DNA of 57,018 nucleotides from Terriglobia bacterium (GTDB taxonomy: Bacteria > Acidobacteriota > Terriglobia > Bryobacterales > Bryobacteraceae), in NCBI GenBank assembly GCA_020073265.1, contig JAIQFN010000075.1, forward strand, positions 1 through 57,018, written 5' to 3'. The notes under the pieces are model-generated. The model had not been told where the DNA came from, searched no databases, and worked only from the letters and a program-made list of their open reading frames with translations. The position numbers and the translations under genes are program-made. Shown here in pieces: positions 1-57,018 of the stretch. Within the stretch, counting starts at the first letter, position 1. Each line of letters starts with the position of its first letter.

Positions 1-137
1 TTGGATTCCCAGCATAGCAAGCGGGTTCCTATTATTATGCGAACTTCTGACTCAGGACACTAGGATCTCTTCGTGTTACAAATATAAGGTTGTTGCTACG
101 GGAGCCTGGCGTGCGTTTGGGTCTTTTGTCGAGGCGA

Positions 138-2420
138 ATGGGAGTTCTGGCGCTGTTCATTGCGCTATCCTGCGCAGTGCCCGCCGCCCGTGCCGACTCC
201 ACGATCATTGGCCGCGTTCTCGACCTCCAGGGTAGAGCAGTGCCCGGAGCCAGCGTCCGATTGCGGGCTATCGGCGGGGCCTCCACCGAGGAGACCAAGT
301 CGGACGAACAGGGCCAGTATCAGTTCCCAGTTGCGTCTCCCGGCGAGTACCGAATCAGCGCCGAAGCGAACGGGTTCGCGCCAACCAGCCGCGATCTCGC
401 CGTTGCCGCGGACCAGGTGACCAGCGTGGACCTTTCTTTCACGCAACTAGCGGTCCGAAAAGAGGGCATCGTCATCACGGCCAAGACCATCGAGCCGTCG
501 GTGGACTTGCGCAACTCCGAGGTCTTCAACCGCACTCTCTTCACACGCGACGACCAGGTGCTGCAACAGTTGGACGCGGGCATCAACGCGGGCCAGCATG
601 AAGGCGGCGGGAAATCGCTCGAGATCCGACGGTTCGGTTTCAACCTGGATCACGGCGGCGTGAATGGCGGCCTCAAGGTGATGCTGGACGACATCCAGCA
701 GAATCAAGGCACGCAGGGTCACGGCCAGGGCTATCTGGGATCTCTGAAGGCGCTCAGCCCGGAGCTGATCCAGGATGTCACCATCATCAATGGACCGTTC
801 AGCGCCGAGTACGGCGACTTCAGCGGGCTGGGCGTGGTGCACATCCGCCAGCGTGAGTCGCTGCCGGATCAATTCACGGCTCGGCTGCAAGGCGGGAACT
901 TCGATACGGGTCGAGCCTTTCTGGCCTACAGCCCCGACAGCAGCCACGTCGACTCGTACTTGGCCTACGAGGGTTCGTACACGGACGGCCCCTTTCAGAG
1001 TCCGCTGCGCTACCGGCGCGACAACGTCAATGCGAACTATACGCGAAGCCTGGGCGACAACCAGAAGGTGGGCTTCCGCTTTTTGTTCGGCCGCAACGAT
1101 TTCTATTCGTCCGGGCAGATTCCGCTGGATCTGGTGAGCGCCGGGCTGCTGGATCGCTTCGGCTATGTCGACCCGAGCGACGGCGGACGGGTGAAGCTGG
1201 GAACCGCGTCGGCTTATTACAGCAAGACCTGGGATAACGGCGACACGTTTAAGGCGGACGGTTTTCTGGCGCGCTCGTTGTTCGACCTGTACTCCAACTT
1301 CACCTTTTATCTGAACGACCCGATCAACGGCGACGCCTTCCAGCAGCATGACTCCCGGCTGCAACAGGGGCTGAACGCTCAGTACACGCATCCGCACAAG
1401 CTCGGCTCAGTGGCTGCGATCTTCGTGGCCGGCTCGAATTTTCACGACAACGAGATCAACGTTGGTCTCTATCCGCGCGACGGCAGGACACCGACCGGGG
1501 TCAGCACGCGCGCCAACGCCCACGTGACCAATGGCGCCGGTTACGCGCAGGAGACCATTACGCTGTTCCACGACCGCCTGGTGGTGGGCGGCGGCATCCG
1601 TTACGACGAATTTCGCTATGACGTCGCGGATCGCGTGAATCCCGCGCAGGGTGGAGTTCAAAACGCCGGCCGGTGGCAAGGCAAGGGCAACGCCGCGTAT
1701 ACTCCCACCAAGTCCGTGCCGCTGACCTTCCACTTGAACTATGGCCGCGGCATCAACAGCGTGGATGCGAGGGGCGTGGTCCAGCGTCCCGATCAGCCGC
1801 GCCTGGCGACCACCGACTTTTACCAGGCCGGAGTGTCATCGAGCGCCGGGCGTTTCGGTCTTAGCGTCGATACGTTCCTCATCGATCACTCCAACGAGCA
1901 GGTCTACATTCCGGACGACGGAAGCTTTGAATTCAAGGGCCCCAGCCGCGCCTATGGCTACGAGGCCAAAGCGTCGGTGGAGATCAACCGCCATCTTTCC
2001 CTGAATGGGGGCCTGACGAAAATCGGAAACGCGTTCTTCCGCGGCGGCGATCACCGTGTGTACGTCGACAGCGCGCCTCATTTTGTCGCCAACGCGGCCC
2101 TGACCGTCACGGCCTGGCGCGGCTGGAGCAGATCGCTGCGCATGAACGCCATCAATCATTACCGGCTGGACGGCGAGGACCCGTCGGTCGTGGCTTCCGG
2201 TCATACGGTTCTGGACCTGGGCGTGGCGAAGCAGGTCCGGCGCGGGGTGGAACTGAATCTGAGCGTCGACAATCTCACCGATCGGGATTATTATGAGACG
2301 CAGAACTTTTTTGAATCTCGGGTGACGCCTATCGCGCCGATCGTCGCGCGGATTCATGGCACGCCGGGATATCCGTTGACGGTGGTTGCGGGAGTCACGC
2401 TGCGGATGCGGGGGAAGTAG
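138..2420 (+). CDS. TonB-dependent outer-membrane receptor with N-terminal carboxypeptidase-regulatory-like domain
   Basis: A 760-residue receptor. The ATG at 138 is preferred over a TTG at 90 because it opens directly on a signal peptide (MGVLALFIALSCAVPAARA) and has a GAGG just upstream. Residues about 20-105 form a carboxypeptidase-regulatory-like beta-sandwich (GRVLDLQGRAVPGASVRL, then DEQGQYQFPVASPGEYRI). A TonB-box-like EGIVITA follows, then a plug and a beta-barrel that ends in a receptor-type strand (NLTDRDYYETQNFFES, then GVTLRMRGK). The family moves large substrates across the outer membrane using TonB energy; the substrate here cannot be told. The gene stands alone and converges on the beta-propeller gene. 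Confidence 0.9.
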   Translation: MGVLALFIALSCAVPAARADSTIIGRVLDLQGRAVPGASVRLRAIGGASTEETKSDEQGQYQFPVASPGEYRISAEANGFAPTSRDLAVAADQVTSVDLSFTQLAVRKEGIVITAKTIEPSVDLRNSEVFNRTLFTRDDQVLQQLDAGINAGQHEGGGKSLEIRRFGFNLDHGGVNGGLKVMLDDIQQNQGTQGHGQGYLGSLKALSPELIQDVTIINGPFSAEYGDFSGLGVVHIRQRESLPDQFTARLQGGNFDTGRAFLAYSPDSSHVDSYLAYEGSYTDGPFQSPLRYRRDNVNANYTRSLGDNQKVGFRFLFGRNDFYSSGQIPLDLVSAGLLDRFGYVDPSDGGRVKLGTASAYYSKTWDNGDTFKADGFLARSLFDLYSNFTFYLNDPINGDAFQQHDSRLQQGLNAQYTHPHKLGSVAAIFVAGSNFHDNEINVGLYPRDGRTPTGVSTRANAHVTNGAGYAQETITLFHDRLVVGGGIRYDEFRYDVADRVNPAQGGVQNAGRWQGKGNAAYTPTKSVPLTFHLNYGRGINSVDARGVVQRPDQPRLATTDFYQAGVSSSAGRFGLSVDTFLIDHSNEQVYIPDDGSFEFKGPSRAYGYEAKASVEINRHLSLNGGLTKIGNAFFRGGDHRVYVDSAPHFVANAALTVTAWRGWSRSLRMNAINHYRLDGEDPSVVASGHTVLDLGVAKQVRRGVELNLSVDNLTDRDYYETQNFFESRVTPIAPIVARIHGTPGYPLTVVAGVTLRMRGK

Positions 2421-2430
2421 TGCAGTCGCG

Positions 2431-2477
2431 GGCGTTCACGCGAGCCTGAACGCGGCACGCATGAGCGCGTGCGCCAC
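2431..2477 (-). repeat. 47-nt double-hairpin repeat, copy A (reverse orientation)
   Basis: Read on the minus strand it starts GTGGCGCACG and ends GAACGCC. Hairpin 1 has arms GCACGC/GCGTGC around loop CTCA; hairpin 2 has arms near GCGTTCA/TGAACGC around CTCG, with one mispair near the loop. It fills the gap between two convergent genes, 10 nt after the receptor stop and 4 nt from the propeller stop. It is one of six equal-length copies in the window. Confidence 0.85.
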
Positions 2478-2481
2478 CAAG

Positions 2482-4698
2482 TTACTTGACTACTACTTTT
2501 TCGACCGTCTGGTTGTCGAACTCGTCGGTGACGCGTACCGCAATTACCTGCTCGCCGGACGTACGATCCAGCTCCAGGCGATAGTCTTCCTCCGGGGAGT
2601 CCTCCAGCCGGGTGACGGGCTGGGCCAGCAGCCACTCTCCGCCATTGACTGAGTACTCGGCCCGGTCGATGTTGCTGCGCGCGTCACGCGCCTTCCAGCG
2701 GACCTCGACTTTGTTGCCTGAGATGGTCCCAGTCAGGTTGAGGATCTGCGGCGGCGTGTTGTCGATCAGGAACGGATCGCTGACCAGCGAGCTTTCCAGC
2801 GCCTGATCGCGCGGATTGCCGGGCGCATCCGACGCGGTGACGCGAATTTCGTATTCGCCGTCCGGAAACGCCGCGCTGTCCCAGCTCAGATATTTTTCCT
2901 TCACGCCATCCTTCAGGAGTTTCCAGGCGGATTCCTTCACGCCCCGGATCTCGACCTTGTAGACCAGAGCGTCGCCGTTCGCATCGATGGCCGCCCAACG
3001 TACGCTCTGGTAACCTTTGGCGTAACTCAGCGTTTGAGAGATCCCCACCTCCACCGAGGAGGACGAGGAAGTTCGCTTGGGCTGGCCGAGTGGCGGGAGC
3101 GTGAGGTTGGTGGACGGCGTCAAAGCGAGGTTAGACGCCGGGAAGCGGTAGTTGGGTGGAGCGACTTCGATCTCCTCGACCACGGGCGGCACGTTCTTCG
3201 CCAGATAGGCGATGTCGACGTAGGAGACCTCGGCCGCCGCAGCACTCGAAGAAGCGGCGAGTTCGATTTTGTATTGCAGGAAGCGCGACGCCGGAGATGC
3301 AGAGCGCCCGCCGCCGCAGGAATCGCACAGCGCTCCGGCCTGCGCGTCCGTTTGGATGGGCGCCCAGGGGCTCCAGTTGCTTTGCGGATGATTCAAGTTT
3401 CCGGCGCGGGTGAGTACTGATATGTTTCCTGAGCCGCGAAAACTGAGACGTCCCCAATAGGCGAAGGATCCCGCATCCAGGACTTCACTTTCGAAGGAGC
3501 CGGATTTCTCGAGTCCGGGTCCGACGCGGTAGACCTTTCCGATGTTCCCGGTCACGGCGTAGATTTCACCGTGGGATCCCGAGCCGAATCCGGTCACCTG
3601 CGTTGGCGAGGCGTCCAGCAGCAGCGTACTGAGCGAGTCGGAATCCAGCCGGTAAATCTTGCCTCGGTTTCCGGTCCCCAGCATGGGCCGGCCGTCGCGA
3701 TCGAAGGTGATGGCATACACGATGTCCTGGGAATCGGACCAGGCTTTTCGGGGCTCGCCGTCGGGGTTGATGCGATAGACATCGGAGCCGCCGGCGATGG
3801 CGGGAGCAACCGGCGCGGCGAGTCCGGCCTGCGGGTTGTTGCGCGACGTGGGCGCGATCACCGTAATGGTGGTCCCCGCGCCCAGAGTGGGCGGCGTCAC
3901 AACCGGAGCCTGAGCGGGAGCCTGAGGAAGAACTACGTTGGACTTGATGCCGGCGCCCGCGGCATAAATCGCGCCATCCTTGGCGACGGCTACGGCGGTG
4001 ATCTCACGCTTGGGCGCCTGATAGAGCACGAATCCCTGGCCGGAGGGCGACACGCGCAGAATCAGACCGCTGGGTTCGGTACCGACCACGAGGTTGTCGT
4101 GAGAGTCGAGGGCGAGCGAGCGCGCGTGGGTTTCTTCGGTCTTGAAAAATACCGTTCCGGCGCCCTGCGGCGTCACGCGAAAGATCTCGCCTTGCTCGCC
4201 GGTGGCGACAAACAGATCGCCCTGACTCGAGAAAGCCATGGCCCAGATGTATTTCTGGTGCGGATCGAAGAACACGGTCGGTTTTCCGGCGGAAGAAAGC
4301 TTGTAGATCTTGCCGTCCGGGTCCGTGGCGGCGTAGACCTGATCCTTGGAATCGACGGCGATGGCGTGGATTTCCAGGCCATCCAGTTCGGCGAAGGTGC
4401 TGCTCTTGCCGGAAGGATCGATGCGGAACAGCTTGGCCGATCCGCTGCCCGAGCCGCCGCCGGCGGTGTAGAGGTTCCCTTTCGAGTCGGCCGCGAGCGT
4501 CCACAGATAGGGCGTCGAGGAATCGAAGATCTCGGGAAACTCGGGCGCCAGAAGGAGCCGGCCATCACTGCGCAGGGAAAGATGCGTCAGGCTGCCTTTT
4601 TCGAAGTCGGAGCGCTCGTCTTGTTGCCAGAAGCGGGTTTTAACCGCGAAGCAGGTGGCGATGGCGGCGGCCACCGGCAGGAGTCGGAGAATTTTCAT
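2482..4698 (-). CDS. Secreted beta-propeller protein with C-terminal Ig-like region
   Basis: A 738-residue protein with an N-terminal export signal or anchor (MKILRLLPVAAAIATCFAVK). Residues about 60-390 hold repeated propeller blades of the pattern GNLYTAGGGSGSGSAKLFRI, then AVDSKDQVYAATDPDGKIYKL, and further copies, as in NHL or SMP-30-like propellers. The C-terminal third carries Ig-like stretches (PDGEYEIRVTASDAPGNPRD, then VRWKARDARSNIDRAEYSV). A proline/alanine-rich linker interrupts the blades near residues 260-300. The gene starts 6 nt after the stop of the S55 peptidase gene and is probably co-transcribed with it. The function is unknown; an extracytoplasmic binding or scaffold role is an inference. 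Confidence 0.8.
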   Translation of the reverse strand: MKILRLLPVAAAIATCFAVKTRFWQQDERSDFEKGSLTHLSLRSDGRLLLAPEFPEIFDSSTPYLWTLAADSKGNLYTAGGGSGSGSAKLFRIDPSGKSSTFAELDGLEIHAIAVDSKDQVYAATDPDGKIYKLSSAGKPTVFFDPHQKYIWAMAFSSQGDLFVATGEQGEIFRVTPQGAGTVFFKTEETHARSLALDSHDNLVVGTEPSGLILRVSPSGQGFVLYQAPKREITAVAVAKDGAIYAAGAGIKSNVVLPQAPAQAPVVTPPTLGAGTTITVIAPTSRNNPQAGLAAPVAPAIAGGSDVYRINPDGEPRKAWSDSQDIVYAITFDRDGRPMLGTGNRGKIYRLDSDSLSTLLLDASPTQVTGFGSGSHGEIYAVTGNIGKVYRVGPGLEKSGSFESEVLDAGSFAYWGRLSFRGSGNISVLTRAGNLNHPQSNWSPWAPIQTDAQAGALCDSCGGGRSASPASRFLQYKIELAASSSAAAAEVSYVDIAYLAKNVPPVVEEIEVAPPNYRFPASNLALTPSTNLTLPPLGQPKRTSSSSSVEVGISQTLSYAKGYQSVRWAAIDANGDALVYKVEIRGVKESAWKLLKDGVKEKYLSWDSAAFPDGEYEIRVTASDAPGNPRDQALESSLVSDPFLIDNTPPQILNLTGTISGNKVEVRWKARDARSNIDRAEYSVNGGEWLLAQPVTRLEDSPEEDYRLELDRTSGEQVIAVRVTDEFDNQTVEKVVVK

Positions 4699-4704
4699 TG
4701 ATGG

Positions 4705-6555
4705 CTACTTAACGGTGACTCGCAACGAATAGCTGCCCTCGATCATGAGGTCGAACGGAATGCTGCCCTGCTCGACGGCGCTTTCCGGAGAAGTCACGAA
4801 ATGGCGGCTCGCGGTGCGGCCGGTTTGCATCACGTTCATCACCGAGGGCGGAAGGCTGGGAAGCGTCTTGTCTTCGTAGAAGACCGTGGGGCGCGGCTCC
4901 ACCAGCGAGATGTACAGCTTGTTGTTGCTGCGCTCCTGGTTGATCAGCGACACGGTTTGAGGAATATCGATGAAGCGCGCCGACAGGCCCGCCACCGTCT
5001 GCATGCGGTTCAGCGTATCGGCGTCGCTCAGCAGGATGCGGTGCTCGCCCTTGGCCAGGCCGGCCGGGATCTTGAGCTGAAAGTCGCGTTCCAGGCGCTC
5101 GCCGCGATAGGGCCGCAGGAAAACCTTCACCGGCACTTCGGATCCCGCGTTCACTTCGCTGGATGGAATCCAGGCATTTTCGATGCTGGCCACGCGCCGT
5201 TCCGGAAAAATGTCGATGGTGGCGTCGACGCTGCGGAGCTTGGGCATGCTCACCGGATTCAGGAACAGGCGGTTGAACTTGTCGCCCCACCAGCCGGCCA
5301 GCAGCATGGGCGCGGGCGCCGGATTTTCGCTGGAGGCGAGCATGGTGGAAAGATTCATGCCGGGTTGGCCGTCCAACTCCACTTTTCCGCTCATCCGATA
5401 AGTGGTCTCGTCGGCGAAATCGTTGAGACCGGAAAGCGAGTTGAACAGAGTCAGCGTCATGAGATAGGGCGTCCACTTCTGGTGGACAAAAATGTTGAAG
5501 TGCAGGTCCTTTTCATTCCGGATCGCGTTGTTGTCGCCGAAGGAGCGCACCTTGACGCTGACGGGGACCATGGCCGCGGTGGATCCCAGTTCGCCCATGA
5601 TGGCGCTATGCCGGTCCTGCTTCAGCGCGCCGACGATTTCCGTGGCGTTGCCCATTTTGTTGGGCTGGAACGAAGAAGCCAGCGTCATGAGCACGTCGGC
5701 CTTGGCCATGGGCATGTCCACGGGTCCGAGATTGAAGAAAGAATGGCCGCACGCCAGCACGTGCTTACCGTCGTTGTAGGTGACGGTGCACATTCCACTG
5801 ACGCTCATGTCGCCGGTGACCAGCACCCCCGTGACGGCGTCGCCCGGCTGGAGCGAGCGCTGCCAGCCTGGGGCCGGTTTGGCGCTGAGGGTTGTGCTGG
5901 AGGCACCGCCGGCCGCTACCGTCATTCCCATCTGCTGGAACAGCGGAGAGAACTCGCGCAGCACGTTCTCATGGAAACCGGCGAAGGTGAGCGGCGTCTC
6001 GATCGGGACCATGGTGGAGCCGGAGGTGACGTTAGCCGAAGCGCCCGCCGACAGAACCTGCGCCAGAATGCCGGAGGGGACCGATAGGGATTCCTGCGCC
6101 ACCGCTTTCTCGGGCGTGCGCGCGTCCAACGGACGGGAATTGTCGAAATCGTTCACTTCGAGCATCAGCTCGATCGGCGTTATGCCGCAAATCGCATCCG
6201 GAGAGAAAACGCTGAACCTGAGCGCGACCGCGCCCACCAGCTTGCCGTCGATGTAAACCGGGCTGCCGCTCATTCCGCCCGCTACGTTGGTGCGCGTGGC
6301 CTTTCCGCCCATCTTGGCGAGAATCACGTCCTGGTTGGGTCCCCACTGATTCTTGAGGATGCCGATGATCTCGACGGGAATGGCTTCCGGTTCGTTGCCC
6401 GCCAGAACCGTCCAGGCATAACCTTTCATTCCGGGCTTGAGATCGGACTGTTTGAAGATCTGGACTTTTCCGGCTTTGGGGCGAACGGGCGCGGGTTCCT
6501 GGGCGGAGAGAAGAGACGAGCCCACCAGCGCCACAACGAGTGCGGCAAACTTCAT
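4705..6555 (-). CDS. SpoIVB-like (peptidase family S55) secreted serine peptidase
   Basis: A 616-residue protein with signal peptide MKFAALVVALVGSSLLSA. The motif GGMSGSPVYIDGKLVGAV at residues 93-110 carries the serine expected of S55 peptidases (S96 or S98), and a GH motif lies later in VLACGHSFFNLGPV. In SpoIVB as I know it the His segment comes first and GMSGSP last, so the order here is swapped. A strong Shine-Dalgarno AAGGAAGG (6561-6568) precedes the ATG. The propeller gene follows at once. Proteolytic activity is inferred from the motifs; the acidic member of the triad was not placed. Confidence 0.8.
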   Translation of the reverse strand: MKFAALVVALVGSSLLSAQEPAPVRPKAGKVQIFKQSDLKPGMKGYAWTVLAGNEPEAIPVEIIGILKNQWGPNQDVILAKMGGKATRTNVAGGMSGSPVYIDGKLVGAVALRFSVFSPDAICGITPIELMLEVNDFDNSRPLDARTPEKAVAQESLSVPSGILAQVLSAGASANVTSGSTMVPIETPLTFAGFHENVLREFSPLFQQMGMTVAAGGASSTTLSAKPAPGWQRSLQPGDAVTGVLVTGDMSVSGMCTVTYNDGKHVLACGHSFFNLGPVDMPMAKADVLMTLASSFQPNKMGNATEIVGALKQDRHSAIMGELGSTAAMVPVSVKVRSFGDNNAIRNEKDLHFNIFVHQKWTPYLMTLTLFNSLSGLNDFADETTYRMSGKVELDGQPGMNLSTMLASSENPAPAPMLLAGWWGDKFNRLFLNPVSMPKLRSVDATIDIFPERRVASIENAWIPSSEVNAGSEVPVKVFLRPYRGERLERDFQLKIPAGLAKGEHRILLSDADTLNRMQTVAGLSARFIDIPQTVSLINQERSNNKLYISLVEPRPTVFYEDKTLPSLPPSVMNVMQTGRTASRHFVTSPESAVEQGSIPFDLMIEGSYSLRVTVK

Positions 6556-6655
6556 TGGACCTTCCTTAATACTGTGATGCGCAGCACCGAACTGCTAGTT
6601 TCATTATCGTCCAGTTTTTATGTGCGTGGGAGTTTGCCGCGGGTACGGTACTGGT

Positions 6656-6871
6656 TCAGGGCTGAGGAATGGTGTGATCGGGGTTGTAGCCGCCGCCGGA
6701 GTCCTGGTCCTGCTCGGCGGCAGGAGGTGGAGGCGGAGGGATGGGCGGGATCGGGGCCGGCTCCGGCGATGGCTTCGGCTTGGTCATCTCATCGATCAGC
6801 GGTTGCAGGATGCCTCGGTCCGGCTCCGGCTGGCTTTGCTCCGTGCTTTTCGCGGGATCAGTGTGTTTCAT
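6656..6871 (-). CDS. Small proline-rich hypothetical protein
   Basis: A 71-residue reading frame with MKHTDPAKSTEQSQPEPDRG at the N terminus, then a central run rich in Pro, Glu and Lys (positions about 30-50), and a polar C terminus. It has no signal peptide, membrane segment or recognised domain and is probably disordered. An AAGGAGA-like ribosome site lies a few bases upstream on the minus strand (about 6878-6885), which supports translation. It stands alone between the S55 peptidase gene and a repeat-filled gap. Confidence 0.5.
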   Translation of the reverse strand: MKHTDPAKSTEQSQPEPDRGILQPLIDEMTKPKPSPEPAPIPPIPPPPPPAAEQDQDSGGGYNPDHTIPQP

Positions 6872-7017
6872 GGGGGTCTCCTTCTAGATGGATTCTAGGA
6901 GACGCTCTCCGGTGCGCCGCCCGCGGCAAAGGGCAACTTAGTGAAACGCATGCAAATAGAGCGGGGAGAACACGGTTACCGGCAAACCGTTAGGGGCTTG
7001 CTTGAAGAATCCGCCAA

Positions 7018-7119
7018 CCACTCCCTGACGGTCGCGGCTCAGCACCAGCCGTACGGAGCCGTGACCGTTAGGGAGCGGGGGGGCACAAGCCGTGCGGAGC
7101 CGTGACCGTTAGGGAGCGG
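7018..7119. repeat. Second dispersed repeat family: inverted arms plus an extra tandem arm
   Basis: The left arm at 7018-7040 (CCACTCCCTGACGGTCGC...) pairs with right arms at 7056-7078 and 7097-7119 (GAGCCGTGACCGTTAGGGAG...), so the right half is tandemly doubled. The pairing tolerates G-T style changes. The element ends 4 nt from the stop codon of the outer-membrane protein gene. The rest of the gap 6872-7123 shows only a partial extra piece (CCGTTAGGGGC near 6987-6998). The same unit recurs at 39617-39742. Confidence 0.8.
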
Positions 7120-7123
7120 GGTT

Positions 7124-7723
7124 CTAGAAGCTCAGGCCGAGCAGAAACTCAGTCTGGTTCAGGTTCGACGGGTAGGTGACGAAGCCGAGGACGGTGGCGT
7201 CCTGGCCCCAGCGCGAATAGCGCAGCTCGGGCGTGAATCGCACGCGCAGTATCTTGACGTCCACCCCGCCGCCGATGGCGAAGCCGGCGTTCGACAGGTA
7301 TGAAGCCTTGCTGCCGGTGGCGCGAAAGATGGGACCGGCCTCCACGTACGGATTGATCACCGGCGCGTGGAAGATATGGTACTTGCCGAGGATGGGGAAT
7401 TCCCAGGAGCTGATGTTGAACGCCGAGCGCGCCGGCGGCTGAGGCACCAGCGTGAAATCGGTGGTGAGATCGAGCGGGCGGTACAGCGCGTCGGCCTCCA
7501 CCGCGAAGCCGAACGGCAGGCGCAATTCCGCGAACGGGCCGATGACATAATTTTTGGAATCGGTGAAGGAGTGAACAAAGGTGTCGATGCCCGGTGTGGT
7601 GTGGTTCGAGAAGGCGTCCGACAATGGAACTCCGCCCTTGATGCCAATGGAGAACAAACGCTGGCTGAAGGCCGGCGCGGAGACGAACAGAAGCGGCACG
7701 GCTATCAACTTAAGAAGGCGCAT
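7124..7723 (-). CDS. Outer-membrane beta-barrel protein
   Basis: A 199-residue protein with signal peptide MRLLKLIAVPLLFVSAPAFS and alternating hydrophobic/polar strands typical of small eight-stranded OmpW/OmpX-like barrels (FSIGIKGGVPLSDAF, NYVIGPFAELRLPFGFAVEA, GFAIGGGVDVKILRVRFTPE). It ends in phenylalanine (FLLGLSF), as is usual for BamA-assembled barrels. Its role is not known. It lies 47 nt downstream of acpS on the same strand. A repeat starts right behind its stop. Confidence 0.75.
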   Translation of the reverse strand: MRLLKLIAVPLLFVSAPAFSQRLFSIGIKGGVPLSDAFSNHTTPGIDTFVHSFTDSKNYVIGPFAELRLPFGFAVEADALYRPLDLTTDFTLVPQPPARSAFNISSWEFPILGKYHIFHAPVINPYVEAGPIFRATGSKASYLSNAGFAIGGGVDVKILRVRFTPELRYSRWGQDATVLGFVTYPSNLNQTEFLLGLSF

Positions 7724-7770
7724 GCTGGATGGACGCGTGAGGTGAGATGCGTGTTACGATCGCCTGCGAA

Positions 7771-8148
7771 CTAGGCTTCGAGAATCACGATCGCGACACC
7801 CTCGCGCGCCGTATGTGTAATGGACAAAGCAATATTACGAACTCCCAAACTTTCAGCGATCTTGGCGGCTGCGCCGTGAAACTGCAGCGTGGGGCGGCCG
7901 GAGGCGAGATTGGCGACTTCGAAATCCTGCCAGCGGACGCCGCGCTTCCAGCCCGTCCCGATGGCTTTCATGGCGGCTTCCTTGGCGGCGAAGCGCGCGG
8001 CGTACCGTTCGTAGCGGTTGGCTTTGCTGTCGACGTAAGCAATCTCGGCTGGGGTATAAACGCGTTCGATGAAGCGCGGACCGTGCCGTTCGATCACCTC
8101 GCGCACGCGGTCGACTTCGGCGACGTCGATGCCGATGCCGACGATCAC
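7771..8148 (-). CDS. acpS: Holo-[acyl-carrier-protein] synthase
   Basis: This enzyme moves the 4'-phosphopantetheine group of CoA onto apo-acyl carrier protein in the cytoplasm, switching ACP on for fatty acid synthesis. The product is 125 residues, normal for AcpS. It shows the [12 protein letters not shown] start with the metal-binding Asp, the [12 protein letters not shown] motif, and the C-terminal [15 protein letters not shown]. The GTG at 8148 is chosen because it puts the family start MIVGIGIDV at residue 1 and overlaps the nikR stop by 4 nt, suggesting translational coupling. Confidence 0.93.
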
Positions 8149-8561
8149 AACCCCGCGCCCGTTGAGGTCAGGGTCAGGCGGCCATGCTTGACACCCTTGG
8201 TGCTGATCAACGCGTCGGCGATTTTTTTCACCACACCGGCCTTGCCTTTGACCACCAGAACCTCCAGACAATTGTCGTGGTCCAGGTGAACGTGCAGCGT
8301 GGAGAGAATGTGGTGGAAATGGGAATGCTGCAAGTCGGTGAGCTTCTCGTTGAGCAGGCGGACGTGGTGATCGTACACCAGCGTGACGGTGCCTACCACG
8401 TTGCTGTCGGGCCGCTCCCAGGTCTTTTGCACCAGTTCCTCGCGGATCAAATCGCGGAAGGCCTCCGAGCGGTTGGTATATCCGCGGGAAGCGATCAGTC
8501 GATCGAACTTCTCCAGAAGATCGGAATCGATGGCTACGCCGATGCGGCTGAGCTCGCTCAT
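8145..8561 (-). CDS. nikR: Nickel-responsive transcriptional regulator NikR
   Basis: A 138-residue regulator with an N-terminal ribbon-helix-helix (about 1-50: [33 protein letters not shown]) and a C-terminal ACT-like nickel-binding domain. Residues H79, H90, H92 and C98 (in [12 protein letters not shown]) match the Ni ligands H76, H87, H89 and C95 of E. coli NikR with a constant shift of three. With Ni bound, NikR tetramers repress nickel uptake genes. A Ni/Co ECF transporter is encoded divergently at 9832-12176, with a candidate operator in front. The unusual feature is its overlap with acpS. Confidence 0.93.
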
Positions 8562-8632
8562 TTGTATAGAGCGTAGCAAGACACGGTGGGGCCGGCGGGG
8601 CAGCAAGGGCGCTGGTGTATACTCCACAAGCA

Positions 8633-8651
8633 GCAACACGTCTGATGTTGC
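8633..8651. promoter_or_regulatory. Inverted repeat GCAACA-N7-TGTTGC in the nikR/SGNH divergent gap
   Basis: A perfect 6-bp inverted repeat with a 7-nt spacer lies between the divergent nikR and the 8661 gene, ending 9 nt before the TTG start of the latter. It could be an operator or a leader hairpin. A TATACT -10-like hexamer lies upstream at 8618-8623. No factor can be named from sequence. Confidence 0.35.
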
Positions 8652-8660
8652 GGGCTGACG

Positions 8661-9767
8661 TTGAACAAACTTTTCAAAATTGTCACCGTTCTGGTGGCGG
8701 TCTTGCTCGCCGTGGCAGCCGCCGAGCTGATCCTGCGCCTGGGAGGCTGGGGCGCGGACGCGGCGCCCGAGCACGCACACCTGTTGCGTTATGACGCGAC
8801 CATTGGCTGGACCAAGATTCCCAATGGCAGCGTCGTGTATCGTTATGCCGGCCACCGCATCCACGAAACGTCCAACTCGTTTGGAGGACGCGGACGCGAA
8901 CTCGAAGATTCGAGCCCCCGCGTGCTTTTTTTGGGCGATTCGTTCTGCGAAGGCTACCTGGTGGGCGATGGCGAGGTTTTCTCGTCCGTTCTGGAGAGGC
9001 TGCTGCCGGCGCTCGCGTCGATCAATCTGGGTGTGGCGGGCTACAGCACCGATCAGGAATACCTGCTGTACCAGCGCGACGGCGCGCGATTGCAACCGCA
9101 ACTGGTGGTCGTGCTTTTCTTCGACAACGATGTGTGGTTCAACTCCGTGATCCAGGAATATCGCGCCAAGAAGCCGGTTTTCAAGACGACGGAGGCCGGG
9201 CTGCGTCTGACGGGCGTTCCGGTGCCGCCGCCGGATCGGTCCATCGCGGCGGCGCCGTGCGCTGATTGTCCGTCTTCCATCCGCTTGCTGCAGCTCATCG
9301 AGCGGGCCAGCCGCCGCGTGTCGCCAAGCGCCCAAGGAACCGCCGCGCGGCCCGCCGTGCCGAATGAATTGCAGGTGTATCATCACCAGGAGACCGCGGA
9401 GATTGGAGGAGCGTGGCAGCTCACCGAAGCCTTGCTCAAACGGCTTCGTCAAGCAACCGGCAACCGCCTGGTGGTCTTTTATGTTCCGACCGTCGCTGCG
9501 GTTTACGACGACTCCTGGCGCCAGACCCGGCAGTTGTACGGCCTGGACGACGGCTGGGACATTCATCTGGCCGAGAGCAGGCTGGCCGAGATCTGCCTTC
9601 GCATGGCGATCCCGATGGTGTCGCCGACGTGGCAGTTCCGCCAACAGGCGCGGCGAGGCAAGCTGCTGTACTTCATCGAGGATGGGCATTGGAACAGCGG
9701 CGGGCATCGGCTGGCGGCCGAGATCCTGGCACAATTCTTGAAGCGGCGGGATCTCACCTCGCGCTGA
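8661..9767 (+). CDS. Membrane-anchored SGNH/GDSL-type hydrolase
   Basis: A 368-residue protein starting at TTG, with an N-terminal membrane anchor or signal ([20 protein letters not shown]). The SGNH block I is [12 protein letters not shown] near residue 90, and the block V equivalent is [18 protein letters not shown] near residue 345, giving the Ser and the Asp/His of the triad. Such proteins are esterases or acyl/acetyl hydrolases acting on the cell envelope; the substrate here is unknown. It lies between nikR and the ECF transporter, 64 nt before cbiM. No nickel-related role is visible. Confidence 0.75.
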
Positions 9768-9786
9768 AATACCGGGCCATCCGCGG

Positions 9787-9813
9787 GTGACACGGTTTGA
9801 AAAATCGTGATAC
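9787..9813 (+). promoter_or_regulatory. Candidate NikR operator
   Basis: GTGACAC and GTGATAC are separated by exactly 13 nt, 18 nt before the cbiM start. From memory, the NikR box outside enterobacteria is GTGTTAC-N13/14-GTAACAC; each half matches at 5 of 7 positions and the spacing agrees. NikR is encoded 1.2 kb away. The match is imperfect, so this is a prediction. Confidence 0.45.
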
Positions 9814-9831
9814 TGTGGAGCCGTCGGCCGT

Positions 9832-10731
9832 ATGCACATTCCCGACAATTTCCTGTCTACGCCGGTGTGGGCCGCGCTCGACGCCGTCAGCATTCCCGCG
9901 GTGGGCCTGATGGTGAGACGTGCCAGCCGCGAGCTGGAGGACACGCGCATTCCCCTGCTGGGCGTGATGGGCGCGTTCGTATTCGCGGCGCAGATGATCA
10001 ATTTCCCGGTGGGCCCCGGAACCAGCGGGCACCTGGTGGGCGGCGCGCTGCTGGCCTGTACGCTGGGTCCGGCGCCGGCGGTCCTGGTGATGACCACGAT
10101 CATCGCGATTCAGGCCTTCGTATTTCAGGATGGCGGCGTGCTGGCGCTCGGGGCCAATGTGTTCAACATGGCGGTGGCGGGCGTCGTGGCCGGCTACTGG
10201 CCATTCCAGGTGTGGGGCGCGACCCGGCGGAGGGCGGCGATTTTCATGGGCGGATTCCTTTCCGTCATGGTGAGCGGCTCGCTGGCGCTGGCCGAGCTGT
10301 TGATCTCCGGCGTCGCGATGCCGCGCGTGCTGGTCTTCACGTCGCTCGGGCTTTTCGCCGTGAATGCGCTGATCGAAGGCGCCATCACAATCTCGGTTGT
10401 GCAGGCGCTCGAAAAGCTGAATCCCGGATTCGTTCAGAAGCCGGAGTCCTCGAATGGCCGCGTGCTGGCGGTCCTGGGATCGTCGGGCGTGCTGCTCGGC
10501 GTCGCCGGTTTCCTGCTGGCCTCGACCGCACCCGACGGAATCCAGCGGCTGGGCCGCAACCTGGGTCTTACATCCAAGGCTGCGTTTGCGACGCCTCTGG
10601 CGGACTACAGCGTCGGATACTTTCAATCCGGGTGGCTGCGGAAAGCGACGGCGGGACTGGCAGGCCTGCTGTTGATCTACGGCCTGTGCGCGGCGGGAGC
10701 CCGCATGATCGCCAGGCGAAGGAGCGCCTGA
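9832..10731 (+). CDS. cbiM: Ni/Co ECF transporter S component, CbiM/NikM with fused CbiN/NikN-like tail
   Basis: A 299-residue membrane protein that binds Ni2+ or Co2+ for ATP-driven uptake. The N terminus MHIPD is the strongly conserved metal-binding start of the CbiM family, with His2 next to the free amino group, and several hydrophobic helices follow. After residue about 215 a [11 protein letters not shown] segment and a further helix ([20 protein letters not shown]) resemble the PDGLE/CbiN part, so it looks like a NikMN-type fusion. It is first in a tight cbiM-Q-O operon. Nickel is favoured over cobalt because nikR is nearby; no corrin gene is seen. Confidence 0.9.
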
Positions 10732-11442
10732 GTGCACCACGTTCTGGTCGATCAATGGAGCCAAGGATCGAGCCCCTTGCACGCGCGCGATCCCCGGGCG
10801 AAACTCCTGGTGCTCGTGACATTCTTAGTGGCGCTGGCCACTACGGCCGGAAACGCTTTCCCGACGCTGGCCGTGGATGCCGCGCTGCTGGCTGCGGGCG
10901 CACTGATCGCCGGACTCCCGCTGGGACGGTTGTTGCTGCGCGCCATGGCGATTCTTCCCTTCTCCGTGACTTTCGGGATCATCAGTTGGCTGGCCGGCGA
11001 ACATTTGCGCGCCATCGCGCTGGTGGAGAAAAGCTATCTCTCCACCGTTGCAGTGCTGCTCCTGGTAGGCACCACTCCTCTTCCGCGTCTGCTGAGCGGG
11101 CTGGAAGCGCTCGGGACGCCGCGATTGCTGGTGCTGCTGGCGCAGTTCTTGTACCGCTATCTGTTCGTGATCTCGGAACAGGCCCAGCACTTGCGGCTAG
11201 CCGCCGCATGCCGCGAAGGCAGCTCCGGCGCGCATCGTCATGGAAAATTCCGCGCCGCCGCCGGAGCTCTGGCTGTACTGTTCGCGCGCTCGTATTATCG
11301 GGCCGAGGGCATCCACCAGGCCATGCTGGCGCGCGCGTTCACCGGGCGCTTTTCGCCACTCAACCCGCTGCGCTTCGGACCGGCCGATGGCTTTTTCACC
11401 GCCGTGATCGGCGCAATGTTAATCCTGGCACGTATCCAATGA
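10732..11442 (+). CDS. cbiQ: ECF transporter transmembrane (T) component CbiQ
   Basis: A 236-residue T component starting with GTG directly after the cbiM stop. It shows family features: DPRAKLLVLVTFLVALATT near the N terminus, several membrane helices, and the coupling-helix signatures in the C-terminal half (LYRYLFVISEQAQHLRLA, then AEGIHQAMLARAFTGRF) that contact the ATPase. It passes the conformational change from CbiO to the CbiM substrate subunit in the inner membrane. Confidence 0.9.
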   Translation: MHHVLVDQWSQGSSPLHARDPRAKLLVLVTFLVALATTAGNAFPTLAVDAALLAAGALIAGLPLGRLLLRAMAILPFSVTFGIISWLAGEHLRAIALVEKSYLSTVAVLLLVGTTPLPRLLSGLEALGTPRLLVLLAQFLYRYLFVISEQAQHLRLAAACREGSSGAHRHGKFRAAAGALAVLFARSYYRAEGIHQAMLARAFTGRFSPLNPLRFGPADGFFTAVIGAMLILARIQ

Positions 11443-12176
11443 CCCCGCTCATCGAAGTCCGCGATCTCCGGTTTCAATACGAGGACGGCACCCAGGCGCT
11501 GGATGGCATCAACTTCACGCTGCACGCCGGCGAGACAGTGGCGCTGTTCGGCGCGAACGGTTCGGGCAAGACCACCTTCGTTCTACAGCTCAACGGGATT
11601 CTGCAGGGACAGGGCAGCGTCACGGTTTGCGGCCTGCCTGTCACCAAGGACAACCTGGCGACAGTGCGGTCGAAGATCGGAATGGTGTTTCAAGACTCCG
11701 ACGAGCAGCTCTTCATGCCCACCGTGCTCGAAGACGTGGCTTTCGGGCCGCTCAATCAAGGTTTGACGTCCCAGCAGGCGATCGAAAAAGCCATCGCGGC
11801 TCTGAAGCAGGCCCGGATGGAGCACGCCGCCAACAAAGCGCCCTATCATCTGAGCGCCGGCGAGAAGAGGAAGGTTGCGCTGGCGGGCGTTCTGGCCATG
11901 GATCCTGAAATCCTGGTGCTGGACGAGCCGACGACGTTCCTGGATCCTCCCGCGCAGCGCAACTTAGTCCACTTACTAAGCGAGCTGCCGCAGGCTAAGC
12001 TGATCGTGACGCATAACACGCGCTTCGCCGGGGCACTGGCGCAGCGTGCCGTTTTCTTCGAACGGGGCAAGTTAGTCGCTGACGGAACGGTCCAGGAAAT
12101 CGTCCAGCGTTTCGACTGGACTTACTCGGCTTTAGCCCCGGAGGACTTGCGGTACTTAGCCCAGCGCCGCCTTTGA
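11439..12176 (+). CDS. cbiO: ECF transporter ATPase component CbiO
   Basis: A 245-residue ABC ATPase whose ATG overlaps the cbiQ stop by 4 nt. It has Walker A GANGSGKTT, the Q-loop in GMVFQDSDEQLF, signature LSAGEKRK (normally LSGGEKRK), Walker B ILVLDEPT and the switch His in IVTHNTRF. It powers metal uptake with CbiM and CbiQ. The last 55 nt overlap the 3' end of a convergent gene at 12122. Confidence 0.93.
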   Translation: MTPLIEVRDLRFQYEDGTQALDGINFTLHAGETVALFGANGSGKTTFVLQLNGILQGQGSVTVCGLPVTKDNLATVRSKIGMVFQDSDEQLFMPTVLEDVAFGPLNQGLTSQQAIEKAIAALKQARMEHAANKAPYHLSAGEKRKVALAGVLAMDPEILVLDEPTTFLDPPAQRNLVHLLSELPQAKLIVTHNTRFAGALAQRAVFFERGKLVADGTVQEIVQRFDWTYSALAPEDLRYLAQRRL

Positions 12177-12394
12177 GCCGCGGCGATCCGGCTCCGTGCC
12201 GCGGCGCTCAACCGTCCGGGGCCTCGCTTCGGAGTTGCCGGGCCCGGCGGCCGTCCCCTGCGCCGCGCACCTTTTCCCAGGAGCGCGCGTACCTCGCGGA
12301 TTTGGTCCTCAATTCGGCGCTTTTGCAGCTCCAGCCCTTCCAGAGCCGCCGACAATAGTGAATCATTTTGAATGGATTTTCTGGGGCGTGGCAT
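12122..12394 (-). CDS. Small basic hypothetical protein with AT-hook-like GRPP segment
   Basis: A 90-residue, very basic protein. An N-terminal helix of coiled-coil character (LSAALEGLELQKRRIEDQI, residues about 13-40) is followed by GARRRGRPPGP, an AT-hook-like core, and a basic tail (SRIAAAQRRRWAKYRKS). Small proteins of this make-up are frequent in Acidobacteria as far as I recall; DNA binding is an inference. The 3' end overlaps cbiO by 55 nt on the opposite strand, so part of its coding sequence is constrained in two frames. Confidence 0.6.
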   Translation of the reverse strand: MPRPRKSIQNDSLLSAALEGLELQKRRIEDQIREVRALLGKGARRRGRPPGPATPKRGPGRLSAAARSRIAAAQRRRWAKYRKSSGAKAE

Positions 12395-12454
12395 TTAGGG
12401 TCCTTTTCGAATGATACCTGAGCATCGCGGCCTGTAATGGCCTGCTTTCGCACA

Positions 12455-12910
12455 CTACCGCCCGATATCGTTCACGGAGTCGAGGATAAAAGTCACCGGG
12501 CCGTCGTTTACAAGATGAACTTCCATCTCAGCCTGGAAGACGCCGGTTTCGACTATTGCGTTACTTGTTCGTAAGCGCTCCACGAAATACTCATAGAGCT
12601 CGCGCGCCTGTTCGGGCGGGGCGGCCTGGTCGAAACTCGGCCGGCGGCCCTTCTTACAGCTCCCGTACAGAGTAAATTGCGAGACCACCAGCAGCGCGCC
12701 GCGGGCTTCCACTAAGGAGCGATTCATGCGGCCTTCGTCGTCGGGGAAAATGCGCAGATGAATGATCTTGTCAGCGAGATAGTCGGCATCTTCGCGGCTG
12801 TCGGCGTGAGTAACACCCAGAAAAATGACTAACCCTCGACCAATCGCACCGACAGGCGCACCGGCAACATCGACGTGAGCCTGTTTGACGCGCTGGAGGA
12901 CGACTTTCAT
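12455..12910 (-). CDS. dtd: D-aminoacyl-tRNA deacylase
   Basis: A 151-residue enzyme that removes D-amino acids (and misattached glycine) from tRNA in the cytoplasm. It is recognised by [15 protein letters not shown] at the start, the active-site motif [21 protein letters not shown] and the second motif [15 protein letters not shown]. It is full length for the family. A possible 51-codon frame upstream overlaps its start. Confidence 0.95.
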
Positions 12911-13062
12911 TCCAAATGACCGCGATTTCCCATGGTATCGTGAGGATCGTCAGGACTGGCGTCGTAGAGGACTTGCAATAGGGTTATACACCCAAAGACA
13001 AGCTCCGCAATAGGTAACTCGGGCACACGTACTAAGTGAATCACCTCATGCCAATCAAACAC
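12907..13062 (-). CDS. Possible 51-residue protein overlapping the dtd start
   Basis: A GTG-started frame runs from 13062 to a TGA at 12907-12909 that overlaps the dtd ATG in an ATGA arrangement. The product starts [20 protein letters not shown] and continues with a hydrophobic stretch ([15 protein letters not shown]) and an acidic end. It has no clear ribosome site or known family, and its codons are richer in A/T than neighbours. It may be a small leader gene or chance; the gap 12911-13085 holds nothing else I can see. Confidence 0.25.
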
Positions 13063-13085
13063 CGGCGCACTCGATAATTGGACTA

Positions 13086-13385
13086 GTGATTCTCAAAGGC
13101 ATCTTCAAACGCAGGCGCATCCACGGCAGCATGCCGGGCGGCTTCTTCAGCTTCGAAGAAGAGGCAACTTCCACCCGCCTTTATGGATTCGGCCACGGCG
13201 AGCACCTGCAGTTGCGCGATGAGTATGGCAACGTCTGGCGCGGCTCGGCGGAGAAGGTGCACGGGGAATCGGTCCGGTACACCTTTCGCGATCCGAACGG
13301 AAACACCATCAGCGGAGTCTCTGACGGGTTCGGGATCGTCCTGCGCGACCGGCGTGGCAAGACCTGGCGCGGCTTCATCGAGTAA
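13086..13385 (+). CDS. Hypothetical protein
   Basis: A 99-residue protein from a GTG start. The sequence has repeated short beta-like units with Tyr/Trp/Arg and Gly (LRDEYGNVWRGSAEKV, FRDPNGNTISGVSDGFG, LRDRRGKTWRGFIE), suggesting three copies of a roughly 20-residue beta-hairpin motif with xRDxxGxxWRG. There is no signal peptide and no family I recognise. It converges on the amidohydrolase cluster. Confidence 0.5.
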   Translation: MILKGIFKRRRIHGSMPGGFFSFEEEATSTRLYGFGHGEHLQLRDEYGNVWRGSAEKVHGESVRYTFRDPNGNTISGVSDGFGIVLRDRRGKTWRGFIE

Positions 13386-13422
13386 GAACTGACAGCAACA
13401 GCGCCGCGAACACCGGCGCGGC

Positions 13423-14748
13423 CTACGGCCGGTTCATATATTTTTCGTACAGCCGCTTCTGTTTGTTGTCCAGGTCGACGTTCTTGCCCTTGATGAAGAG
13501 CTGCTTGACCTGAGTCTTTGCTTCCAGCGGATCGCCGTCGGTGATCATCAGGTCCGCCCACTTGCCTTCCTCGATGGATCCAATCCGGTCGCTCACGCCC
13601 CAGATTTGAGCGGCGTTCAAGGTGATGGCCTTGAGCGCTTCTTCGTGCGGCAGCCCGAAGGCGACGGCGGTGGCGGCCTGATACGGCAAGTTGCGCGAGA
13701 ATTCGTTGTCGAAGCTTCCGAAGGCGAACTTCACGCCGGCTTTGAAGAACTGGTCGGGCAGCGTGTAGGCGGCGTCGTAGGGATCGTCGTCGCGCAGCGG
13801 CAGCTCCAGCGTCGGCCCGAGGATCGCGGGGATGTTGCGGGCTTTCAACTCGGGCCCCATTTTGCCGATTTCCCTGGGATTGGCGATGATGACGCGCACT
13901 TTCTGCTGGTCGGCAAGTTGCACGGCGTCGCGAATGGCGCGCTCCCGGGCGGCCAGCACCACCACCGGCTCCTTGCCCTCGAGCACGGGCAGCATAGCCT
14001 CGAATTTCAGATCGGGGCGGAAGCCTTTTTCGTTTGCAGCTTTCGCTTTCTGATAGCGGCGGGCGTGTTCGAAGAAGTCTCGCAGCTCGCGGAGATCGGT
14101 TTCGTAGTTCCGCCTGGCCTCGGCGAACGAGTAGCGGCCGCCCAACGCGGGTGGCGCATCCGGATCGCCGCCGCGGCCCGCTGGAGCGAGGATGGTGGGG
14201 ATTCGCAGCGACATGCCGGCCGACTTCAGGATGTCCATCTCCTCCCAGGTCCAGCCGTCCAGGTGAACCAGCGCGGCTTGTCCGGCGATGATGCTGGGCG
14301 CGGGTCCCCGGCGTCCTCCACCGCCTCCTCCGGCGGACATCGGAAGCGAGACGACGCTGGTGATGCCGTTGGCGCGCGTCACCGGGATGTGCTCGCTGGA
14401 TGGATTGATGGCGATCTCGGCGCGAAGCTGCGGATCGAATTTGCCCAATTCGCCGGTGTCGACGCTCTCGCGCGTGGAACCGATCTCGGACAGGCCCATC
14501 TGAGTGCCGGAATCGATCATGCCGGGATAGACGTGCAGCCCCTTGCCCTCGATAACCCGCATACCCTTAGGCGGAGTGAAGACGCGCCCGACCCCCGCGA
14601 TCTTGCCGTCGCGGACCAGCACGAACCCGTCCACAATTTCGGCGCTCGCAACCGGGTGAACGGTGGCTCCCCGGATCAGGAAGGTGTCGTCATCGCCGGC
14701 AACCAGCGCCGCGGCCGCGAACAGGAAAGCAAACGCGATGGATTTCAT
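13423..14748 (-). CDS. Amidohydrolase-like protein lacking the metal-binding HxH motif
   Basis: A 441-residue secreted protein (signal MKSIAFAFLFAAAALVAG), third gene of a run of three paralogues. It has the small beta-sandwich (FLIRGATVHPVASAEIVDGF) and the C-terminal amidohydrolase end (GSIEEGKWADLMITDGDPL). Where the family has a DxHxH-type motif it reads YPGMIDSGTQMGLSE, and the later barrel histidine region reads VVVLAARERAI. It should therefore not bind the usual metal pair. Its start overlaps the stop of the middle gene by 4 nt. It may be a non-catalytic partner. Confidence 0.8.
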   Translation of the reverse strand: MKSIAFAFLFAAAALVAGDDDTFLIRGATVHPVASAEIVDGFVLVRDGKIAGVGRVFTPPKGMRVIEGKGLHVYPGMIDSGTQMGLSEIGSTRESVDTGELGKFDPQLRAEIAINPSSEHIPVTRANGITSVVSLPMSAGGGGGGRRGPAPSIIAGQAALVHLDGWTWEEMDILKSAGMSLRIPTILAPAGRGGDPDAPPALGGRYSFAEARRNYETDLRELRDFFEHARRYQKAKAANEKGFRPDLKFEAMLPVLEGKEPVVVLAARERAIRDAVQLADQQKVRVIIANPREIGKMGPELKARNIPAILGPTLELPLRDDDPYDAAYTLPDQFFKAGVKFAFGSFDNEFSRNLPYQAATAVAFGLPHEEALKAITLNAAQIWGVSDRIGSIEEGKWADLMITDGDPLEAKTQVKQLFIKGKNVDLDNKQKRLYEKYMNRP

Positions 14749-16097
14749 GCCGCAGGCCTCCTGACTGCGCCGGGCGCCGCTCGTCTCTGCAGTTCTCGTT
14801 CTTTGTCGAGCAGCTTCTTCTTGTCCGCCTCATGCACGGCGCGGTCGGCCAGGTCCTTGTTGCGATCGAAGTAAAGCTCGCCGTCGATGTAGACCTTCTC
14901 GACCTTGGCGAAATTGGAAAGCGGGTGCTTGTCGAAAATGGCGAGGTCGGCGTCTTTGCCGACTTCGATGGAGCCGACGCGATTGTCGATGGCAAGCTGC
15001 TTGGCCGGATTGATGGTGATCAGCGAAAGCGCTTCGGTTTCCGAAAGCCCGCCGTACTTCATGGTCTTGGCGGCCTCGTCGTTCAAATGCCGCATCAGCT
15101 CGGCGGAATCGCTGTTGAGCGACACGACGATGCCTTTGCGCGTCATGATGGCGGCGTTATAGGGAATGGCGTCGAAAGCCTCGAGTTTATAGGACCACCA
15201 GTCGCTGAACGTGGACGCTCCCGCGCCATGCGCGGCGATCTCCTTGGCAACCTTATAGCCTTCCAGCACGTGCTGCAGCGTGCGGATCTTGAAACCGAAT
15301 TCGTCCGCCACGCGCAGCAGCATCAGGATCTCGTCGGCGCGGTAGCAGTGGGCGTGCACGAAGCGCTTGCCTTCCAGCACCTCCACCAGGGGTTCCAGTT
15401 TCAGATCGCGGCGCGGCGCGATGGCCTGCTCGCCGCGGGCAACTTTGTCGTTGTAGTCCTTCCAGGATTGCTGGTAGGCCTTGGCCTCGGTGAACGCCTC
15501 GCGAATCACGTCCTCGACGCCCATGCGCGTGGCCGGATACCGAAGCACGTTGGCCGCCCCGATGCGCTGCCCGCTGGGATTGCCGGCGCGCTTGGGATTT
15601 TCGCCCAGCGCAAACTTGATGCCCGGCATGGCGCCTTCAAAGATCATGTCGTGCGCGTCCTTTCCCCAGCGCAACTTCACCACGGTGCACTTTCCGCCGA
15701 TCGAGTTGGCGCTGCCGTGCAGGATATTGGCGGTGGTAACGCCGCCGGCCAGCGCGCGATAGATGGCGATGTCTTCGGGGTTCAGCACGTCTTCGATGCC
15801 AACCATGGCGGACACCGACACGCTGCCTTCGTTGATGCTGTCGGCGGCGATATGGGAATGGCAGTCGACGATGCCGGGCATCACGAATTGGCCTGTGGCG
15901 TCGACGATCTGAGCGTCCGCTGGCGCGGTGATTCTTTCGCCGATCTCTTCGATTTTACCGTTGCGGATCAGGATCGATCCGGTGAGCGTTCCGCGCGTGA
16001 CCGTCAGGATGGTGGCGTTCTGAATGACGATGGGCGGCGCAGCCAGCGAGGACGCCGTGAACAGGCATGCCACCAGAAAAGGCTTCATGGACTTCAT
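14745..16097 (-). CDS. Amidohydrolase (imidazolonepropionase-like)
   Basis: A 450-residue secreted member of the metal-dependent amidohydrolase superfamily. The strand-1 motif is intact (VMPGIVDCHSHIAAD), and a second histidine site appears as RFVHAHCYRADEI. The C-terminal end is typical (SIEVGKDADLAIFDKHPLS). Substrates of this group range from cyclic amides to dipeptides; none can be assigned. It is the middle gene of three overlapping paralogues and the only one with the metal motif. An in-frame ATG at 16088 is an alternative start. Confidence 0.85.
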   Translation of the reverse strand: MKSMKPFLVACLFTASSLAAPPIVIQNATILTVTRGTLTGSILIRNGKIEEIGERITAPADAQIVDATGQFVMPGIVDCHSHIAADSINEGSVSVSAMVGIEDVLNPEDIAIYRALAGGVTTANILHGSANSIGGKCTVVKLRWGKDAHDMIFEGAMPGIKFALGENPKRAGNPSGQRIGAANVLRYPATRMGVEDVIREAFTEAKAYQQSWKDYNDKVARGEQAIAPRRDLKLEPLVEVLEGKRFVHAHCYRADEILMLLRVADEFGFKIRTLQHVLEGYKVAKEIAAHGAGASTFSDWWSYKLEAFDAIPYNAAIMTRKGIVVSLNSDSAELMRHLNDEAAKTMKYGGLSETEALSLITINPAKQLAIDNRVGSIEVGKDADLAIFDKHPLSNFAKVEKVYIDGELYFDRNKDLADRAVHEADKKKLLDKERELQRRAAPGAVRRPAA

Positions 16098-17482
16098 TGT
16101 TTTTCTCCCTGCGGTTCCGGCGTAGGCGGCGCGCTCTCCGGCCTTGCGTTGGCTGGAGCGGGTTCTTCCACCGGCTCGAACTTGACGCCGTCGACGAACA
16201 CGTACTTCACTTCCGTGGCAGTCTGAAAAATATCGCCTTTGGTGACCACCAGGTTCGCGATCTTTCCCGGCTCGATGCTGCCCAGGCGATCGGCGACGCC
16301 GTAGATTTCGGCGGGCGAGAGCGTCAGGGCTCGCAAAGCGTCTTCGGGTGAGAGGCCCTCGTCGAGCGCGCGCTTGATCTCGCGAAGCAGGTCGGCACGG
16401 CGCTCCAGGCCGCCGGTATAAAGAGCGAACTTCACGCCGTTTTGCGCCAGAACCGCGGGTGTGGAGGGCGCGCGATCGCGGACCCGAAGCACTTGCAGCG
16501 TGTCCGGTTCGTCCGGATCCGTATCGCGGCCCTTTTCCGGCCAGCGCAGGTTGACGAGCACGGACGCGCCGGCCTTCTTCAACAAATCGGCCGACCGGTA
16601 GCCCTCGGGAAGTCCGTACAGCACGGCCTGGAGACGCAGGTCGTCGGCGAAGCGCAGCATGCGATCCACGTCGGTGCGGCGCGTGGCGGGAAGCAGAACG
16701 CGCGGAGCATCCAGCACGCCCTCGAGCGCGCGATCGTAGTCCGGGCGCGCCGTTCCGCGCGGATGCGCCGCATAAAACTGCTTCGCGATGCGATAGTGCT
16801 CGGCATCCAGATAGAGCTGCCGGACGTACGCGATCGTGCCCATGAGCGAATTCGGAAAGCCGCCGCCGAATCCACCGCTGGTGGCGAGCGTGACGTATTC
16901 GCCGGCGTTGTCGGCGACGATCATCTGCCCGGGCGTCTCGCCGGCCAGATCGACGATGGCTCCCTGGCCCGCGAAAATACCGCGCGGCGGGAAGGTGACC
17001 GCGGTGGTGAACCCGGCCGCGCGCGCTGAATTGAGACGCCGGTCGGTTGGCTTCACCAGATCTGCCGCTCGCACCCAGCTCGTCGTCATGGGCCGATCCT
17101 CGGGTCCGCGCGCCGGGGGATTGGCGGCTGTCACAGCGCCGGGAGTTGCTAGTGGCGATGTTATCTGCGGCGCGGCCGGCTGCTGGGCTGCCGCGCCGTT
17201 CGCCTGCGGTGTCGCCGGCTGCGGGATTCCGAACGTACTGAGCGCGTCGATCAGCCCGGGATAAATCGTGAGGCCGTCGCCCTCGATCACCCAGGCGTCC
17301 GCCGGGATGTTCACGTCCGCGCCCACGGCTTCGATCAGCCCGTCGCGCAGGACCACTGTGCCGCGGGCGATCACCGGACCGGAGACCGGAACCACGCGCG
17401 CGTTGTGAATCGCGACGGCGGCCGGACCCTGGGCTGGCAATGCGCTGGCGGCAACCAACAACAGTACAACAAGTCGCTTCAT
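16094..17482 (-). CDS. Amidohydrolase-like protein lacking the metal-binding HxH motif
   Basis: A 462-residue secreted protein, first gene of the three-gene amidohydrolase operon. The ATG at 17482 (MKRLVVLLLVAASALPAQ) is preferred to a TTG two codons upstream. At the motif position it reads YPGLIDALSTFGIPQ, with no HxH, and VLLPATRRTDVDRM replaces the second His region. An Ala/Pro/Gln-rich insert spans about residues 90-130. The C-terminal end (SIEPGKIANLVVTKGDIF) keeps the fold signature. It is divergent from purM. Confidence 0.8.
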   Translation of the reverse strand: MKRLVVLLLVAASALPAQGPAAVAIHNARVVPVSGPVIARGTVVLRDGLIEAVGADVNIPADAWVIEGDGLTIYPGLIDALSTFGIPQPATPQANGAAAQQPAAPQITSPLATPGAVTAANPPARGPEDRPMTTSWVRAADLVKPTDRRLNSARAAGFTTAVTFPPRGIFAGQGAIVDLAGETPGQMIVADNAGEYVTLATSGGFGGGFPNSLMGTIAYVRQLYLDAEHYRIAKQFYAAHPRGTARPDYDRALEGVLDAPRVLLPATRRTDVDRMLRFADDLRLQAVLYGLPEGYRSADLLKKAGASVLVNLRWPEKGRDTDPDEPDTLQVLRVRDRAPSTPAVLAQNGVKFALYTGGLERRADLLREIKRALDEGLSPEDALRALTLSPAEIYGVADRLGSIEPGKIANLVVTKGDIFQTATEVKYVFVDGVKFEPVEEPAPANARPESAPPTPEPQGEKQ

Positions 17483-17528
17483 AGGCAATCGCTTATCATA
17501 GAAGTTCTTTCAACGATTGTAGACGGAA

Positions 17529-18569
17529 ATGAAGCTGAAAAAACCAATTGGCTACAAGGACGCCGGGGTCAACATCGACGAGGCGGACCGCGCCGTCGCC
17601 TTTATCCGCAAACACGCGCGCGGTACTTTCACGCGCGGCGTCCTGACCGATATCGGAAGCTTCGGCGGCGGTTATCTGCTTTCCGGTTGGAAGAAGCCGG
17701 TCCTCATCAGCTCCGCCGACGGAGTGGGCACCAAGTTGAAGATCGCGTTTCTCACCGGACGCCACGACACCATCGGCGAGGATCTGGTGAATCACTGCGT
17801 CAACGATATCGCGGTTCAGGGTGCGATTCCGTTGTTTTTTCTGGACTATTTCGCGGTCGGCAAGCTGGACGCTGAAGTAGCTGACCAGGTGATCGCAGGT
17901 GTTGCGCGCGGCTGCCGCTCGAACGGCTGCGCGCTGATCGGCGGCGAGACCGCGGAAATGCCTGGCTTGTATCACGCCGGCGAGTACGATCTGGCCGGCT
18001 TCATCGTCGGCGCCGTGGAGAAGAACGATATGCTGACCGGCAGCGCGATCCGGCGCGGCGATGTTCTGCTCGGACTCGCGTCGAATGGCTTGCATACCAA
18101 CGGCTATTCGCTGGCGCGCAAGCTGCTGTTCGAAGTCGCGCGGCTGCCGCTCGATGACGCGCTCGCCAATGAGTTGCTCCAAGTGCATCGCAGTTACCTG
18201 AAGCCAATGCGCGCCTTGGTCCAAGCCGGGGTTTTGAAGGGCGCGGCGCACATCACGGGCGGAGGCATCACGGAGAACACACCGCGCATCCTGCCGGAAG
18301 GTCTGGCGGCGCGCGTGGATCTGGGGGCCTGGACCATCCCCTCGATTTTCGAAAAGCTGCGGGCCATCGGCAACCTGGATCCGTCCGACTACCGGCGCAC
18401 GTTCAACCTGGGAATCGGAATGATCCTGGTGGTCGGCAAGCGAAATCTTTCGAAGGCGCGCGGGATCCTGAGCCGCATGGGCGAAACCTGTTTCGAGATC
18501 GGCGAAGTGGTGGAGTCGCGCGGGCGGACGAGGGTCGTGTATACCGGCGGTGCCGGGGGGCGCCATTGA
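17529..18569 (+). CDS. purM: Phosphoribosylformylglycinamidine cyclo-ligase (AIR synthetase)
   Basis: PurM uses ATP to close the imidazole ring, turning FGAM into AIR in purine synthesis. The 346-residue product shows YKDAGVNIDEADRAV, SADGVGTKLKIAF, DLVNHCVNDIAVQGAIPLFF, GGETAEMPG, LASNGLHTNGYSLARKL and HITGGGITENTPRILP, all family motifs. It is followed by purN with a 4-nt overlap, a common arrangement. A TATCAT hexamer at 17493-17498 could be its -10 element. Confidence 0.97.
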   Translation: MKLKKPIGYKDAGVNIDEADRAVAFIRKHARGTFTRGVLTDIGSFGGGYLLSGWKKPVLISSADGVGTKLKIAFLTGRHDTIGEDLVNHCVNDIAVQGAIPLFFLDYFAVGKLDAEVADQVIAGVARGCRSNGCALIGGETAEMPGLYHAGEYDLAGFIVGAVEKNDMLTGSAIRRGDVLLGLASNGLHTNGYSLARKLLFEVARLPLDDALANELLQVHRSYLKPMRALVQAGVLKGAAHITGGGITENTPRILPEGLAARVDLGAWTIPSIFEKLRAIGNLDPSDYRRTFNLGIGMILVVGKRNLSKARGILSRMGETCFEIGEVVESRGRTRVVYTGGAGGRH

Positions 18570-19165
18570 AGCGACTGGGCATCCTGCTTTCCGGGCGCGG
18601 GTCGAACTTCGAAGCCATCGCGAACAACGTCGCCTCCGGGCGCCTGGAGGCAGAAATCGCGGCGGTGATTTCGAACCGGCCCGAGGCGCCCGGCCTCCAG
18701 ATCGCGCGGGAACGGGGTCTGCCCGCCGTCGTGATGCCATCCAAGGGGGTCGCGCGCGAGGACTATGACCGCAGCGTCGTCGCGGAGCTCACTAAACGCG
18801 GCGTCGACCTGATTTGTCTGGCCGGCTTCATGCGGCTGCTGAGCGCGGACTTCTGCCGCGCGTTTCCGATGCGCATTCTCAACATCCACCCTTCGCTGCT
18901 GCCCGCGTTTCCAGGCCTGGACGCGCAGAAACAGGCGCTGGAACACGGCGTCAAGATCAGCGGCTGCACGGTGCATTTTGTGGACGAGCTGCTGGACGCC
19001 GGCCCTATCGTTCTGCAGGCGGCCGTCCTGGTGCTCGATCAGGACACCGTGGACTCGCTCTCGGCGCGAATCCTGGCCGAAGAGCACCGCATCTACAGCG
19101 AAGCGATCCGCATCGTGTTGTCGGGACGCTGGCGCATCGAAGGCCGGCGCGTGGTCGCCGGGTAA
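18566..19165 (+). CDS. purN: Phosphoribosylglycinamide formyltransferase
   Basis: PurN moves a formyl group from 10-formyl-THF to GAR in purine synthesis. The 199-residue product starts at TTG inside the purM stop (LGILLSGRGSNFEAIANNV) and has the active-site segments ILNIHPSLLPAFPG (Asn-His) and TVHFVDELLDAGPIVLQ (Asp). It is translationally coupled to purM. Confidence 0.96.
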   Translation: MKRLGILLSGRGSNFEAIANNVASGRLEAEIAAVISNRPEAPGLQIARERGLPAVVMPSKGVAREDYDRSVVAELTKRGVDLICLAGFMRLLSADFCRAFPMRILNIHPSLLPAFPGLDAQKQALEHGVKISGCTVHFVDELLDAGPIVLQAAVLVLDQDTVDSLSARILAEEHRIYSEAIRIVLSGRWRIEGRRVVAG

Positions 19166-19653
19166 CCGCGCCAAAGAGAACCGGCGCGGCCACCGGACAG
19201 AAGGTCGTCGACTACATCTCGCTCCGGCTCGCGGCCACTGAACGCGCAACCGATTCCGCTCAGCCGCGCGACCTCTCCCTGTCTGATGTCAGCTTCGACT
19301 TCAGTGAACCACAGGTCCGTGTGAACGGGACCTCCGCCGCAGCCAGCGCCGCCGATATTTCAGGAGCCACCCTGTGGTTTTACCTGGCCGGTCATGGGCG
19401 CTTGGTCCTCTCGCTCCTCCCGCATGCTGACCTCGGATTCCGCAAGGCCGGTGAAGTGAACGATCGGACACTGACCCTCGAAGACGGTTCGACAACGTAC
19501 CGCATCGAATGCAGCCGCCGGATCGCTCCCGCCTTCGGGCGATTCAATGTGTACGCGTTTGCCGACGCGGCCTGGCGTCCCAGAGGCGCCGAAGTCAATG
19601 AACCGTTCCTCCTCGGCGCCACCGGCCGGCCCGAACAACTGGTCCGCAAGTGA
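19166..19653 (+). pseudogene. Orphan C-terminal segment of a conserved acidobacterial hypothetical protein
   Basis: An open frame continues from inside purN to 19653 in a different phase. The part after the purN stop looks like real protein (LSLSDVSFDFSEPQVRVNG, TLWFYLAGHGRLVLSLLPHA, IAPAFGRFNVYAFADAAW). No ATG or TTG occurs in frame between 19166 and the body of the domain, and the first GTG is at 19321, inside it. No signal peptide is seen. It may be a 5'-truncated gene fused by deletion to the end of purN, or a gene whose start lies within purN. Confidence 0.5.
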
Positions 19654-19692
19654 GGAACTGAAGACGGCGTGCTCTAATGGTTAGTCGTAGAC

Positions 19693-20562
19693 TTGTCTAC
19701 CTCCCCTAGCCTGCTGGTTCGCGCCGGACGCGCCTCTCGTTCAACGCTCCGATATCTCATGCAAACCGAGGCGCACGTGTTCGCGTTCTCCGTCTCGGCC
19801 GGGATGCTCCTGTCGTTTTTCCCGTTCATGACGCTGATCCTGTCGTTGTGCCGCTACGTTTTCAAGTGGAAGGCGGCGGTGAACGCGATCTTCTTTGCGC
19901 TGGACGACTATTTTCCGGACGTGTTCGGCCAGTTCTTGAAGCGCAATCTGGAAGCGACCGTTGAATCGCGCGGTCCGGTGCAGATCATTTCGCTGGTGCT
20001 GTTATTCTTCACGGCCAGCGGGATCTTCTTGCCTCTGGAAGTGGCGCTGAATCGGATCTGGAACTGCCCCCGCAATCGCAGCTACTTCAAGAACCAGTTG
20101 GTGAGCCTGGGATTGATCTTTGCCTGCGGCGCGCTGATGCTGGTTTCGATCACCTTCACCGCCTTGAACAACGAGTTCCTGCGAGGCGCCTCCCGGAAAC
20201 CGCTGACTTGGATGGGCACCGCCATGGCGGTGGTTTTCTTCAAGCTAGCCGCGATTCCGCTGTCGATGCTGCTGCTGTTTCTGGTCTACTGGCTGCTGCC
20301 GAACTGCAAGGTTCCGGCGTCGAAGATCATCCCAGCCGCAATCCTGGTCGGATTCCTGCTCGAAATTCTGAAGTACGTCAATCTTCTCACCTGGCCCTTT
20401 CTCAGGATGAAGCTGGCTCTGGAGTACGGTCCGTTCGTCTACTCGATCACCATTATTCTGTGGGGCTTCCTGACGGCGATGATCGTCCTGGCGGGAGCGG
20501 AGTGGGCGGCGCGGCGATCCAGGATCGCGACCGGAGGTCCGCTTCTTGGTACCGCACCTTAA
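19693..20562 (+). CDS. YihY/BrkB family inner-membrane protein
   Basis: A 289-residue polytopic protein with about six hydrophobic helices. The family pattern is clear: FAFSVSAGMLLSFFPFMTLIL near the N terminus, FFTASGIFLPLEVALNRIWN in the middle, and YGPFVYSITIILWGFLTAMI near the end. The molecular function of the family is not established; old links to RNase BN or serum resistance are not a safe guide. It starts at TTG and stands alone. Confidence 0.88.
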   Translation: MSTSPSLLVRAGRASRSTLRYLMQTEAHVFAFSVSAGMLLSFFPFMTLILSLCRYVFKWKAAVNAIFFALDDYFPDVFGQFLKRNLEATVESRGPVQIISLVLLFFTASGIFLPLEVALNRIWNCPRNRSYFKNQLVSLGLIFACGALMLVSITFTALNNEFLRGASRKPLTWMGTAMAVVFFKLAAIPLSMLLLFLVYWLLPNCKVPASKIIPAAILVGFLLEILKYVNLLTWPFLRMKLALEYGPFVYSITIILWGFLTAMIVLAGAEWAARRSRIATGGPLLGTAP

Positions 20563-20639
20563 AACTTGAGCTGGGTCTTAGGTGGGCAACAGAGGAATTC
20601 AACTTAGGCGGATAGGGACCAAGTTACTATTGCAGCGAC

Positions 20640-22115
20640 GTGGCTGAGGCCGCAGAATCAGGCTTCACCATGGCAACTTCACCGCTCCTGGACCTGGACG
20701 CAGCGCTACGGGAGGAGCCGGCTCCGCAACTGGAGGTGGTGCCCCAACTGGAGCCGGCGCCCCAATTGGAACTAGCGGCTCCCATGGAGTCTGTGGAGTC
20801 TTCGCCCCAGCCTGGCGAGGATTCCGGGCTTGAGATCGAGAACATCACTCCGCCGGTACCCGAAACCCTGGACGAAACGGGCCTGCCCGGATCGATGCTG
20901 GAACAGCTAATCCTGAAGCTGCTCTATACGCGGGGCGATTTGGTGGGCCGGGACTTGTCCAAGGCGCTGGGGCTGAAATTCAGTCTGATCGAGGAATTCA
21001 TCGACTTTCTCAAGCGCCAGCACCTGATTCTGGCCAAGACGTCCATGGGCATGGGGGACAGCACCACGTTGTTCGCCTTGACGGAAGCCGGCCGGAATCT
21101 GGCGCGCGACGGTATGGAGAACAGTCAGTACACCGGACCGGCGCCAGTCCCTCTGTACCAATACAATTACATCGTCCGTAGGCAGAGGCGTAAGGATGGC
21201 TGGCTCACGCAGGAAGCGCTGGCCCACGCCTACCGCAAGATGGTGATGACGCCGCAGCTCCTGGCTAAAATCGGACCGGCGGTGAGTTCCGGAAACTCCT
21301 TCTTGATTTACGGCCAGCCTGGCAACGGCAAGACCTTCCTGGCGGAAGCCCTGGGCAACCTGGACGACTCCCCTATCTACGTTCCGTACGCTATCGAGTG
21401 CCAGGGAGCAGTGATCCAGGTGTTCGACCCCGTATATCACCAGCCCATCGAGGATCCCGCCGGGCAATGCGTGTTCGCCGTCGACGAGCCCTACGACCGC
21501 CGCTGGGTGAAATGCCGGCGGCCGTTCATCGTAACGGGCGGCGAGCTGACGCTGGACATGCTCGACCTCAAGTACAACAGCACTTCAAAAATCTATGATG
21601 CTCCCTATCAGGTGAAGGCCAACAACGGCATTTATCTGATCGACGACTTCGGGCGCCAGCTCTGTTCGCCGGCCGAAGTGCTCAATCGCTGGATCGTGCC
21701 CATGGAACGCCGCGTCGACTATCTCCGGTTTCAAAGCGGAGGCAAGATGACGGTGCCGTTCGAAGCATTCCTGGTCTTCTCCACCAATCTGAAGCCCGAG
21801 CAATTGGGAGACGAAGCGTTTCTGCGCCGGATTCAGTACAAGATGCTGCTGCGCAGCCCGGACGAGCGGGAGTTCACCTCCATCTTCCTGCAGTTCTGCG
21901 AGTCCAGGAATCTGGCTTGCGACGCTGCGATCGTTGCGCGTTTCATCGAGAGGCACTATCAGCGCGACGCCAAGCCGTTCCGCCGCTGCCATCCACGCGA
22001 CGTTCTCTCGCATGCCATCGACCTGATCCATTTCGAAAAACTGCCGAACGAGTTGAACGACGATCTGCTGGATCGGGCCTTCGAAAGCTGCTTCCTGGAA
22101 GAAGACGGCGATTAA
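20640..22115 (+). CDS. AAA+ ATPase with N-terminal winged-helix-like region, uncharacterised
   Basis: A 491-residue protein. A disordered start with repeated PQLE units (about residues 20-45) is followed by a winged-helix-like region (about 80-165: LILKLLYTRGDLVGRDLSKA, SLIEEFIDFLKRQHLILAK). The AAA+ core has Walker A GQPGNGKT near residues 224-231, Walker B GIYLIDDFG near 330, a sensor-1-like FSTN, and a possible arginine finger in FLRRIQYK. A C-terminal helical lid follows. GTG at 20640 is used; ATG at 20670 is an alternative. No partner gene is adjacent. The family is unknown to me beyond ATP-binding protein. Confidence 0.8.
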   Translation: MAEAAESGFTMATSPLLDLDAALREEPAPQLEVVPQLEPAPQLELAAPMESVESSPQPGEDSGLEIENITPPVPETLDETGLPGSMLEQLILKLLYTRGDLVGRDLSKALGLKFSLIEEFIDFLKRQHLILAKTSMGMGDSTTLFALTEAGRNLARDGMENSQYTGPAPVPLYQYNYIVRRQRRKDGWLTQEALAHAYRKMVMTPQLLAKIGPAVSSGNSFLIYGQPGNGKTFLAEALGNLDDSPIYVPYAIECQGAVIQVFDPVYHQPIEDPAGQCVFAVDEPYDRRWVKCRRPFIVTGGELTLDMLDLKYNSTSKIYDAPYQVKANNGIYLIDDFGRQLCSPAEVLNRWIVPMERRVDYLRFQSGGKMTVPFEAFLVFSTNLKPEQLGDEAFLRRIQYKMLLRSPDEREFTSIFLQFCESRNLACDAAIVARFIERHYQRDAKPFRRCHPRDVLSHAIDLIHFEKLPNELNDDLLDRAFESCFLEEDGD

Positions 22116-22125
22116 AGCCGCAAGG

Positions 22126-23085
22126 TCAAGTGGCGAGCTGCGCCAAGAACTCCAGGTCCACGTTCCCGCCTGAGACCAGCACGCCTACGCGCTTCAGCCC
22201 CGCCGGCAGCTTGCGGTGAAACACAGCCGCGGCCGTAGCCGCTCCGCTTGGTTCCACCAGCAACTTCATGCGCGTGATCACGAACTTCATGGCGTCGCGG
22301 ATCTCAGCGTCGCTCACCAGCACGACGTCTTCAACGTGCTTTTGGATGATCGGAAAGGTGATGGCTCCGGGTTTGGTGGCGCGCAAGCCGTCGGCGATCG
22401 TCTGAGGCATCGGAATCTCGACGCGCGAGCCGGCGCGCAGCGACAGGTAAGTGTCGTTGGCGTCCTCCGGCTCTACGCCGAATATCCGGATGCCCGGCCG
22501 TAGCGCCTTGGCGGCGATGGCGCAACCGGAAATCAGCCCGCCGCCGCCGATAGGGACCACCAGCGCGTCGAGTTCCGGCGCCTGCTCCAAAAACTCCAGC
22601 GCCGCCGTGCCTTGCCCGGCGATGGTCCAGGGATGATCGTAGGGAGGCACCAGCGTCGCTCCGGTCTCCTCCGAAATCTGTTTGCCGATCGCTTCGCGGT
22701 TTCCGGTCATGCGATCGTAGGTGACCACGCGCGCGCCATATCCCCGGGTCGCTTCCAGCTTTGACTTGGGCGCATCGGCCGGCATGACGATGGTGGCTGG
22801 AATGCCAACCGAGGCGGCCGCCAGCGCCACGGCCTGGGCATGATTGCCGGACGAGTAGCTGACCACGCCGCGTGAAAGCTGGTCCTTGGGAATCGAGTAG
22901 ATGAAATTCGAAGCGCCGCGAAATTTGAAGGCGCCTCCGCGCTGGAAGTTTTCGCACTTGAAGAAGACGCTCACCCCGGCCCGGGCGTCGAACAATCGCG
23001 AGGTGAGAACCGGAGTGCGATGCGCAAGTCCGCGGATGCGCGCGGCCGCTCCCTGGATGTCCGAAAGCTCGAGGTCCGCGCTCAT
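22126..23085 (-). CDS. PLP-dependent threonine/serine dehydratase-like enzyme
   Basis: A 319-residue fold-type II PLP enzyme. K54 in GGAFKFRGASNF is the Schiff-base lysine; SSGNHAQAVALAA and the phosphate loop PIGGGGLISG are in place. It lacks the C-terminal ACT-like domain of biosynthetic IlvA, so a catabolic threonine dehydratase, serine dehydratase or serine racemase is more likely. The start at 23085 overlaps the fucosidase stop by 4 nt, making it last in a three-gene minus-strand operon. Confidence 0.87.
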   Translation of the reverse strand: MSADLELSDIQGAAARIRGLAHRTPVLTSRLFDARAGVSVFFKCENFQRGGAFKFRGASNFIYSIPKDQLSRGVVSYSSGNHAQAVALAAASVGIPATIVMPADAPKSKLEATRGYGARVVTYDRMTGNREAIGKQISEETGATLVPPYDHPWTIAGQGTAALEFLEQAPELDALVVPIGGGGLISGCAIAAKALRPGIRIFGVEPEDANDTYLSLRAGSRVEIPMPQTIADGLRATKPGAITFPIIQKHVEDVVLVSDAEIRDAMKFVITRMKLLVEPSGAATAAAVFHRKLPAGLKRVGVLVSGGNVDLEFLAQLAT

Positions 23086-24371
23086 TTTTGTTCGCCCGTA
23101 GTCAGCACAACCACGGTGTCGATGGGATCGCGCCCGGCGGGCAGGCGCAACAGGGTCCCGCCATCCACTTGACTGATCTCCACCGTGCTGCCATCGGCTA
23201 GCAGCGTCGCAGCGCGGACATCGGCGAGCTTCGGCAGCGCCAGCAGTTCGTCGCTCCAGTCCAGGATGTGGACGTAGATCCTTCCGGCCTTGTGCGTTGT
23301 GACGCCCCACGGCCGCGGCGTCACCGGCCCGCCTCGCGTGCCATAGATCGATTCGCCGTTCTTGCGCAGCCATTCGCCCATGGCATGCAGCCGCTCGATG
23401 AACTCCGGCTGGATCTTGCCGTCCGGCATGGGTCCGACGTTCAGCAGAAAATTGGCGTTGTTTCCCGCGGCCTTCACCAGGTATCGAATCAGGTCGGCCG
23501 GAGTCTTGAAGCGCTGGTCGCTGCTGTTGAAGCCCCAGGCGCCGTTGATGGTCTCGCAGGTTTCGAGCGGGAGCGTGCCGATTTCCGACCGGGCGTTGAA
23601 CTCCGCCGTGCGCCCGCCAGGCAGGTCCTTTTCGAACATCTGAAAATCTTCGCCCTCGAACGGTTTCAGATGATGATTGCTGCCGATCAGGGCCGCCGGC
23701 TGGAGCGTGTGAATGAGCGAGTACGTTTTCGCGAGGCGCCAGTCGGCGTCCGGCTTGTCCCACATGCCGTCGAACCAGATTCCGTCGATTTCGCCGTAGC
23801 CGGTCAGCAGCTCGCGAAGCTGGTTGTCCATGTAGTCGAGATACTTGTCCCAGTTGCCGCGGCTGGCGCGACCGGAAGCGAGACCCGTGTGGCCCAGCGG
23901 AAAATAATCGGGATGGCGCCAATCGAGCTGCGAGTAATAGAAGAACAGCTTGATGCCCTGCCGGTGGCACTCCTCCGCCAGCAGCTTCAGCGGATCTTTG
24001 CGGTACGGCGTGCGGTCGACAATATTCCACTTGCTCTGCTTGGTGCGCCACATCGCAAACCCGTCGTGATGTTTGCTGGTGATGGTGATGTACTTCATGC
24101 CAGCGGCCTTGGCCAGCGCGACCCACTCGGCGGGATTGAATTCGGCCGGATTGAAGTTCGCGGGCAGCTTCTCGTATTCGGCGATGCTCATCTTGTCGTT
24201 GTTCATCACCCACTCGCCCTTGCCCAGCGTGCTATAGACACCCCAGTGGATGAACAGCCCGAATTTGCTGTCCTGGAACCACTCGCGGGCCTTCAGATTC
24301 GCAGTCGCCGGCTGGTAGGTCTGTGCCACCGCCGCGGCGGCGCCAAACATCGACAGAAGGAAATTCTTCAT
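23082..24371 (-). CDS. Alpha-L-fucosidase, glycoside hydrolase family 29
   Basis: A 429-residue secreted enzyme (signal MKNFLLSMFGAAAAVAQ, which decides the start at 24371). It shows FGLFIHWGVYSTLGKGEW, TSKHHDGFAMW, and the nucleophile Asp at residue 201 in GEIDGIWFDGMW; LLNVGPMPDGKI is also family-typical. GH29 enzymes release alpha-L-fucose from glycans with retention. It sits between a 2-hydroxyacid dehydrogenase and a dehydratase in one operon, which could point to sugar or sugar-acid breakdown. Confidence 0.92.
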   Translation of the reverse strand: MKNFLLSMFGAAAAVAQTYQPATANLKAREWFQDSKFGLFIHWGVYSTLGKGEWVMNNDKMSIAEYEKLPANFNPAEFNPAEWVALAKAAGMKYITITSKHHDGFAMWRTKQSKWNIVDRTPYRKDPLKLLAEECHRQGIKLFFYYSQLDWRHPDYFPLGHTGLASGRASRGNWDKYLDYMDNQLRELLTGYGEIDGIWFDGMWDKPDADWRLAKTYSLIHTLQPAALIGSNHHLKPFEGEDFQMFEKDLPGGRTAEFNARSEIGTLPLETCETINGAWGFNSSDQRFKTPADLIRYLVKAAGNNANFLLNVGPMPDGKIQPEFIERLHAMGEWLRKNGESIYGTRGGPVTPRPWGVTTHKAGRIYVHILDWSDELLALPKLADVRAATLLADGSTVEISQVDGGTLLRLPAGRDPIDTVVVLTTGEQK

Positions 24372-24372
24372 A

Positions 24373-25338
24373 TCAGTATCCCGCCTGCTTGTCGACAATG
24401 TTTTCGAGCGGCTGGCCGTTGCGGAAGCGTTCGAAATTTTCGATGAAACAATTCATGGCCAGGCCGACCCAACCCACGGTGTGGTCGGCGGAATGCGGCG
24501 ACAGCAGCACGTTTTGCATGCCGTAGAACGGGTGGCCTGTCGGCAGCGGCTCAGTGTCGAAAACGTCCAGCGCGGCGCCTTTGATCTTCCCCTGTTCCAG
24601 CGCCGCGATCAACTCGTGTTCCACAATCACCGGCCCGCGGCCGACGTTGATGATGACCGCGGACGGCTTCATTGCCGCCAACTCGGCCTCTCCGATCATG
24701 CCGCGCGTTTCCTGTGTCAGCGGCGTCGCCACCAGCACATAGTCGGAACCGGCCAGCATCTCGCGCAGTTCGCGCGGCGCATACAGCCGGTCGACGTCCG
24801 GATCGCTCAATCCCGGCGATCGCCGCCGCACCGCATGCACCCCGATCCCCAGCGCGCGCGCCAGCCGCGCAGCAGCACGTCCGATTTCTCCGAGGCCGAC
24901 GATTCCCAAGACCTGACCGCGCACCGCCGTCACGTCGAACTGCTCCCAACGTCCCGCCTCCTGGTTGCGCACCAGGCGGCGCAGATCCTTGGCGAAAAAG
25001 AGAATCGACGCGATGGCAAACTCGGCCAACCCGTCCTTGAAGACGCCGCGGCCATTCGTCAGCGGCACCGGGCTCGCGACGAGATCCGGAAACAGCACCT
25101 TTTCCACCCCGGCCCACAGAACGTGCACCCATCGAACACGCCGCGCCAGCGGAAATGCGGCTCGCAGCAGATCGGCTTTCGCGCCGGCGCTCAGAATCAC
25201 GTCGGCGTTCGGCGCGTGCGCTGCCAGAAATTCGGGATCGTTGCCTACCTGAATGTTGACCGGCTCCGGCAATCGCTCCAGCATCCGCAGATGGGAGGCG
25301 GCGGGATTCGCAATCACCAGCAGCGTGATGGGGTCCAT
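24373..25338 (-). CDS. D-2-hydroxyacid dehydrogenase, NAD-binding
   Basis: A 321-residue member of the D-isomer 2-hydroxyacid dehydrogenase family. It has the Rossmann motif GIVGLGEIGRAAARLA, the catalytic Arg segment INVGRGPVIVEHELI, the Glu in LDVFDTEPLP and the His in LLSPHSADHTVGW. It reduces a 2-keto acid or the reverse; glyoxylate or hydroxypyruvate reduction is typical. It is first in the operon, one base before the fucosidase start. An in-frame ATG at 25389 is possible but overlaps the selA promoter region. Confidence 0.9.
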   Translation of the reverse strand: MDPITLLVIANPAASHLRMLERLPEPVNIQVGNDPEFLAAHAPNADVILSAGAKADLLRAAFPLARRVRWVHVLWAGVEKVLFPDLVASPVPLTNGRGVFKDGLAEFAIASILFFAKDLRRLVRNQEAGRWEQFDVTAVRGQVLGIVGLGEIGRAAARLARALGIGVHAVRRRSPGLSDPDVDRLYAPRELREMLAGSDYVLVATPLTQETRGMIGEAELAAMKPSAVIINVGRGPVIVEHELIAALEQGKIKGAALDVFDTEPLPTGHPFYGMQNVLLSPHSADHTVGWVGLAMNCFIENFERFRNGQPLENIVDKQAGY

Positions 25339-25359
25339 GAAAGAAGGAAGATAGCACGG

Positions 25360-25387
25360 TTGGAAGCGAACCCCGTCCCGGTATACC
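25360..25387 (+). promoter_or_regulatory. Predicted sigma-70-type promoter of selA
   Basis: TTGGAA (25360-25365), a 16-nt spacer and TATACC (25382-25387). A transcription start about 6-8 nt later would fall at or next to the GTG at 25396, so the selA mRNA may have almost no leader. Confidence 0.4.
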
Positions 25388-25395
25388 ATCGTGAC

Positions 25396-26673
25396 GTGGC
25401 CGCACAGCAACAATTGCGCGATCTGCCCGCGGTGGACCAGGTGCTGGCCGGGCTGGCGCACCTGGAAAAGCGCTACCCGCGCAAGCTGATCGTGGACGAA
25501 GTGCGGCGCGTGCTGGATTCGATGCGCGAGCAGATCCTGGCCGGCGGCCACGCGAATTCGGCCTCGGTGGAGGCGCGCGTCGAACGGAATCTGGCGCGCC
25601 TGGAGGCGCCCTCTCTGCAACGCGTCATCAACGCGACCGGCGTCGTGCTGCACACCAATCTCGGCCGCGCGCCGCTTCCGCGATTCGATCCGCTCTTCGG
25701 TTACTCCAATCTCGAATACGATCTGGCGCGGGGCGCTCGAGGGAAGCGCGATGTGCATGCCTCGGAACTACTGGAACGGCTGGCCGGCGCTCCGGGCATC
25801 GCCGTCAACAACAACGCGGCCGCGATCTACCTGGCCCTGAACGAGCTGGCGGCGGGATTCGAGGTGGTAGTCTCGCGAGGCGAGCTGATCGAAATCGGCG
25901 ACGGTTTCCGCATTCCCGAGATCATGCAGCGCTCGGGCGCCATCCTGCGCGAGGTGGGGACCACCAACCGCACGCGCATCGAGGATTATCGCGACGCCAT
26001 CACCGATCGGACGCGCCTGCTGCTGCGCGTGCACCCCAGCAACTTCCGCATCCAGGGATTCACGGCGCGGCCCGAGCTGCGTGAACTAGTCGCGCTCGGC
26101 AAGGAGCGAGGCGTTCCGGTGTACGAGGACTTGGGCAGCGGCTGCGTGGTGGACCTGCGCGCGTTCGGCGTCGAAGAGCCGCTGGTGTCTGACAGCATCC
26201 GCGTGGGAGCCAGCCTGGTTTCGTTCAGCGGCGACAAGCTGCTGGGCGGTCCCCAAGCCGGAATCCTGGCGCTGGACAAGCTGATCTACCAGGCGCTCGA
26301 AACCACGCTGCGAAATCTTCTGCTGGAACGTTGGGACCAGATTCCCGCGCTGCGCATGATTTCGATGTCCGGCGCCGAGCTACGCGCGCGTTCGGAACGC
26401 TTCGCTCAAGCGCTCGACGGCATTCGAATCCGGATCATCGAAGGCACTTCGCTGATCGGCGGAGGCGCGACGCCCGAGCAACCGCTCCCCGGCTGGTCGA
26501 TCGCCGTCGACTGCGCGGACGTGGTGGAGGCCGAACAGCGCCTTCGCTTGGGCGAACCGCCCGTGGTGGCGAGGATCGAAGACGGCCGATTGCTGATCGA
26601 TTTGCGCACCGTGTTTCCCGGCGAGGAAGACGAGTTGGCGCGCGTGATCCGCGGAGCGGTCGGCCGCGGATAA
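25396..26673 (+). CDS. selA: L-seryl-tRNA(Sec) selenium transferase
   Basis: SelA is the PLP enzyme that turns Ser-tRNA(Sec) into Sec-tRNA(Sec) using selenophosphate. The 425-residue product has the N-terminal tRNA-binding region (QLRDLPAVDQVLAGL, KLIVDEVRRVLDSMREQIL), INATGVVLHTNLGRAPL, VNNNAAAIYLAL, REVGTTNRTRIEDY and the PLP lysine K281 in SFSGDKLLGGPQAG. Only the GTG at 25396 gives the normal family start; the longer upstream frame is antisense to the dehydrogenase gene. selB, selC and selD are not in the window. Confidence 0.94.
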   Translation: MAAQQQLRDLPAVDQVLAGLAHLEKRYPRKLIVDEVRRVLDSMREQILAGGHANSASVEARVERNLARLEAPSLQRVINATGVVLHTNLGRAPLPRFDPLFGYSNLEYDLARGARGKRDVHASELLERLAGAPGIAVNNNAAAIYLALNELAAGFEVVVSRGELIEIGDGFRIPEIMQRSGAILREVGTTNRTRIEDYRDAITDRTRLLLRVHPSNFRIQGFTARPELRELVALGKERGVPVYEDLGSGCVVDLRAFGVEEPLVSDSIRVGASLVSFSGDKLLGGPQAGILALDKLIYQALETTLRNLLLERWDQIPALRMISMSGAELRARSERFAQALDGIRIRIIEGTSLIGGGATPEQPLPGWSIAVDCADVVEAEQRLRLGEPPVVARIEDGRLLIDLRTVFPGEEDELARVIRGAVGRG

Positions 26674-26675
26674 AG

Positions 26676-27821
26676 CTACAATTTCGACAGCAGCATCGCC
26701 AGCAGCGCCGTTCGATCCGCGATCCGATCCACTAGAATGCTCTCGTTCGCCGCATGCGCACCTTCGCCGACGCCGCCTAAACCGTCCAGCGTGGGAACGC
26801 CGAGCGCTGCCGTGAAATTTCCATCCGATCCGCCGCCGGTGGACGATTCTTCCAGCTTCACGCCCAGCTCCTTGGCGAAGCCGCGCGCCGTGGCAAACAG
26901 CTTGCGAATGGCCGGAGTGCGCTCCATTGGAGGGCGATTCACGCCGCCTTCCACCTGGATCGCACACCGCTTATCGAAGGGACGCAGCGCGCGGAATTTC
27001 CGGTCGAGCGCCGGGGCGTCCTTCATCCTGGCGACGCGGATGTCCACCTCGGCCTTCGCCTCCGCCGCCACCACGTTGGTGCGCGTCCCTCCCGAGATCA
27101 CGCCGGGATTCACCGTGATGCCGCGGCTGAGTTGCGTGAACCCGGCCAGGCGCTCGATCTGGCGCGCGAGTTCCACAATGGCGCTCGCGCCGTTCTGAAA
27201 ATCGACACCCGCGTGCGAAGCACGACCTCTCACCGTGACGGTGTAATCGCCGACGCCCTTCCGCTCGGTCTTGATCTTGCCGGCCAGGCCGGTTCCCGGT
27301 TCGAGCACCAGCACCACGGCGCTCGCTCGCGCGGCTTCTTCCGTGAGCGGACGCGACGATTCGCTGCCCACTTCTTCGTCCGCGTTGACCTGCAGGACCA
27401 CACGCCGCGCCACCGGAACATCCAGTTCCCGCAGCGCCTGGATGGCATATAGAAAAAACACGATGCCCGACTTCATGTCCAGCACGCCCGGCCCCCACAG
27501 CCGCCCATTCTTCTGCCGGAAAGGCATGTGCGCCAGCGTGCCAAGCGGCCACACGGTGTCGGAATGCCCCAGCGCGAGAATATTGCCGTCGCGCTGTTTG
27601 CGCGGGCCGGGCAACTGGAATTCGCAGCGCAGGTGCCGGCCGAAGCGTCCCCCCGCGAGCTTGCGCACTCTCCCCTCGCGTTCGAGCTTGCTCGCCAGCA
27701 AATCCACAAAACGATTCACTGATTGCGGATGATCGCTCGGGGACTCGCATTCCACCAATTCACGAATCAACGCGATGATGGCGGATTGTTTCGATCGAGC
27801 AAAATCAAGGAATGGATGCAT
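26676..27821 (-). CDS. M20 family metallopeptidase, carboxypeptidase G2-like
   Basis: A 381-residue di-zinc peptidase. Ligand motifs are ALGHSDTVWPLGTL, GPGVLDMKSGIVFF, NADEEVGSES (catalytic and ligand Glu), LEPGTG and the late His in GVGEGAHAANES; the dimerisation domain lies between (ASHAGVDFQNGASAI). It is 44% of the length class of glutamate carboxypeptidases and ArgE/DapE relatives, i.e. full length for the group. No signal peptide is seen. It is convergent with selA (2 nt apart) and divergent from fabZ. Confidence 0.88.
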   Translation of the reverse strand: MHPFLDFARSKQSAIIALIRELVECESPSDHPQSVNRFVDLLASKLEREGRVRKLAGGRFGRHLRCEFQLPGPRKQRDGNILALGHSDTVWPLGTLAHMPFRQKNGRLWGPGVLDMKSGIVFFLYAIQALRELDVPVARRVVLQVNADEEVGSESSRPLTEEAARASAVVLVLEPGTGLAGKIKTERKGVGDYTVTVRGRASHAGVDFQNGASAIVELARQIERLAGFTQLSRGITVNPGVISGGTRTNVVAAEAKAEVDIRVARMKDAPALDRKFRALRPFDKRCAIQVEGGVNRPPMERTPAIRKLFATARGFAKELGVKLEESSTGGGSDGNFTAALGVPTLDGLGGVGEGAHAANESILVDRIADRTALLAMLLSKL

Positions 27822-27828
27822 CGCCTGT

Positions 27829-27834
27829 TATAAT
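27829..27834. promoter_or_regulatory. Shared -10 region of divergent fabZ and M20 peptidase genes
   Basis: TATAAT at 27829-27834 reads toward fabZ, and TATTAT on the other strand (about 27831-27836) reads toward the peptidase. The whole gap is only 24 nt, so both transcripts would have very short leaders. The -35 elements are not clear. Confidence 0.4.
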
Positions 27835-27845
27835 AGCCACTTCGC

Positions 27846-28316
27846 ATGCCGATCCTCGACATACAGGCGATTCGCGAGATCCTGCCGCATCGTTATCCCA
27901 TGCTGCTGGTGGATGCGATTCTGGAACTCGAAGCCGACCGGATCGTAGGCGTCAAGAACGTAACCATCAACGAGCCGTTTTTTGCGGGCCATTTTCCCGA
28001 TTTCCCGGTGATGCCGGGCGTGCTGATCGTCGAAGCGATGGCGCAGGTGGCCGGCGTTCTGGTTCTGAAGAGCATTCCGGACCGCAAAAGCAAGCTGGTG
28101 CTGCTGGCCTCGGTCGAAGAAGCGAAATTTCGCCGGCCCGTCCTGCCGGGTCATCAGCTCCGCATCGAGATGCGTGTCACCAAGCGCAAGGCCAGCGTCG
28201 CCAAAATGCACGGCCAGGCAACCGTGGACGGCGTGGTGGTGGCCGAAGCCGAGTTGATGTGCAAGCTGGCCGATCGGGAACCGCAGCCGGCTGCCGCGGA
28301 AGCCCCCGTCGCTTGA
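27846..28316 (+). CDS. fabZ: 3-hydroxyacyl-[ACP] dehydratase
   Basis: FabZ removes water from 3-hydroxyacyl-ACP in fatty acid synthesis. The 156-residue product has ILPHRYPMLLVDAI, the catalytic His in FFAGHFPDFPVMPGVLIVEA and the Glu in the same stretch (VEAMAQ). It is followed by lpxA after 9 nt, a common grouping because both use 3-hydroxyacyl-ACP. The C terminus has an Ala/Pro tail. Confidence 0.96.
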   Translation: MPILDIQAIREILPHRYPMLLVDAILELEADRIVGVKNVTINEPFFAGHFPDFPVMPGVLIVEAMAQVAGVLVLKSIPDRKSKLVLLASVEEAKFRRPVLPGHQLRIEMRVTKRKASVAKMHGQATVDGVVVAEAELMCKLADREPQPAAAEAPVA

Positions 28317-28325
28317 AGCCCCCTC

Positions 28326-29102
28326 ATGCCGATCCATCCGACGGCCATCGTTGACACTCAGGCGCGTATCGCCGACAACGCCGAAATCGGACCCTACTGC
28401 ATCATCGGAGCGAACGTCCAGATCGGCGCGGGGACGCGGTTGATGGCGCATGTCTACGTGGAAGGTGCGACCACCATCGGCGAAGACAACGCCTTCTATC
28501 CCTACTCGAGCATCGGCGTCGCCTCGCAGGACCTCAAGTACAAGGGTGAGCCCGCTGAAACGCGCATCGGGAACCGTAACCGGATCCGCGAGTTCGTCAC
28601 CATTCATCGTGGAACGGAAGGCGGCGGCCTGATCACCGAGATCGGCGACGATAACCTGGTGATGGCTTACGCCCACATCGCTCACGACGTGCGGATCGGA
28701 AGCCACACCGTGCTCGGCAACGGAGTCACTTTCGCCGGACACGTGGTGGTGGCCGACTGGGCGGTGATCGAAGCTTTCACCGGCGTGCATCAATTCTGCC
28801 GCGTGGGCCGGCACGCCTTCATCGGCGGATACAGCGTCGTCACCAAGGACGTCCTGCCGTTCTCTCTCACCGTGTCGCCGCGAGAATCCAAGGTGTTCGG
28901 AGAAAACAAGGTCGGCCTGGAACGGCGCGGCTTCAGCCAGCCGGTCATCGAGAACCTGCACAAAGTGTTTCGCCTGCTTACCAAGTCGGGCTTGAACACC
29001 ACGCAGGCGGTGGAACGCATCGGCGCCGAAGTCGAGATGGGACCCGAAGTAGAGGAACTGCTGGCCTTCATCGCATCGTCGGAGCGCGGGTTCGTCAAAT
29101 GA
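28326..29102 (+). CDS. lpxA: UDP-N-acetylglucosamine acyltransferase
   Basis: LpxA moves a 3-hydroxyacyl chain from ACP to UDP-GlcNAc, the first step of lipid A synthesis. The 258-residue product is a left-handed beta-helix with hexapeptide repeats (IHPTAIVDTQARIADNAEIG, VRIGSHTVLGNGVTFAGHV). The catalytic His lies in YAHIAHDVRIG, and AFTGVHQFCRVGRHAFIGG is typical. A C-terminal helical domain is present. Its stop overlaps lpxI by 4 nt. Confidence 0.96.
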   Translation: MPIHPTAIVDTQARIADNAEIGPYCIIGANVQIGAGTRLMAHVYVEGATTIGEDNAFYPYSSIGVASQDLKYKGEPAETRIGNRNRIREFVTIHRGTEGGGLITEIGDDNLVMAYAHIAHDVRIGSHTVLGNGVTFAGHVVVADWAVIEAFTGVHQFCRVGRHAFIGGYSVVTKDVLPFSLTVSPRESKVFGENKVGLERRGFSQPVIENLHKVFRLLTKSGLNTTQAVERIGAEVEMGPEVEELLAFIASSERGFVK

Positions 29103-29917
29103 GCAAGTACGGACTGATCGCCGGCAATGGCCGATTCCCGCTGCTGGCGCTCGAGACCGCGCGCGGCCTGGGCGATGAGGTGGTGGCCATCGCGATCCGC
29201 GAGGAGGCGTCGCCGGAAATCGAGAGCCTGGCTTCGCGCTGCCATTGGATATCGCTCGGCGAACTCAGCCGCCTGATTGAAATTCTCAAGGCCGAAGGCA
29301 TCACCGAGGTCGTGATGGCCGGGCAGGTGAAGCATGCCAGCATTTTTTCAGCCATCCGGCCGGATTTGCGGCTGTTCAAGCTGCTGGCCTCACTGCGGGA
29401 GAAAAACACCGACGCTTTGATCGGTGGCGTGGCCAAGGTTTTGGCGGAGGAAGGCATCCATCTGGGTGATTCCACTTCGCTTTTGAAGCCGCTGCTGGCA
29501 GGCGCCGGCGTTCTCACGAAACGAAAACCGTCCAGCGACGAGGAGCGCGACATCTCCTACGGCCGCCGCATTGCGAACACACTGGCCGGTCTGGATGTCG
29601 GGCAAAGCGTGGCGATTTGCGACCGCGCCTGCGTCGCCGTCGAAGCCATGGAAGGAACCGATGCGATGCTGGAGCGCGCGGCGTCGCTCGCGAACGGGAA
29701 GCCGCTGCGCCTGGTTAAAGTCTCGCGCCGCCGCGGGCACTTGCTGTTCGATGTTCCCGTCGCGGGCCCGCGCACCATCGAAGTCATGCGAGCTACCGGA
29801 ACCACGGCGCTCGCGGTGGACGCCGGCCGGACGCTGCTGCTCGATCGCGCCGAGATGCTGGAGCGCGCCAACGAATCCGGAATCACCGTGATAGGCTACG
29901 AGCCAGAACAAAAATGA
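29099..29917 (+). CDS. lpxI: UDP-2,3-diacylglucosamine pyrophosphatase LpxI
   Basis: LpxI hydrolyses UDP-2,3-diacylglucosamine to lipid X and UMP, replacing LpxH in many bacteria. The 272-residue product (old name DUF1009) has YGLIAGNGRFPLLALETARG at the start, VMAGQVKHASIF, DTxx-like GDSTSLLKPLLAGAGVL and VGQSVAICDRACVAVEAMEG. It is coupled to lpxA. Repeats follow right after it. Confidence 0.94.
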   Translation: MSKYGLIAGNGRFPLLALETARGLGDEVVAIAIREEASPEIESLASRCHWISLGELSRLIEILKAEGITEVVMAGQVKHASIFSAIRPDLRLFKLLASLREKNTDALIGGVAKVLAEEGIHLGDSTSLLKPLLAGAGVLTKRKPSSDEERDISYGRRIANTLAGLDVGQSVAICDRACVAVEAMEGTDAMLERAASLANGKPLRLVKVSRRRGHLLFDVPVAGPRTIEVMRATGTTALAVDAGRTLLLDRAEMLERANESGITVIGYEPEQK

Positions 29918-29941
29918 ACGCGCCTGACAAGTTGGTTGATC

Positions 29942-29988
29942 GTGGCGCACGCACTCGTGCGTGCCGCGTTCACACTCATGTGAACGCC
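29942..29988 (+). repeat. 47-nt double-hairpin repeat, copy B
   Basis: It starts GTGGCGCACG. Hairpin 1 is GCACGCA-CTCG-TGCGTGC. Hairpin 2 has a perfect 9-bp stem GCGTTCACA/TGTGAACGC around loop CTCA. It lies 24 nt after lpxI and faces copy C head to head. Confidence 0.9.
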
Positions 29989-30006
29989 TGGTCGGCTTCG
30001 GAACCC

Positions 30007-30053
30007 CGCGTCGACACGAGTGTCGACGCGGCACGCACGAGTGCGTGCGCCAC
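30007..30053 (-). repeat. 47-nt double-hairpin repeat, copy C (inverted partner of B)
   Basis: On the minus strand it starts GTGGCGCACG. Hairpin 1 is identical to copy B. Hairpin 2 is GCGTCGACA-CTCG-TGTCGACGC, a different but perfect 9-bp stem. An 18-nt spacer separates it from B, so the pair resembles a REPIN or BIME unit. It ends 14 nt before the next gene. Confidence 0.9.
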
Positions 30054-30067
30054 GAGGTTCTTCGTTC

Positions 30068-31027
30068 ATGGAGAGTAAGATCAAAGTCGCGGTAATCGGC
30101 GCGGGCGTCTTCGGCCGGCATCATCTGCGGATCCTGAGCCAATCGCCGGCGGCCCAACTGGCAGGGGTCGTGGACCTCGACTCGGATCGCGCCGCGGCCG
30201 CCGCCAAAGAACACGGCTGCCCGGCCTACGCCTCCATCCAGGAACTCGCGGGCCAGATCGACGCCGCCGTGGTCGCGGTCCCCACCACCGCGCATTCCGA
30301 AGTCGGATCCGCTCTGCTTGAACGCGGCATCGACGTGCTGGTGGAAAAACCCATCGCAGCGGACCTCGCCGCGGCCCGGCGCCTGGTCGACACAGCGGCG
30401 CGCAACGCTCGCATCCTGCAAGTGGGTCACCTGGAACGCTACAACCCGGCGGTAGCGGCGCTCAAGAAAATCGTCCGCCTCCCGCTATTCTTCGAGATTC
30501 ACCGCTTAAGCCTGCCCGGCCCGCGCAGCCTGGACGTGGACGTGGTGCTCGACCTGATGATTCACGATCTCGACATCGTGCTCGACTTGGCCGCGGCCAT
30601 GCCGGAGGACATTCAAGCCGCCGGGCTTTCGATTCTCTCCGACAAAGTCGACATCGCCAACGTGCGCCTGGCCTTTCCGGGCGGCTGCATCGCCAACCTG
30701 ACCGCCAGCCGCGTTTCCACCGAACGAGTCCGCAAGCTGCGCCTCTTCCAGCCGCATCAGTACATCTCGCTCGATTACCAAAAGCAGGAGGCCGCGGTTT
30801 TCACCGTGTCGGAGAACAAGCAGATTGGGTTCCAGCCGCTCGCCGTGGTGAAGGACGAGCCGCTCCGGCTGGAAGTGGAGGCCTTCCTTGAATCGGTCCG
30901 GCATCGCACCAGGCCGCTGGTTTCGGGCGATGAGGGACTGCGCGCGCTGGAAGTAGCGCTCGGCATTCTTGCTAAAATCGAAGTGCACACAGAGCTGGTC
31001 GCGCAGCGGATTCAATCGCTTAGGTAG
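30068..31027 (+). CDS. Gfo/Idh/MocA family oxidoreductase
   Basis: A 319-residue NAD(P)-binding oxidoreductase: Rossmann motif VAVIGAGVFGRHHLRIL, the family EKP motif in DVLVEKPIAADLAAAR, and the substrate domain with VLDLMIHDLDIVLDL. The ATG at 30068 is chosen because the longer frame begins inside repeat C. Members near lpxA in other bacteria include GnnA, which oxidises UDP-GlcNAc to make an amino-sugar lipid A, but no gnnB aminotransferase is visible here, so that role is only a possibility. Confidence 0.88.
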   Translation: MESKIKVAVIGAGVFGRHHLRILSQSPAAQLAGVVDLDSDRAAAAAKEHGCPAYASIQELAGQIDAAVVAVPTTAHSEVGSALLERGIDVLVEKPIAADLAAARRLVDTAARNARILQVGHLERYNPAVAALKKIVRLPLFFEIHRLSLPGPRSLDVDVVLDLMIHDLDIVLDLAAAMPEDIQAAGLSILSDKVDIANVRLAFPGGCIANLTASRVSTERVRKLRLFQPHQYISLDYQKQEAAVFTVSENKQIGFQPLAVVKDEPLRLEVEAFLESVRHRTRPLVSGDEGLRALEVALGILAKIEVHTELVAQRIQSLR

Positions 31028-31068
31028 CAACTTCCGGCGAGCGACGGACGTCTTTTAAGCACGCCATC

Positions 31069-32103
31069 ATGGGTTTCGATGCCGATTCCGGCCCCAATCT
31101 TTTGCTGGACTGGCAAAAGGCCGGCGACCCGCCTCACTGGATCAGCGCCGGTGTCGGTTCGCTCGTCATACACGCATTGGCCGTTCCTCTGCTCATCCTG
31201 ATTGCCTCGCTGGAAACACCCGCGCCGAGGCTGGGGACCGAAATCGTCAGCAACATTCAGAGGGTGACGCTGGTCGCGCCGCCCCGGGAGCTGACGCAAA
31301 AGGCGCCGAATCGCGGCAAGGTCGCCAAGGAAGTAAATGTGGAGGACCTGATGCCGCGTCCGGCTTCTCAAGAACGGCTGCCTCCAGCGCGAGCGGTTCG
31401 CACCTTCAAGCCTCCGGTGGAGCGCAATCCCGGACCGCCGCAGCCCGGGCCTCCGAATCTCACCGAGCCTCCCAAGCTCGAGGCCGCGCTCAACACCCCG
31501 CGCGTGCTGCCGGCTGAGTCCGGCGTTCCGAAAGCTCCGCCGCCCAAGATTCAGTCCGAAGAACAGCCCAAGCTCGCGTTCGAAGCGCCGGGCCAACGCG
31601 GAACCAGTCCCGATCGCGGTCAATCCAGGCTCGCGCCACCCAGGGCGACGGTTGAAGAGGCCATTCGCGGCGTATCACACGGCGGCGGCCAAGGCGGCAT
31701 CGTCGTGGGCGACATCGAGCAGCCGTTGAACATTCCCGACAGCCTTCGATTGCCGCCTTCGCCCGGACACAGCGGCAGCAGTTTGGAACTGTTGAGCGAT
31801 CCGATGGGCGTGGATTTCAAGCCGTACCTCATCCAGATCCTCGCGCTGGTTCGCCGTAACTGGTTCGCCGTGATTCCCGAGAGCGCGCGGCTCGGAAACC
31901 GGGGAGTGGTGCAACTTCAGTTCATCATCGATCGCAGCGGGCAGGTCCCGAAACTGGTGATCGCGATGCCGTCGGGCTCTCAAGCGCTCGACAAAGCTGC
32001 GGTCGCAGGCATCAGCGCGTCGGTTCCATTCCCGCCGCTGCCGGCCGAGTACAAGGGCCTGTCCATCCGGCTGCAGTTTGCGTTTAAGTACAACGTGCAA
32101 TGA
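31069..32103 (+). CDS. TonB-like energy transducer
   Basis: A 344-residue protein with a cytoplasmic start, one N-terminal membrane helix (about residues 25-48: AGVGSLVIHALAVPLLILIA), a long Pro/Lys/Glu-rich periplasmic stretch and a C-terminal TonB domain (RGVVQLQFIIDRSGQVPKLV, ALDKAAVAGISASVPFPPLP, LQFAFKYNVQ). It should pass proton-motive energy from ExbBD to outer-membrane receptors such as the two in this window. exbB and exbD are not nearby. Confidence 0.85.
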   Translation: MGFDADSGPNLLLDWQKAGDPPHWISAGVGSLVIHALAVPLLILIASLETPAPRLGTEIVSNIQRVTLVAPPRELTQKAPNRGKVAKEVNVEDLMPRPASQERLPPARAVRTFKPPVERNPGPPQPGPPNLTEPPKLEAALNTPRVLPAESGVPKAPPPKIQSEEQPKLAFEAPGQRGTSPDRGQSRLAPPRATVEEAIRGVSHGGGQGGIVVGDIEQPLNIPDSLRLPPSPGHSGSSLELLSDPMGVDFKPYLIQILALVRRNWFAVIPESARLGNRGVVQLQFIIDRSGQVPKLVIAMPSGSQALDKAAVAGISASVPFPPLPAEYKGLSIRLQFAFKYNVQ

Positions 32104-32136
32104 ACGAACAGGTGTCAGGTTTCAGGTGTCAGTGGA

Positions 32137-34203
32137 TTACTGCAGCACTACTAGCGGCGAGCGTGCGTAGCCGAATTTGCGGGCTTGCTCGTCGATGACG
32201 CTGACCTGGCAGGTGTAGCGGCCCGGCGGAATGTTGGCCAGTGGCATCTGGAACTCAAAGGCCAGCGTGTTCGGGTGGCCGGACTTCGGCTTAGTCACGC
32301 GAACGGGCGCCGATTCAAAAGCTTTGGATTTGCCGCGAAACACCGTCAACTCCGCCGAAACGCTGGGCGAGGTTTCCGTACCGGGATCGTAGACCTCGAA
32401 GTACACGTACAGCTTTTGGTCCTTGCGAAAAACGCGCGTGATGTCCGGCACCAGTTTTTGGCCGTTCTCCACCAGCGGATGCGCCTCCAGCAGTTTCTTG
32501 TTCGCGGCGGACCCGACGCTGGCCGACAGCGGCTCGCGCTGGTTGCTCCACACCACCGAGCTCATGCGCACCGACGACTGCTTGCTTAAGTCCGGTACCG
32601 TGAACTTCATCTCGAAGGTCCCCATTTTGCCGTTCTGGTTCTCGCGCGCTAGAAACTTGAGCTTGTAGTCGCCCGGCGGTAGCGTCACTCCGGTGTCGTA
32701 TTCGAGCTGCCTGCGGCTCAACTGCGACGCATTGCCCTCGGTGAACTTCAAGCTGATGCCGTCACGCACTCCTCCGATCAGCTTGCCGCCCGAGTCGCGA
32801 ATCTGGCCGATGAAATCCAGGTCCGTCTTCTGGTTCTTCGCCAAGTCGATGGATGAACCCGCGATGCGTGCCGTGATCGGAACGAAATACTTGTCGCGCG
32901 CCACCCGGAAATAATCCACCTCCAGGGCCAGCGGAAGTTCCGTAAACGGATCGCCCAGCGTGAGCGCTTCTTCGAGCTGCCGTTCCTTGTCGCTGGCGGT
33001 GAACTTCTGGAAGACCTTGGACGCGTAGTAGCCGGTACGATAGTCGAGCTTGGCGGTGAGGTCGGATTTCAGTCGAACCTTGATGCGGCGGTATTTTCCA
33101 TCCGTTGTTCCGTTGGTGCTGTAGTAACCGAGGATGTAATAGGCGTTGATGTCCTTCTGCGCCTGGGTGATTCCCATGCTCAGGTCGTTGGAATCGAGCA
33201 GCGCTTTTCCGCCGGTGTCCTCGGCCAGCGTCGACAATGTTTCCTGCGACGTGTTGAACTTGTCGCGCAGTCCCTGTTGCGTCTTGCCGGTGAAGATGCC
33301 GGTACCGGAAGCGGACGCGGTGCTGGCGTCGCCGCCGGGAGGTGTCGCAGTCAGGCCGCGGGCATCCACCGTATAAAACGCGACGTTGGCGCGCACGGCC
33401 GCATTCACTGTGGCCCGCAGTTGCGATTCGTTGTCCACGCCGGTCCGGCTGATGCCGCTTGAGAAATAGACGAGAGCCTTCTTCTCCGGGTACATGGCCA
33501 GCTTCTTGGCGGCGGTTTCGAGACCGATCAGCTTCAGATCGGTATTGAAGATATTGAATTCGGTTTCATCCGGTGTAAAACTTCCGCTGTCGTCGGTGTC
33601 GTCGGCGCCGGTGGAGCCATCCACGGCGTTCTCGCTCGCTTCGCCCAGGCGGAAGCCCTGAATCTCGGAAAACAGCAGCTCGCGATCGTCGGTAAAATCC
33701 TGCAGCACGCGCAAACGGTTCGAGTACGTCAGGATCGCCACCAGATCGGAGGACGTCATCTGCTGGTTCAAAAACTTCAAGGCCGCCTGCTGCGCCCGAA
33801 GCTGCTCGGGGGGCTGCATGGACGAAAAATCGAAGTACAGCGCCAGCAACCGCCGGTCTTTGCGCGACGCCGCGGTATTGTCGCTCGCCGCGGCCGCAGG
33901 AGGACGTTGGACTTCCTTGGGAGCCTGGGCGATCTGAGCCGGCCGCGCATTCTCGGGCACCACCACCGGCGGAAGAACATCCGAAGTCAGATGCTCCACT
34001 TCAAACACCGCGATCTGCTGCGCTTTGTCGTCCTCGGTCAGCGCGAAATCTTCCTTCTTCAAAGTGTCGACCAGCTTGCCCGACTTGTCGCGCACGGTCA
34101 CGTTGACGATCACCAGGTTCGTATCCGTGCGAAACGTGGCTGGTTGATCCTGCGCGAACAACGCGCAACAACACACACCGCTGATCAGTGGACGTAGTCT
34201 CAT
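32137..34203 (-). CDS. Secreted VWA-domain protein (VWFA-related Acidobacterial type)
   Basis: A 688-residue exported protein (signal-like MRLRPLISGVCCCALFAQ). After a beta-rich start (FRTDTNLVIVNVTVRDKSGK) comes a von Willebrand factor A domain: MIDAS-like LALYFDFSSMQPPEQL, LVYFSSGISRTGVDNESQL and NAYYILGYYSTNGTTDGKYR. The pattern matches what is known as the VWFA-related Acidobacterial domain (TIGR03436). The C-terminal half is made of beta-sandwich stretches. Its start is one base after the stop of the Oar-like receptor gene, so the two are likely co-translated. The partner and substrate are unknown. Confidence 0.88.
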   Translation of the reverse strand: MRLRPLISGVCCCALFAQDQPATFRTDTNLVIVNVTVRDKSGKLVDTLKKEDFALTEDDKAQQIAVFEVEHLTSDVLPPVVVPENARPAQIAQAPKEVQRPPAAAASDNTAASRKDRRLLALYFDFSSMQPPEQLRAQQAALKFLNQQMTSSDLVAILTYSNRLRVLQDFTDDRELLFSEIQGFRLGEASENAVDGSTGADDTDDSGSFTPDETEFNIFNTDLKLIGLETAAKKLAMYPEKKALVYFSSGISRTGVDNESQLRATVNAAVRANVAFYTVDARGLTATPPGGDASTASASGTGIFTGKTQQGLRDKFNTSQETLSTLAEDTGGKALLDSNDLSMGITQAQKDINAYYILGYYSTNGTTDGKYRRIKVRLKSDLTAKLDYRTGYYASKVFQKFTASDKERQLEEALTLGDPFTELPLALEVDYFRVARDKYFVPITARIAGSSIDLAKNQKTDLDFIGQIRDSGGKLIGGVRDGISLKFTEGNASQLSRRQLEYDTGVTLPPGDYKLKFLARENQNGKMGTFEMKFTVPDLSKQSSVRMSSVVWSNQREPLSASVGSAANKKLLEAHPLVENGQKLVPDITRVFRKDQKLYVYFEVYDPGTETSPSVSAELTVFRGKSKAFESAPVRVTKPKSGHPNTLAFEFQMPLANIPPGRYTCQVSVIDEQARKFGYARSPLVVLQ

Positions 34204-34204
34204 A

Positions 34205-37200
34205 TCAGAACCGGAATCGCACCACCATATTCAAAGAACGCATCGCGCCCGCGGCCACGGGCAACCCGAAATTCGAAGCATTCACCACTGTGTTCACGTT
34301 GGTGAAGTTCACGTGGTTGGTTAGATTGTTGGCCTCCAGGCGCAGCTCGATCCGCCGGCGCTCCGTCAGGCTGAAGGACCGGCCGATCGCGGAATTGATG
34401 GAGAACGTGCTGGGGCCGGTAATCGTGTTCCTGCCGGCGTTTCCGAATTGGCCCGCGGGGGCGAAAGTGAAGGCCGCCGGATTGAAGAACATACCGCAGC
34501 AGTCCACGGGCAGACCGGTCGCTTCCGCCCGCCCGCTGCCCACCGATCCCGTGCCGCCGGTATCGGACTGATTGCCGAGCACGCGCGCCGTCAGCGGCGT
34601 GCCGGTTGCGAAATTCACCGTACCTTGCAACGTCCAATCCTTCAGCCAGCGATTTTGCCGGGCCGGCGAACTCAGCGTGGAGGTGAAGTTGAACTTGTGG
34701 CGCTGATCGAAGCTGGACAGTCCCCGTTCGGCGCGCAGATCGTTGGCGTCCTGCGCCACCGTGTTTCCGGCGCCGCCGAAGGTCGACGAGTTGTCGATCG
34801 ATTTTCCAAACGTGTAGAGCGCGTTGAATCCGATGCCGCGCCGCGCCCGCCTCATCAGCCGGACTTGCAACGCGTGGTATATCGAATCGCCTTCCGACGC
34901 TTCATAGGTGAAGCCGGTCGCGTTTCCAATCTGACGCCGCTGCTCGGCGGTCAAGGGCGATCCCGGCGCCGCGCGATTCGGCAGCGTCTGGATGTCCAGC
35001 CGAGTACCCTTGGTCCCAAGATAGCTGAGTTCCAGAACCAGCGAGCGCATCAGGTTGGTCTGGACGGCTGCGTTCCAGGTTTGCGCGTAGCCGACGCGAT
35101 AGTTCGGATCGACGGCGAACGTATTCAGGACTTGCTTCCCGCTCGGCGTAGTCACCAGTCCGTTCTGGAGCGTCAGTACGTCCGTCAGGCTGGTAAGCAC
35201 CGTCGAAGTCTGCGCAAACGGCGGTTGAGCTGCCAGCTTAGTCGAGATCGAGTTGTACACGGACGGATTGTAGTAGATCCCATAGCCTGCGCGAAGCTGC
35301 AGCGACCGCTTGGGAATCGGCTTCCAGGAGATGGCCCCGCGTGGAGCCAGATTGTTCTTGTCCGGCCGCATCATCGTCGCCGGCAGACTCCCGGAGTAGG
35401 GGCCAACCTGGCCCGGCGTCACCACCGAAACCGCGGTGAACCCCGGCGCGATGTCGAGATTCGCGATGTGTCCGTATTTTTCAGTGAGCGGGCTGAAGTA
35501 CTCCCAACGCAGTCCGAAATTGAGAGTCAGGTTGGAGCGGAGCCGCCAATCGTCTTGCCCGAACGCGCTCCACTGGTTGCCGCGAAAATACGTGCTGCTG
35601 TCTCCGAAGCGCACTGAACTGGTTTGCGGAAGTCCGAGCAGGAAGTCGGCGAAATCGAAGCCGGTGGATGCAATCGGATTGCCTGAGGCGTCAAACGCGC
35701 TGGTGGAGAGGCCGGTGAAAGTGAACGTGCCTCGCGCGTTGGAATCGGTCTGCACGTTCGATTGTGTGCGCCTGAGACTGAAGCCGGACGCGAGGTTGTG
35801 CGTGCCTTTCACCGTCGAGAAATTCTCGCCGATGCTGATGCTTTGCGGACGGCTCAGAACCGGACTGGCATCCGTCAGCCCGCCGAAATTGGTGAACGAA
35901 AGATTGGGCGGTCCGAAGTTGATGGGATTGCTGGACGTCCCGCGAATGCCGAGCGCGGACGCGACGTCCGTGGTGTTTGCAAAGAAAGGCAGCGTGTCGT
36001 TGCGATTCCGGTTGTAACTCAGGGTCAGCACGCTCAGCGAATGCAGGCCGAGGTTCCGGGTATACGAAAGAGTCGCGGCGATGCCGGTGCCGCTGGTCTG
36101 ATCGTGAAACCCAAAGAGCTGATCCTGAATGCCGCTGCGGCGCTGCAGGTTCAGGTTCAGCGCCAGCCGGTCGGTCCGGGTGAGATTCTGATTCAGCCGC
36201 ACTCCCAGGTTGTCGGTGTTCTGCGGAACCGCGGTCAGGATCTGGTAGTTGTTCACCAACCCCGGCTGGTTGGGGAGCGGAAAATAGCTGAGCAGCCCGG
36301 GCGTCGTCGGAGTTCCCAGAACCGCCGGGTTGAAGCTGCTCGTCGGAATCCGGTTGAGTGCGAAGGGAGCGCCGGTCTGGGGATTGAAGATCGTGACCGG
36401 CCCGCTCTGCAGCGATTCGGAAAAATCGCCGGTGCGCTCGAGCGCCGATGGCACGGTGGCAACGTTCTTGTAGGGCGTTCTGGATCGCGACGCGTTGTAG
36501 GTAATAAAGAAAAACGTGTTGGTGTCCTTCTCCAGGATTTTCGGTATCCGCAGCGGGCCGCCCACCGAAACCGTGGCCCGGGCGCGCGCGTAAGCCGCTT
36601 GCGGAACATTCTGCCCGGTGATGGAAAACGGGCGCGCGTCCAGCGCCGAGTTGTCCAGACTGAGGGACGCCTGGCCGTTGATGCCCTGCCGTCCACGCCC
36701 GGCGCGATTTCCGATGAACGCGCCGTTGCCCCGGCCATCGCCGCCCCGGCCCCCAGGTCCACGGCCGCCGAATCCGCCACCACCTCGTCCGCCTCCGCGC
36801 CCGCCTCCCCCGCCGAATCCACCGCCGCCAGGTCCAAAGCCGCCTCCACCGCCAGGACCTCCGCGACCACCGGGACCGAAAGCACCAGGTTGCCCGGGTT
36901 GCCCCGGTTGTTGCCCGTCCTGGCCCGCGGGTCCGCCCGGTCCGCCGGGAAACGGCCCGCGAATCCCGAAGTCGTCCTGCCCGTTTTGTAATCCGCTGCT
37001 GAGCGTTCCGTTCACCAGGAACGCTTCGTTTCCACCGTCGGCTGGCACGCCGGTGTCCTGCGGCGGCGCGGAGATCTCCGCTGGTTCCGCGTCGGCTTGA
37101 TCGGCTGGATTGACGTTGCGGAAGCCACCAGGCTGTTGCGGGGAGCGTTGCGCCAACTCTCTCGGCCGCGGCTGCAGCTCCAGCGTCCACTCCACCGGCG

Positions 37201-37456
37201 GAGCGCCCGGCCCGATCTGCACCGGCCGGCTCGCGTTCTGGAAGCCGAACATCCGGACCTCGATCGTGTAGCTGCCCGGCGCAAGATTCGACAACTCGTA
37301 GCGGCCCGATTCATCGGTGGTGGTCGTAACCCGGTTGCCGCCCTCGGAAGCAGTCACGGTCGCCCCGGGAACCGCCTGCCCTGCAAACTTCACCACGCCC
37401 GTCTGGGCACTCATCACGCCAGCGCAGACTACCAGGAAAACGAGAAGACGGCTCAC
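34205..37456 (-). CDS. Oar-like TonB-dependent receptor with glycine-rich insert
   Basis: A 1083-residue outer-membrane protein. GTG at 37456 is chosen since it opens the signal peptide (SRLLVFLVVCAGVMSAQ). A carboxypeptidase-regulatory-like domain follows (QAVPGATVTASEGGNRV, GRYELSNLAPGSYTIEV), then a very Gly/Pro/Arg-rich insert at about residues 164-240, then plug and long barrel (FFFITYNASRSRTPYKN, FGQDDWRLRSNLTLNFGLRW, ELSYLGTKGTRLD), ending NMVVRFRF. Family members are abundant in Acidobacteria; ligands are unknown. It is coupled to the VWA gene downstream. Confidence 0.88.
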   Translation of the reverse strand: MSRLLVFLVVCAGVMSAQTGVVKFAGQAVPGATVTASEGGNRVTTTTDESGRYELSNLAPGSYTIEVRMFGFQNASRPVQIGPGAPPVEWTLELQPRPRELAQRSPQQPGGFRNVNPADQADAEPAEISAPPQDTGVPADGGNEAFLVNGTLSSGLQNGQDDFGIRGPFPGGPGGPAGQDGQQPGQPGQPGAFGPGGRGGPGGGGGFGPGGGGFGGGGGRGGGRGGGGFGGRGPGGRGGDGRGNGAFIGNRAGRGRQGINGQASLSLDNSALDARPFSITGQNVPQAAYARARATVSVGGPLRIPKILEKDTNTFFFITYNASRSRTPYKNVATVPSALERTGDFSESLQSGPVTIFNPQTGAPFALNRIPTSSFNPAVLGTPTTPGLLSYFPLPNQPGLVNNYQILTAVPQNTDNLGVRLNQNLTRTDRLALNLNLQRRSGIQDQLFGFHDQTSGTGIAATLSYTRNLGLHSLSVLTLSYNRNRNDTLPFFANTTDVASALGIRGTSSNPINFGPPNLSFTNFGGLTDASPVLSRPQSISIGENFSTVKGTHNLASGFSLRRTQSNVQTDSNARGTFTFTGLSTSAFDASGNPIASTGFDFADFLLGLPQTSSVRFGDSSTYFRGNQWSAFGQDDWRLRSNLTLNFGLRWEYFSPLTEKYGHIANLDIAPGFTAVSVVTPGQVGPYSGSLPATMMRPDKNNLAPRGAISWKPIPKRSLQLRAGYGIYYNPSVYNSISTKLAAQPPFAQTSTVLTSLTDVLTLQNGLVTTPSGKQVLNTFAVDPNYRVGYAQTWNAAVQTNLMRSLVLELSYLGTKGTRLDIQTLPNRAAPGSPLTAEQRRQIGNATGFTYEASEGDSIYHALQVRLMRRARRGIGFNALYTFGKSIDNSSTFGGAGNTVAQDANDLRAERGLSSFDQRHKFNFTSTLSSPARQNRWLKDWTLQGTVNFATGTPLTARVLGNQSDTGGTGSVGSGRAEATGLPVDCCGMFFNPAAFTFAPAGQFGNAGRNTITGPSTFSINSAIGRSFSLTERRRIELRLEANNLTNHVNFTNVNTVVNASNFGLPVAAGAMRSLNMVVRFRF

Positions 37457-37529
37457 TAGATAAAGGATCGCACCATACCGGCGGCCGGTTACGGCAATTG
37501 CTGTAAAAGTCGGTAAAGGCTGGCGGTCC

Positions 37530-38240
37530 TCAGTGCGCCCGCAGCAGGATGGCCGTGATGTTGTCGGGGCCCCCGGCGTGCCGGGCGGCTTCAATCAAGC
37601 GGCGGCACTTGGCTTCCAGGCTGCCATTGCCCGCCAGAGTCTGCGCGATCACGCTGCCCTCCACCACGCCGTGCAGGCCGTCGCTCGAAAGCAGGATCAG
37701 CGCGCCGGTTTCCGGCTTGAGCGCGTAGGAATGCACGCGCAGTTCCGGACTCACACCGATAGCCATCGTCAACACGTGGCGCATGGGGTGCGTGCGCAGG
37801 GCGTTTTCATCGATACCCAGCCGCCGCCCGACTTCGTGCACCCAGGTCTGGTCTTCGGTGATGCCGACCAACTGGTTGCCGTCGTGAACGTAGGCCCGGC
37901 TATCGCCGACGCTGGCGATCAGCAGTTCGGGACCGCTTTCCAGCACTGCCACCAGCGTGGTCCCCATGCCTTCCAGGTTGGCGTCGCCGGCGGCGGCGTC
38001 CATCACGCGGCTGTTGGCTTCCTGAAAGGCTTGCGCGAGCGTGGTCGCGTCGCGCTGGCCGGCCTTGGCGATGAAGTCGGCCACCGTGTCGACGGCCAGC
38101 TTGGATGCGTGCTCGCCGGCTTGCGCGCCCCCCATTCCGTCGGCCACCACGTACAGACCCGTGTCCGGCAACAGCAGGTACGCATCCTCGTTGTTTTGAC
38201 GGACACATCCGGGGTCGGTTAGTCCGAAGGATTCCAGCAT
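37530..38240 (-). CDS. PP2C-type protein serine/threonine phosphatase
   Basis: A 236-residue phosphatase with the full PP2C motif set: CVRQNNEDAYLL, YVVADGMGGAQAGEHAS, MGTTLVAVL, IASVGDSRAYV, LILLSSDGLHGVV and HAGGPDNITAILL, giving the Asp ligands for Mn/Mg. The ATG at 38240 matches the family start MLESFGLTDPG; a longer frame adds an unrelated 23 residues. It is stand-alone PP2C without extra domains, and would counter Ser/Thr kinases; none is encoded in the window. Confidence 0.93.
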   Translation of the reverse strand: MLESFGLTDPGCVRQNNEDAYLLLPDTGLYVVADGMGGAQAGEHASKLAVDTVADFIAKAGQRDATTLAQAFQEANSRVMDAAAGDANLEGMGTTLVAVLESGPELLIASVGDSRAYVHDGNQLVGITEDQTWVHEVGRRLGIDENALRTHPMRHVLTMAIGVSPELRVHSYALKPETGALILLSSDGLHGVVEGSVIAQTLAGNGSLEAKCRRLIEAARHAGGPDNITAILLRAH

Positions 38241-38318
38241 GAGCTCTTTGGAATTATAACCGTTCCCCGTTTTGGCTTGCCCACAGCGCCGTGAGCGGCC
38301 GGATGCCACCGGCGAAGT

Positions 38319-39509
38319 TCAGGGCTTGTCCGGTTGCAGCACGGCCTTCAATTGCCAGTAGGCGCTCTCTTCGTAATTGCTCTTCAGGCGTTCCAGGCCT
38401 TCGGTCCGGGGATCGCCGGCTCGGGGACCGATCTGCTTCTCCGAGCGGGACAGCAGAAAGCTGGCCTGTTCGTCGTTCGGATCGCGCGCCACAATAGCTC
38501 GAAAGCCGTCGGCCGCGGCCCGAAAGTCCGCCTTCCTCCACAGCTCATAAGCCACGTTGAACTGGTACGCGGTGTCGCTGGGGTCTCCCGCCAGCGCCTT
38601 GCGAAAATTCTCCAGTGCTTCGGTCGAATTGACGCGCGACTGAGCGGCGCCCAGATCGTTCAATACCTCGTTCAACGGGACCGCGCGCGCCACCAGTTGA
38701 AAGGCCGCTTCCGCTCCGGCGAAATCTCCGCTGTAGTAACGGCACAACCCCAGGAAGAAAGTCGCTTCGTGGTAGTGCGCGTTGGACGGAACTACACGCT
38801 GGAACCAGTCGGCTGCAGTCTTGTACTCCTTTTTCTTCCACAGCAGGCGGCCCAACTGAAAGCAAGGCTGCGAATAATGTGGATCCAGCCTGGCTGCCTG
38901 AGTGAAGAAGCGATGCTTGTCGTCCGGATTGCCGGCCAGCAGGCCGCGCGTGTAGTTCTCGATGGCGTCCAGCCGAATCGCGGGTTGGCGATGGCGAAAC
39001 TCGGCTTCGCTGGGCGCTTCGCTACCTTTCATGGCTACCAGGATTTGCCAAGCGAGGTGGCCCTGCAAGGCCGCCAGATCCTCGAGCGCGCCGCTTTCCT
39101 GCAACTGCGGCCCCTCTCGCATGCGCTTGAGATCCAGCAGGTAGGCGGTGAGCTGCAGCGAGCCGCGGCTCTTGGACGCCGGGTCCGGAGCAGCTTTCAC
39201 GTCGAACTGTCCGACGATCACGTGCTCGGCGTCCAACTCCTGGCCGATCTTCAACACGGATGCCTTGGTCAACAGCGAATACGGCAGGATCGAAAGACGC
39301 CGGTAGGCCTCCACGCGATCGTCGCGCTCCAGCGCCATCAGACCTTCGGAGGAAAAAGCTTCCTGAAGCGACTCGGCCAGGCTCTCGCCGATCCAGTCCA
39401 GATTGGAATTTTTCGAGAGGTTGAAGAACGGCAGCACCAGGTAGGTGTCGGATCGAGCGAGGGAGACGAACAAAACCGCGGCCATCGCTGCCAGCCAGAG
39501 CTTGCGCAC
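38319..39509 (-). CDS. Secreted tetratricopeptide-repeat protein
   Basis: A 396-residue exported protein (signal MRKLWLAAMAAVLFVSLARS). The N-terminal part (about 20-140: YLVLPFFNLSKNSNLDWIGE, ELDAEHVIVGQFDVKAA) resembles a TolB-N/CsgG-like alpha-beta domain that is often found ahead of TPRs. TPR motifs fill residues about 190-350 (PHYSQPCFQLGRLLWKKKEY, HEATFFLGLCRYYSGDFAGA, FNVAYELWRKADFRAA). A scaffold role is likely; nothing more specific can be said. It lies upstream of the PP2C gene. Confidence 0.8.
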   Translation of the reverse strand: MRKLWLAAMAAVLFVSLARSDTYLVLPFFNLSKNSNLDWIGESLAESLQEAFSSEGLMALERDDRVEAYRRLSILPYSLLTKASVLKIGQELDAEHVIVGQFDVKAAPDPASKSRGSLQLTAYLLDLKRMREGPQLQESGALEDLAALQGHLAWQILVAMKGSEAPSEAEFRHRQPAIRLDAIENYTRGLLAGNPDDKHRFFTQAARLDPHYSQPCFQLGRLLWKKKEYKTAADWFQRVVPSNAHYHEATFFLGLCRYYSGDFAGAEAAFQLVARAVPLNEVLNDLGAAQSRVNSTEALENFRKALAGDPSDTAYQFNVAYELWRKADFRAAADGFRAIVARDPNDEQASFLLSRSEKQIGPRAGDPRTEGLERLKSNYEESAYWQLKAVLQPDKP

Positions 39510-39568
39510 GCCTTCATCTTACCGCGCGACTAACTGGCTGCCTCAAGATGACGCCACAAACAATCAGA

Positions 39569-39590
39569 GCGGCGGGTGGATTCCCGCCGC
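39569..39590 (-). terminator. GC-rich hairpin, possible terminator
   Basis: GCGGCGGG-TGGATT-CCCGCCGC, an 8-bp stem with a 6-nt loop, but only a mixed TCTGATTGTTTG follows on the minus strand. It resembles the hairpin at 55301 and is preceded by the same CAATCAG as the one at 56769. Confidence 0.4.
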
Positions 39591-39616
39591 CCCGAAGAAC
39601 ACGCTAGCCGCAGACC

Positions 39617-39742
39617 CGTGCTGAAAACCTTTGTAGCAACCCGCTCCCTAACGGTTACGGCTCTGTAAGTGACTCTGGACGGCTAGAATGCCGATTCTGA
39701 GCCGCGACCGTCAGGGAGTGGTTGCGCGGGTTTTTCAGCACG
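39617..39742. repeat. Second dispersed repeat family: long inverted repeat
   Basis: Arms at 39617-39663 and 39699-39742, separated by 35 nt, are inverted copies of the same unit, which runs from CGTGCTGAAAA through GCAACC and CTCCCT to CGGCTC. The core is the same as at 7018-7119. It ends 3 nt from the stop of the 39746 gene. The rest of the gap 39510-39745 holds the GC-rich hairpin and nothing else recognisable. Confidence 0.8.
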
Positions 39743-39745
39743 CTC

Positions 39746-40072
39746 TTAGTTAGTCGCGTCGCCTGTTTTGCCGAAAACCAGCCGCGTGTTGGTCCCGCCG
39801 AGGCGGATCTCCGACACCTGGTCGCCGTCCAGACGGACGGAGTTGGTCTTGTATTTCTCACCGTCGTTTTGTACTTTCACGGGCGCTTCGGCTACCGTCT
39901 TTCCATGTTTGATCATGGCCATGCCCCCGTTGACTTCAACACTGTAATCCCCGGGTTTCAGCTTGGCGCCATTGACCACGACGGGCTGATAGAACGTCAC
40001 GTGATAACTGGACGCCGCACTCGCCACCGCCAGCGCAATCGAAGCAAAACCGAATATCAACTTGTTAACCAC
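39746..40072 (-). CDS. Small secreted hypothetical protein
   Basis: A 108-residue protein from a GTG start, with signal peptide VNKLIFGFASIALAVASAAS and a beta-rich mature part (YHVTFYQPVVVNGAKLKPGD, YSVEVNGGMAMIKHGKTVAE). Small proteins with this VNGxxLKPGxYxVEV pattern are frequent in Acidobacteria to my knowledge, with no known role. A good ribosome site AGGAG (40081-40085) precedes the start by 8 nt. The A/T-rich gap 40073-40224 probably holds its promoter. Confidence 0.75.
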   Translation of the reverse strand: MVNKLIFGFASIALAVASAASSYHVTFYQPVVVNGAKLKPGDYSVEVNGGMAMIKHGKTVAEAPVKVQNDGEKYKTNSVRLDGDQVSEIRLGGTNTRLVFGKTGDATN

Positions 40073-40224
40073 TTTGTTAGCTCCTGAACTTGACTTACTA
40101 ACTTCACTTGCTTATACGTTTGAGACAGACTTGTGTTCCGCGCCAAGTTCAAAAAAACTTCGCAGGAAATTGGAATTAACAAATAATTTGCAGATCTGGG
40201 AAGAAACGCGCGAGCGGCTTTGTT

Positions 40225-41169
40225 TTATTCAAACATTTTTTGCGCTTTGACGATTCCGAGCGCCTGATCCTGCACTGCGGGATCATCCCCGAAGCCTCTC
40301 AGCCAATGCACGTCTTGTTCTTTTCGAAACCAGGTTATCTGGCGCTTAGCGTAGCGGCGGGTTTCGATTTGAGTGGATTCGAGCGCCTGCTGCGGCGTCA
40401 TGCGTCCTTCCACCACCTGCAGCGCCTGCTGATACCCGAGCGACTCAAACGGCTTGGCGTCCGCCGCCACTCCGGCCGCCAGTAAGTCGCGTACTTCTTG
40501 GATCAACCCGCGCTCGAACATGTCCTCCGCGCGCGCATTCAGCCGGCGATAGAGCAACTCCCGCTCAGGATCGAGACCGATCTTGACCGTTTGGAAACCG
40601 GACAGCGGCGAGCGGCCTCGCTCCAGCAGCGTGGACAACGGACGTCCCTCCAGCAGGCGCACCTCGAGCGCCCGCATGGTCTTGTTCTGGTCGTTCCGGT
40701 GAATGCGCGCGGCCGCCTCCGCATCCAGACGCGTCAGAATCCGGTGCAGGCTTCCCGGGCGCCTTTGCTCGCGCTGCCGCAGCCGGTCGCGGACGGTTTC
40801 ATCGCGAGGCGGTCCCTCGAACAATCCCTGCAACAGCGCTCGCAAGTAGAATCCGGTTCCTCCCACTACCACCGGAATCCGCCCGCGGCCGGCGATTTCG
40901 CGCAGAACCGCGCGCGCCACGCGAGCATAGTCGCCCGCGGTGAACAGCTCGTCCGGTTCGATGATATCGACCAGGTGATGTGGAATCCCGCCGCGCTCGG
41001 CTTCCGGAACCTTCGCGGTTCCTATGTCGAAGCGCCGGTATACCTGCAGCGAATCGCAATTGACGATCTCGCCGCCCAGCTCGCGAGCAATGCGCAGGGC
41101 GAGCTCGCTTTTGCCCGAGCCGGTGGGCCCCAGCACGATCGGTAGCGCGATCAGGCTGTTATCCTTCAC
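40225..41169 (-). CDS. miaA: tRNA dimethylallyltransferase
   Basis: MiaA adds a dimethylallyl group to A37 of tRNAs that read U-starting codons. The 314-residue product has the P-loop GPTGSGKSELAL (residues 14-25), IVNCDSLQVYRRFDIGTAKV, GIPHHLVDIIEPDE, VVVGGTGFYLRALLQG, and the C-terminal ETRRYAKRQITWFRKEQDVHW. It is full length. Confidence 0.96.
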   Translation of the reverse strand: MKDNSLIALPIVLGPTGSGKSELALRIARELGGEIVNCDSLQVYRRFDIGTAKVPEAERGGIPHHLVDIIEPDELFTAGDYARVARAVLREIAGRGRIPVVVGGTGFYLRALLQGLFEGPPRDETVRDRLRQREQRRPGSLHRILTRLDAEAAARIHRNDQNKTMRALEVRLLEGRPLSTLLERGRSPLSGFQTVKIGLDPERELLYRRLNARAEDMFERGLIQEVRDLLAAGVAADAKPFESLGYQQALQVVEGRMTPQQALESTQIETRRYAKRQITWFRKEQDVHWLRGFGDDPAVQDQALGIVKAQKMFE

Positions 41170-41343
41170 AATCCTTGCTGCATGGTACCGCGCACTCGCC
41201 GGCGCCCAACACGAGATCGCACCCGCCGCTGAATCGCTCTGCTGTCCGTAAACCGCGACTTGGCGTCGGGTTCGGGGTATACTAAGGTTGAGTCGTTGTG
41301 TCCCTCACCGGATGATTCGGGCAACGGAAAGAGAGCGTTTTTG

Positions 41344-43386
41344 ATGATCCCAGCACATCGCTATGTAAGGCTTGCCTGCCTGCTGCTTCTGGCTTCTTTC
41401 GCCTTCGGCCAGAACACGCCGGCATCGTCCAAACCCGCGCCGGCCAATGACAAAGCGACGGCCTACTACAACTACTCGCTGGGCCATCTTTACGCGGAAC
41501 TCGCCGCCGCCTACGGCAACCGCGGCGACTACTTCAACAAAGCCGTGGACAGTTTTCGCGCCGCGTTGAAGGCGGATCCGAACGCCACCTTCATCGCCGA
41601 GGAGCTCTCTGATCTCTACATCCAATCCGGCCGGCTGCGCGAAGCGGTTTCGGAAGCCGAGGAACAGCTCAAGCAGAATCCCAACGACTTGAACGCCCGG
41701 CGGCTGCTGGCCAGGATCTACACCCGCCTGATCGGCGATCAAGCCAACCGCATCGACGAGAACATGGTCAAGAACGCCATCGAGCAGTTCCAGAAGATCA
41801 CCGAAGGCGATCCCAAGGACGTCGAGAGCTGGCTCATGCTGGGCCGCCTCAACAAAATCGCGCAGAACTCCACCGAGGCGCTCAAGGACTACAAGCAGGC
41901 TCTGGAACTCGAACCCGATAACGAAGACGCCATGACCGGCCTCGCCATGGTGTACACAGATTTGGGCGACAACAAGGCCGCCGCCGATCTGCTGCGCCGC
42001 GTCGCCGACAAGAACCCCAATCCGCGCAGCTTGATCAACCTGGCCGGCGTCTACGAGCAACTGAAGGATTTTTCGCTCGCCTCCGAAATGCTCCGCCGCG
42101 CGCTCCAGCAGCAGCCCGGCAACTCGGAACTCAAGCAGATGCTCGCCGAGGATCTGGTGCAATCCGATCAAATCGATGAGGCCGCCACGCTGTACCAGGA
42201 CCTCGCCGACGAGGATCCTAAAGACGCCCGCTCGCTGCTTCGTCTTTCCCAGATTTACCGCCAAAAGGCAAATTTCGCGAAAGCTCGCGAAGCCGCCGAC
42301 AAGGCCAAGGCCGTAGATCCCACCAACCTCGAGATCCAGTACAACGACGCCCTGCTGCTGCGATCCGAAGGCAAGCTCGCGGATTCGATCCGGGTGTTCA
42401 AGGGCATTCTCGACACCACCGCGAAAAAGTCGTATAACGCCGCTGAAAAGGGCTTTCGCGCGCAGTTGCTCGAGCAGACCGGAACTCTGTACCGTTCCAT
42501 CGAACAATTCGGGCCGGCCGTAGACGCGTTCCGGCAAGTGGCCGACCTGGATCCCGACGCCGCAGCCACCGCTGAAGCCGAGATCATCGAGACCTATGAA
42601 GTGGCCAAGGATTTCCCGAAGGCCGAAGCGGAAGCCGAAGCTGCTTCCAAGAAGTACCCCGACGACCGCACCCTGCGCGCCACTCGAGCCAGCCTGTTAG
42701 CCGATCTGGGAAAGACCGACCAGGCCGTCGCCGAAACTCGCAAGCTGCTGGACGGCAAGAATGACTTCATGGTCTATCTCAACCTGGCCGAGATTTACCA
42801 AAAGGGCAAGAACTACGGCGAGACGGTGAAAATGCTGGACTCCGCCGACAAGCTGGCCAAGAGCAACGACGACAAGATCCAGGTGATGTTCAGGCGCGGC
42901 GCCGGGTTCGAACGCCAGAAAAACTATACCGCCGCTGAAGCGGAGTTCCGCAAAATCCTGGCCATCGATCCCGATAGCGCCATGACGCTGAACTATCTCG
43001 GCTATATGATGGCGGACCACAACGATCGCCTGGATGAAGCCAAGGATCTCATCGTCAAGGCGCTGGGACGCGAACCCAACAGCCCCGCCTATCTGGATAG
43101 CCTGGGTTGGGTTTATTTCCGCCTGAACAAATTGCCGGAAGCCGAAGAGAAGCTGCGCCAGGCCCTGGAATTCATGTCGCGCGACGCCACCGTCCACGAT
43201 CATCTCGGCGAGGTGTACATGCGCGAGGGCAAAGTCAAGGAAGCCATCGCGCAGTGGCAAAGCTCGCTCAAGGAATGGCAAACCAGCTCCCCCACCGACT
43301 TGGACCACGCCGAAATGTCCAAGGTCCAGAAAAAGCTCGAGGACGCCAAGGTCCGCCTGGCTCGCGAGACCGGCGCCAAACGCTAA
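41344..43386 (+). CDS. Large secreted tetratricopeptide-repeat protein
   Basis: A 680-residue exported protein. ATG at 41344 opens a signal peptide (RYVRLACLLLLASFAFG) behind a purine-rich GGAAAGAGAG; a longer frame from 41260 is unlikely. Almost the whole mature protein is TPR solenoid, about 15 repeats (SWLMLGRLNKIAQNSTEAL, AMTGLAMVYTDLGDNKAAAD, LNYLGYMMADHNDRLDEAKD, AYLDSLGWVYFRLNKLPEAE). The last repeats resemble those of BTAD/NrfG-like lipoprotein scaffolds. Lys- and Ala-rich composition is notable. A TATACT hexamer lies at 41278-41283. The partner is unknown. Confidence 0.88.
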   Translation: MIPAHRYVRLACLLLLASFAFGQNTPASSKPAPANDKATAYYNYSLGHLYAELAAAYGNRGDYFNKAVDSFRAALKADPNATFIAEELSDLYIQSGRLREAVSEAEEQLKQNPNDLNARRLLARIYTRLIGDQANRIDENMVKNAIEQFQKITEGDPKDVESWLMLGRLNKIAQNSTEALKDYKQALELEPDNEDAMTGLAMVYTDLGDNKAAADLLRRVADKNPNPRSLINLAGVYEQLKDFSLASEMLRRALQQQPGNSELKQMLAEDLVQSDQIDEAATLYQDLADEDPKDARSLLRLSQIYRQKANFAKAREAADKAKAVDPTNLEIQYNDALLLRSEGKLADSIRVFKGILDTTAKKSYNAAEKGFRAQLLEQTGTLYRSIEQFGPAVDAFRQVADLDPDAAATAEAEIIETYEVAKDFPKAEAEAEAASKKYPDDRTLRATRASLLADLGKTDQAVAETRKLLDGKNDFMVYLNLAEIYQKGKNYGETVKMLDSADKLAKSNDDKIQVMFRRGAGFERQKNYTAAEAEFRKILAIDPDSAMTLNYLGYMMADHNDRLDEAKDLIVKALGREPNSPAYLDSLGWVYFRLNKLPEAEEKLRQALEFMSRDATVHDHLGEVYMREGKVKEAIAQWQSSLKEWQTSSPTDLDHAEMSKVQKKLEDAKVRLARETGAKR

Positions 43387-43390
43387 GCCA

Positions 43391-43410
43391 GGGACAGACG
43401 AATCTGTCCC
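43391..43410. repeat. GGGACAGA hairpin, first copy
   Basis: GGGACAGA-CGAA-TCTGTCCC, a perfect 8-bp stem with a 4-nt loop, 5 nt after the TPR gene stop. A second version lies at 43458-43475. It sits between convergent genes and could act on either transcript. Confidence 0.65.
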
Positions 43411-43457
43411 AAGCGGCAACATTCCTTTCATCGATGTGATACGAGGTCTTCGTGCGT

Positions 43458-43475
43458 GGACAGACCCGTCTGTCC
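43458..43475. terminator. GGACAGAC hairpin followed by T-run, second copy
   Basis: GGACAGAC-CC-GTCTGTCC, then CCAAGTTTTT on the plus strand. It could end transcription of the TPR gene; the stem tip would open to give a normal loop. The T-run begins 5 nt after the stem, which is less than ideal. Confidence 0.45.
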
Positions 43476-43494
43476 CCAAGTTTTTGAGATCCCG

Positions 43495-44741
<1,247 letters not shown>

Positions 44742-45605
44742 ATGGCAGAAATTTTCAACCTCTCTGAAGCCGTCGCCCGGTTCGTCAACGACGGTGACAT
44801 CGTCGCGATGGAAGGCTTCACGCATCTGATCCCCTTCGCCGCGGGCCACGAAGTGATCCGCCAAAAACGCCGCGACCTGACGCTCATCCGCATGACGCCG
44901 GACATTCTCTACGACCAGTTGATCGGCATGGGCGCGGCGCGCAAACTGATTTTCTCCTGGGGCGGCAATCCCGGCGTCGGCTCCCTGCACCGCCTGCGCG
45001 ACGCCATCGAACGCGGCTGGCCCCGGCCGCTTGAAATCGAAGAGCACAGTCACGCCGGCATGGCCAACGCCTTCGAAGCCGGCGCCGCCGGTATGCCGTG
45101 CGCGATTTTTCGCGGCTATCAAGGCAGCGATCTCGCGCGCGTCAATCCCAACATCAAGTTCGTCACCTGCCCCTTCACCGGCGAACAACTGGCCTCGGTT
45201 CCCGCCATTCGGCCGGACGTCAGCATCATTCACGCGCAGAAAGCGGATCGCGCGGGCAACGTGCTGGTGGAAGGCATCGTCGGCGTGCAAAAGGAAGCCG
45301 TCCTGGCCGCCCGCCGCGCCATCGCCACCGTGGAGGAGATCGTCGATCAACTCCCCACCCGGAGTCCCAACGCGGTCGTGCTTCCAAGCTGGACGCTTTC
45401 CGCCGTCACCGCGGTTCCCGGCGGCGCCCATCCTTCTTACACTCACGGCTACTATCCGCGCGACAACTCGTTCTACATCGAATGGGACGAGATCTCCCGA
45501 GATCGAGAAAAATTCCTCGCGTGGATGCAGACCAACGTGCTCGAAGCCCATCCCGAGGACTTCGCCGCGCGCCCGCCCCTGCGTCGCATCGAGATCACCG
45601 CATGA
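44742..45605 (+). CDS. pcaI: 3-oxoadipate CoA-transferase, subunit A
   Basis: With PcaJ it moves CoA from succinyl-CoA to 3-oxoadipate. The 287-residue subunit has VARFVNDGDIVAMEGFTHLI, the oxyanion region WGGNPGVGSLHRL, and GNVLVEGIVGVQKEAVLAAR. The length class matches the CatI/PcaI type related to glutaconate CoA-transferase rather than the shorter ScoA type. Genome context of pcaH/G/B supports 3-oxoadipate. Its stop overlaps pcaJ by 4 nt. Confidence 0.9.
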   Translation: MAEIFNLSEAVARFVNDGDIVAMEGFTHLIPFAAGHEVIRQKRRDLTLIRMTPDILYDQLIGMGAARKLIFSWGGNPGVGSLHRLRDAIERGWPRPLEIEEHSHAGMANAFEAGAAGMPCAIFRGYQGSDLARVNPNIKFVTCPFTGEQLASVPAIRPDVSIIHAQKADRAGNVLVEGIVGVQKEAVLAARRAIATVEEIVDQLPTRSPNAVVLPSWTLSAVTAVPGGAHPSYTHGYYPRDNSFYIEWDEISRDREKFLAWMQTNVLEAHPEDFAARPPLRRIEITA

Positions 45606-46378
45606 GTTACACCTCTTCCGAGATGATGACCGTCGCCGCGGCGCGCGCCGTCTCGAACGACGACATCTGCTTCGTCGGAATCGGTCTGCCGTCAGCGGCC
45701 TGCAATCTCGCGCGCCTCACTCACGCACCCAGAGTCACGCTGATCTACGAATCCGGCACGCTCGAGACCCGGCCCGGCGTGCTGCCGCTCTCGATCGGCG
45801 ACCCGGAGCTTTGCGAGACCGCGCTCACAACCGTCGCTGTGCCGGAAATGTTTCGCTACTGGCTGCAAGGCGGCCGCATCACGCTCGGTTTCCTGGGTGG
45901 CGCGCAAGTGGATCGCTTTGGCAACTTGAACTCCACCGTGATCGGCGACTATGCGAAACCCAAGGTGCGCCTGCCCGGCAGCGGAGGCGCCACCGAGATC
46001 GCGACCTCCTGCGGCAAGACCTTCATCATCATGCGGCACAATCCGCGCAGTCTGGTCGCGCAAGTCGATTTTGTGACTTCGATGGGCCACGGCCGAAGCG
46101 GCGTCGAACGCCAGGCGCTGGGCGTGAAAACGCAAGGCCCGGCCCTGCTGGTGACCGACCTCTGCATCATGACGCCGGACGCCGCCACCAACGAGTTCGT
46201 GGTCGCCTCCATCCATCCCGGTGTCACGCGCGAGCGCATCCAGGAAAACACCGGATGGCCGGTGCGTTTCGCGCAGACCGTCACGGAAACAGCCGCTCCC
46301 ACCAACGTCGAACTCCAGGCGCTCCGCGAGTTGAACGATCGCACCGCCCGCGCCCACGGAGTCGCCGCCTCGGATTGA
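45602..46378 (+). CDS. pcaJ: 3-oxoadipate CoA-transferase, subunit B
   Basis: The 258-residue catalytic partner of PcaI. The active-site glutamate is E50 in the conserved YESGTLETRPGV. Other family stretches are DICFVGIGLPSAACNLARL, LGGAQVDRFGNLNST and VVASIHPGVTRERIQENTGW. It is co-translated with pcaI; pcaH follows after 3 nt. Confidence 0.92.
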   Translation: MSYTSSEMMTVAAARAVSNDDICFVGIGLPSAACNLARLTHAPRVTLIYESGTLETRPGVLPLSIGDPELCETALTTVAVPEMFRYWLQGGRITLGFLGGAQVDRFGNLNSTVIGDYAKPKVRLPGSGGATEIATSCGKTFIIMRHNPRSLVAQVDFVTSMGHGRSGVERQALGVKTQGPALLVTDLCIMTPDAATNEFVVASIHPGVTRERIQENTGWPVRFAQTVTETAAPTNVELQALRELNDRTARAHGVAASD

Positions 46379-46381
46379 TGC

Positions 46382-47083
46382 ATGGCCGATAACTCCTATC
46401 ACCGGCCCGATCCCGCCAGCCAGCCGGATTATCTGTACGAACCGTACCGCTCCACCCTTCGCCGCGCGCCGCGCAAGCCGCTGGTGTTTCTTCCCGAGAC
46501 TCTGTCGGAGCGAACCGGTCCGCTGTTCGGTCACGATGAGATCACGGAGACATCGAGCGATCTCACCCGCCAGCACGCCGGCGAACCGTTGGGCCAGCGC
46601 ATCATCGTAACCGGCCGCGTCGTGGACGATAACGGGCGTCCGGTTCCCAACACGCTGCTCGAAATCTGGCAAACCAACGCCGCCGGACGTTACTTCCACA
46701 ACAAGGACAATCACCCCGCGCCGCTCGATCCCAACTTCACCGGAGCCGGCCGCGCGCTGACGGATTCCAACGGCTGCTATCGCTTCGTCACCATCAAGCC
46801 CGGCGCCTATCCGTGGCGCAATCACGCCAACGCCTGGCGTCCCGCGCACATTCACTTCTCGCTGTTCGGACCCGCCTTCGCCACGCGCCTGATCACGCAG
46901 ATGTATTTTCCGGGCGACCCTCTGCTGGCCTTCGATCCGATCGCTCAATCCATCCGCGACGAATCCGCCCGCGAGCGCCTGATCGCGCGTTTCGATTTGC
47001 AAACCACCGAACCGGAGTGGGCGCTCGGTTACTGCTTCGACATCGTTCTGCGCGGACGCGACGCCACGCCTTTCGAAGATTGA
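46382..47083 (+). CDS. pcaH: Protocatechuate 3,4-dioxygenase, beta subunit
   Basis: PcaH carries the Fe(III) site that splits protocatechuate between the two hydroxyls. The 233-residue product keeps all four ligands: Y104 (AAGRYFHNKDNH), Y143 (PGAYPWRNH), H156 and H158 (WRPAHIHFSLFG). They match Y108, Y147, H160 and H162 of the Pseudomonas subunit with a constant shift of four. The intradiol fold segments ITGR-like IIVTGRVVDDNGRPVPNTLL are clear. It works with PcaG. Confidence 0.96.
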   Translation: MADNSYHRPDPASQPDYLYEPYRSTLRRAPRKPLVFLPETLSERTGPLFGHDEITETSSDLTRQHAGEPLGQRIIVTGRVVDDNGRPVPNTLLEIWQTNAAGRYFHNKDNHPAPLDPNFTGAGRALTDSNGCYRFVTIKPGAYPWRNHANAWRPAHIHFSLFGPAFATRLITQMYFPGDPLLAFDPIAQSIRDESARERLIARFDLQTTEPEWALGYCFDIVLRGRDATPFED

Positions 47084-47084
47084 T

Positions 47085-47630
47085 ATGGACCTGACGCCTT
47101 CCCAAACCATCGGTCCGTTCTTTCATCTCTGCCTCACTCGCGACCGAGCGGAAGGGCGCCTCGCTGGTCCCGAAGCGAAAGGCGACCGCATCCGTCTCGC
47201 GTGCCGTGTGTTGGACGGCGACGGCGCTCCAGTGGGCGACGCGATGATCGAATTGTGGCAGGCCGACGCGAGCGGCATATACAATCACCCTGAAGACCCG
47301 CGCCGCGCATCGCACGATCCCGCATTTTGCGGCTTTGGGCGCCTTGCGACCGATGAGGAAGGGCGATGTGCCTTCGATACAGTCAAGCCCGGTCAGATTT
47401 CCGCGCTCGAGGCGCCTCACATCAATGTTTCGGTCTTCGCTCGTGGCTTGCTGAAGCGCGTCGCAACGCGCATCTATTTTTCGGCCACCGGCAAGGATCC
47501 CATTCTTGCGTTAGTTCCCGAGAACCGGCGCGATACCCTGCTGGCGCGCCGCGATTCTCGAAATCCGGCGCTGTGGAGCTTTGACGTTCACCTTTCGGGC
47601 GACCACGAGACGGTGTTTTTCGATATCTAA
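47085..47630 (+). CDS. pcaG: Protocatechuate 3,4-dioxygenase, alpha subunit
   Basis: The 181-residue partner of PcaH. It begins with the usual LTPSQTIGPFFHLCL and has MIELWQADASGIYNHPEDP and APHINVSVFARGLLKRVATR. As is normal for alpha subunits it does not hold a complete iron site. It starts one base after the pcaH stop. Confidence 0.95.
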   Translation: MDLTPSQTIGPFFHLCLTRDRAEGRLAGPEAKGDRIRLACRVLDGDGAPVGDAMIELWQADASGIYNHPEDPRRASHDPAFCGFGRLATDEEGRCAFDTVKPGQISALEAPHINVSVFARGLLKRVATRIYFSATGKDPILALVPENRRDTLLARRDSRNPALWSFDVHLSGDHETVFFDI

Positions 47631-47634
47631 CAAT

Positions 47635-48978
47635 ATGCCCGTGCGACTAATCGACAGCCTCGCCACTACCGCGCCGCTCGCCGAGATTTTCTCCGACGAG
47701 CAAATCCTGCAGGCCATGCTGGATTTCGAAGCAGCGCTCGCGCGCGCCGAAGCGCGAGTGGACGTCATACCGCTCGCAGCCGCCGAGGCGATCGCGAACG
47801 CCGCGCGAGCCGACGGGTTCGACGTCGCCAAGCTCTCCAGCGAGACCTTGCGAGCCGGAACGCCGGCCATCCCAGTGGTGAAAACCCTCACCGAGCGCGT
47901 GCGCGCCAGTGATCCCGACGCCGCCCGCTTCGTGCATTGGGGCGCCACCAGCCAGGACGTCACCGACACCGCACTGGTCTTGCTTCTGGCGCGCGCTCGC
48001 AAAATTCTGGCAGCCGACCACGCGCGCCTCATCCAGGCGCTGCGCACCCTGGCACAGAAGCACCAACGCACAGTCATGCTCGGCCGGACACTCTTGCAAC
48101 CCGCCCCGCCGGTAACGTTCGGCCTCAAGGCCGCCGGCTGGCTGGCCGCGGTCCGCCGCGGATGGAATCGCATCGACACCCGGATTAGCGAAGCCGCGAT
48201 GCTCCAGTTCGGCGGCGCAAGCGGCACCCTGGCAGCTCTCGGCGACAAAGGCGACGCGGTAGGCCAGGCGCTCGCAACCGACCTCGGCCTCCGCTACCCC
48301 GACGCCCCGTGGCACACCCATCGCGATTCGCTCGCGGCCATGCTCGCCGCCTGCGGCGTCCAATGCGGCTCGCTCGGAAAAATGGCGCGCGACATCGCCC
48401 TGCTGATGCAAGGTGAAGTCGCCGAAGCCGCCGAACCGTCAGGCGATGGCCGGGGCGGTTCCTCCACCATGCCGCACAAGCGCAACCCAGTGGCCTGCTC
48501 GTTGACGCTCGCCGCCGCGCATCGCGTGCCCGGCCTGCTCGCCTCTTTCCTCTCCGCGATGCTGCAGGAACACGAACGCGGCGCCGGCGGCTGGCAGGCG
48601 GAATGGCCCATCATCGGCTCTATCATCCAGGCCACCGGACTAGCCGTCGCCTCGATGGCGGAAGCGGCCGAAGGTCTGACGGTCGACAAAACGCGGATGC
48701 TCGCCAACATCCAAGCCACTGGTGGAAACATCTTCGCCGAGCGCGTCATGATGCTGCTCGGTGCGACGCTCGGCCGAGACGTCGCGCACAAGCTTCTCGA
48801 AGAAGCAACGCACAAAAGCGCGGCCGAGCGCCGCCGCCTGGTCGACGTTCTGGCCGAGATGCCGGAGATAACACGCGTCATTCCCGTCGCAACGCTCAGC
48901 AACCTGGATTCACCGGAGGACTATCTCGGCATGGCCGCCACGTTTCAGAAGCGGCTCCTCACGCCGCCCGAGCGCTAG
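47635..48978 (+). CDS. pcaB: 3-carboxy-cis,cis-muconate cycloisomerase
   Basis: PcaB forms 4-carboxymuconolactone from the ring-cleavage product. The 447-residue protein belongs to the fumarase/aspartase superfamily; the signature loop is GGSSTMPHKRNPVAC, and VHWGATSQDVTDTALVLLL is also typical. The ATG at 47635 (MPVRLIDSLATTAPLAEIF) is used; a longer frame reads back through pcaG. It is 5 nt downstream of pcaG. Confidence 0.95.
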   Translation: MPVRLIDSLATTAPLAEIFSDEQILQAMLDFEAALARAEARVDVIPLAAAEAIANAARADGFDVAKLSSETLRAGTPAIPVVKTLTERVRASDPDAARFVHWGATSQDVTDTALVLLLARARKILAADHARLIQALRTLAQKHQRTVMLGRTLLQPAPPVTFGLKAAGWLAAVRRGWNRIDTRISEAAMLQFGGASGTLAALGDKGDAVGQALATDLGLRYPDAPWHTHRDSLAAMLAACGVQCGSLGKMARDIALLMQGEVAEAAEPSGDGRGGSSTMPHKRNPVACSLTLAAAHRVPGLLASFLSAMLQEHERGAGGWQAEWPIIGSIIQATGLAVASMAEAAEGLTVDKTRMLANIQATGGNIFAERVMMLLGATLGRDVAHKLLEEATHKSAAERRRLVDVLAEMPEITRVIPVATLSNLDSPEDYLGMAATFQKRLLTPPER

Positions 48979-49020
48979 TGTGCGGTCTCAGCTAATGTAT
49001 TACAGTGGCCATCGCAGGAT

Positions 49021-49067
49021 GTGGCGCACGCACTCGTGCGTGCCGCGTCGGCACTCTTGCCGACGCC
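49021..49067 (+). repeat. 47-nt double-hairpin repeat, copy D
   Basis: It starts GTGGCGCACG. Hairpin 1 is GCACGCA-CTCG-TGCGTGC. Hairpin 2 is GCGTCGGCA-CTCT-TGCCGACGC, a perfect 9-bp stem with its own inner sequence. It lies inside the pca gene run, 42 nt after pcaB and 42 nt before the next start. Confidence 0.9.
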
Positions 49068-49109
49068 AGCGGGACGCCACACTAGCCTCGCTCAGCAAGG
49101 AGATCGAAC

Positions 49110-50267
49110 GTGCCTTTCGCAACCGTTGACGACACGCGCCTGTTCTACCGCCTGGAAGGGAGCGACCACCGGCCAACCCTTGTGCTGGCGCATTCCCTCG
49201 GCCTCGATCACAGTTTGTGGGACGCCCAGACGCCGGACCTGCTGGCGCACTTCCGCATTCTGCGCTTCGACACCCGCGGGCACGGAGCATCCGACGCGCC
49301 GCCAGGTGACTACTCCATCGAGCGCCTGGCCCGCGACGTTCTCGGACTGACCGACGCGCTTGGCATCGCCAGCTTCGCCTACTGCGGAATCTCGCTCGGC
49401 GGCTTCGTCGGCCAATGGCTTGCCGCAAACGCGCCCGATCGCCTGACAAGCCTGGTTCTAGCCAACACTTCTCCCAACGCCGGCCCGCCGGCCAACTGGG
49501 AAACACGGATTCAAAACGTGCTCGCGAACGGAATGAACGCGCTCGGCGACATGTTTCTGGAACGCTCGTTCTCGCCCGCTACCCTGGCCCGCTCGGAGCC
49601 GTGCGTCGATTCACTGCATCGCACCTTCCTCGGCACGAATCCGCAAGGGTACGCCGGCTGCTGCGCCGCCATCCGCGACATGAACCAGACCGCGTCACTC
49701 GGCAAGATCCGTTTGCCGGTTCTGCTGATCGTCGGCGACCAGGACGTCGGCACTCCCTGGACCGGCCATGGCGAAGTGCTCGCGCGCGAAATCGCCGATG
49801 CGCGTGTCGTTCGGCTGCCCGCGGCTCATCTCTCCAACGTCGAGTGCCCACGATCGTTCACCTCGGCGCTGCTCGATTTCCTGACGCCAGCGTCCGCTGA
49901 AGACCCCCTCCGAGCGGGCTACAAAGTGCGCCGCGGCGTGCTCGGCGACGCCTATGTCGACGCCGCCGTCGCGAAAACCACCAACTTCACTCGCGAGTTC
50001 CAGGAGCTGATCACCCGCTACGCCTGGGGAACAATCTGGACGCGGCCTGGCCTGGACCAGCGCACCCGCCGCCTGCTGGTCCTGGCGATGACCGCCTCGC
50101 TAGGACGCTGGGAAGAGTTCCGCATGCACCTGCGCACCGGCCTGGCCCACGGCCTGGAACCCTGCGACGTCAAGGAAGTGCTGCTCCAAGCCGCCATCTA
50201 CGCCGGCGTCCCGGTCGCCAACACCGCATTTCATATCGCCCAGGAAGAGATCACCCGTCCGTCGTAA
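49110..50267 (+). CDS. pcaL: PcaL: 3-oxoadipate enol-lactonase fused to 4-carboxymuconolactone decarboxylase
   Basis: A 385-residue two-domain enzyme for successive steps of the pathway. Residues 1-260 are an alpha/beta-hydrolase (PcaD) with nucleophile S95 in YCGISLGGFV, D212 in IVGDQDVGTP and H240 in LPAAHLSN. Residues about 266-385 are the decarboxylase (PcaC) with YKVRRGVLGDAYVDAAVA, TRRLLVLAMTASLGRWEEF and IYAGVPVANTAFHIAQE. The GTG at 49110 is fixed by a perfect AAGGAG 7 nt upstream. The fusion is known as PcaL in some actinobacteria. Confidence 0.94.
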   Translation: MPFATVDDTRLFYRLEGSDHRPTLVLAHSLGLDHSLWDAQTPDLLAHFRILRFDTRGHGASDAPPGDYSIERLARDVLGLTDALGIASFAYCGISLGGFVGQWLAANAPDRLTSLVLANTSPNAGPPANWETRIQNVLANGMNALGDMFLERSFSPATLARSEPCVDSLHRTFLGTNPQGYAGCCAAIRDMNQTASLGKIRLPVLLIVGDQDVGTPWTGHGEVLAREIADARVVRLPAAHLSNVECPRSFTSALLDFLTPASAEDPLRAGYKVRRGVLGDAYVDAAVAKTTNFTREFQELITRYAWGTIWTRPGLDQRTRRLLVLAMTASLGRWEEFRMHLRTGLAHGLEPCDVKEVLLQAAIYAGVPVANTAFHIAQEEITRPS

Positions 50268-50278
50268 AATGAGTTCGC

Positions 50279-50644
50279 ATGGAACACTACACCTGGGAGT
50301 CCGTCCCGCTCGAAGTCATGAGCGAATTGATTTCGCGCAAAGTCATCAGCGGCGACAAAGCCATGATCGCGCAAGTCTTCCTGAAAAAAGACGCCGTCGT
50401 GCCGGAACACCACCACGAAAGCGAACAGCTCACCTACATCCTGGCCGGCGCTCTGAAGTTCCAGCTCGAAGGACGCGAAGTCATCGTGCGTCAGGGTGAA
50501 GTGCTGCGGATTCCATCCAACGTGCCGCATCGCGCCGTGGCGCTCGAAGACACCCTGGACGTCGACGTGTTCTCGCCCATCCGCGCCGACTGGCTCACCA
50601 AAGACGACGCCTATCTCCGCCGCGGCGAGCGCGAAAAGAGCTAA
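50279..50644 (+). CDS. Cupin-domain protein
   Basis: A 121-residue single cupin. The metal-binding motif 1 is VPEHHHESEQLTYILAGALK (His, His, Glu) and motif 2 includes IPSNVPHRAVALED (His). It is 11 nt behind pcaL and is probably the last gene of the operon. Small cupins next to aromatic pathways may be isomerases, decarboxylases or sensors; which applies cannot be told. Confidence 0.85.
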   Translation: MEHYTWESVPLEVMSELISRKVISGDKAMIAQVFLKKDAVVPEHHHESEQLTYILAGALKFQLEGREVIVRQGEVLRIPSNVPHRAVALEDTLDVDVFSPIRADWLTKDDAYLRRGEREKS

Positions 50645-50645
50645 C

Positions 50646-51248
50646 CTACTTCAGCTCGACTTGAACTTCCGAAGCTGTCCGCTCTCCCACGTTTTCAGTC
50701 GCGTGTTTCAGAGCATCGCGCCACGCAATCTCGCCAGGGTGCCGCAGGTTGTCAACCGCCCTTCCGTCCGCCATCAGCATGGTGGTGTGCAACTCGGTGA
50801 TGTACACCACCACGTAATGCGGATGCTCATGCATCGGAGCTTTGAGATGCGGTTCCAGAATCGTGCGGATCACTCGCACGCGTTCGTTCTCCAGCAACAC
50901 GATGTGGTGTTCCGGATCCAACTTGACCGGATCCAGAGCGACCGCCGACGACCTCGGCGCGCCGGGCTTCAGCTCGATCCTGACGGCTTCCAACGGCTGA
51001 TCCGCGGCGTCCGCTTCAGCCGCCTTGCCCGCGGGAAAGTAGACCGCGTCACCGGCCTTGCGTGCGATTCCGTCCGTCACGAAAACCACAACCGAATCCG
51101 ACTGTGACCGCAGTAGCGCCTTCCCGTGCGCCGCCTGCTTCACCCGCGTCACTCGCACCCAGGCGTTGTCGATTTCCGGCTTGGCCGCATCCTGGGCCGC
51201 GACGCTTCCGGCCGCCAGCGCGATCAATAACAACAGGCGTGCATTCAC
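50646..51248 (-). CDS. Secreted cupin-like hypothetical protein
   Basis: A 200-residue exported protein (signal MNARLLLLIALAAGSVAA). Two similar beta-rich halves are visible: NAWVRVTRVKQAAHGKALLR with VVVFVTDGIARKAGDAVYFP, then NERVRVIRTILEPHLKAPMH with EHPHYVVVYITELHTTMLM. This looks like a bicupin with metal-type histidines only in the second half (PMHEHPH). Its start overlaps the stop of the upstream fusion gene by 4 nt. Confidence 0.7.
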   Translation of the reverse strand: MNARLLLLIALAAGSVAAQDAAKPEIDNAWVRVTRVKQAAHGKALLRSQSDSVVVFVTDGIARKAGDAVYFPAGKAAEADAADQPLEAVRIELKPGAPRSSAVALDPVKLDPEHHIVLLENERVRVIRTILEPHLKAPMHEHPHYVVVYITELHTTMLMADGRAVDNLRHPGEIAWRDALKHATENVGERTASEVQVELK

Positions 51249-53770
51249 GGCCGCGTGCGCCCGCGCCAGTAGCGGGCTTCCGACTCAGCGACGGCTCGCT
51301 TCACCACCGGACTAACCAAATCGAACCCATCCTTGTTCAGATGGTGATTGTCAGGCCCCAAAAGCTCGCGGCGCGGCTGGCCGTCCGCTCCCAGCAGCAG
51401 CGGGTTCAGATCCACGAAATGCAGTTTCCGGTCCTGCGCCGCGATCGCCTTCAGCCGATCGTTCGCCGCGCACACCGCATCCCAAACCGCCAGCCGCGCG
51501 ATGCTCGGCCGAATCGAAAGAACCACTATCTCGGTATCCGGCAGCGCAGCGTGGATCTTCGCGACAAACTCGCGGAAATGGTCCGCGATCATCTCCGTCG
51601 GCATCCCGTAGGCAGTGTCGTTGTCGCCGGAATAATACACAATGGTCGACGGCTTCAGCGGAACGATCAACCGATCCGCGTAGTACGTCGTCTCCGAAAT
51701 CATCGAACCGCCGATGCCGCGATTGATGGTCCCGTACTCCGGAAAATAATGCTTCAGGTCCCAGCCGGCGATGGTCGCGCTCCCGGCAAACAGCACGCCC
51801 TCCTTCGCGGGCGAATCCTTGGTGTCCCGCGCCAGCATCTGATCCACGCGAGCCTTCCAGCGCTCCGGCGTGATCTCCTTGTAGTAACCCAGGCGAACCC
51901 ACTGCACCTCCCGCCGCGGAGTCTCCTGCGCTTGCTGGGCTTGCGCCGCCGGCGCGGCATCCGGCCCGAACGCCAGCAGCACGTTCCCCGGACGCCCGCC
52001 ATGCGTGCCGTAACCGGAATTGAAATACAGCATCCCTCCCACCACCGTCGGCGGAGCGCCCACGATCGACGCGCCCTTGCCCGGCACCCCGTTCACCGTT
52101 TGGAACGCGTGATTGGTATCGACCTCCCACAGCATCGATCCATCTTTAGTCGAAAACGCGCGCATCGCTCCATCGTTCGATCCCGAAAAAACCACGCCCG
52201 GTATCACCGTGACTGCCGCAGCCTGCGCGGCATTGCAGGTACGCCCGGCTTCCGTACACTTCGGAGCCGCAGGCGGCACGAACCAAACCCGCTCCCCAGT
52301 CGCCAGGTTCACCGCATGCAGACCGCCCGGCTTCGCGCGATAGTTATCGGCCACCGGAAAATACGCATGCTCGCCGTCCACCGCCGATCCCCACTCCATC
52401 CCGCCGTTCGCGCTCCCCTCGCCGGCGCGATATCGCCACAGCACTTTGCCCTTGTCGTCCGGATCCATCGCGAATCCCAGCCCGGACTTCTGCCCGATGA
52501 TGATCACATCCTTGCCGCTCGAAAGCTTCGTCAGAATAGGCGGATTGCCGAAGTCAAAATCGGGACCATCTTCCGCCTCGCCATCCGGACAAAACGGGCT
52601 CTGCCTCCTCGGACCGCAACCCGAAATGCTCACGTCGGCCGGCTCCGAGACCGGCTGCATGCTCCACAGGATTTTGCCGGTCTTGATGTCCAACGCCAGC
52701 ACCGCATCGCAAGTCGGCTGGAACGGACCGCTATAGCAATTGCCCGTGCTCACATAAATCGCGCCGCGCTTCGCGTCAATCGTGGGCGACGACCAGATCG
52801 CCGCGCCGCCCGGTCCCCAGAATTGTCCCCCGGCCTTGGTCTTCACTCGCGGCTTGGCCGCTTCCGCGATCGTGTAGGTCTTCCAGATCACCGCGCCGGT
52901 CTTCGGATCCAGCGCCGTCAGGCTCCCGCGAAACGTGCAGCAATCGTAGTTCGTGCTCGTCCCCATGGTCTCTTCGTAAGATGCCATCGGCACGTACAGC
53001 TTGCCGTCGTACAGCCGCGTCTGCCCCGTGATCCGCGCCACCGCGTGCTCTTCCACCCTGCGCGACCACAGCTTCTCGCCGGTGAACGCGTCCACCGCGT
53101 AAGCGAACGCGCTGTTGTCGCCGAAGTACGCCGTGTACTTGCCGCCTTCGCGCGGCGCGATCGTGATCGGCGATCGCACCCCGCCCACCGCGCTGAAAGT
53201 CCAGTAAATGCAGCCGGTCCGCGCGTCCAGCGAGTACACCGTCCCGTTCTGACCGCCCGTGAACAGCCGCCCGCTCACCACCGTGATTCCGCCCCAGGCC
53301 GAATTGGAATCGGGAAACCCGAAGGCCCATTTCAGTTTCAATCGCGGCACGTCTTCCGCGCTGATGCCCGCTTGCCTGGCGGGCTGGAACGCCGTGTTGG
53401 TGATGTCCGGGGACCAGCCGTTCCACGCCGGACCCGAGGAAGGATCGGAAAACGCAGGCTGCGCCGTGCATCGGCCCGTCGTCGCTCCACTCACATCGCC
53501 GCCCAGTTTCTTGCCGGTGAGAAACTCGGCCAGCGCGCGCCGCTCCACTCCGTTGAGCCGCGACCCCGGAATGCGCATCACGCCGTTCAATGCTTCCAGC
53601 ACCGCTTCGGGCGACCGCTCGCGCAACGCCTCCGGACTGGGCGCTCGCGTCGTCGCCGACTCGTCGTGGCACACCGCGCAGTCGCGTTTATAAAGCGCGG
53701 CTCCATCGGGCGCGTCCGCCGCCATCGCCGAACCAACCAAGGCCAACACCAGCAGAAACCGCAAGCTCAT
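51245..53770 (-). CDS. Cytochrome c - PQQ beta-propeller - SGNH hydrolase fusion
   Basis: An 841-residue exported protein. ATG at 53770 opens signal MSLRFLLVLALVGSAMA. A cytochrome c domain follows with CAVCH at residues 31-35. Residues about 110-620 are a quinoprotein propeller with WGGITVVSGRLFTGGQNGTV, NYDCCTFRGSLTALDPKTGA and further GxLYxxDxxTG blades, closest in look to polyvinyl-alcohol dehydrogenase. From about 659 an SGNH hydrolase is fused: LFAGSATIAGW (Ser 664), INRGIGGS, YYSGDNDT, PDNHHLNKDGF. The redox part would oxidise an alcohol in the periplasm; the SGNH part would be an esterase. Both are inferred. Confidence 0.85.
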   Translation of the reverse strand: MSLRFLLVLALVGSAMAADAPDGAALYKRDCAVCHDESATTRAPSPEALRERSPEAVLEALNGVMRIPGSRLNGVERRALAEFLTGKKLGGDVSGATTGRCTAQPAFSDPSSGPAWNGWSPDITNTAFQPARQAGISAEDVPRLKLKWAFGFPDSNSAWGGITVVSGRLFTGGQNGTVYSLDARTGCIYWTFSAVGGVRSPITIAPREGGKYTAYFGDNSAFAYAVDAFTGEKLWSRRVEEHAVARITGQTRLYDGKLYVPMASYEETMGTSTNYDCCTFRGSLTALDPKTGAVIWKTYTIAEAAKPRVKTKAGGQFWGPGGAAIWSSPTIDAKRGAIYVSTGNCYSGPFQPTCDAVLALDIKTGKILWSMQPVSEPADVSISGCGPRRQSPFCPDGEAEDGPDFDFGNPPILTKLSSGKDVIIIGQKSGLGFAMDPDDKGKVLWRYRAGEGSANGGMEWGSAVDGEHAYFPVADNYRAKPGGLHAVNLATGERVWFVPPAAPKCTEAGRTCNAAQAAAVTVIPGVVFSGSNDGAMRAFSTKDGSMLWEVDTNHAFQTVNGVPGKGASIVGAPPTVVGGMLYFNSGYGTHGGRPGNVLLAFGPDAAPAAQAQQAQETPRREVQWVRLGYYKEITPERWKARVDQMLARDTKDSPAKEGVLFAGSATIAGWDLKHYFPEYGTINRGIGGSMISETTYYADRLIVPLKPSTIVYYSGDNDTAYGMPTEMIADHFREFVAKIHAALPDTEIVVLSIRPSIARLAVWDAVCAANDRLKAIAAQDRKLHFVDLNPLLLGADGQPRRELLGPDNHHLNKDGFDLVSPVVKRAVAESEARYWRGRTRP

Positions 53771-53793
53771 CTCCGTAATTATGCCACCAGCAT

Positions 53794-53840
53794 CGGGCGC
53801 ACGCACTCCTGCGTGCCGCCTTCACACTCCCGTGAACGCC
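53794..53840 (+). repeat. 47-nt double-hairpin repeat, copy E
   Basis: It starts CGGGCGCACG (the only copy without GTGG). Hairpin 1 is GCACGCA-CTCC-TGCGTGC. Hairpin 2 keeps TTCAC/GTGAA around a CTC core, with mispairs at its base and tip. It lies 23 nt upstream of the fusion gene start, between divergent genes. Confidence 0.85.
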
Positions 53841-53864
53841 CGGCGGGAGTAGTATCATCGCCCT

Positions 53865-53957
53865 ATGCCCCCCGCGAAATTCATCATCGCCACGGCGGCC
53901 TCGCTGACTCTGTCGATCGCATTCCTCACCGCCTGGGCGGCATCCGATGGTCCCTAG
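53865..53957 (+). CDS. Possible 30-residue membrane peptide
   Basis: An ATG frame encodes MPPAKFIIATAASLTLSIAF and ten more residues, ending TAG: one hydrophobic helix with a Lys in front, like a signal peptide cut off after the cleavage region. A weak GGGAG lies about 16 nt upstream. It lies exactly between repeats E and F. It may be a small membrane peptide or the stump of a deleted secreted-protein gene. Confidence 0.3.
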   Translation: MPPAKFIIATAASLTLSIAFLTAWAASDGP

Positions 53958-53980
53958 GCCTGGAAAACTAGTGCCCCCTC

Positions 53981-54027
53981 GTGGCGCACGCACTCCCGCG
54001 TGCAGCGTCCCCACTCATGAGGACGCG
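53981..54027 (+). repeat. 47-nt double-hairpin repeat, copy F
   Basis: It starts GTGGCGCACG. Hairpin 1 is GCACGC(A)-CTCC-(C)GCGTGC. Hairpin 2 is GCGTCCCCA-CTCA-TGAGGACGC with one mispair. It ends 13 nt before the enoyl-CoA hydratase ATG and so lies in its leader. It has the same direction as copy E. Confidence 0.9.
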
Positions 54028-54040
54028 CGTCGAAACTAAA

Positions 54041-54817
54041 ATGCCCAACGTCCAACTCCAAATCGACCAGCGCGGCCAAGACCGGATCGCCCGGTTGACC
54101 ATCGACAACGAACGCAAGCTCAACACCCTGAACACCCCGCTCATGGAAGATTTCGTCCGCGCCATCGAGTCGCTCTCGAGCGATGAGACCCTGCGCGCCC
54201 TGATCGTCACCGGCGGGGGCGACAAAGCCTTCATCGGCGGCGCGGACATCGACGAAATGGCCGCACTCGACGCCTCCACGGCCGAGGCGTTCATCACGCG
54301 CATCCACCGCTGTTGCGACGCACTGCGCGACTTGCCCGTCCCGGTGATCGCGCGAATCCAGGGCTACGCGCTCGGCGGAGGCCTGGAGCTCGCCGCGGCC
54401 TGCGATCTCCGCATCGCCGCAGACACCGCGATCCTCGGAATGCCTGAAGTCAAGCTGGGCATGCCGTCCGTGATCGAAGCCGCTCTGCTCCCGCCCCTGG
54501 TCGGCTGGGGCCGCGCGCGACACATGCTGCTGCTGGGCGAAAATTTCACCGCCGCCGAAGCCGCAGCCTGGGGCCTGGTCGAACTGGTGGTCCCCAAGCC
54601 CGCCCTCGACCAAGCCATCGAGCGCTGGATCGCGTCCATCCTCCAAGCCGGCCCCCGCGCCATCCGCCTGCAGAAAAAACTCATCCGCGCCTGGGAAGAT
54701 CTCCCGCTACGCGACGCCATTCGCGCCGGCATCCACGCGTATTCCGCGGCCTGGCAAACCGACGAGCCCGCCCTTCGCCTCAAGGAATTTCAAGCCAGGC
54801 GCCGCCCGCGATCTTGA
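54041..54817 (+). CDS. Enoyl-CoA hydratase/isomerase family protein
   Basis: A 258-residue crotonase-fold enzyme. The oxyanion-hole segments are GDKAFIGGADIDEMAAL and GYALGGGLELAAACDLRIA, and the first catalytic Glu is in LGMPEVKLGMPSV. The usual PGxGGTQRL with the second Glu is replaced by PSVIEAALLPPLVGWG, where a Glu is present but shifted, so the exact reaction is uncertain. ATG at 54041 is used; two upstream ATGs fall in or at the end of repeat F. It could act in aromatic or fatty-acid breakdown. Confidence 0.85.
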   Translation: MPNVQLQIDQRGQDRIARLTIDNERKLNTLNTPLMEDFVRAIESLSSDETLRALIVTGGGDKAFIGGADIDEMAALDASTAEAFITRIHRCCDALRDLPVPVIARIQGYALGGGLELAAACDLRIAADTAILGMPEVKLGMPSVIEAALLPPLVGWGRARHMLLLGENFTAAEAAAWGLVELVVPKPALDQAIERWIASILQAGPRAIRLQKKLIRAWEDLPLRDAIRAGIHAYSAAWQTDEPALRLKEFQARRRPRS

Positions 54818-54935
54818 GTAACGTCGCCTAACCCTTGAGTAACGCGCTGCCTTCGCAGAGACGCTAGCTGGGATTCGTGGCCGCTTCCTGTAATAGTCCG
54901 CCGCAAGGCGAGTCCAACTGCAAGGAGGTGAATCC

Positions 54936-55277
54936 ATGTTCCTACGAGTGTTCGGTTTCTTAGCCTGCGGAATCCTCATGGGCACGCTGGCTCAATCCGG
55001 ACTGGCACGCGCACAAAGCGATCCAGCCAAGGAGAAGAACGCGAAAGTGACCGGCTGCCTGATTCAAGGCACTAGCACGGACCAGTTCACAATCACCGAC
55101 AACGGCAAAACATACGACCTCAGCAGCGCCTCGGTGAACCTCAAGAACCATTTGGGCCACAAAGTAACGGTGACGGGCAAGGTGAGCCAGGAGAAGGCCT
55201 CGGAAGCCAAGACCGGCCAGCCTGCGCAACACATAGACGTCACCAACCTCACCATGGTGAGTACGAGCTGTCCCTAG
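54936..55277 (+). CDS. Small secreted hypothetical protein
   Basis: A 113-residue exported protein. A textbook ribosome site AAGGAGGTG (54922-54930) fixes the ATG. The signal peptide (LRVFGFLACGILMGTLAQSG) is followed by a beta-rich OB-fold-like domain (KVTGCLIQGTSTDQFTITDN, GKTYDLSSASVNLKNHLGHK, VTVTGKVSQEKASEAKTG). Its role is unknown. A strong terminator follows. A decayed second copy of the same gene and terminator lies 1.4 kb downstream. Confidence 0.75.
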   Translation: MFLRVFGFLACGILMGTLAQSGLARAQSDPAKEKNAKVTGCLIQGTSTDQFTITDNGKTYDLSSASVNLKNHLGHKVTVTGKVSQEKASEAKTGQPAQHIDVTNLTMVSTSCP

Positions 55278-55300
55278 TCCGAATCAACCACAACCATCGT

Positions 55301-55335
55301 CGCGGCGGGACCAATCTACCCGCCGCGATTTTTTT
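55301..55335 (+). terminator. Rho-independent terminator of the 54936 gene
   Basis: CGCGGCGGG (55301-55309) pairs perfectly with CCCGCCGCG (55319-55327) across a 9-nt loop, followed by A and seven T. It lies 23 nt after the stop codon. Confidence 0.85.
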
Positions 55336-55480
55336 GCCACAGTTTGCCCTGTTGTCTGAAGAAATGCGCTGCTGCGAACACCCAGTAGCGTGAGACCGAA
55401 TTCGCCGTTCGGGCCTCCATCCTGGCCAGCAGCATTTTCTCCCAGGAGAGGCGTATACTTGACGGATACAGGGAGGGAAG

Positions 55481-56527
55481 ATGAAAAATCGATGCCTCTG
55501 TTTCGTACTTGGCCTCACGGCGCTGGTGGTTGTGGCGCAGGCTCAAGTGGTGCCTCATACCGCCTTGGCGAGTTCCAAAGCGGTCAAACAAACCTGGACA
55601 CCGCCTCGAACCCCCGACGGACATCCCGACCTGCAAGGATTTTGGGCCAACAACAACGCTACCCCGCTCGAGCGGCCCAAGGAGCTGGAGGGACGCGCCA
55701 TGCTGACCGACGAAGAACTCGCGGCCATGAAGAAGAAGGCGCATGAACTCTTCAGCGGCAACGGAGACGCCGCCTTCGGCGATACGGTTTTCAATACCGT
55801 GCTCGCGAATGTGCTCGGAAAGAAGATTGGGTTCGTAAGCACCGACGGCGAGACCGGCGACTATAGCTCGGTCTGGACGGTGGAGCGGGTTTGGGAGAAA
55901 CGCACTTCGCTCATCACCGACCCGCCCGACGGACGAATGCCCGCCCTGACAGCGGATGGACAAAAGAGGCGCGCCGCTGCGTTCGAGGGCATGCGCCGCC
56001 CGGCCCGGGGACCCGAGGATCGATCGTTGTCGGAACGCTGTATCACCTACGGCTCGCCGCAACTGACCGCGGGATACCAAAGCTACTATCAGATCGTCCA
56101 GACGCCCAAGGCGGTCCTGTTCATGACCGAGATGATTCACGATGTCCGCATCATTCCGCTGGACGCCGGCCCGCATCCTCCCGCGGCCGTCGACGGGTGG
56201 CTGGGCGATTCGCGCGGCCATTGGGAAGGCGATACGCTGGTGGTCGATAGCACCAACTACAAACCCAGAGCCTTCATGGCGGCCTCCAGCGAGAAGCTGC
56301 ATGTGATTGAGCGCTTCACCCGCGCTGGCCCGGAGACGCTGAACCACGAAATCACGGTCGATGATCCTGCAACCTGGACGAAGCCGTGGACTCTGATGGT
56401 CCCCTTGCAGCGCTCCGCGGAACCGGTTTTTGAGTACGCCTGCCACGAAGGCAACGAGGGCCTGGCCGGCATCCTCTCCGGAGCCCGAGCCGAGGAAGCC
56501 GCCGCAGCCAAGCAAGGTCGGAAATAG
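55481..56527 (+). CDS. Secreted hypothetical protein, acidobacterial family
   Basis: A 348-residue exported protein (signal MKNRCLCFVLGLTALVVVAQ). The mature part begins WTPPRTPDGHPDLQGFWANN, a hallmark of a large, uncharacterised protein family in Acidobacteria and relatives. Later stretches are DGWLGDSRGHWEGDTLVVDS and TNYKPRAF, LHVIERFTRAGPETLNHEIT, and YACHEGNEGLAGILSGARAE. A ribosome site AGGGAGG lies just upstream, and TATACT at 55454-55459 may be its -10 element. No enzymatic motif is recognised. Confidence 0.8.
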   Translation: MKNRCLCFVLGLTALVVVAQAQVVPHTALASSKAVKQTWTPPRTPDGHPDLQGFWANNNATPLERPKELEGRAMLTDEELAAMKKKAHELFSGNGDAAFGDTVFNTVLANVLGKKIGFVSTDGETGDYSSVWTVERVWEKRTSLITDPPDGRMPALTADGQKRRAAAFEGMRRPARGPEDRSLSERCITYGSPQLTAGYQSYYQIVQTPKAVLFMTEMIHDVRIIPLDAGPHPPAAVDGWLGDSRGHWEGDTLVVDSTNYKPRAFMAASSEKLHVIERFTRAGPETLNHEITVDDPATWTKPWTLMVPLQRSAEPVFEYACHEGNEGLAGILSGARAEEAAAAKQGRK

Positions 56528-56533
56528 TCGCCG

Positions 56534-56744
56534 GTTGACCGGCTGACTTACTCACGGCACTAGCGCTGACCAGTTCACGATCGCCGACAACGGGAAAATG
56601 TACGGGCAGCGCCTCGGCGAACCTAAAGGACCATTTGGGCGACAAAGTAAAGGTGAAGGGCAAGCCTCGGAAGCCAAGACCGGCCAGCCTGCGCAACACA
56701 TGGACGTCACCAATCTCACCATGGTGAGTACGATCTCTCGCTAG
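56534..56744 (+). pseudogene. Decayed duplicate of the 54936-55277 gene
   Basis: The DNA matches the 3' two thirds of the small secreted protein gene over long stretches (for example GGCCAGCCTGCGCAACACAT and GTCACC-AATCTCACCATGG), including the stop TAG at 56742-56744. It lacks the start and signal peptide. Compared with the parent it has a 5-nt deletion near 56600 and a 16-nt deletion near 56662; together they restore the frame. The 3' flank and terminator are duplicated too. The 302-nt gap 56528-56829 holds only this and the hairpin. Confidence 0.85.
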
Positions 56745-56768
56745 TCCGAATCGACCACAACAATCAGT

Positions 56769-56792
56769 GCGGCGGGCCCAATTTACCGCCGC
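56769..56792 (+). terminator. Duplicated, weakened terminator hairpin
   Basis: GCGGCGG and CCGCCGC pair over 7 bp across a 10-nt loop, followed by GATTTCTCTC rather than a T-run. It is the copied terminator of the parent gene at 55301, shorter by two base pairs and with a broken T-tract. Confidence 0.55.
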
Positions 56793-56829
56793 GATTTCTC
56801 TCGCCTAGTGGGCTGTCTGTGAGAAGTAT

Positions 56830-57018
56830 TTACCACGACTGAATTCTCCGCCTTGGGTCGGAGTATTTCCAGCGGAAGGGCTTGGCAGATTTTCCGTATA
56901 GCCGAATGTAGCGCAGGATCTTGCGCCGGAGGTCGGCGACGGAAGTGAAGATGCCGCGATCGATCACTTCGCGTTGCAGTTTGGAGAACCAGATTTCGAC
57001 CTGGTTCATCCAGGAGGA
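56830..57018 (-). mobile_element. IS630-type transposase, C-terminal end (cut by the window edge)
   Basis: A minus-strand frame enters at 57018 and stops with TAA at 56830-56832. The 62 residues visible start SSWMNQVEIWFSKLQREVID and continue RGIFTSVADLRRKILRYIRL, then KPFRWKYSDPRRRIQSW. This is the end of the DDE domain of IS630-family transposases; the Glu of NQVE is the third catalytic acid. The rest lies outside the window, so intactness cannot be judged. No terminal inverted repeat was identified downstream of the stop. Confidence 0.85.

Follow-up and report, generated by a model that had tools for sequence, protein, structure and literature searches.

What has placed six copies of one short palindromic sequence in a single stretch of DNA? 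The window analysed here, that is the whole stretch of 57,018 nucleotides, is contig C62 of the source genome, that of a soil bacterium (G000; 6.41 Mb, 131 contigs, 98% complete); G001 to G004 denote congener genomes, and numbers preceded by L and C denote loci and contigs. We consider it very probable that the 47-nt element is a twin-hairpin REP (repetitive extragenic palindrome), a non-autonomous mobile repeat spread by a RAYT (REP-associated tyrosine transposase; TnpA_REP-like, of the Y1/HUH type). Its transposition is something we infer from copy number, structure, covariation, a linked RAYT gene, the bases at its junctions and its presence or absence between species.

The 47-nt element in the window and in the source genome

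The first copy (2431–2477, minus strand; 70.5 bits) lies between convergent predicted genes at 138–2420 (+) and 2482–4698 (−). Two copies form an inverted pair with the GTGG heads outermost. Its left half (29942–29988, +; 76.7 bits) starts 24 nt past the stop of a predicted gene at 29099–29917 (+), and is separated from the right half (30007–30053, −; 74.7 bits) by an 18-nt spacer (29989–30006), the sequence of which varies among the eight intact pairs of our genome sample. The copy at 49021–49067 (+; 75.1 bits) is flanked by predicted genes at 47635–48978 (+) and 49110–50267 (+), and the copy at 53981–54027 (+; 69.0 bits) lies upstream of one at 54041–54817 (+). A decayed copy at 53794–53840 (+; 64.9 bits), with the head CGGG and two mismatches in hairpin 2, is found between divergent predicted genes. 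All gene calls are from our own codon-usage script and not from a standard annotator.

The six copies align without gaps over 47 columns at a mean column identity of 88%, which bears out the number, positions, strands and fixed length given in a preliminary description of this DNA. The GTGG start reported there for five copies (the exception being 53794) and the CTCN loop in both hairpins, seen in six of six, also held. The same description gave every copy the arms GCACGCA/TGCGTGC; the two adjacent hairpins are indeed there, but their arms vary among the six and three copies have mismatches. In the copy at 2431 hairpin 1 contains a G–T pair and hairpin 2 a single mismatch, that at 53981 has one mismatch per hairpin, and that at 53794, one of three copies folded singly as DNA, did not reach the canonical form. 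With up to three mismatches, the hairpin-1 pattern has 14 matches in the window when palindromic places are scored once per strand; 100 shuffles averaged 2.55 matches, and all of them fell short of 14.

The family extends far beyond the window. A 21-nt hairpin-1 pattern with up to two mismatches matched the whole source genome 167 times, and never when read backwards. Since 115 of the 121 full copies in our sample fit this pattern, about 176 copies are expected genome-wide, and we put the total at roughly 170–180. A covariance model built from the six window copies gave at least 150 matches in the source genome. The sample consists of the window and 60 fetched, partly overlapping stretches (1.156 Mb together), 59 of the 60 having been chosen because they hold known copies. 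At E ≤ 0.01 the model found 130 matches in it, 126 of them distinct; three belong to a 41-nt family described below, and 115 of the other 123 are exactly 47 nt long. The scan proposed in the preliminary description thus returned well over a hundred copies of fixed length rather than just six.

Each unit consists of GTGG, one base (C in the window copies), a 7-bp stem with a CTCN loop, a linker base (C or A in the window copies), a 9-bp stem with a CTCN loop and one base, often with NGG beyond. The head is GTGG in 116 and GTAG in five of the 126 matches, and stands 1 nt from the stem. Sixteen of the 115 copies of exactly 47 nt, at scattered loci, are identical to the consensus and 17 more are one base off. 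In the sample alignment 96% of the cells are paired across both hairpins, and hairpin 2 occurs as several stem types. Ten of the 16 base pairs vary on both sides in a compensatory manner, eight of them in hairpin 2, and the covariation score of 0.224 (0.082 when shuffled) was reached in none of 500 shuffles; the alignment was fitted to the model's own structure, which favours pairing, and such changes fit a role as DNA or as RNA alike.

The preliminary description regarded GTGG as a signature different from that of known REPs. This reading has to be given up, as GT[AG]G, with GTGG included, is the canonical REP head in section 12 of PMC6006769 and Table 1 of PMC3686654. At 1 nt, the distance from head to stem is within the 0–2 nt typical of REPs, and as in REPs the element is mostly extragenic and present in high copy number. 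Its length also falls within the ~21–65 nt of REPs, but there are two consecutive conserved hairpins in place of a single or bulged one, and because of this we file the element as a REP variant.

Elements 3 to 57 bases from contig ends (C81, C19, C26) and elements interrupted by pairs of N (L085, L185, L187) were also observed, and the twin hairpins seem to hinder assembly. Two other repeats were noticed in the window. One of ~127 nt (39619–39745) is 82–92% identical over 84–132 bases to 14 places in the source genome among the matches listed, and its GAGCCGCGACCG part resembles inverted repeats around a Y1 gene of a different type in congeners (L077, L084, L088). The last 215 bases (56804–57018) are 99–100% identical to nine other places in the source genome among the matches listed, at least seven of them at contig ends, the pattern that an insertion sequence interrupting the assembly would produce.

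A RAYT gene flanked by the element

A Y1 transposase gene flanked by the 47-nt element was found in a congener. At locus L080 of G001, copies lie at 1361–1407 (+), 2008–2054 (+) and 2074–2120 (−), the last two as an inverted pair on one side of the gene. An orthologue in G003 (L085) is 96–98% identical, with flanking elements broken by N, and diverged versions of the 47-nt element adjoin four other RAYT genes of the genus (L078, L079, L082, L083). The covariance model matches next to the gene at E < 0.001 in seven of the 23 Y1 loci of the genus; the element is of the 41-nt type at L033 and of the 47-nt type at the other six.

The predicted product of L080 matches PF01797 (Y1_Tnp) with 34.1 bits, the cut-off being 23. 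Among NCBIfam models it fits REP_Tyr_transpos best (E = 2e-21; 76.3 bits, slightly short of the cut-off of 80), and the IS200 model reaches 31.1 bits with a cut-off of 55. The translation has the HUH motif NHVH as well as YIERNP. In a PDB search at E ≤ 0.01 the sole match was 4er8, 'TnpArep' (E = 4e-4 over 47 residues), which we take to be the E. coli protein. By its domain, its HUH motif and the ranking of the REP model over IS200, the predicted protein classes as a RAYT/TnpA_REP. The RAYT reading frame of L080 shares its 3′ end with the REP (1342–1407), which would encode the final residues of the protein; similar tails occur in L079 and others. Apparent RAYT remnants beside copies in the source genome were rejected for this reason, as the matches are the REP itself, which encodes the last residues of the L080 frame.

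A close cognate RAYT of the 47-nt family was not found in the source assembly. Residues 1–186 of L080, used as a query, retrieved only one gene from the fetched source-genome sequence, and the genome has three Y1_Tnp genes in all. The gene retrieved (L033; C86:42637–43292) is the only near RAYT there, 51–52% identical to L080, and is flanked by an inverted twin-hairpin element of 41 nt, built of GTGG, 1 nt, a 7-bp stem, 1 nt and a 6-bp stem. With up to three mismatches the pattern of this 41-nt family has 148 matches in the source genome and none in the control; several stem types are present and some of the matches are 47-nt copies. It has no match in the window. Since no other gene of the source genome is closely related to L080, the C86 RAYT might move the 47-nt copies in trans. 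We regard this as quite unlikely, since a separate clade unites the RAYTs that adjoin 47-nt CTCN elements, as though every RAYT were dedicated to a REP of its own. A Y1_Tnp gene flanked by the same element, which the preliminary description had named as support, is present in congeners (L080 in G001, L085 in G003) but not in the source assembly. The assignment of the 47-nt element to a REP-like family is nevertheless upheld by copy number, fixed length, intergenic siting and these element-flanked genes.

The REP/REPIN and RAYT systems, such as the GTGG REPs of Pseudomonas and the E. coli REPtron, are alike in the GT[AG]G head, the palindrome, the high copy number, the intergenic siting near 3′ ends, the Y1 gene between inverted copies and some pairs with heads outward. 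They have one stem-loop per unit, whereas here there are two consecutive ones in 47 nt, mostly as singles. The ends of IS200/IS605 elements (IS608, ISDra2), as treated in PMC6006769, likewise combine a guide tetranucleotide 5′ of a hairpin with a HUH Y1 enzyme; our element differs in having no IS body and in carrying both hairpins side by side in one short unit. The CGTC-tagged repeats of section 16 of PMC3733652 are also short intergenic palindromes, but their tag differs and they are described there without association with a transposase gene. The same section describes degenerate GTAG-1 units adjoining unrelated stem-loops, and TIRYT/TIRtrons, in which double palindromic TIRs, some repeated hundreds of times per genome, flank Y1 transposase genes, an Acidobacteria group among them. 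The likeness of our element to the latter, double palindromic repeats flanking Y1 genes, is one of description and not of compared sequence. The view that no named family has this twin CTCN hairpin can be kept in part: a named family with this sequence was not found in the published literature searched, but double palindromes flanking such transposases have been reported (PMC3733652, section 16).

Junctions, inverted pairs and presence between species

The midpoints of 114 of 123 copies are intergenic; of 4000 places drawn at random from the sampled stretches, 418 are. The base directly before the head is a pyrimidine in 106 of 121 copies; the commonest dinucleotide there is CC (26 of 121), followed by AC (20), TC (17) and AT (15). 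GG follows at +2 and +3 past the unit in 49 of 121 copies, against a background of 0.08. For another REPtron, section 21 of PMC8266576 shows that the guide tetranucleotide contributes to the choice of where cleavage occurs, CA and CC both being possible cutting points in a GTGG substrate; the prevalence of CC before the head may fit this.

Among 118 copies, 51 lie between tandem genes on the same strand as the element and 23 between tandem genes on the opposite strand, 20 are in convergent and 15 in divergent contexts, and nine are within predicted genes. The median distance from the upstream stop to the head is 5 nt for same-strand tandem copies and 4 nt for convergent ones. Whichever end is taken, a stop is no more than 10 nt away for 64 of the 109 intergenic copies; the 15 divergent ones cannot qualify. 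These positions bring up the possibility that the copies are chiefly RNA hairpins used by the host, terminators or 3′-end stabilisers past stops, and were mobile only in the past. Consistent with this, the head is at most 10 nt past the stop in 38 of the 51 same-strand cases, the 20 convergent cases show a gap of at most 10 nt at the head 18 times and at the tail 15 times, and same-strand orientation is favoured 51:23. Clusters of hairpins are also reported to have been put forward as terminators (PMC8355165). There is, however, no run of T past the unit (T in 18 to 42 of ~120 copies at each of +1 to +10), Rfam gave no match in the window at the gathering threshold, presence differs between species at orthologous junctions, and section 15 of PMC3733652 gives siting near gene 3′ ends as a general trait of REPs. 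We therefore consider host use as the main explanation very unlikely; a secondary use by the host may exist alongside mobility.

Eight intact inverted pairs, the one in the window included, were found in the sample, all with GTGG outward and with spacers of 15–26 nt. As their spacer sequences differ, the pairs may be independent insertions. Comparison of the tail sides gave four further pairs with a shortened partner (tail-side of C21:7889, C92:73675, C35:5608 and C110:3207 in the source genome). By eye the shortened partner looks like a fusion of hairpins 1 and 2 between their like loops, leaving one hairpin. It is possible, though we think it somewhat unlikely, that inverted pairs (REPINs) alone move and that singles are half-decayed pairs. 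The eight intact and four shortened pairs agree with this, as does a gap that is wider on the tail side than on the head side, seen for 44 of the 51 tandem cases on the same strand and 16 of the 23 on the opposite strand. In the 100 nt of tail flank an inverted partner (score ≥ 12) was found in 20 of 120 copies, compared with one of 120 on the head side and 22 of 2000 random places, and 11 of 120 tail flanks score in direct orientation. Some 100 copies are thus without an inverted partner, and of the 16 consensus-identical copies two are in pairs, one is at a contig end and 13 have no intact partner, which counts against movement of pairs alone.

The RAYT and REP unit of G001 and G003 starts two bases past a stop (TAA-CC-GTGG), the gene upstream being presumably a GspE/PilB-type ATPase. 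At the same gene junction in the source genome the unit is absent and ATTTTAA alone lies between the two genes; the place is taken in G004 by another kind of GTGG twin-hairpin element, as judged by eye, and in G002 by other sequence. Five copies, the one at 49021 in the window and four of stretch L112, were also compared with congeners. No model match to the 49021 copy was found in the syntenic stretches of G001 and G003, nor to L112:1501 at its junction in G001, G002 and G003, nor to L112:7265, 11468 and 16172 in the G002 stretch, where the alignment is poor at 7265 and 11468. The slot of L112:16172 is occupied in G003 by a copy with a different stem past the same stop (59.5 bits) and in G004 by another palindrome; in G001 the alignment alone shows a copy that resembles the one in G003 and contains N. 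Conversely, a copy near L112:1501 is common to G001 and G003 (61.6 bits) and absent from the source-genome stretch. The G004 palindrome (L186), past the stop orthologous to that at L112:16172, is unrelated and reads GTGACAGAGGTG...CACCTCTGTCAC; related letters flank the Y1 gene L076.

Among the congeners compared, with aligned DNA ~65–84% identical, there was no empty site with closely matching flanks, and at L112:16172 the flanks of G002, which is without the element, are too diverged to fix the element's ends. The ends of the unit and the absence of a target duplication are accordingly provisional, and the differences between species fit gain and loss alike. Model matches occur in all five genus members (at least 150 each in three, then 101 and 26) and in 23 of 61 genomes of a family sample that includes two of the genus and was filtered more strictly; the spread across the family is patchy. 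An exact scan of named genomes with a 46-nt consensus, which may leave out source-genome records, gave six stretches, all in the Bryobacterales MAGs palsa_89, palsa_143 and palsa_144. One of the palsa_89 contigs, PMOK01000214.1, has the same REPtron as contig C66 of G001.

Movement of the twin-hairpin REP could proceed as follows. The two hairpins would fold once the DNA is single-stranded, and the RAYT would bind them together with the GTGG guide. One cut would follow the pyrimidine that immediately precedes GTGG and another would fall close to the NGG end, and the unit would be joined behind a pyrimidine at a new site. Surviving copies would be those where insertion harms least, often just past stop codons. 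Singles as well as inverted pairs would move, the exact mobile unit being itself part of this proposal.

Twin and single hairpins across the class

RAYTs similar to that of L080 (E ≤ 1e-30) are present in 46 of 299 genomes of the class. The elements beside 43 loci were inspected, 30 listed for the class and 13 from the genus. By script, elements could be paired on both sides in 27 of these, 14 double, 11 single and two with the second hairpin on one side (L074 and L081, labelled double); the script's rule for a second hairpin was satisfied by chance at 472 of 20000 random places. The other 16 loci had no pair: L242 and L248, with no REP by script, were dropped, and 14 were labelled from a one-sided element or, for L073, by eye. 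The tree was built from 40 RAYTs, leaving out L242 and L248, L085 (N in its elements) and L243 (the same gene as L033); the Y1 genes L031, L032, L072, L075, L076, L077, L084, L088 and L090 are also outside it.

In this tree one branch (support 96/98; recovered in 96% of 200 bootstrap trees) separates the 22 RAYTs with twin-hairpin elements from the 18 with single-hairpin elements, the labels having been assigned by an analyst who was not blind to the tree; L081, single in an earlier tree of 13 RAYTs, was relabelled once its element had been inspected. A single change of architecture is needed, compared with an average of 13.6 for shuffled labels, none of 500 being as low. The source family has twin types as well as five RAYTs of the single type; the remaining twin types are from one sister family (L227), and the remaining single types from families f5 and f6. 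The twin-hairpin architecture seems to mark one RAYT branch. The CTCN loop also occurs in seven of the 18 single types, and so need not have arrived with the doubling.

Tryptophan at positions 10, 60 and 170 of L080 is present in 18, 17 and 17 of the 18 single-type RAYTs, compared with four, four and none of the 22 twin-type ones; with one event on the tree, this link to architecture is a correlation only. As to whether one-hairpin REPs are the more often paired, a neighbour within 150 nt was found for 20 of 24 copies in G176, eight of 14 in G162 and 22 of 140 in the source sample; without the stretches holding RAYTs, the counts are 14 of 18 in G176 and two of eight in G162, too small and mixed to establish the proposal that follows.

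We speculate, doubtful as this is, that a lone change in one RAYT lineage swapped a one-hairpin REP for a tandem two-hairpin REP. The second hairpin might be a second binding site for a paired transposase, replacing the inverted doublet and making the REP a self-sufficient single mobile unit. The prevalence of singles here would then be explained, because the two-hairpin unit would supply both sites alone.

How REPs move is still an open question. The shift of architecture on one transposase branch, together with the three tryptophan positions, provides named residues and parts of the DNA for probing the recognition between RAYT and REP. Furthermore, many short repeats are reported for Candidatus Solibacter usitatus in PMC3174227, and the family described here may account for some of them.
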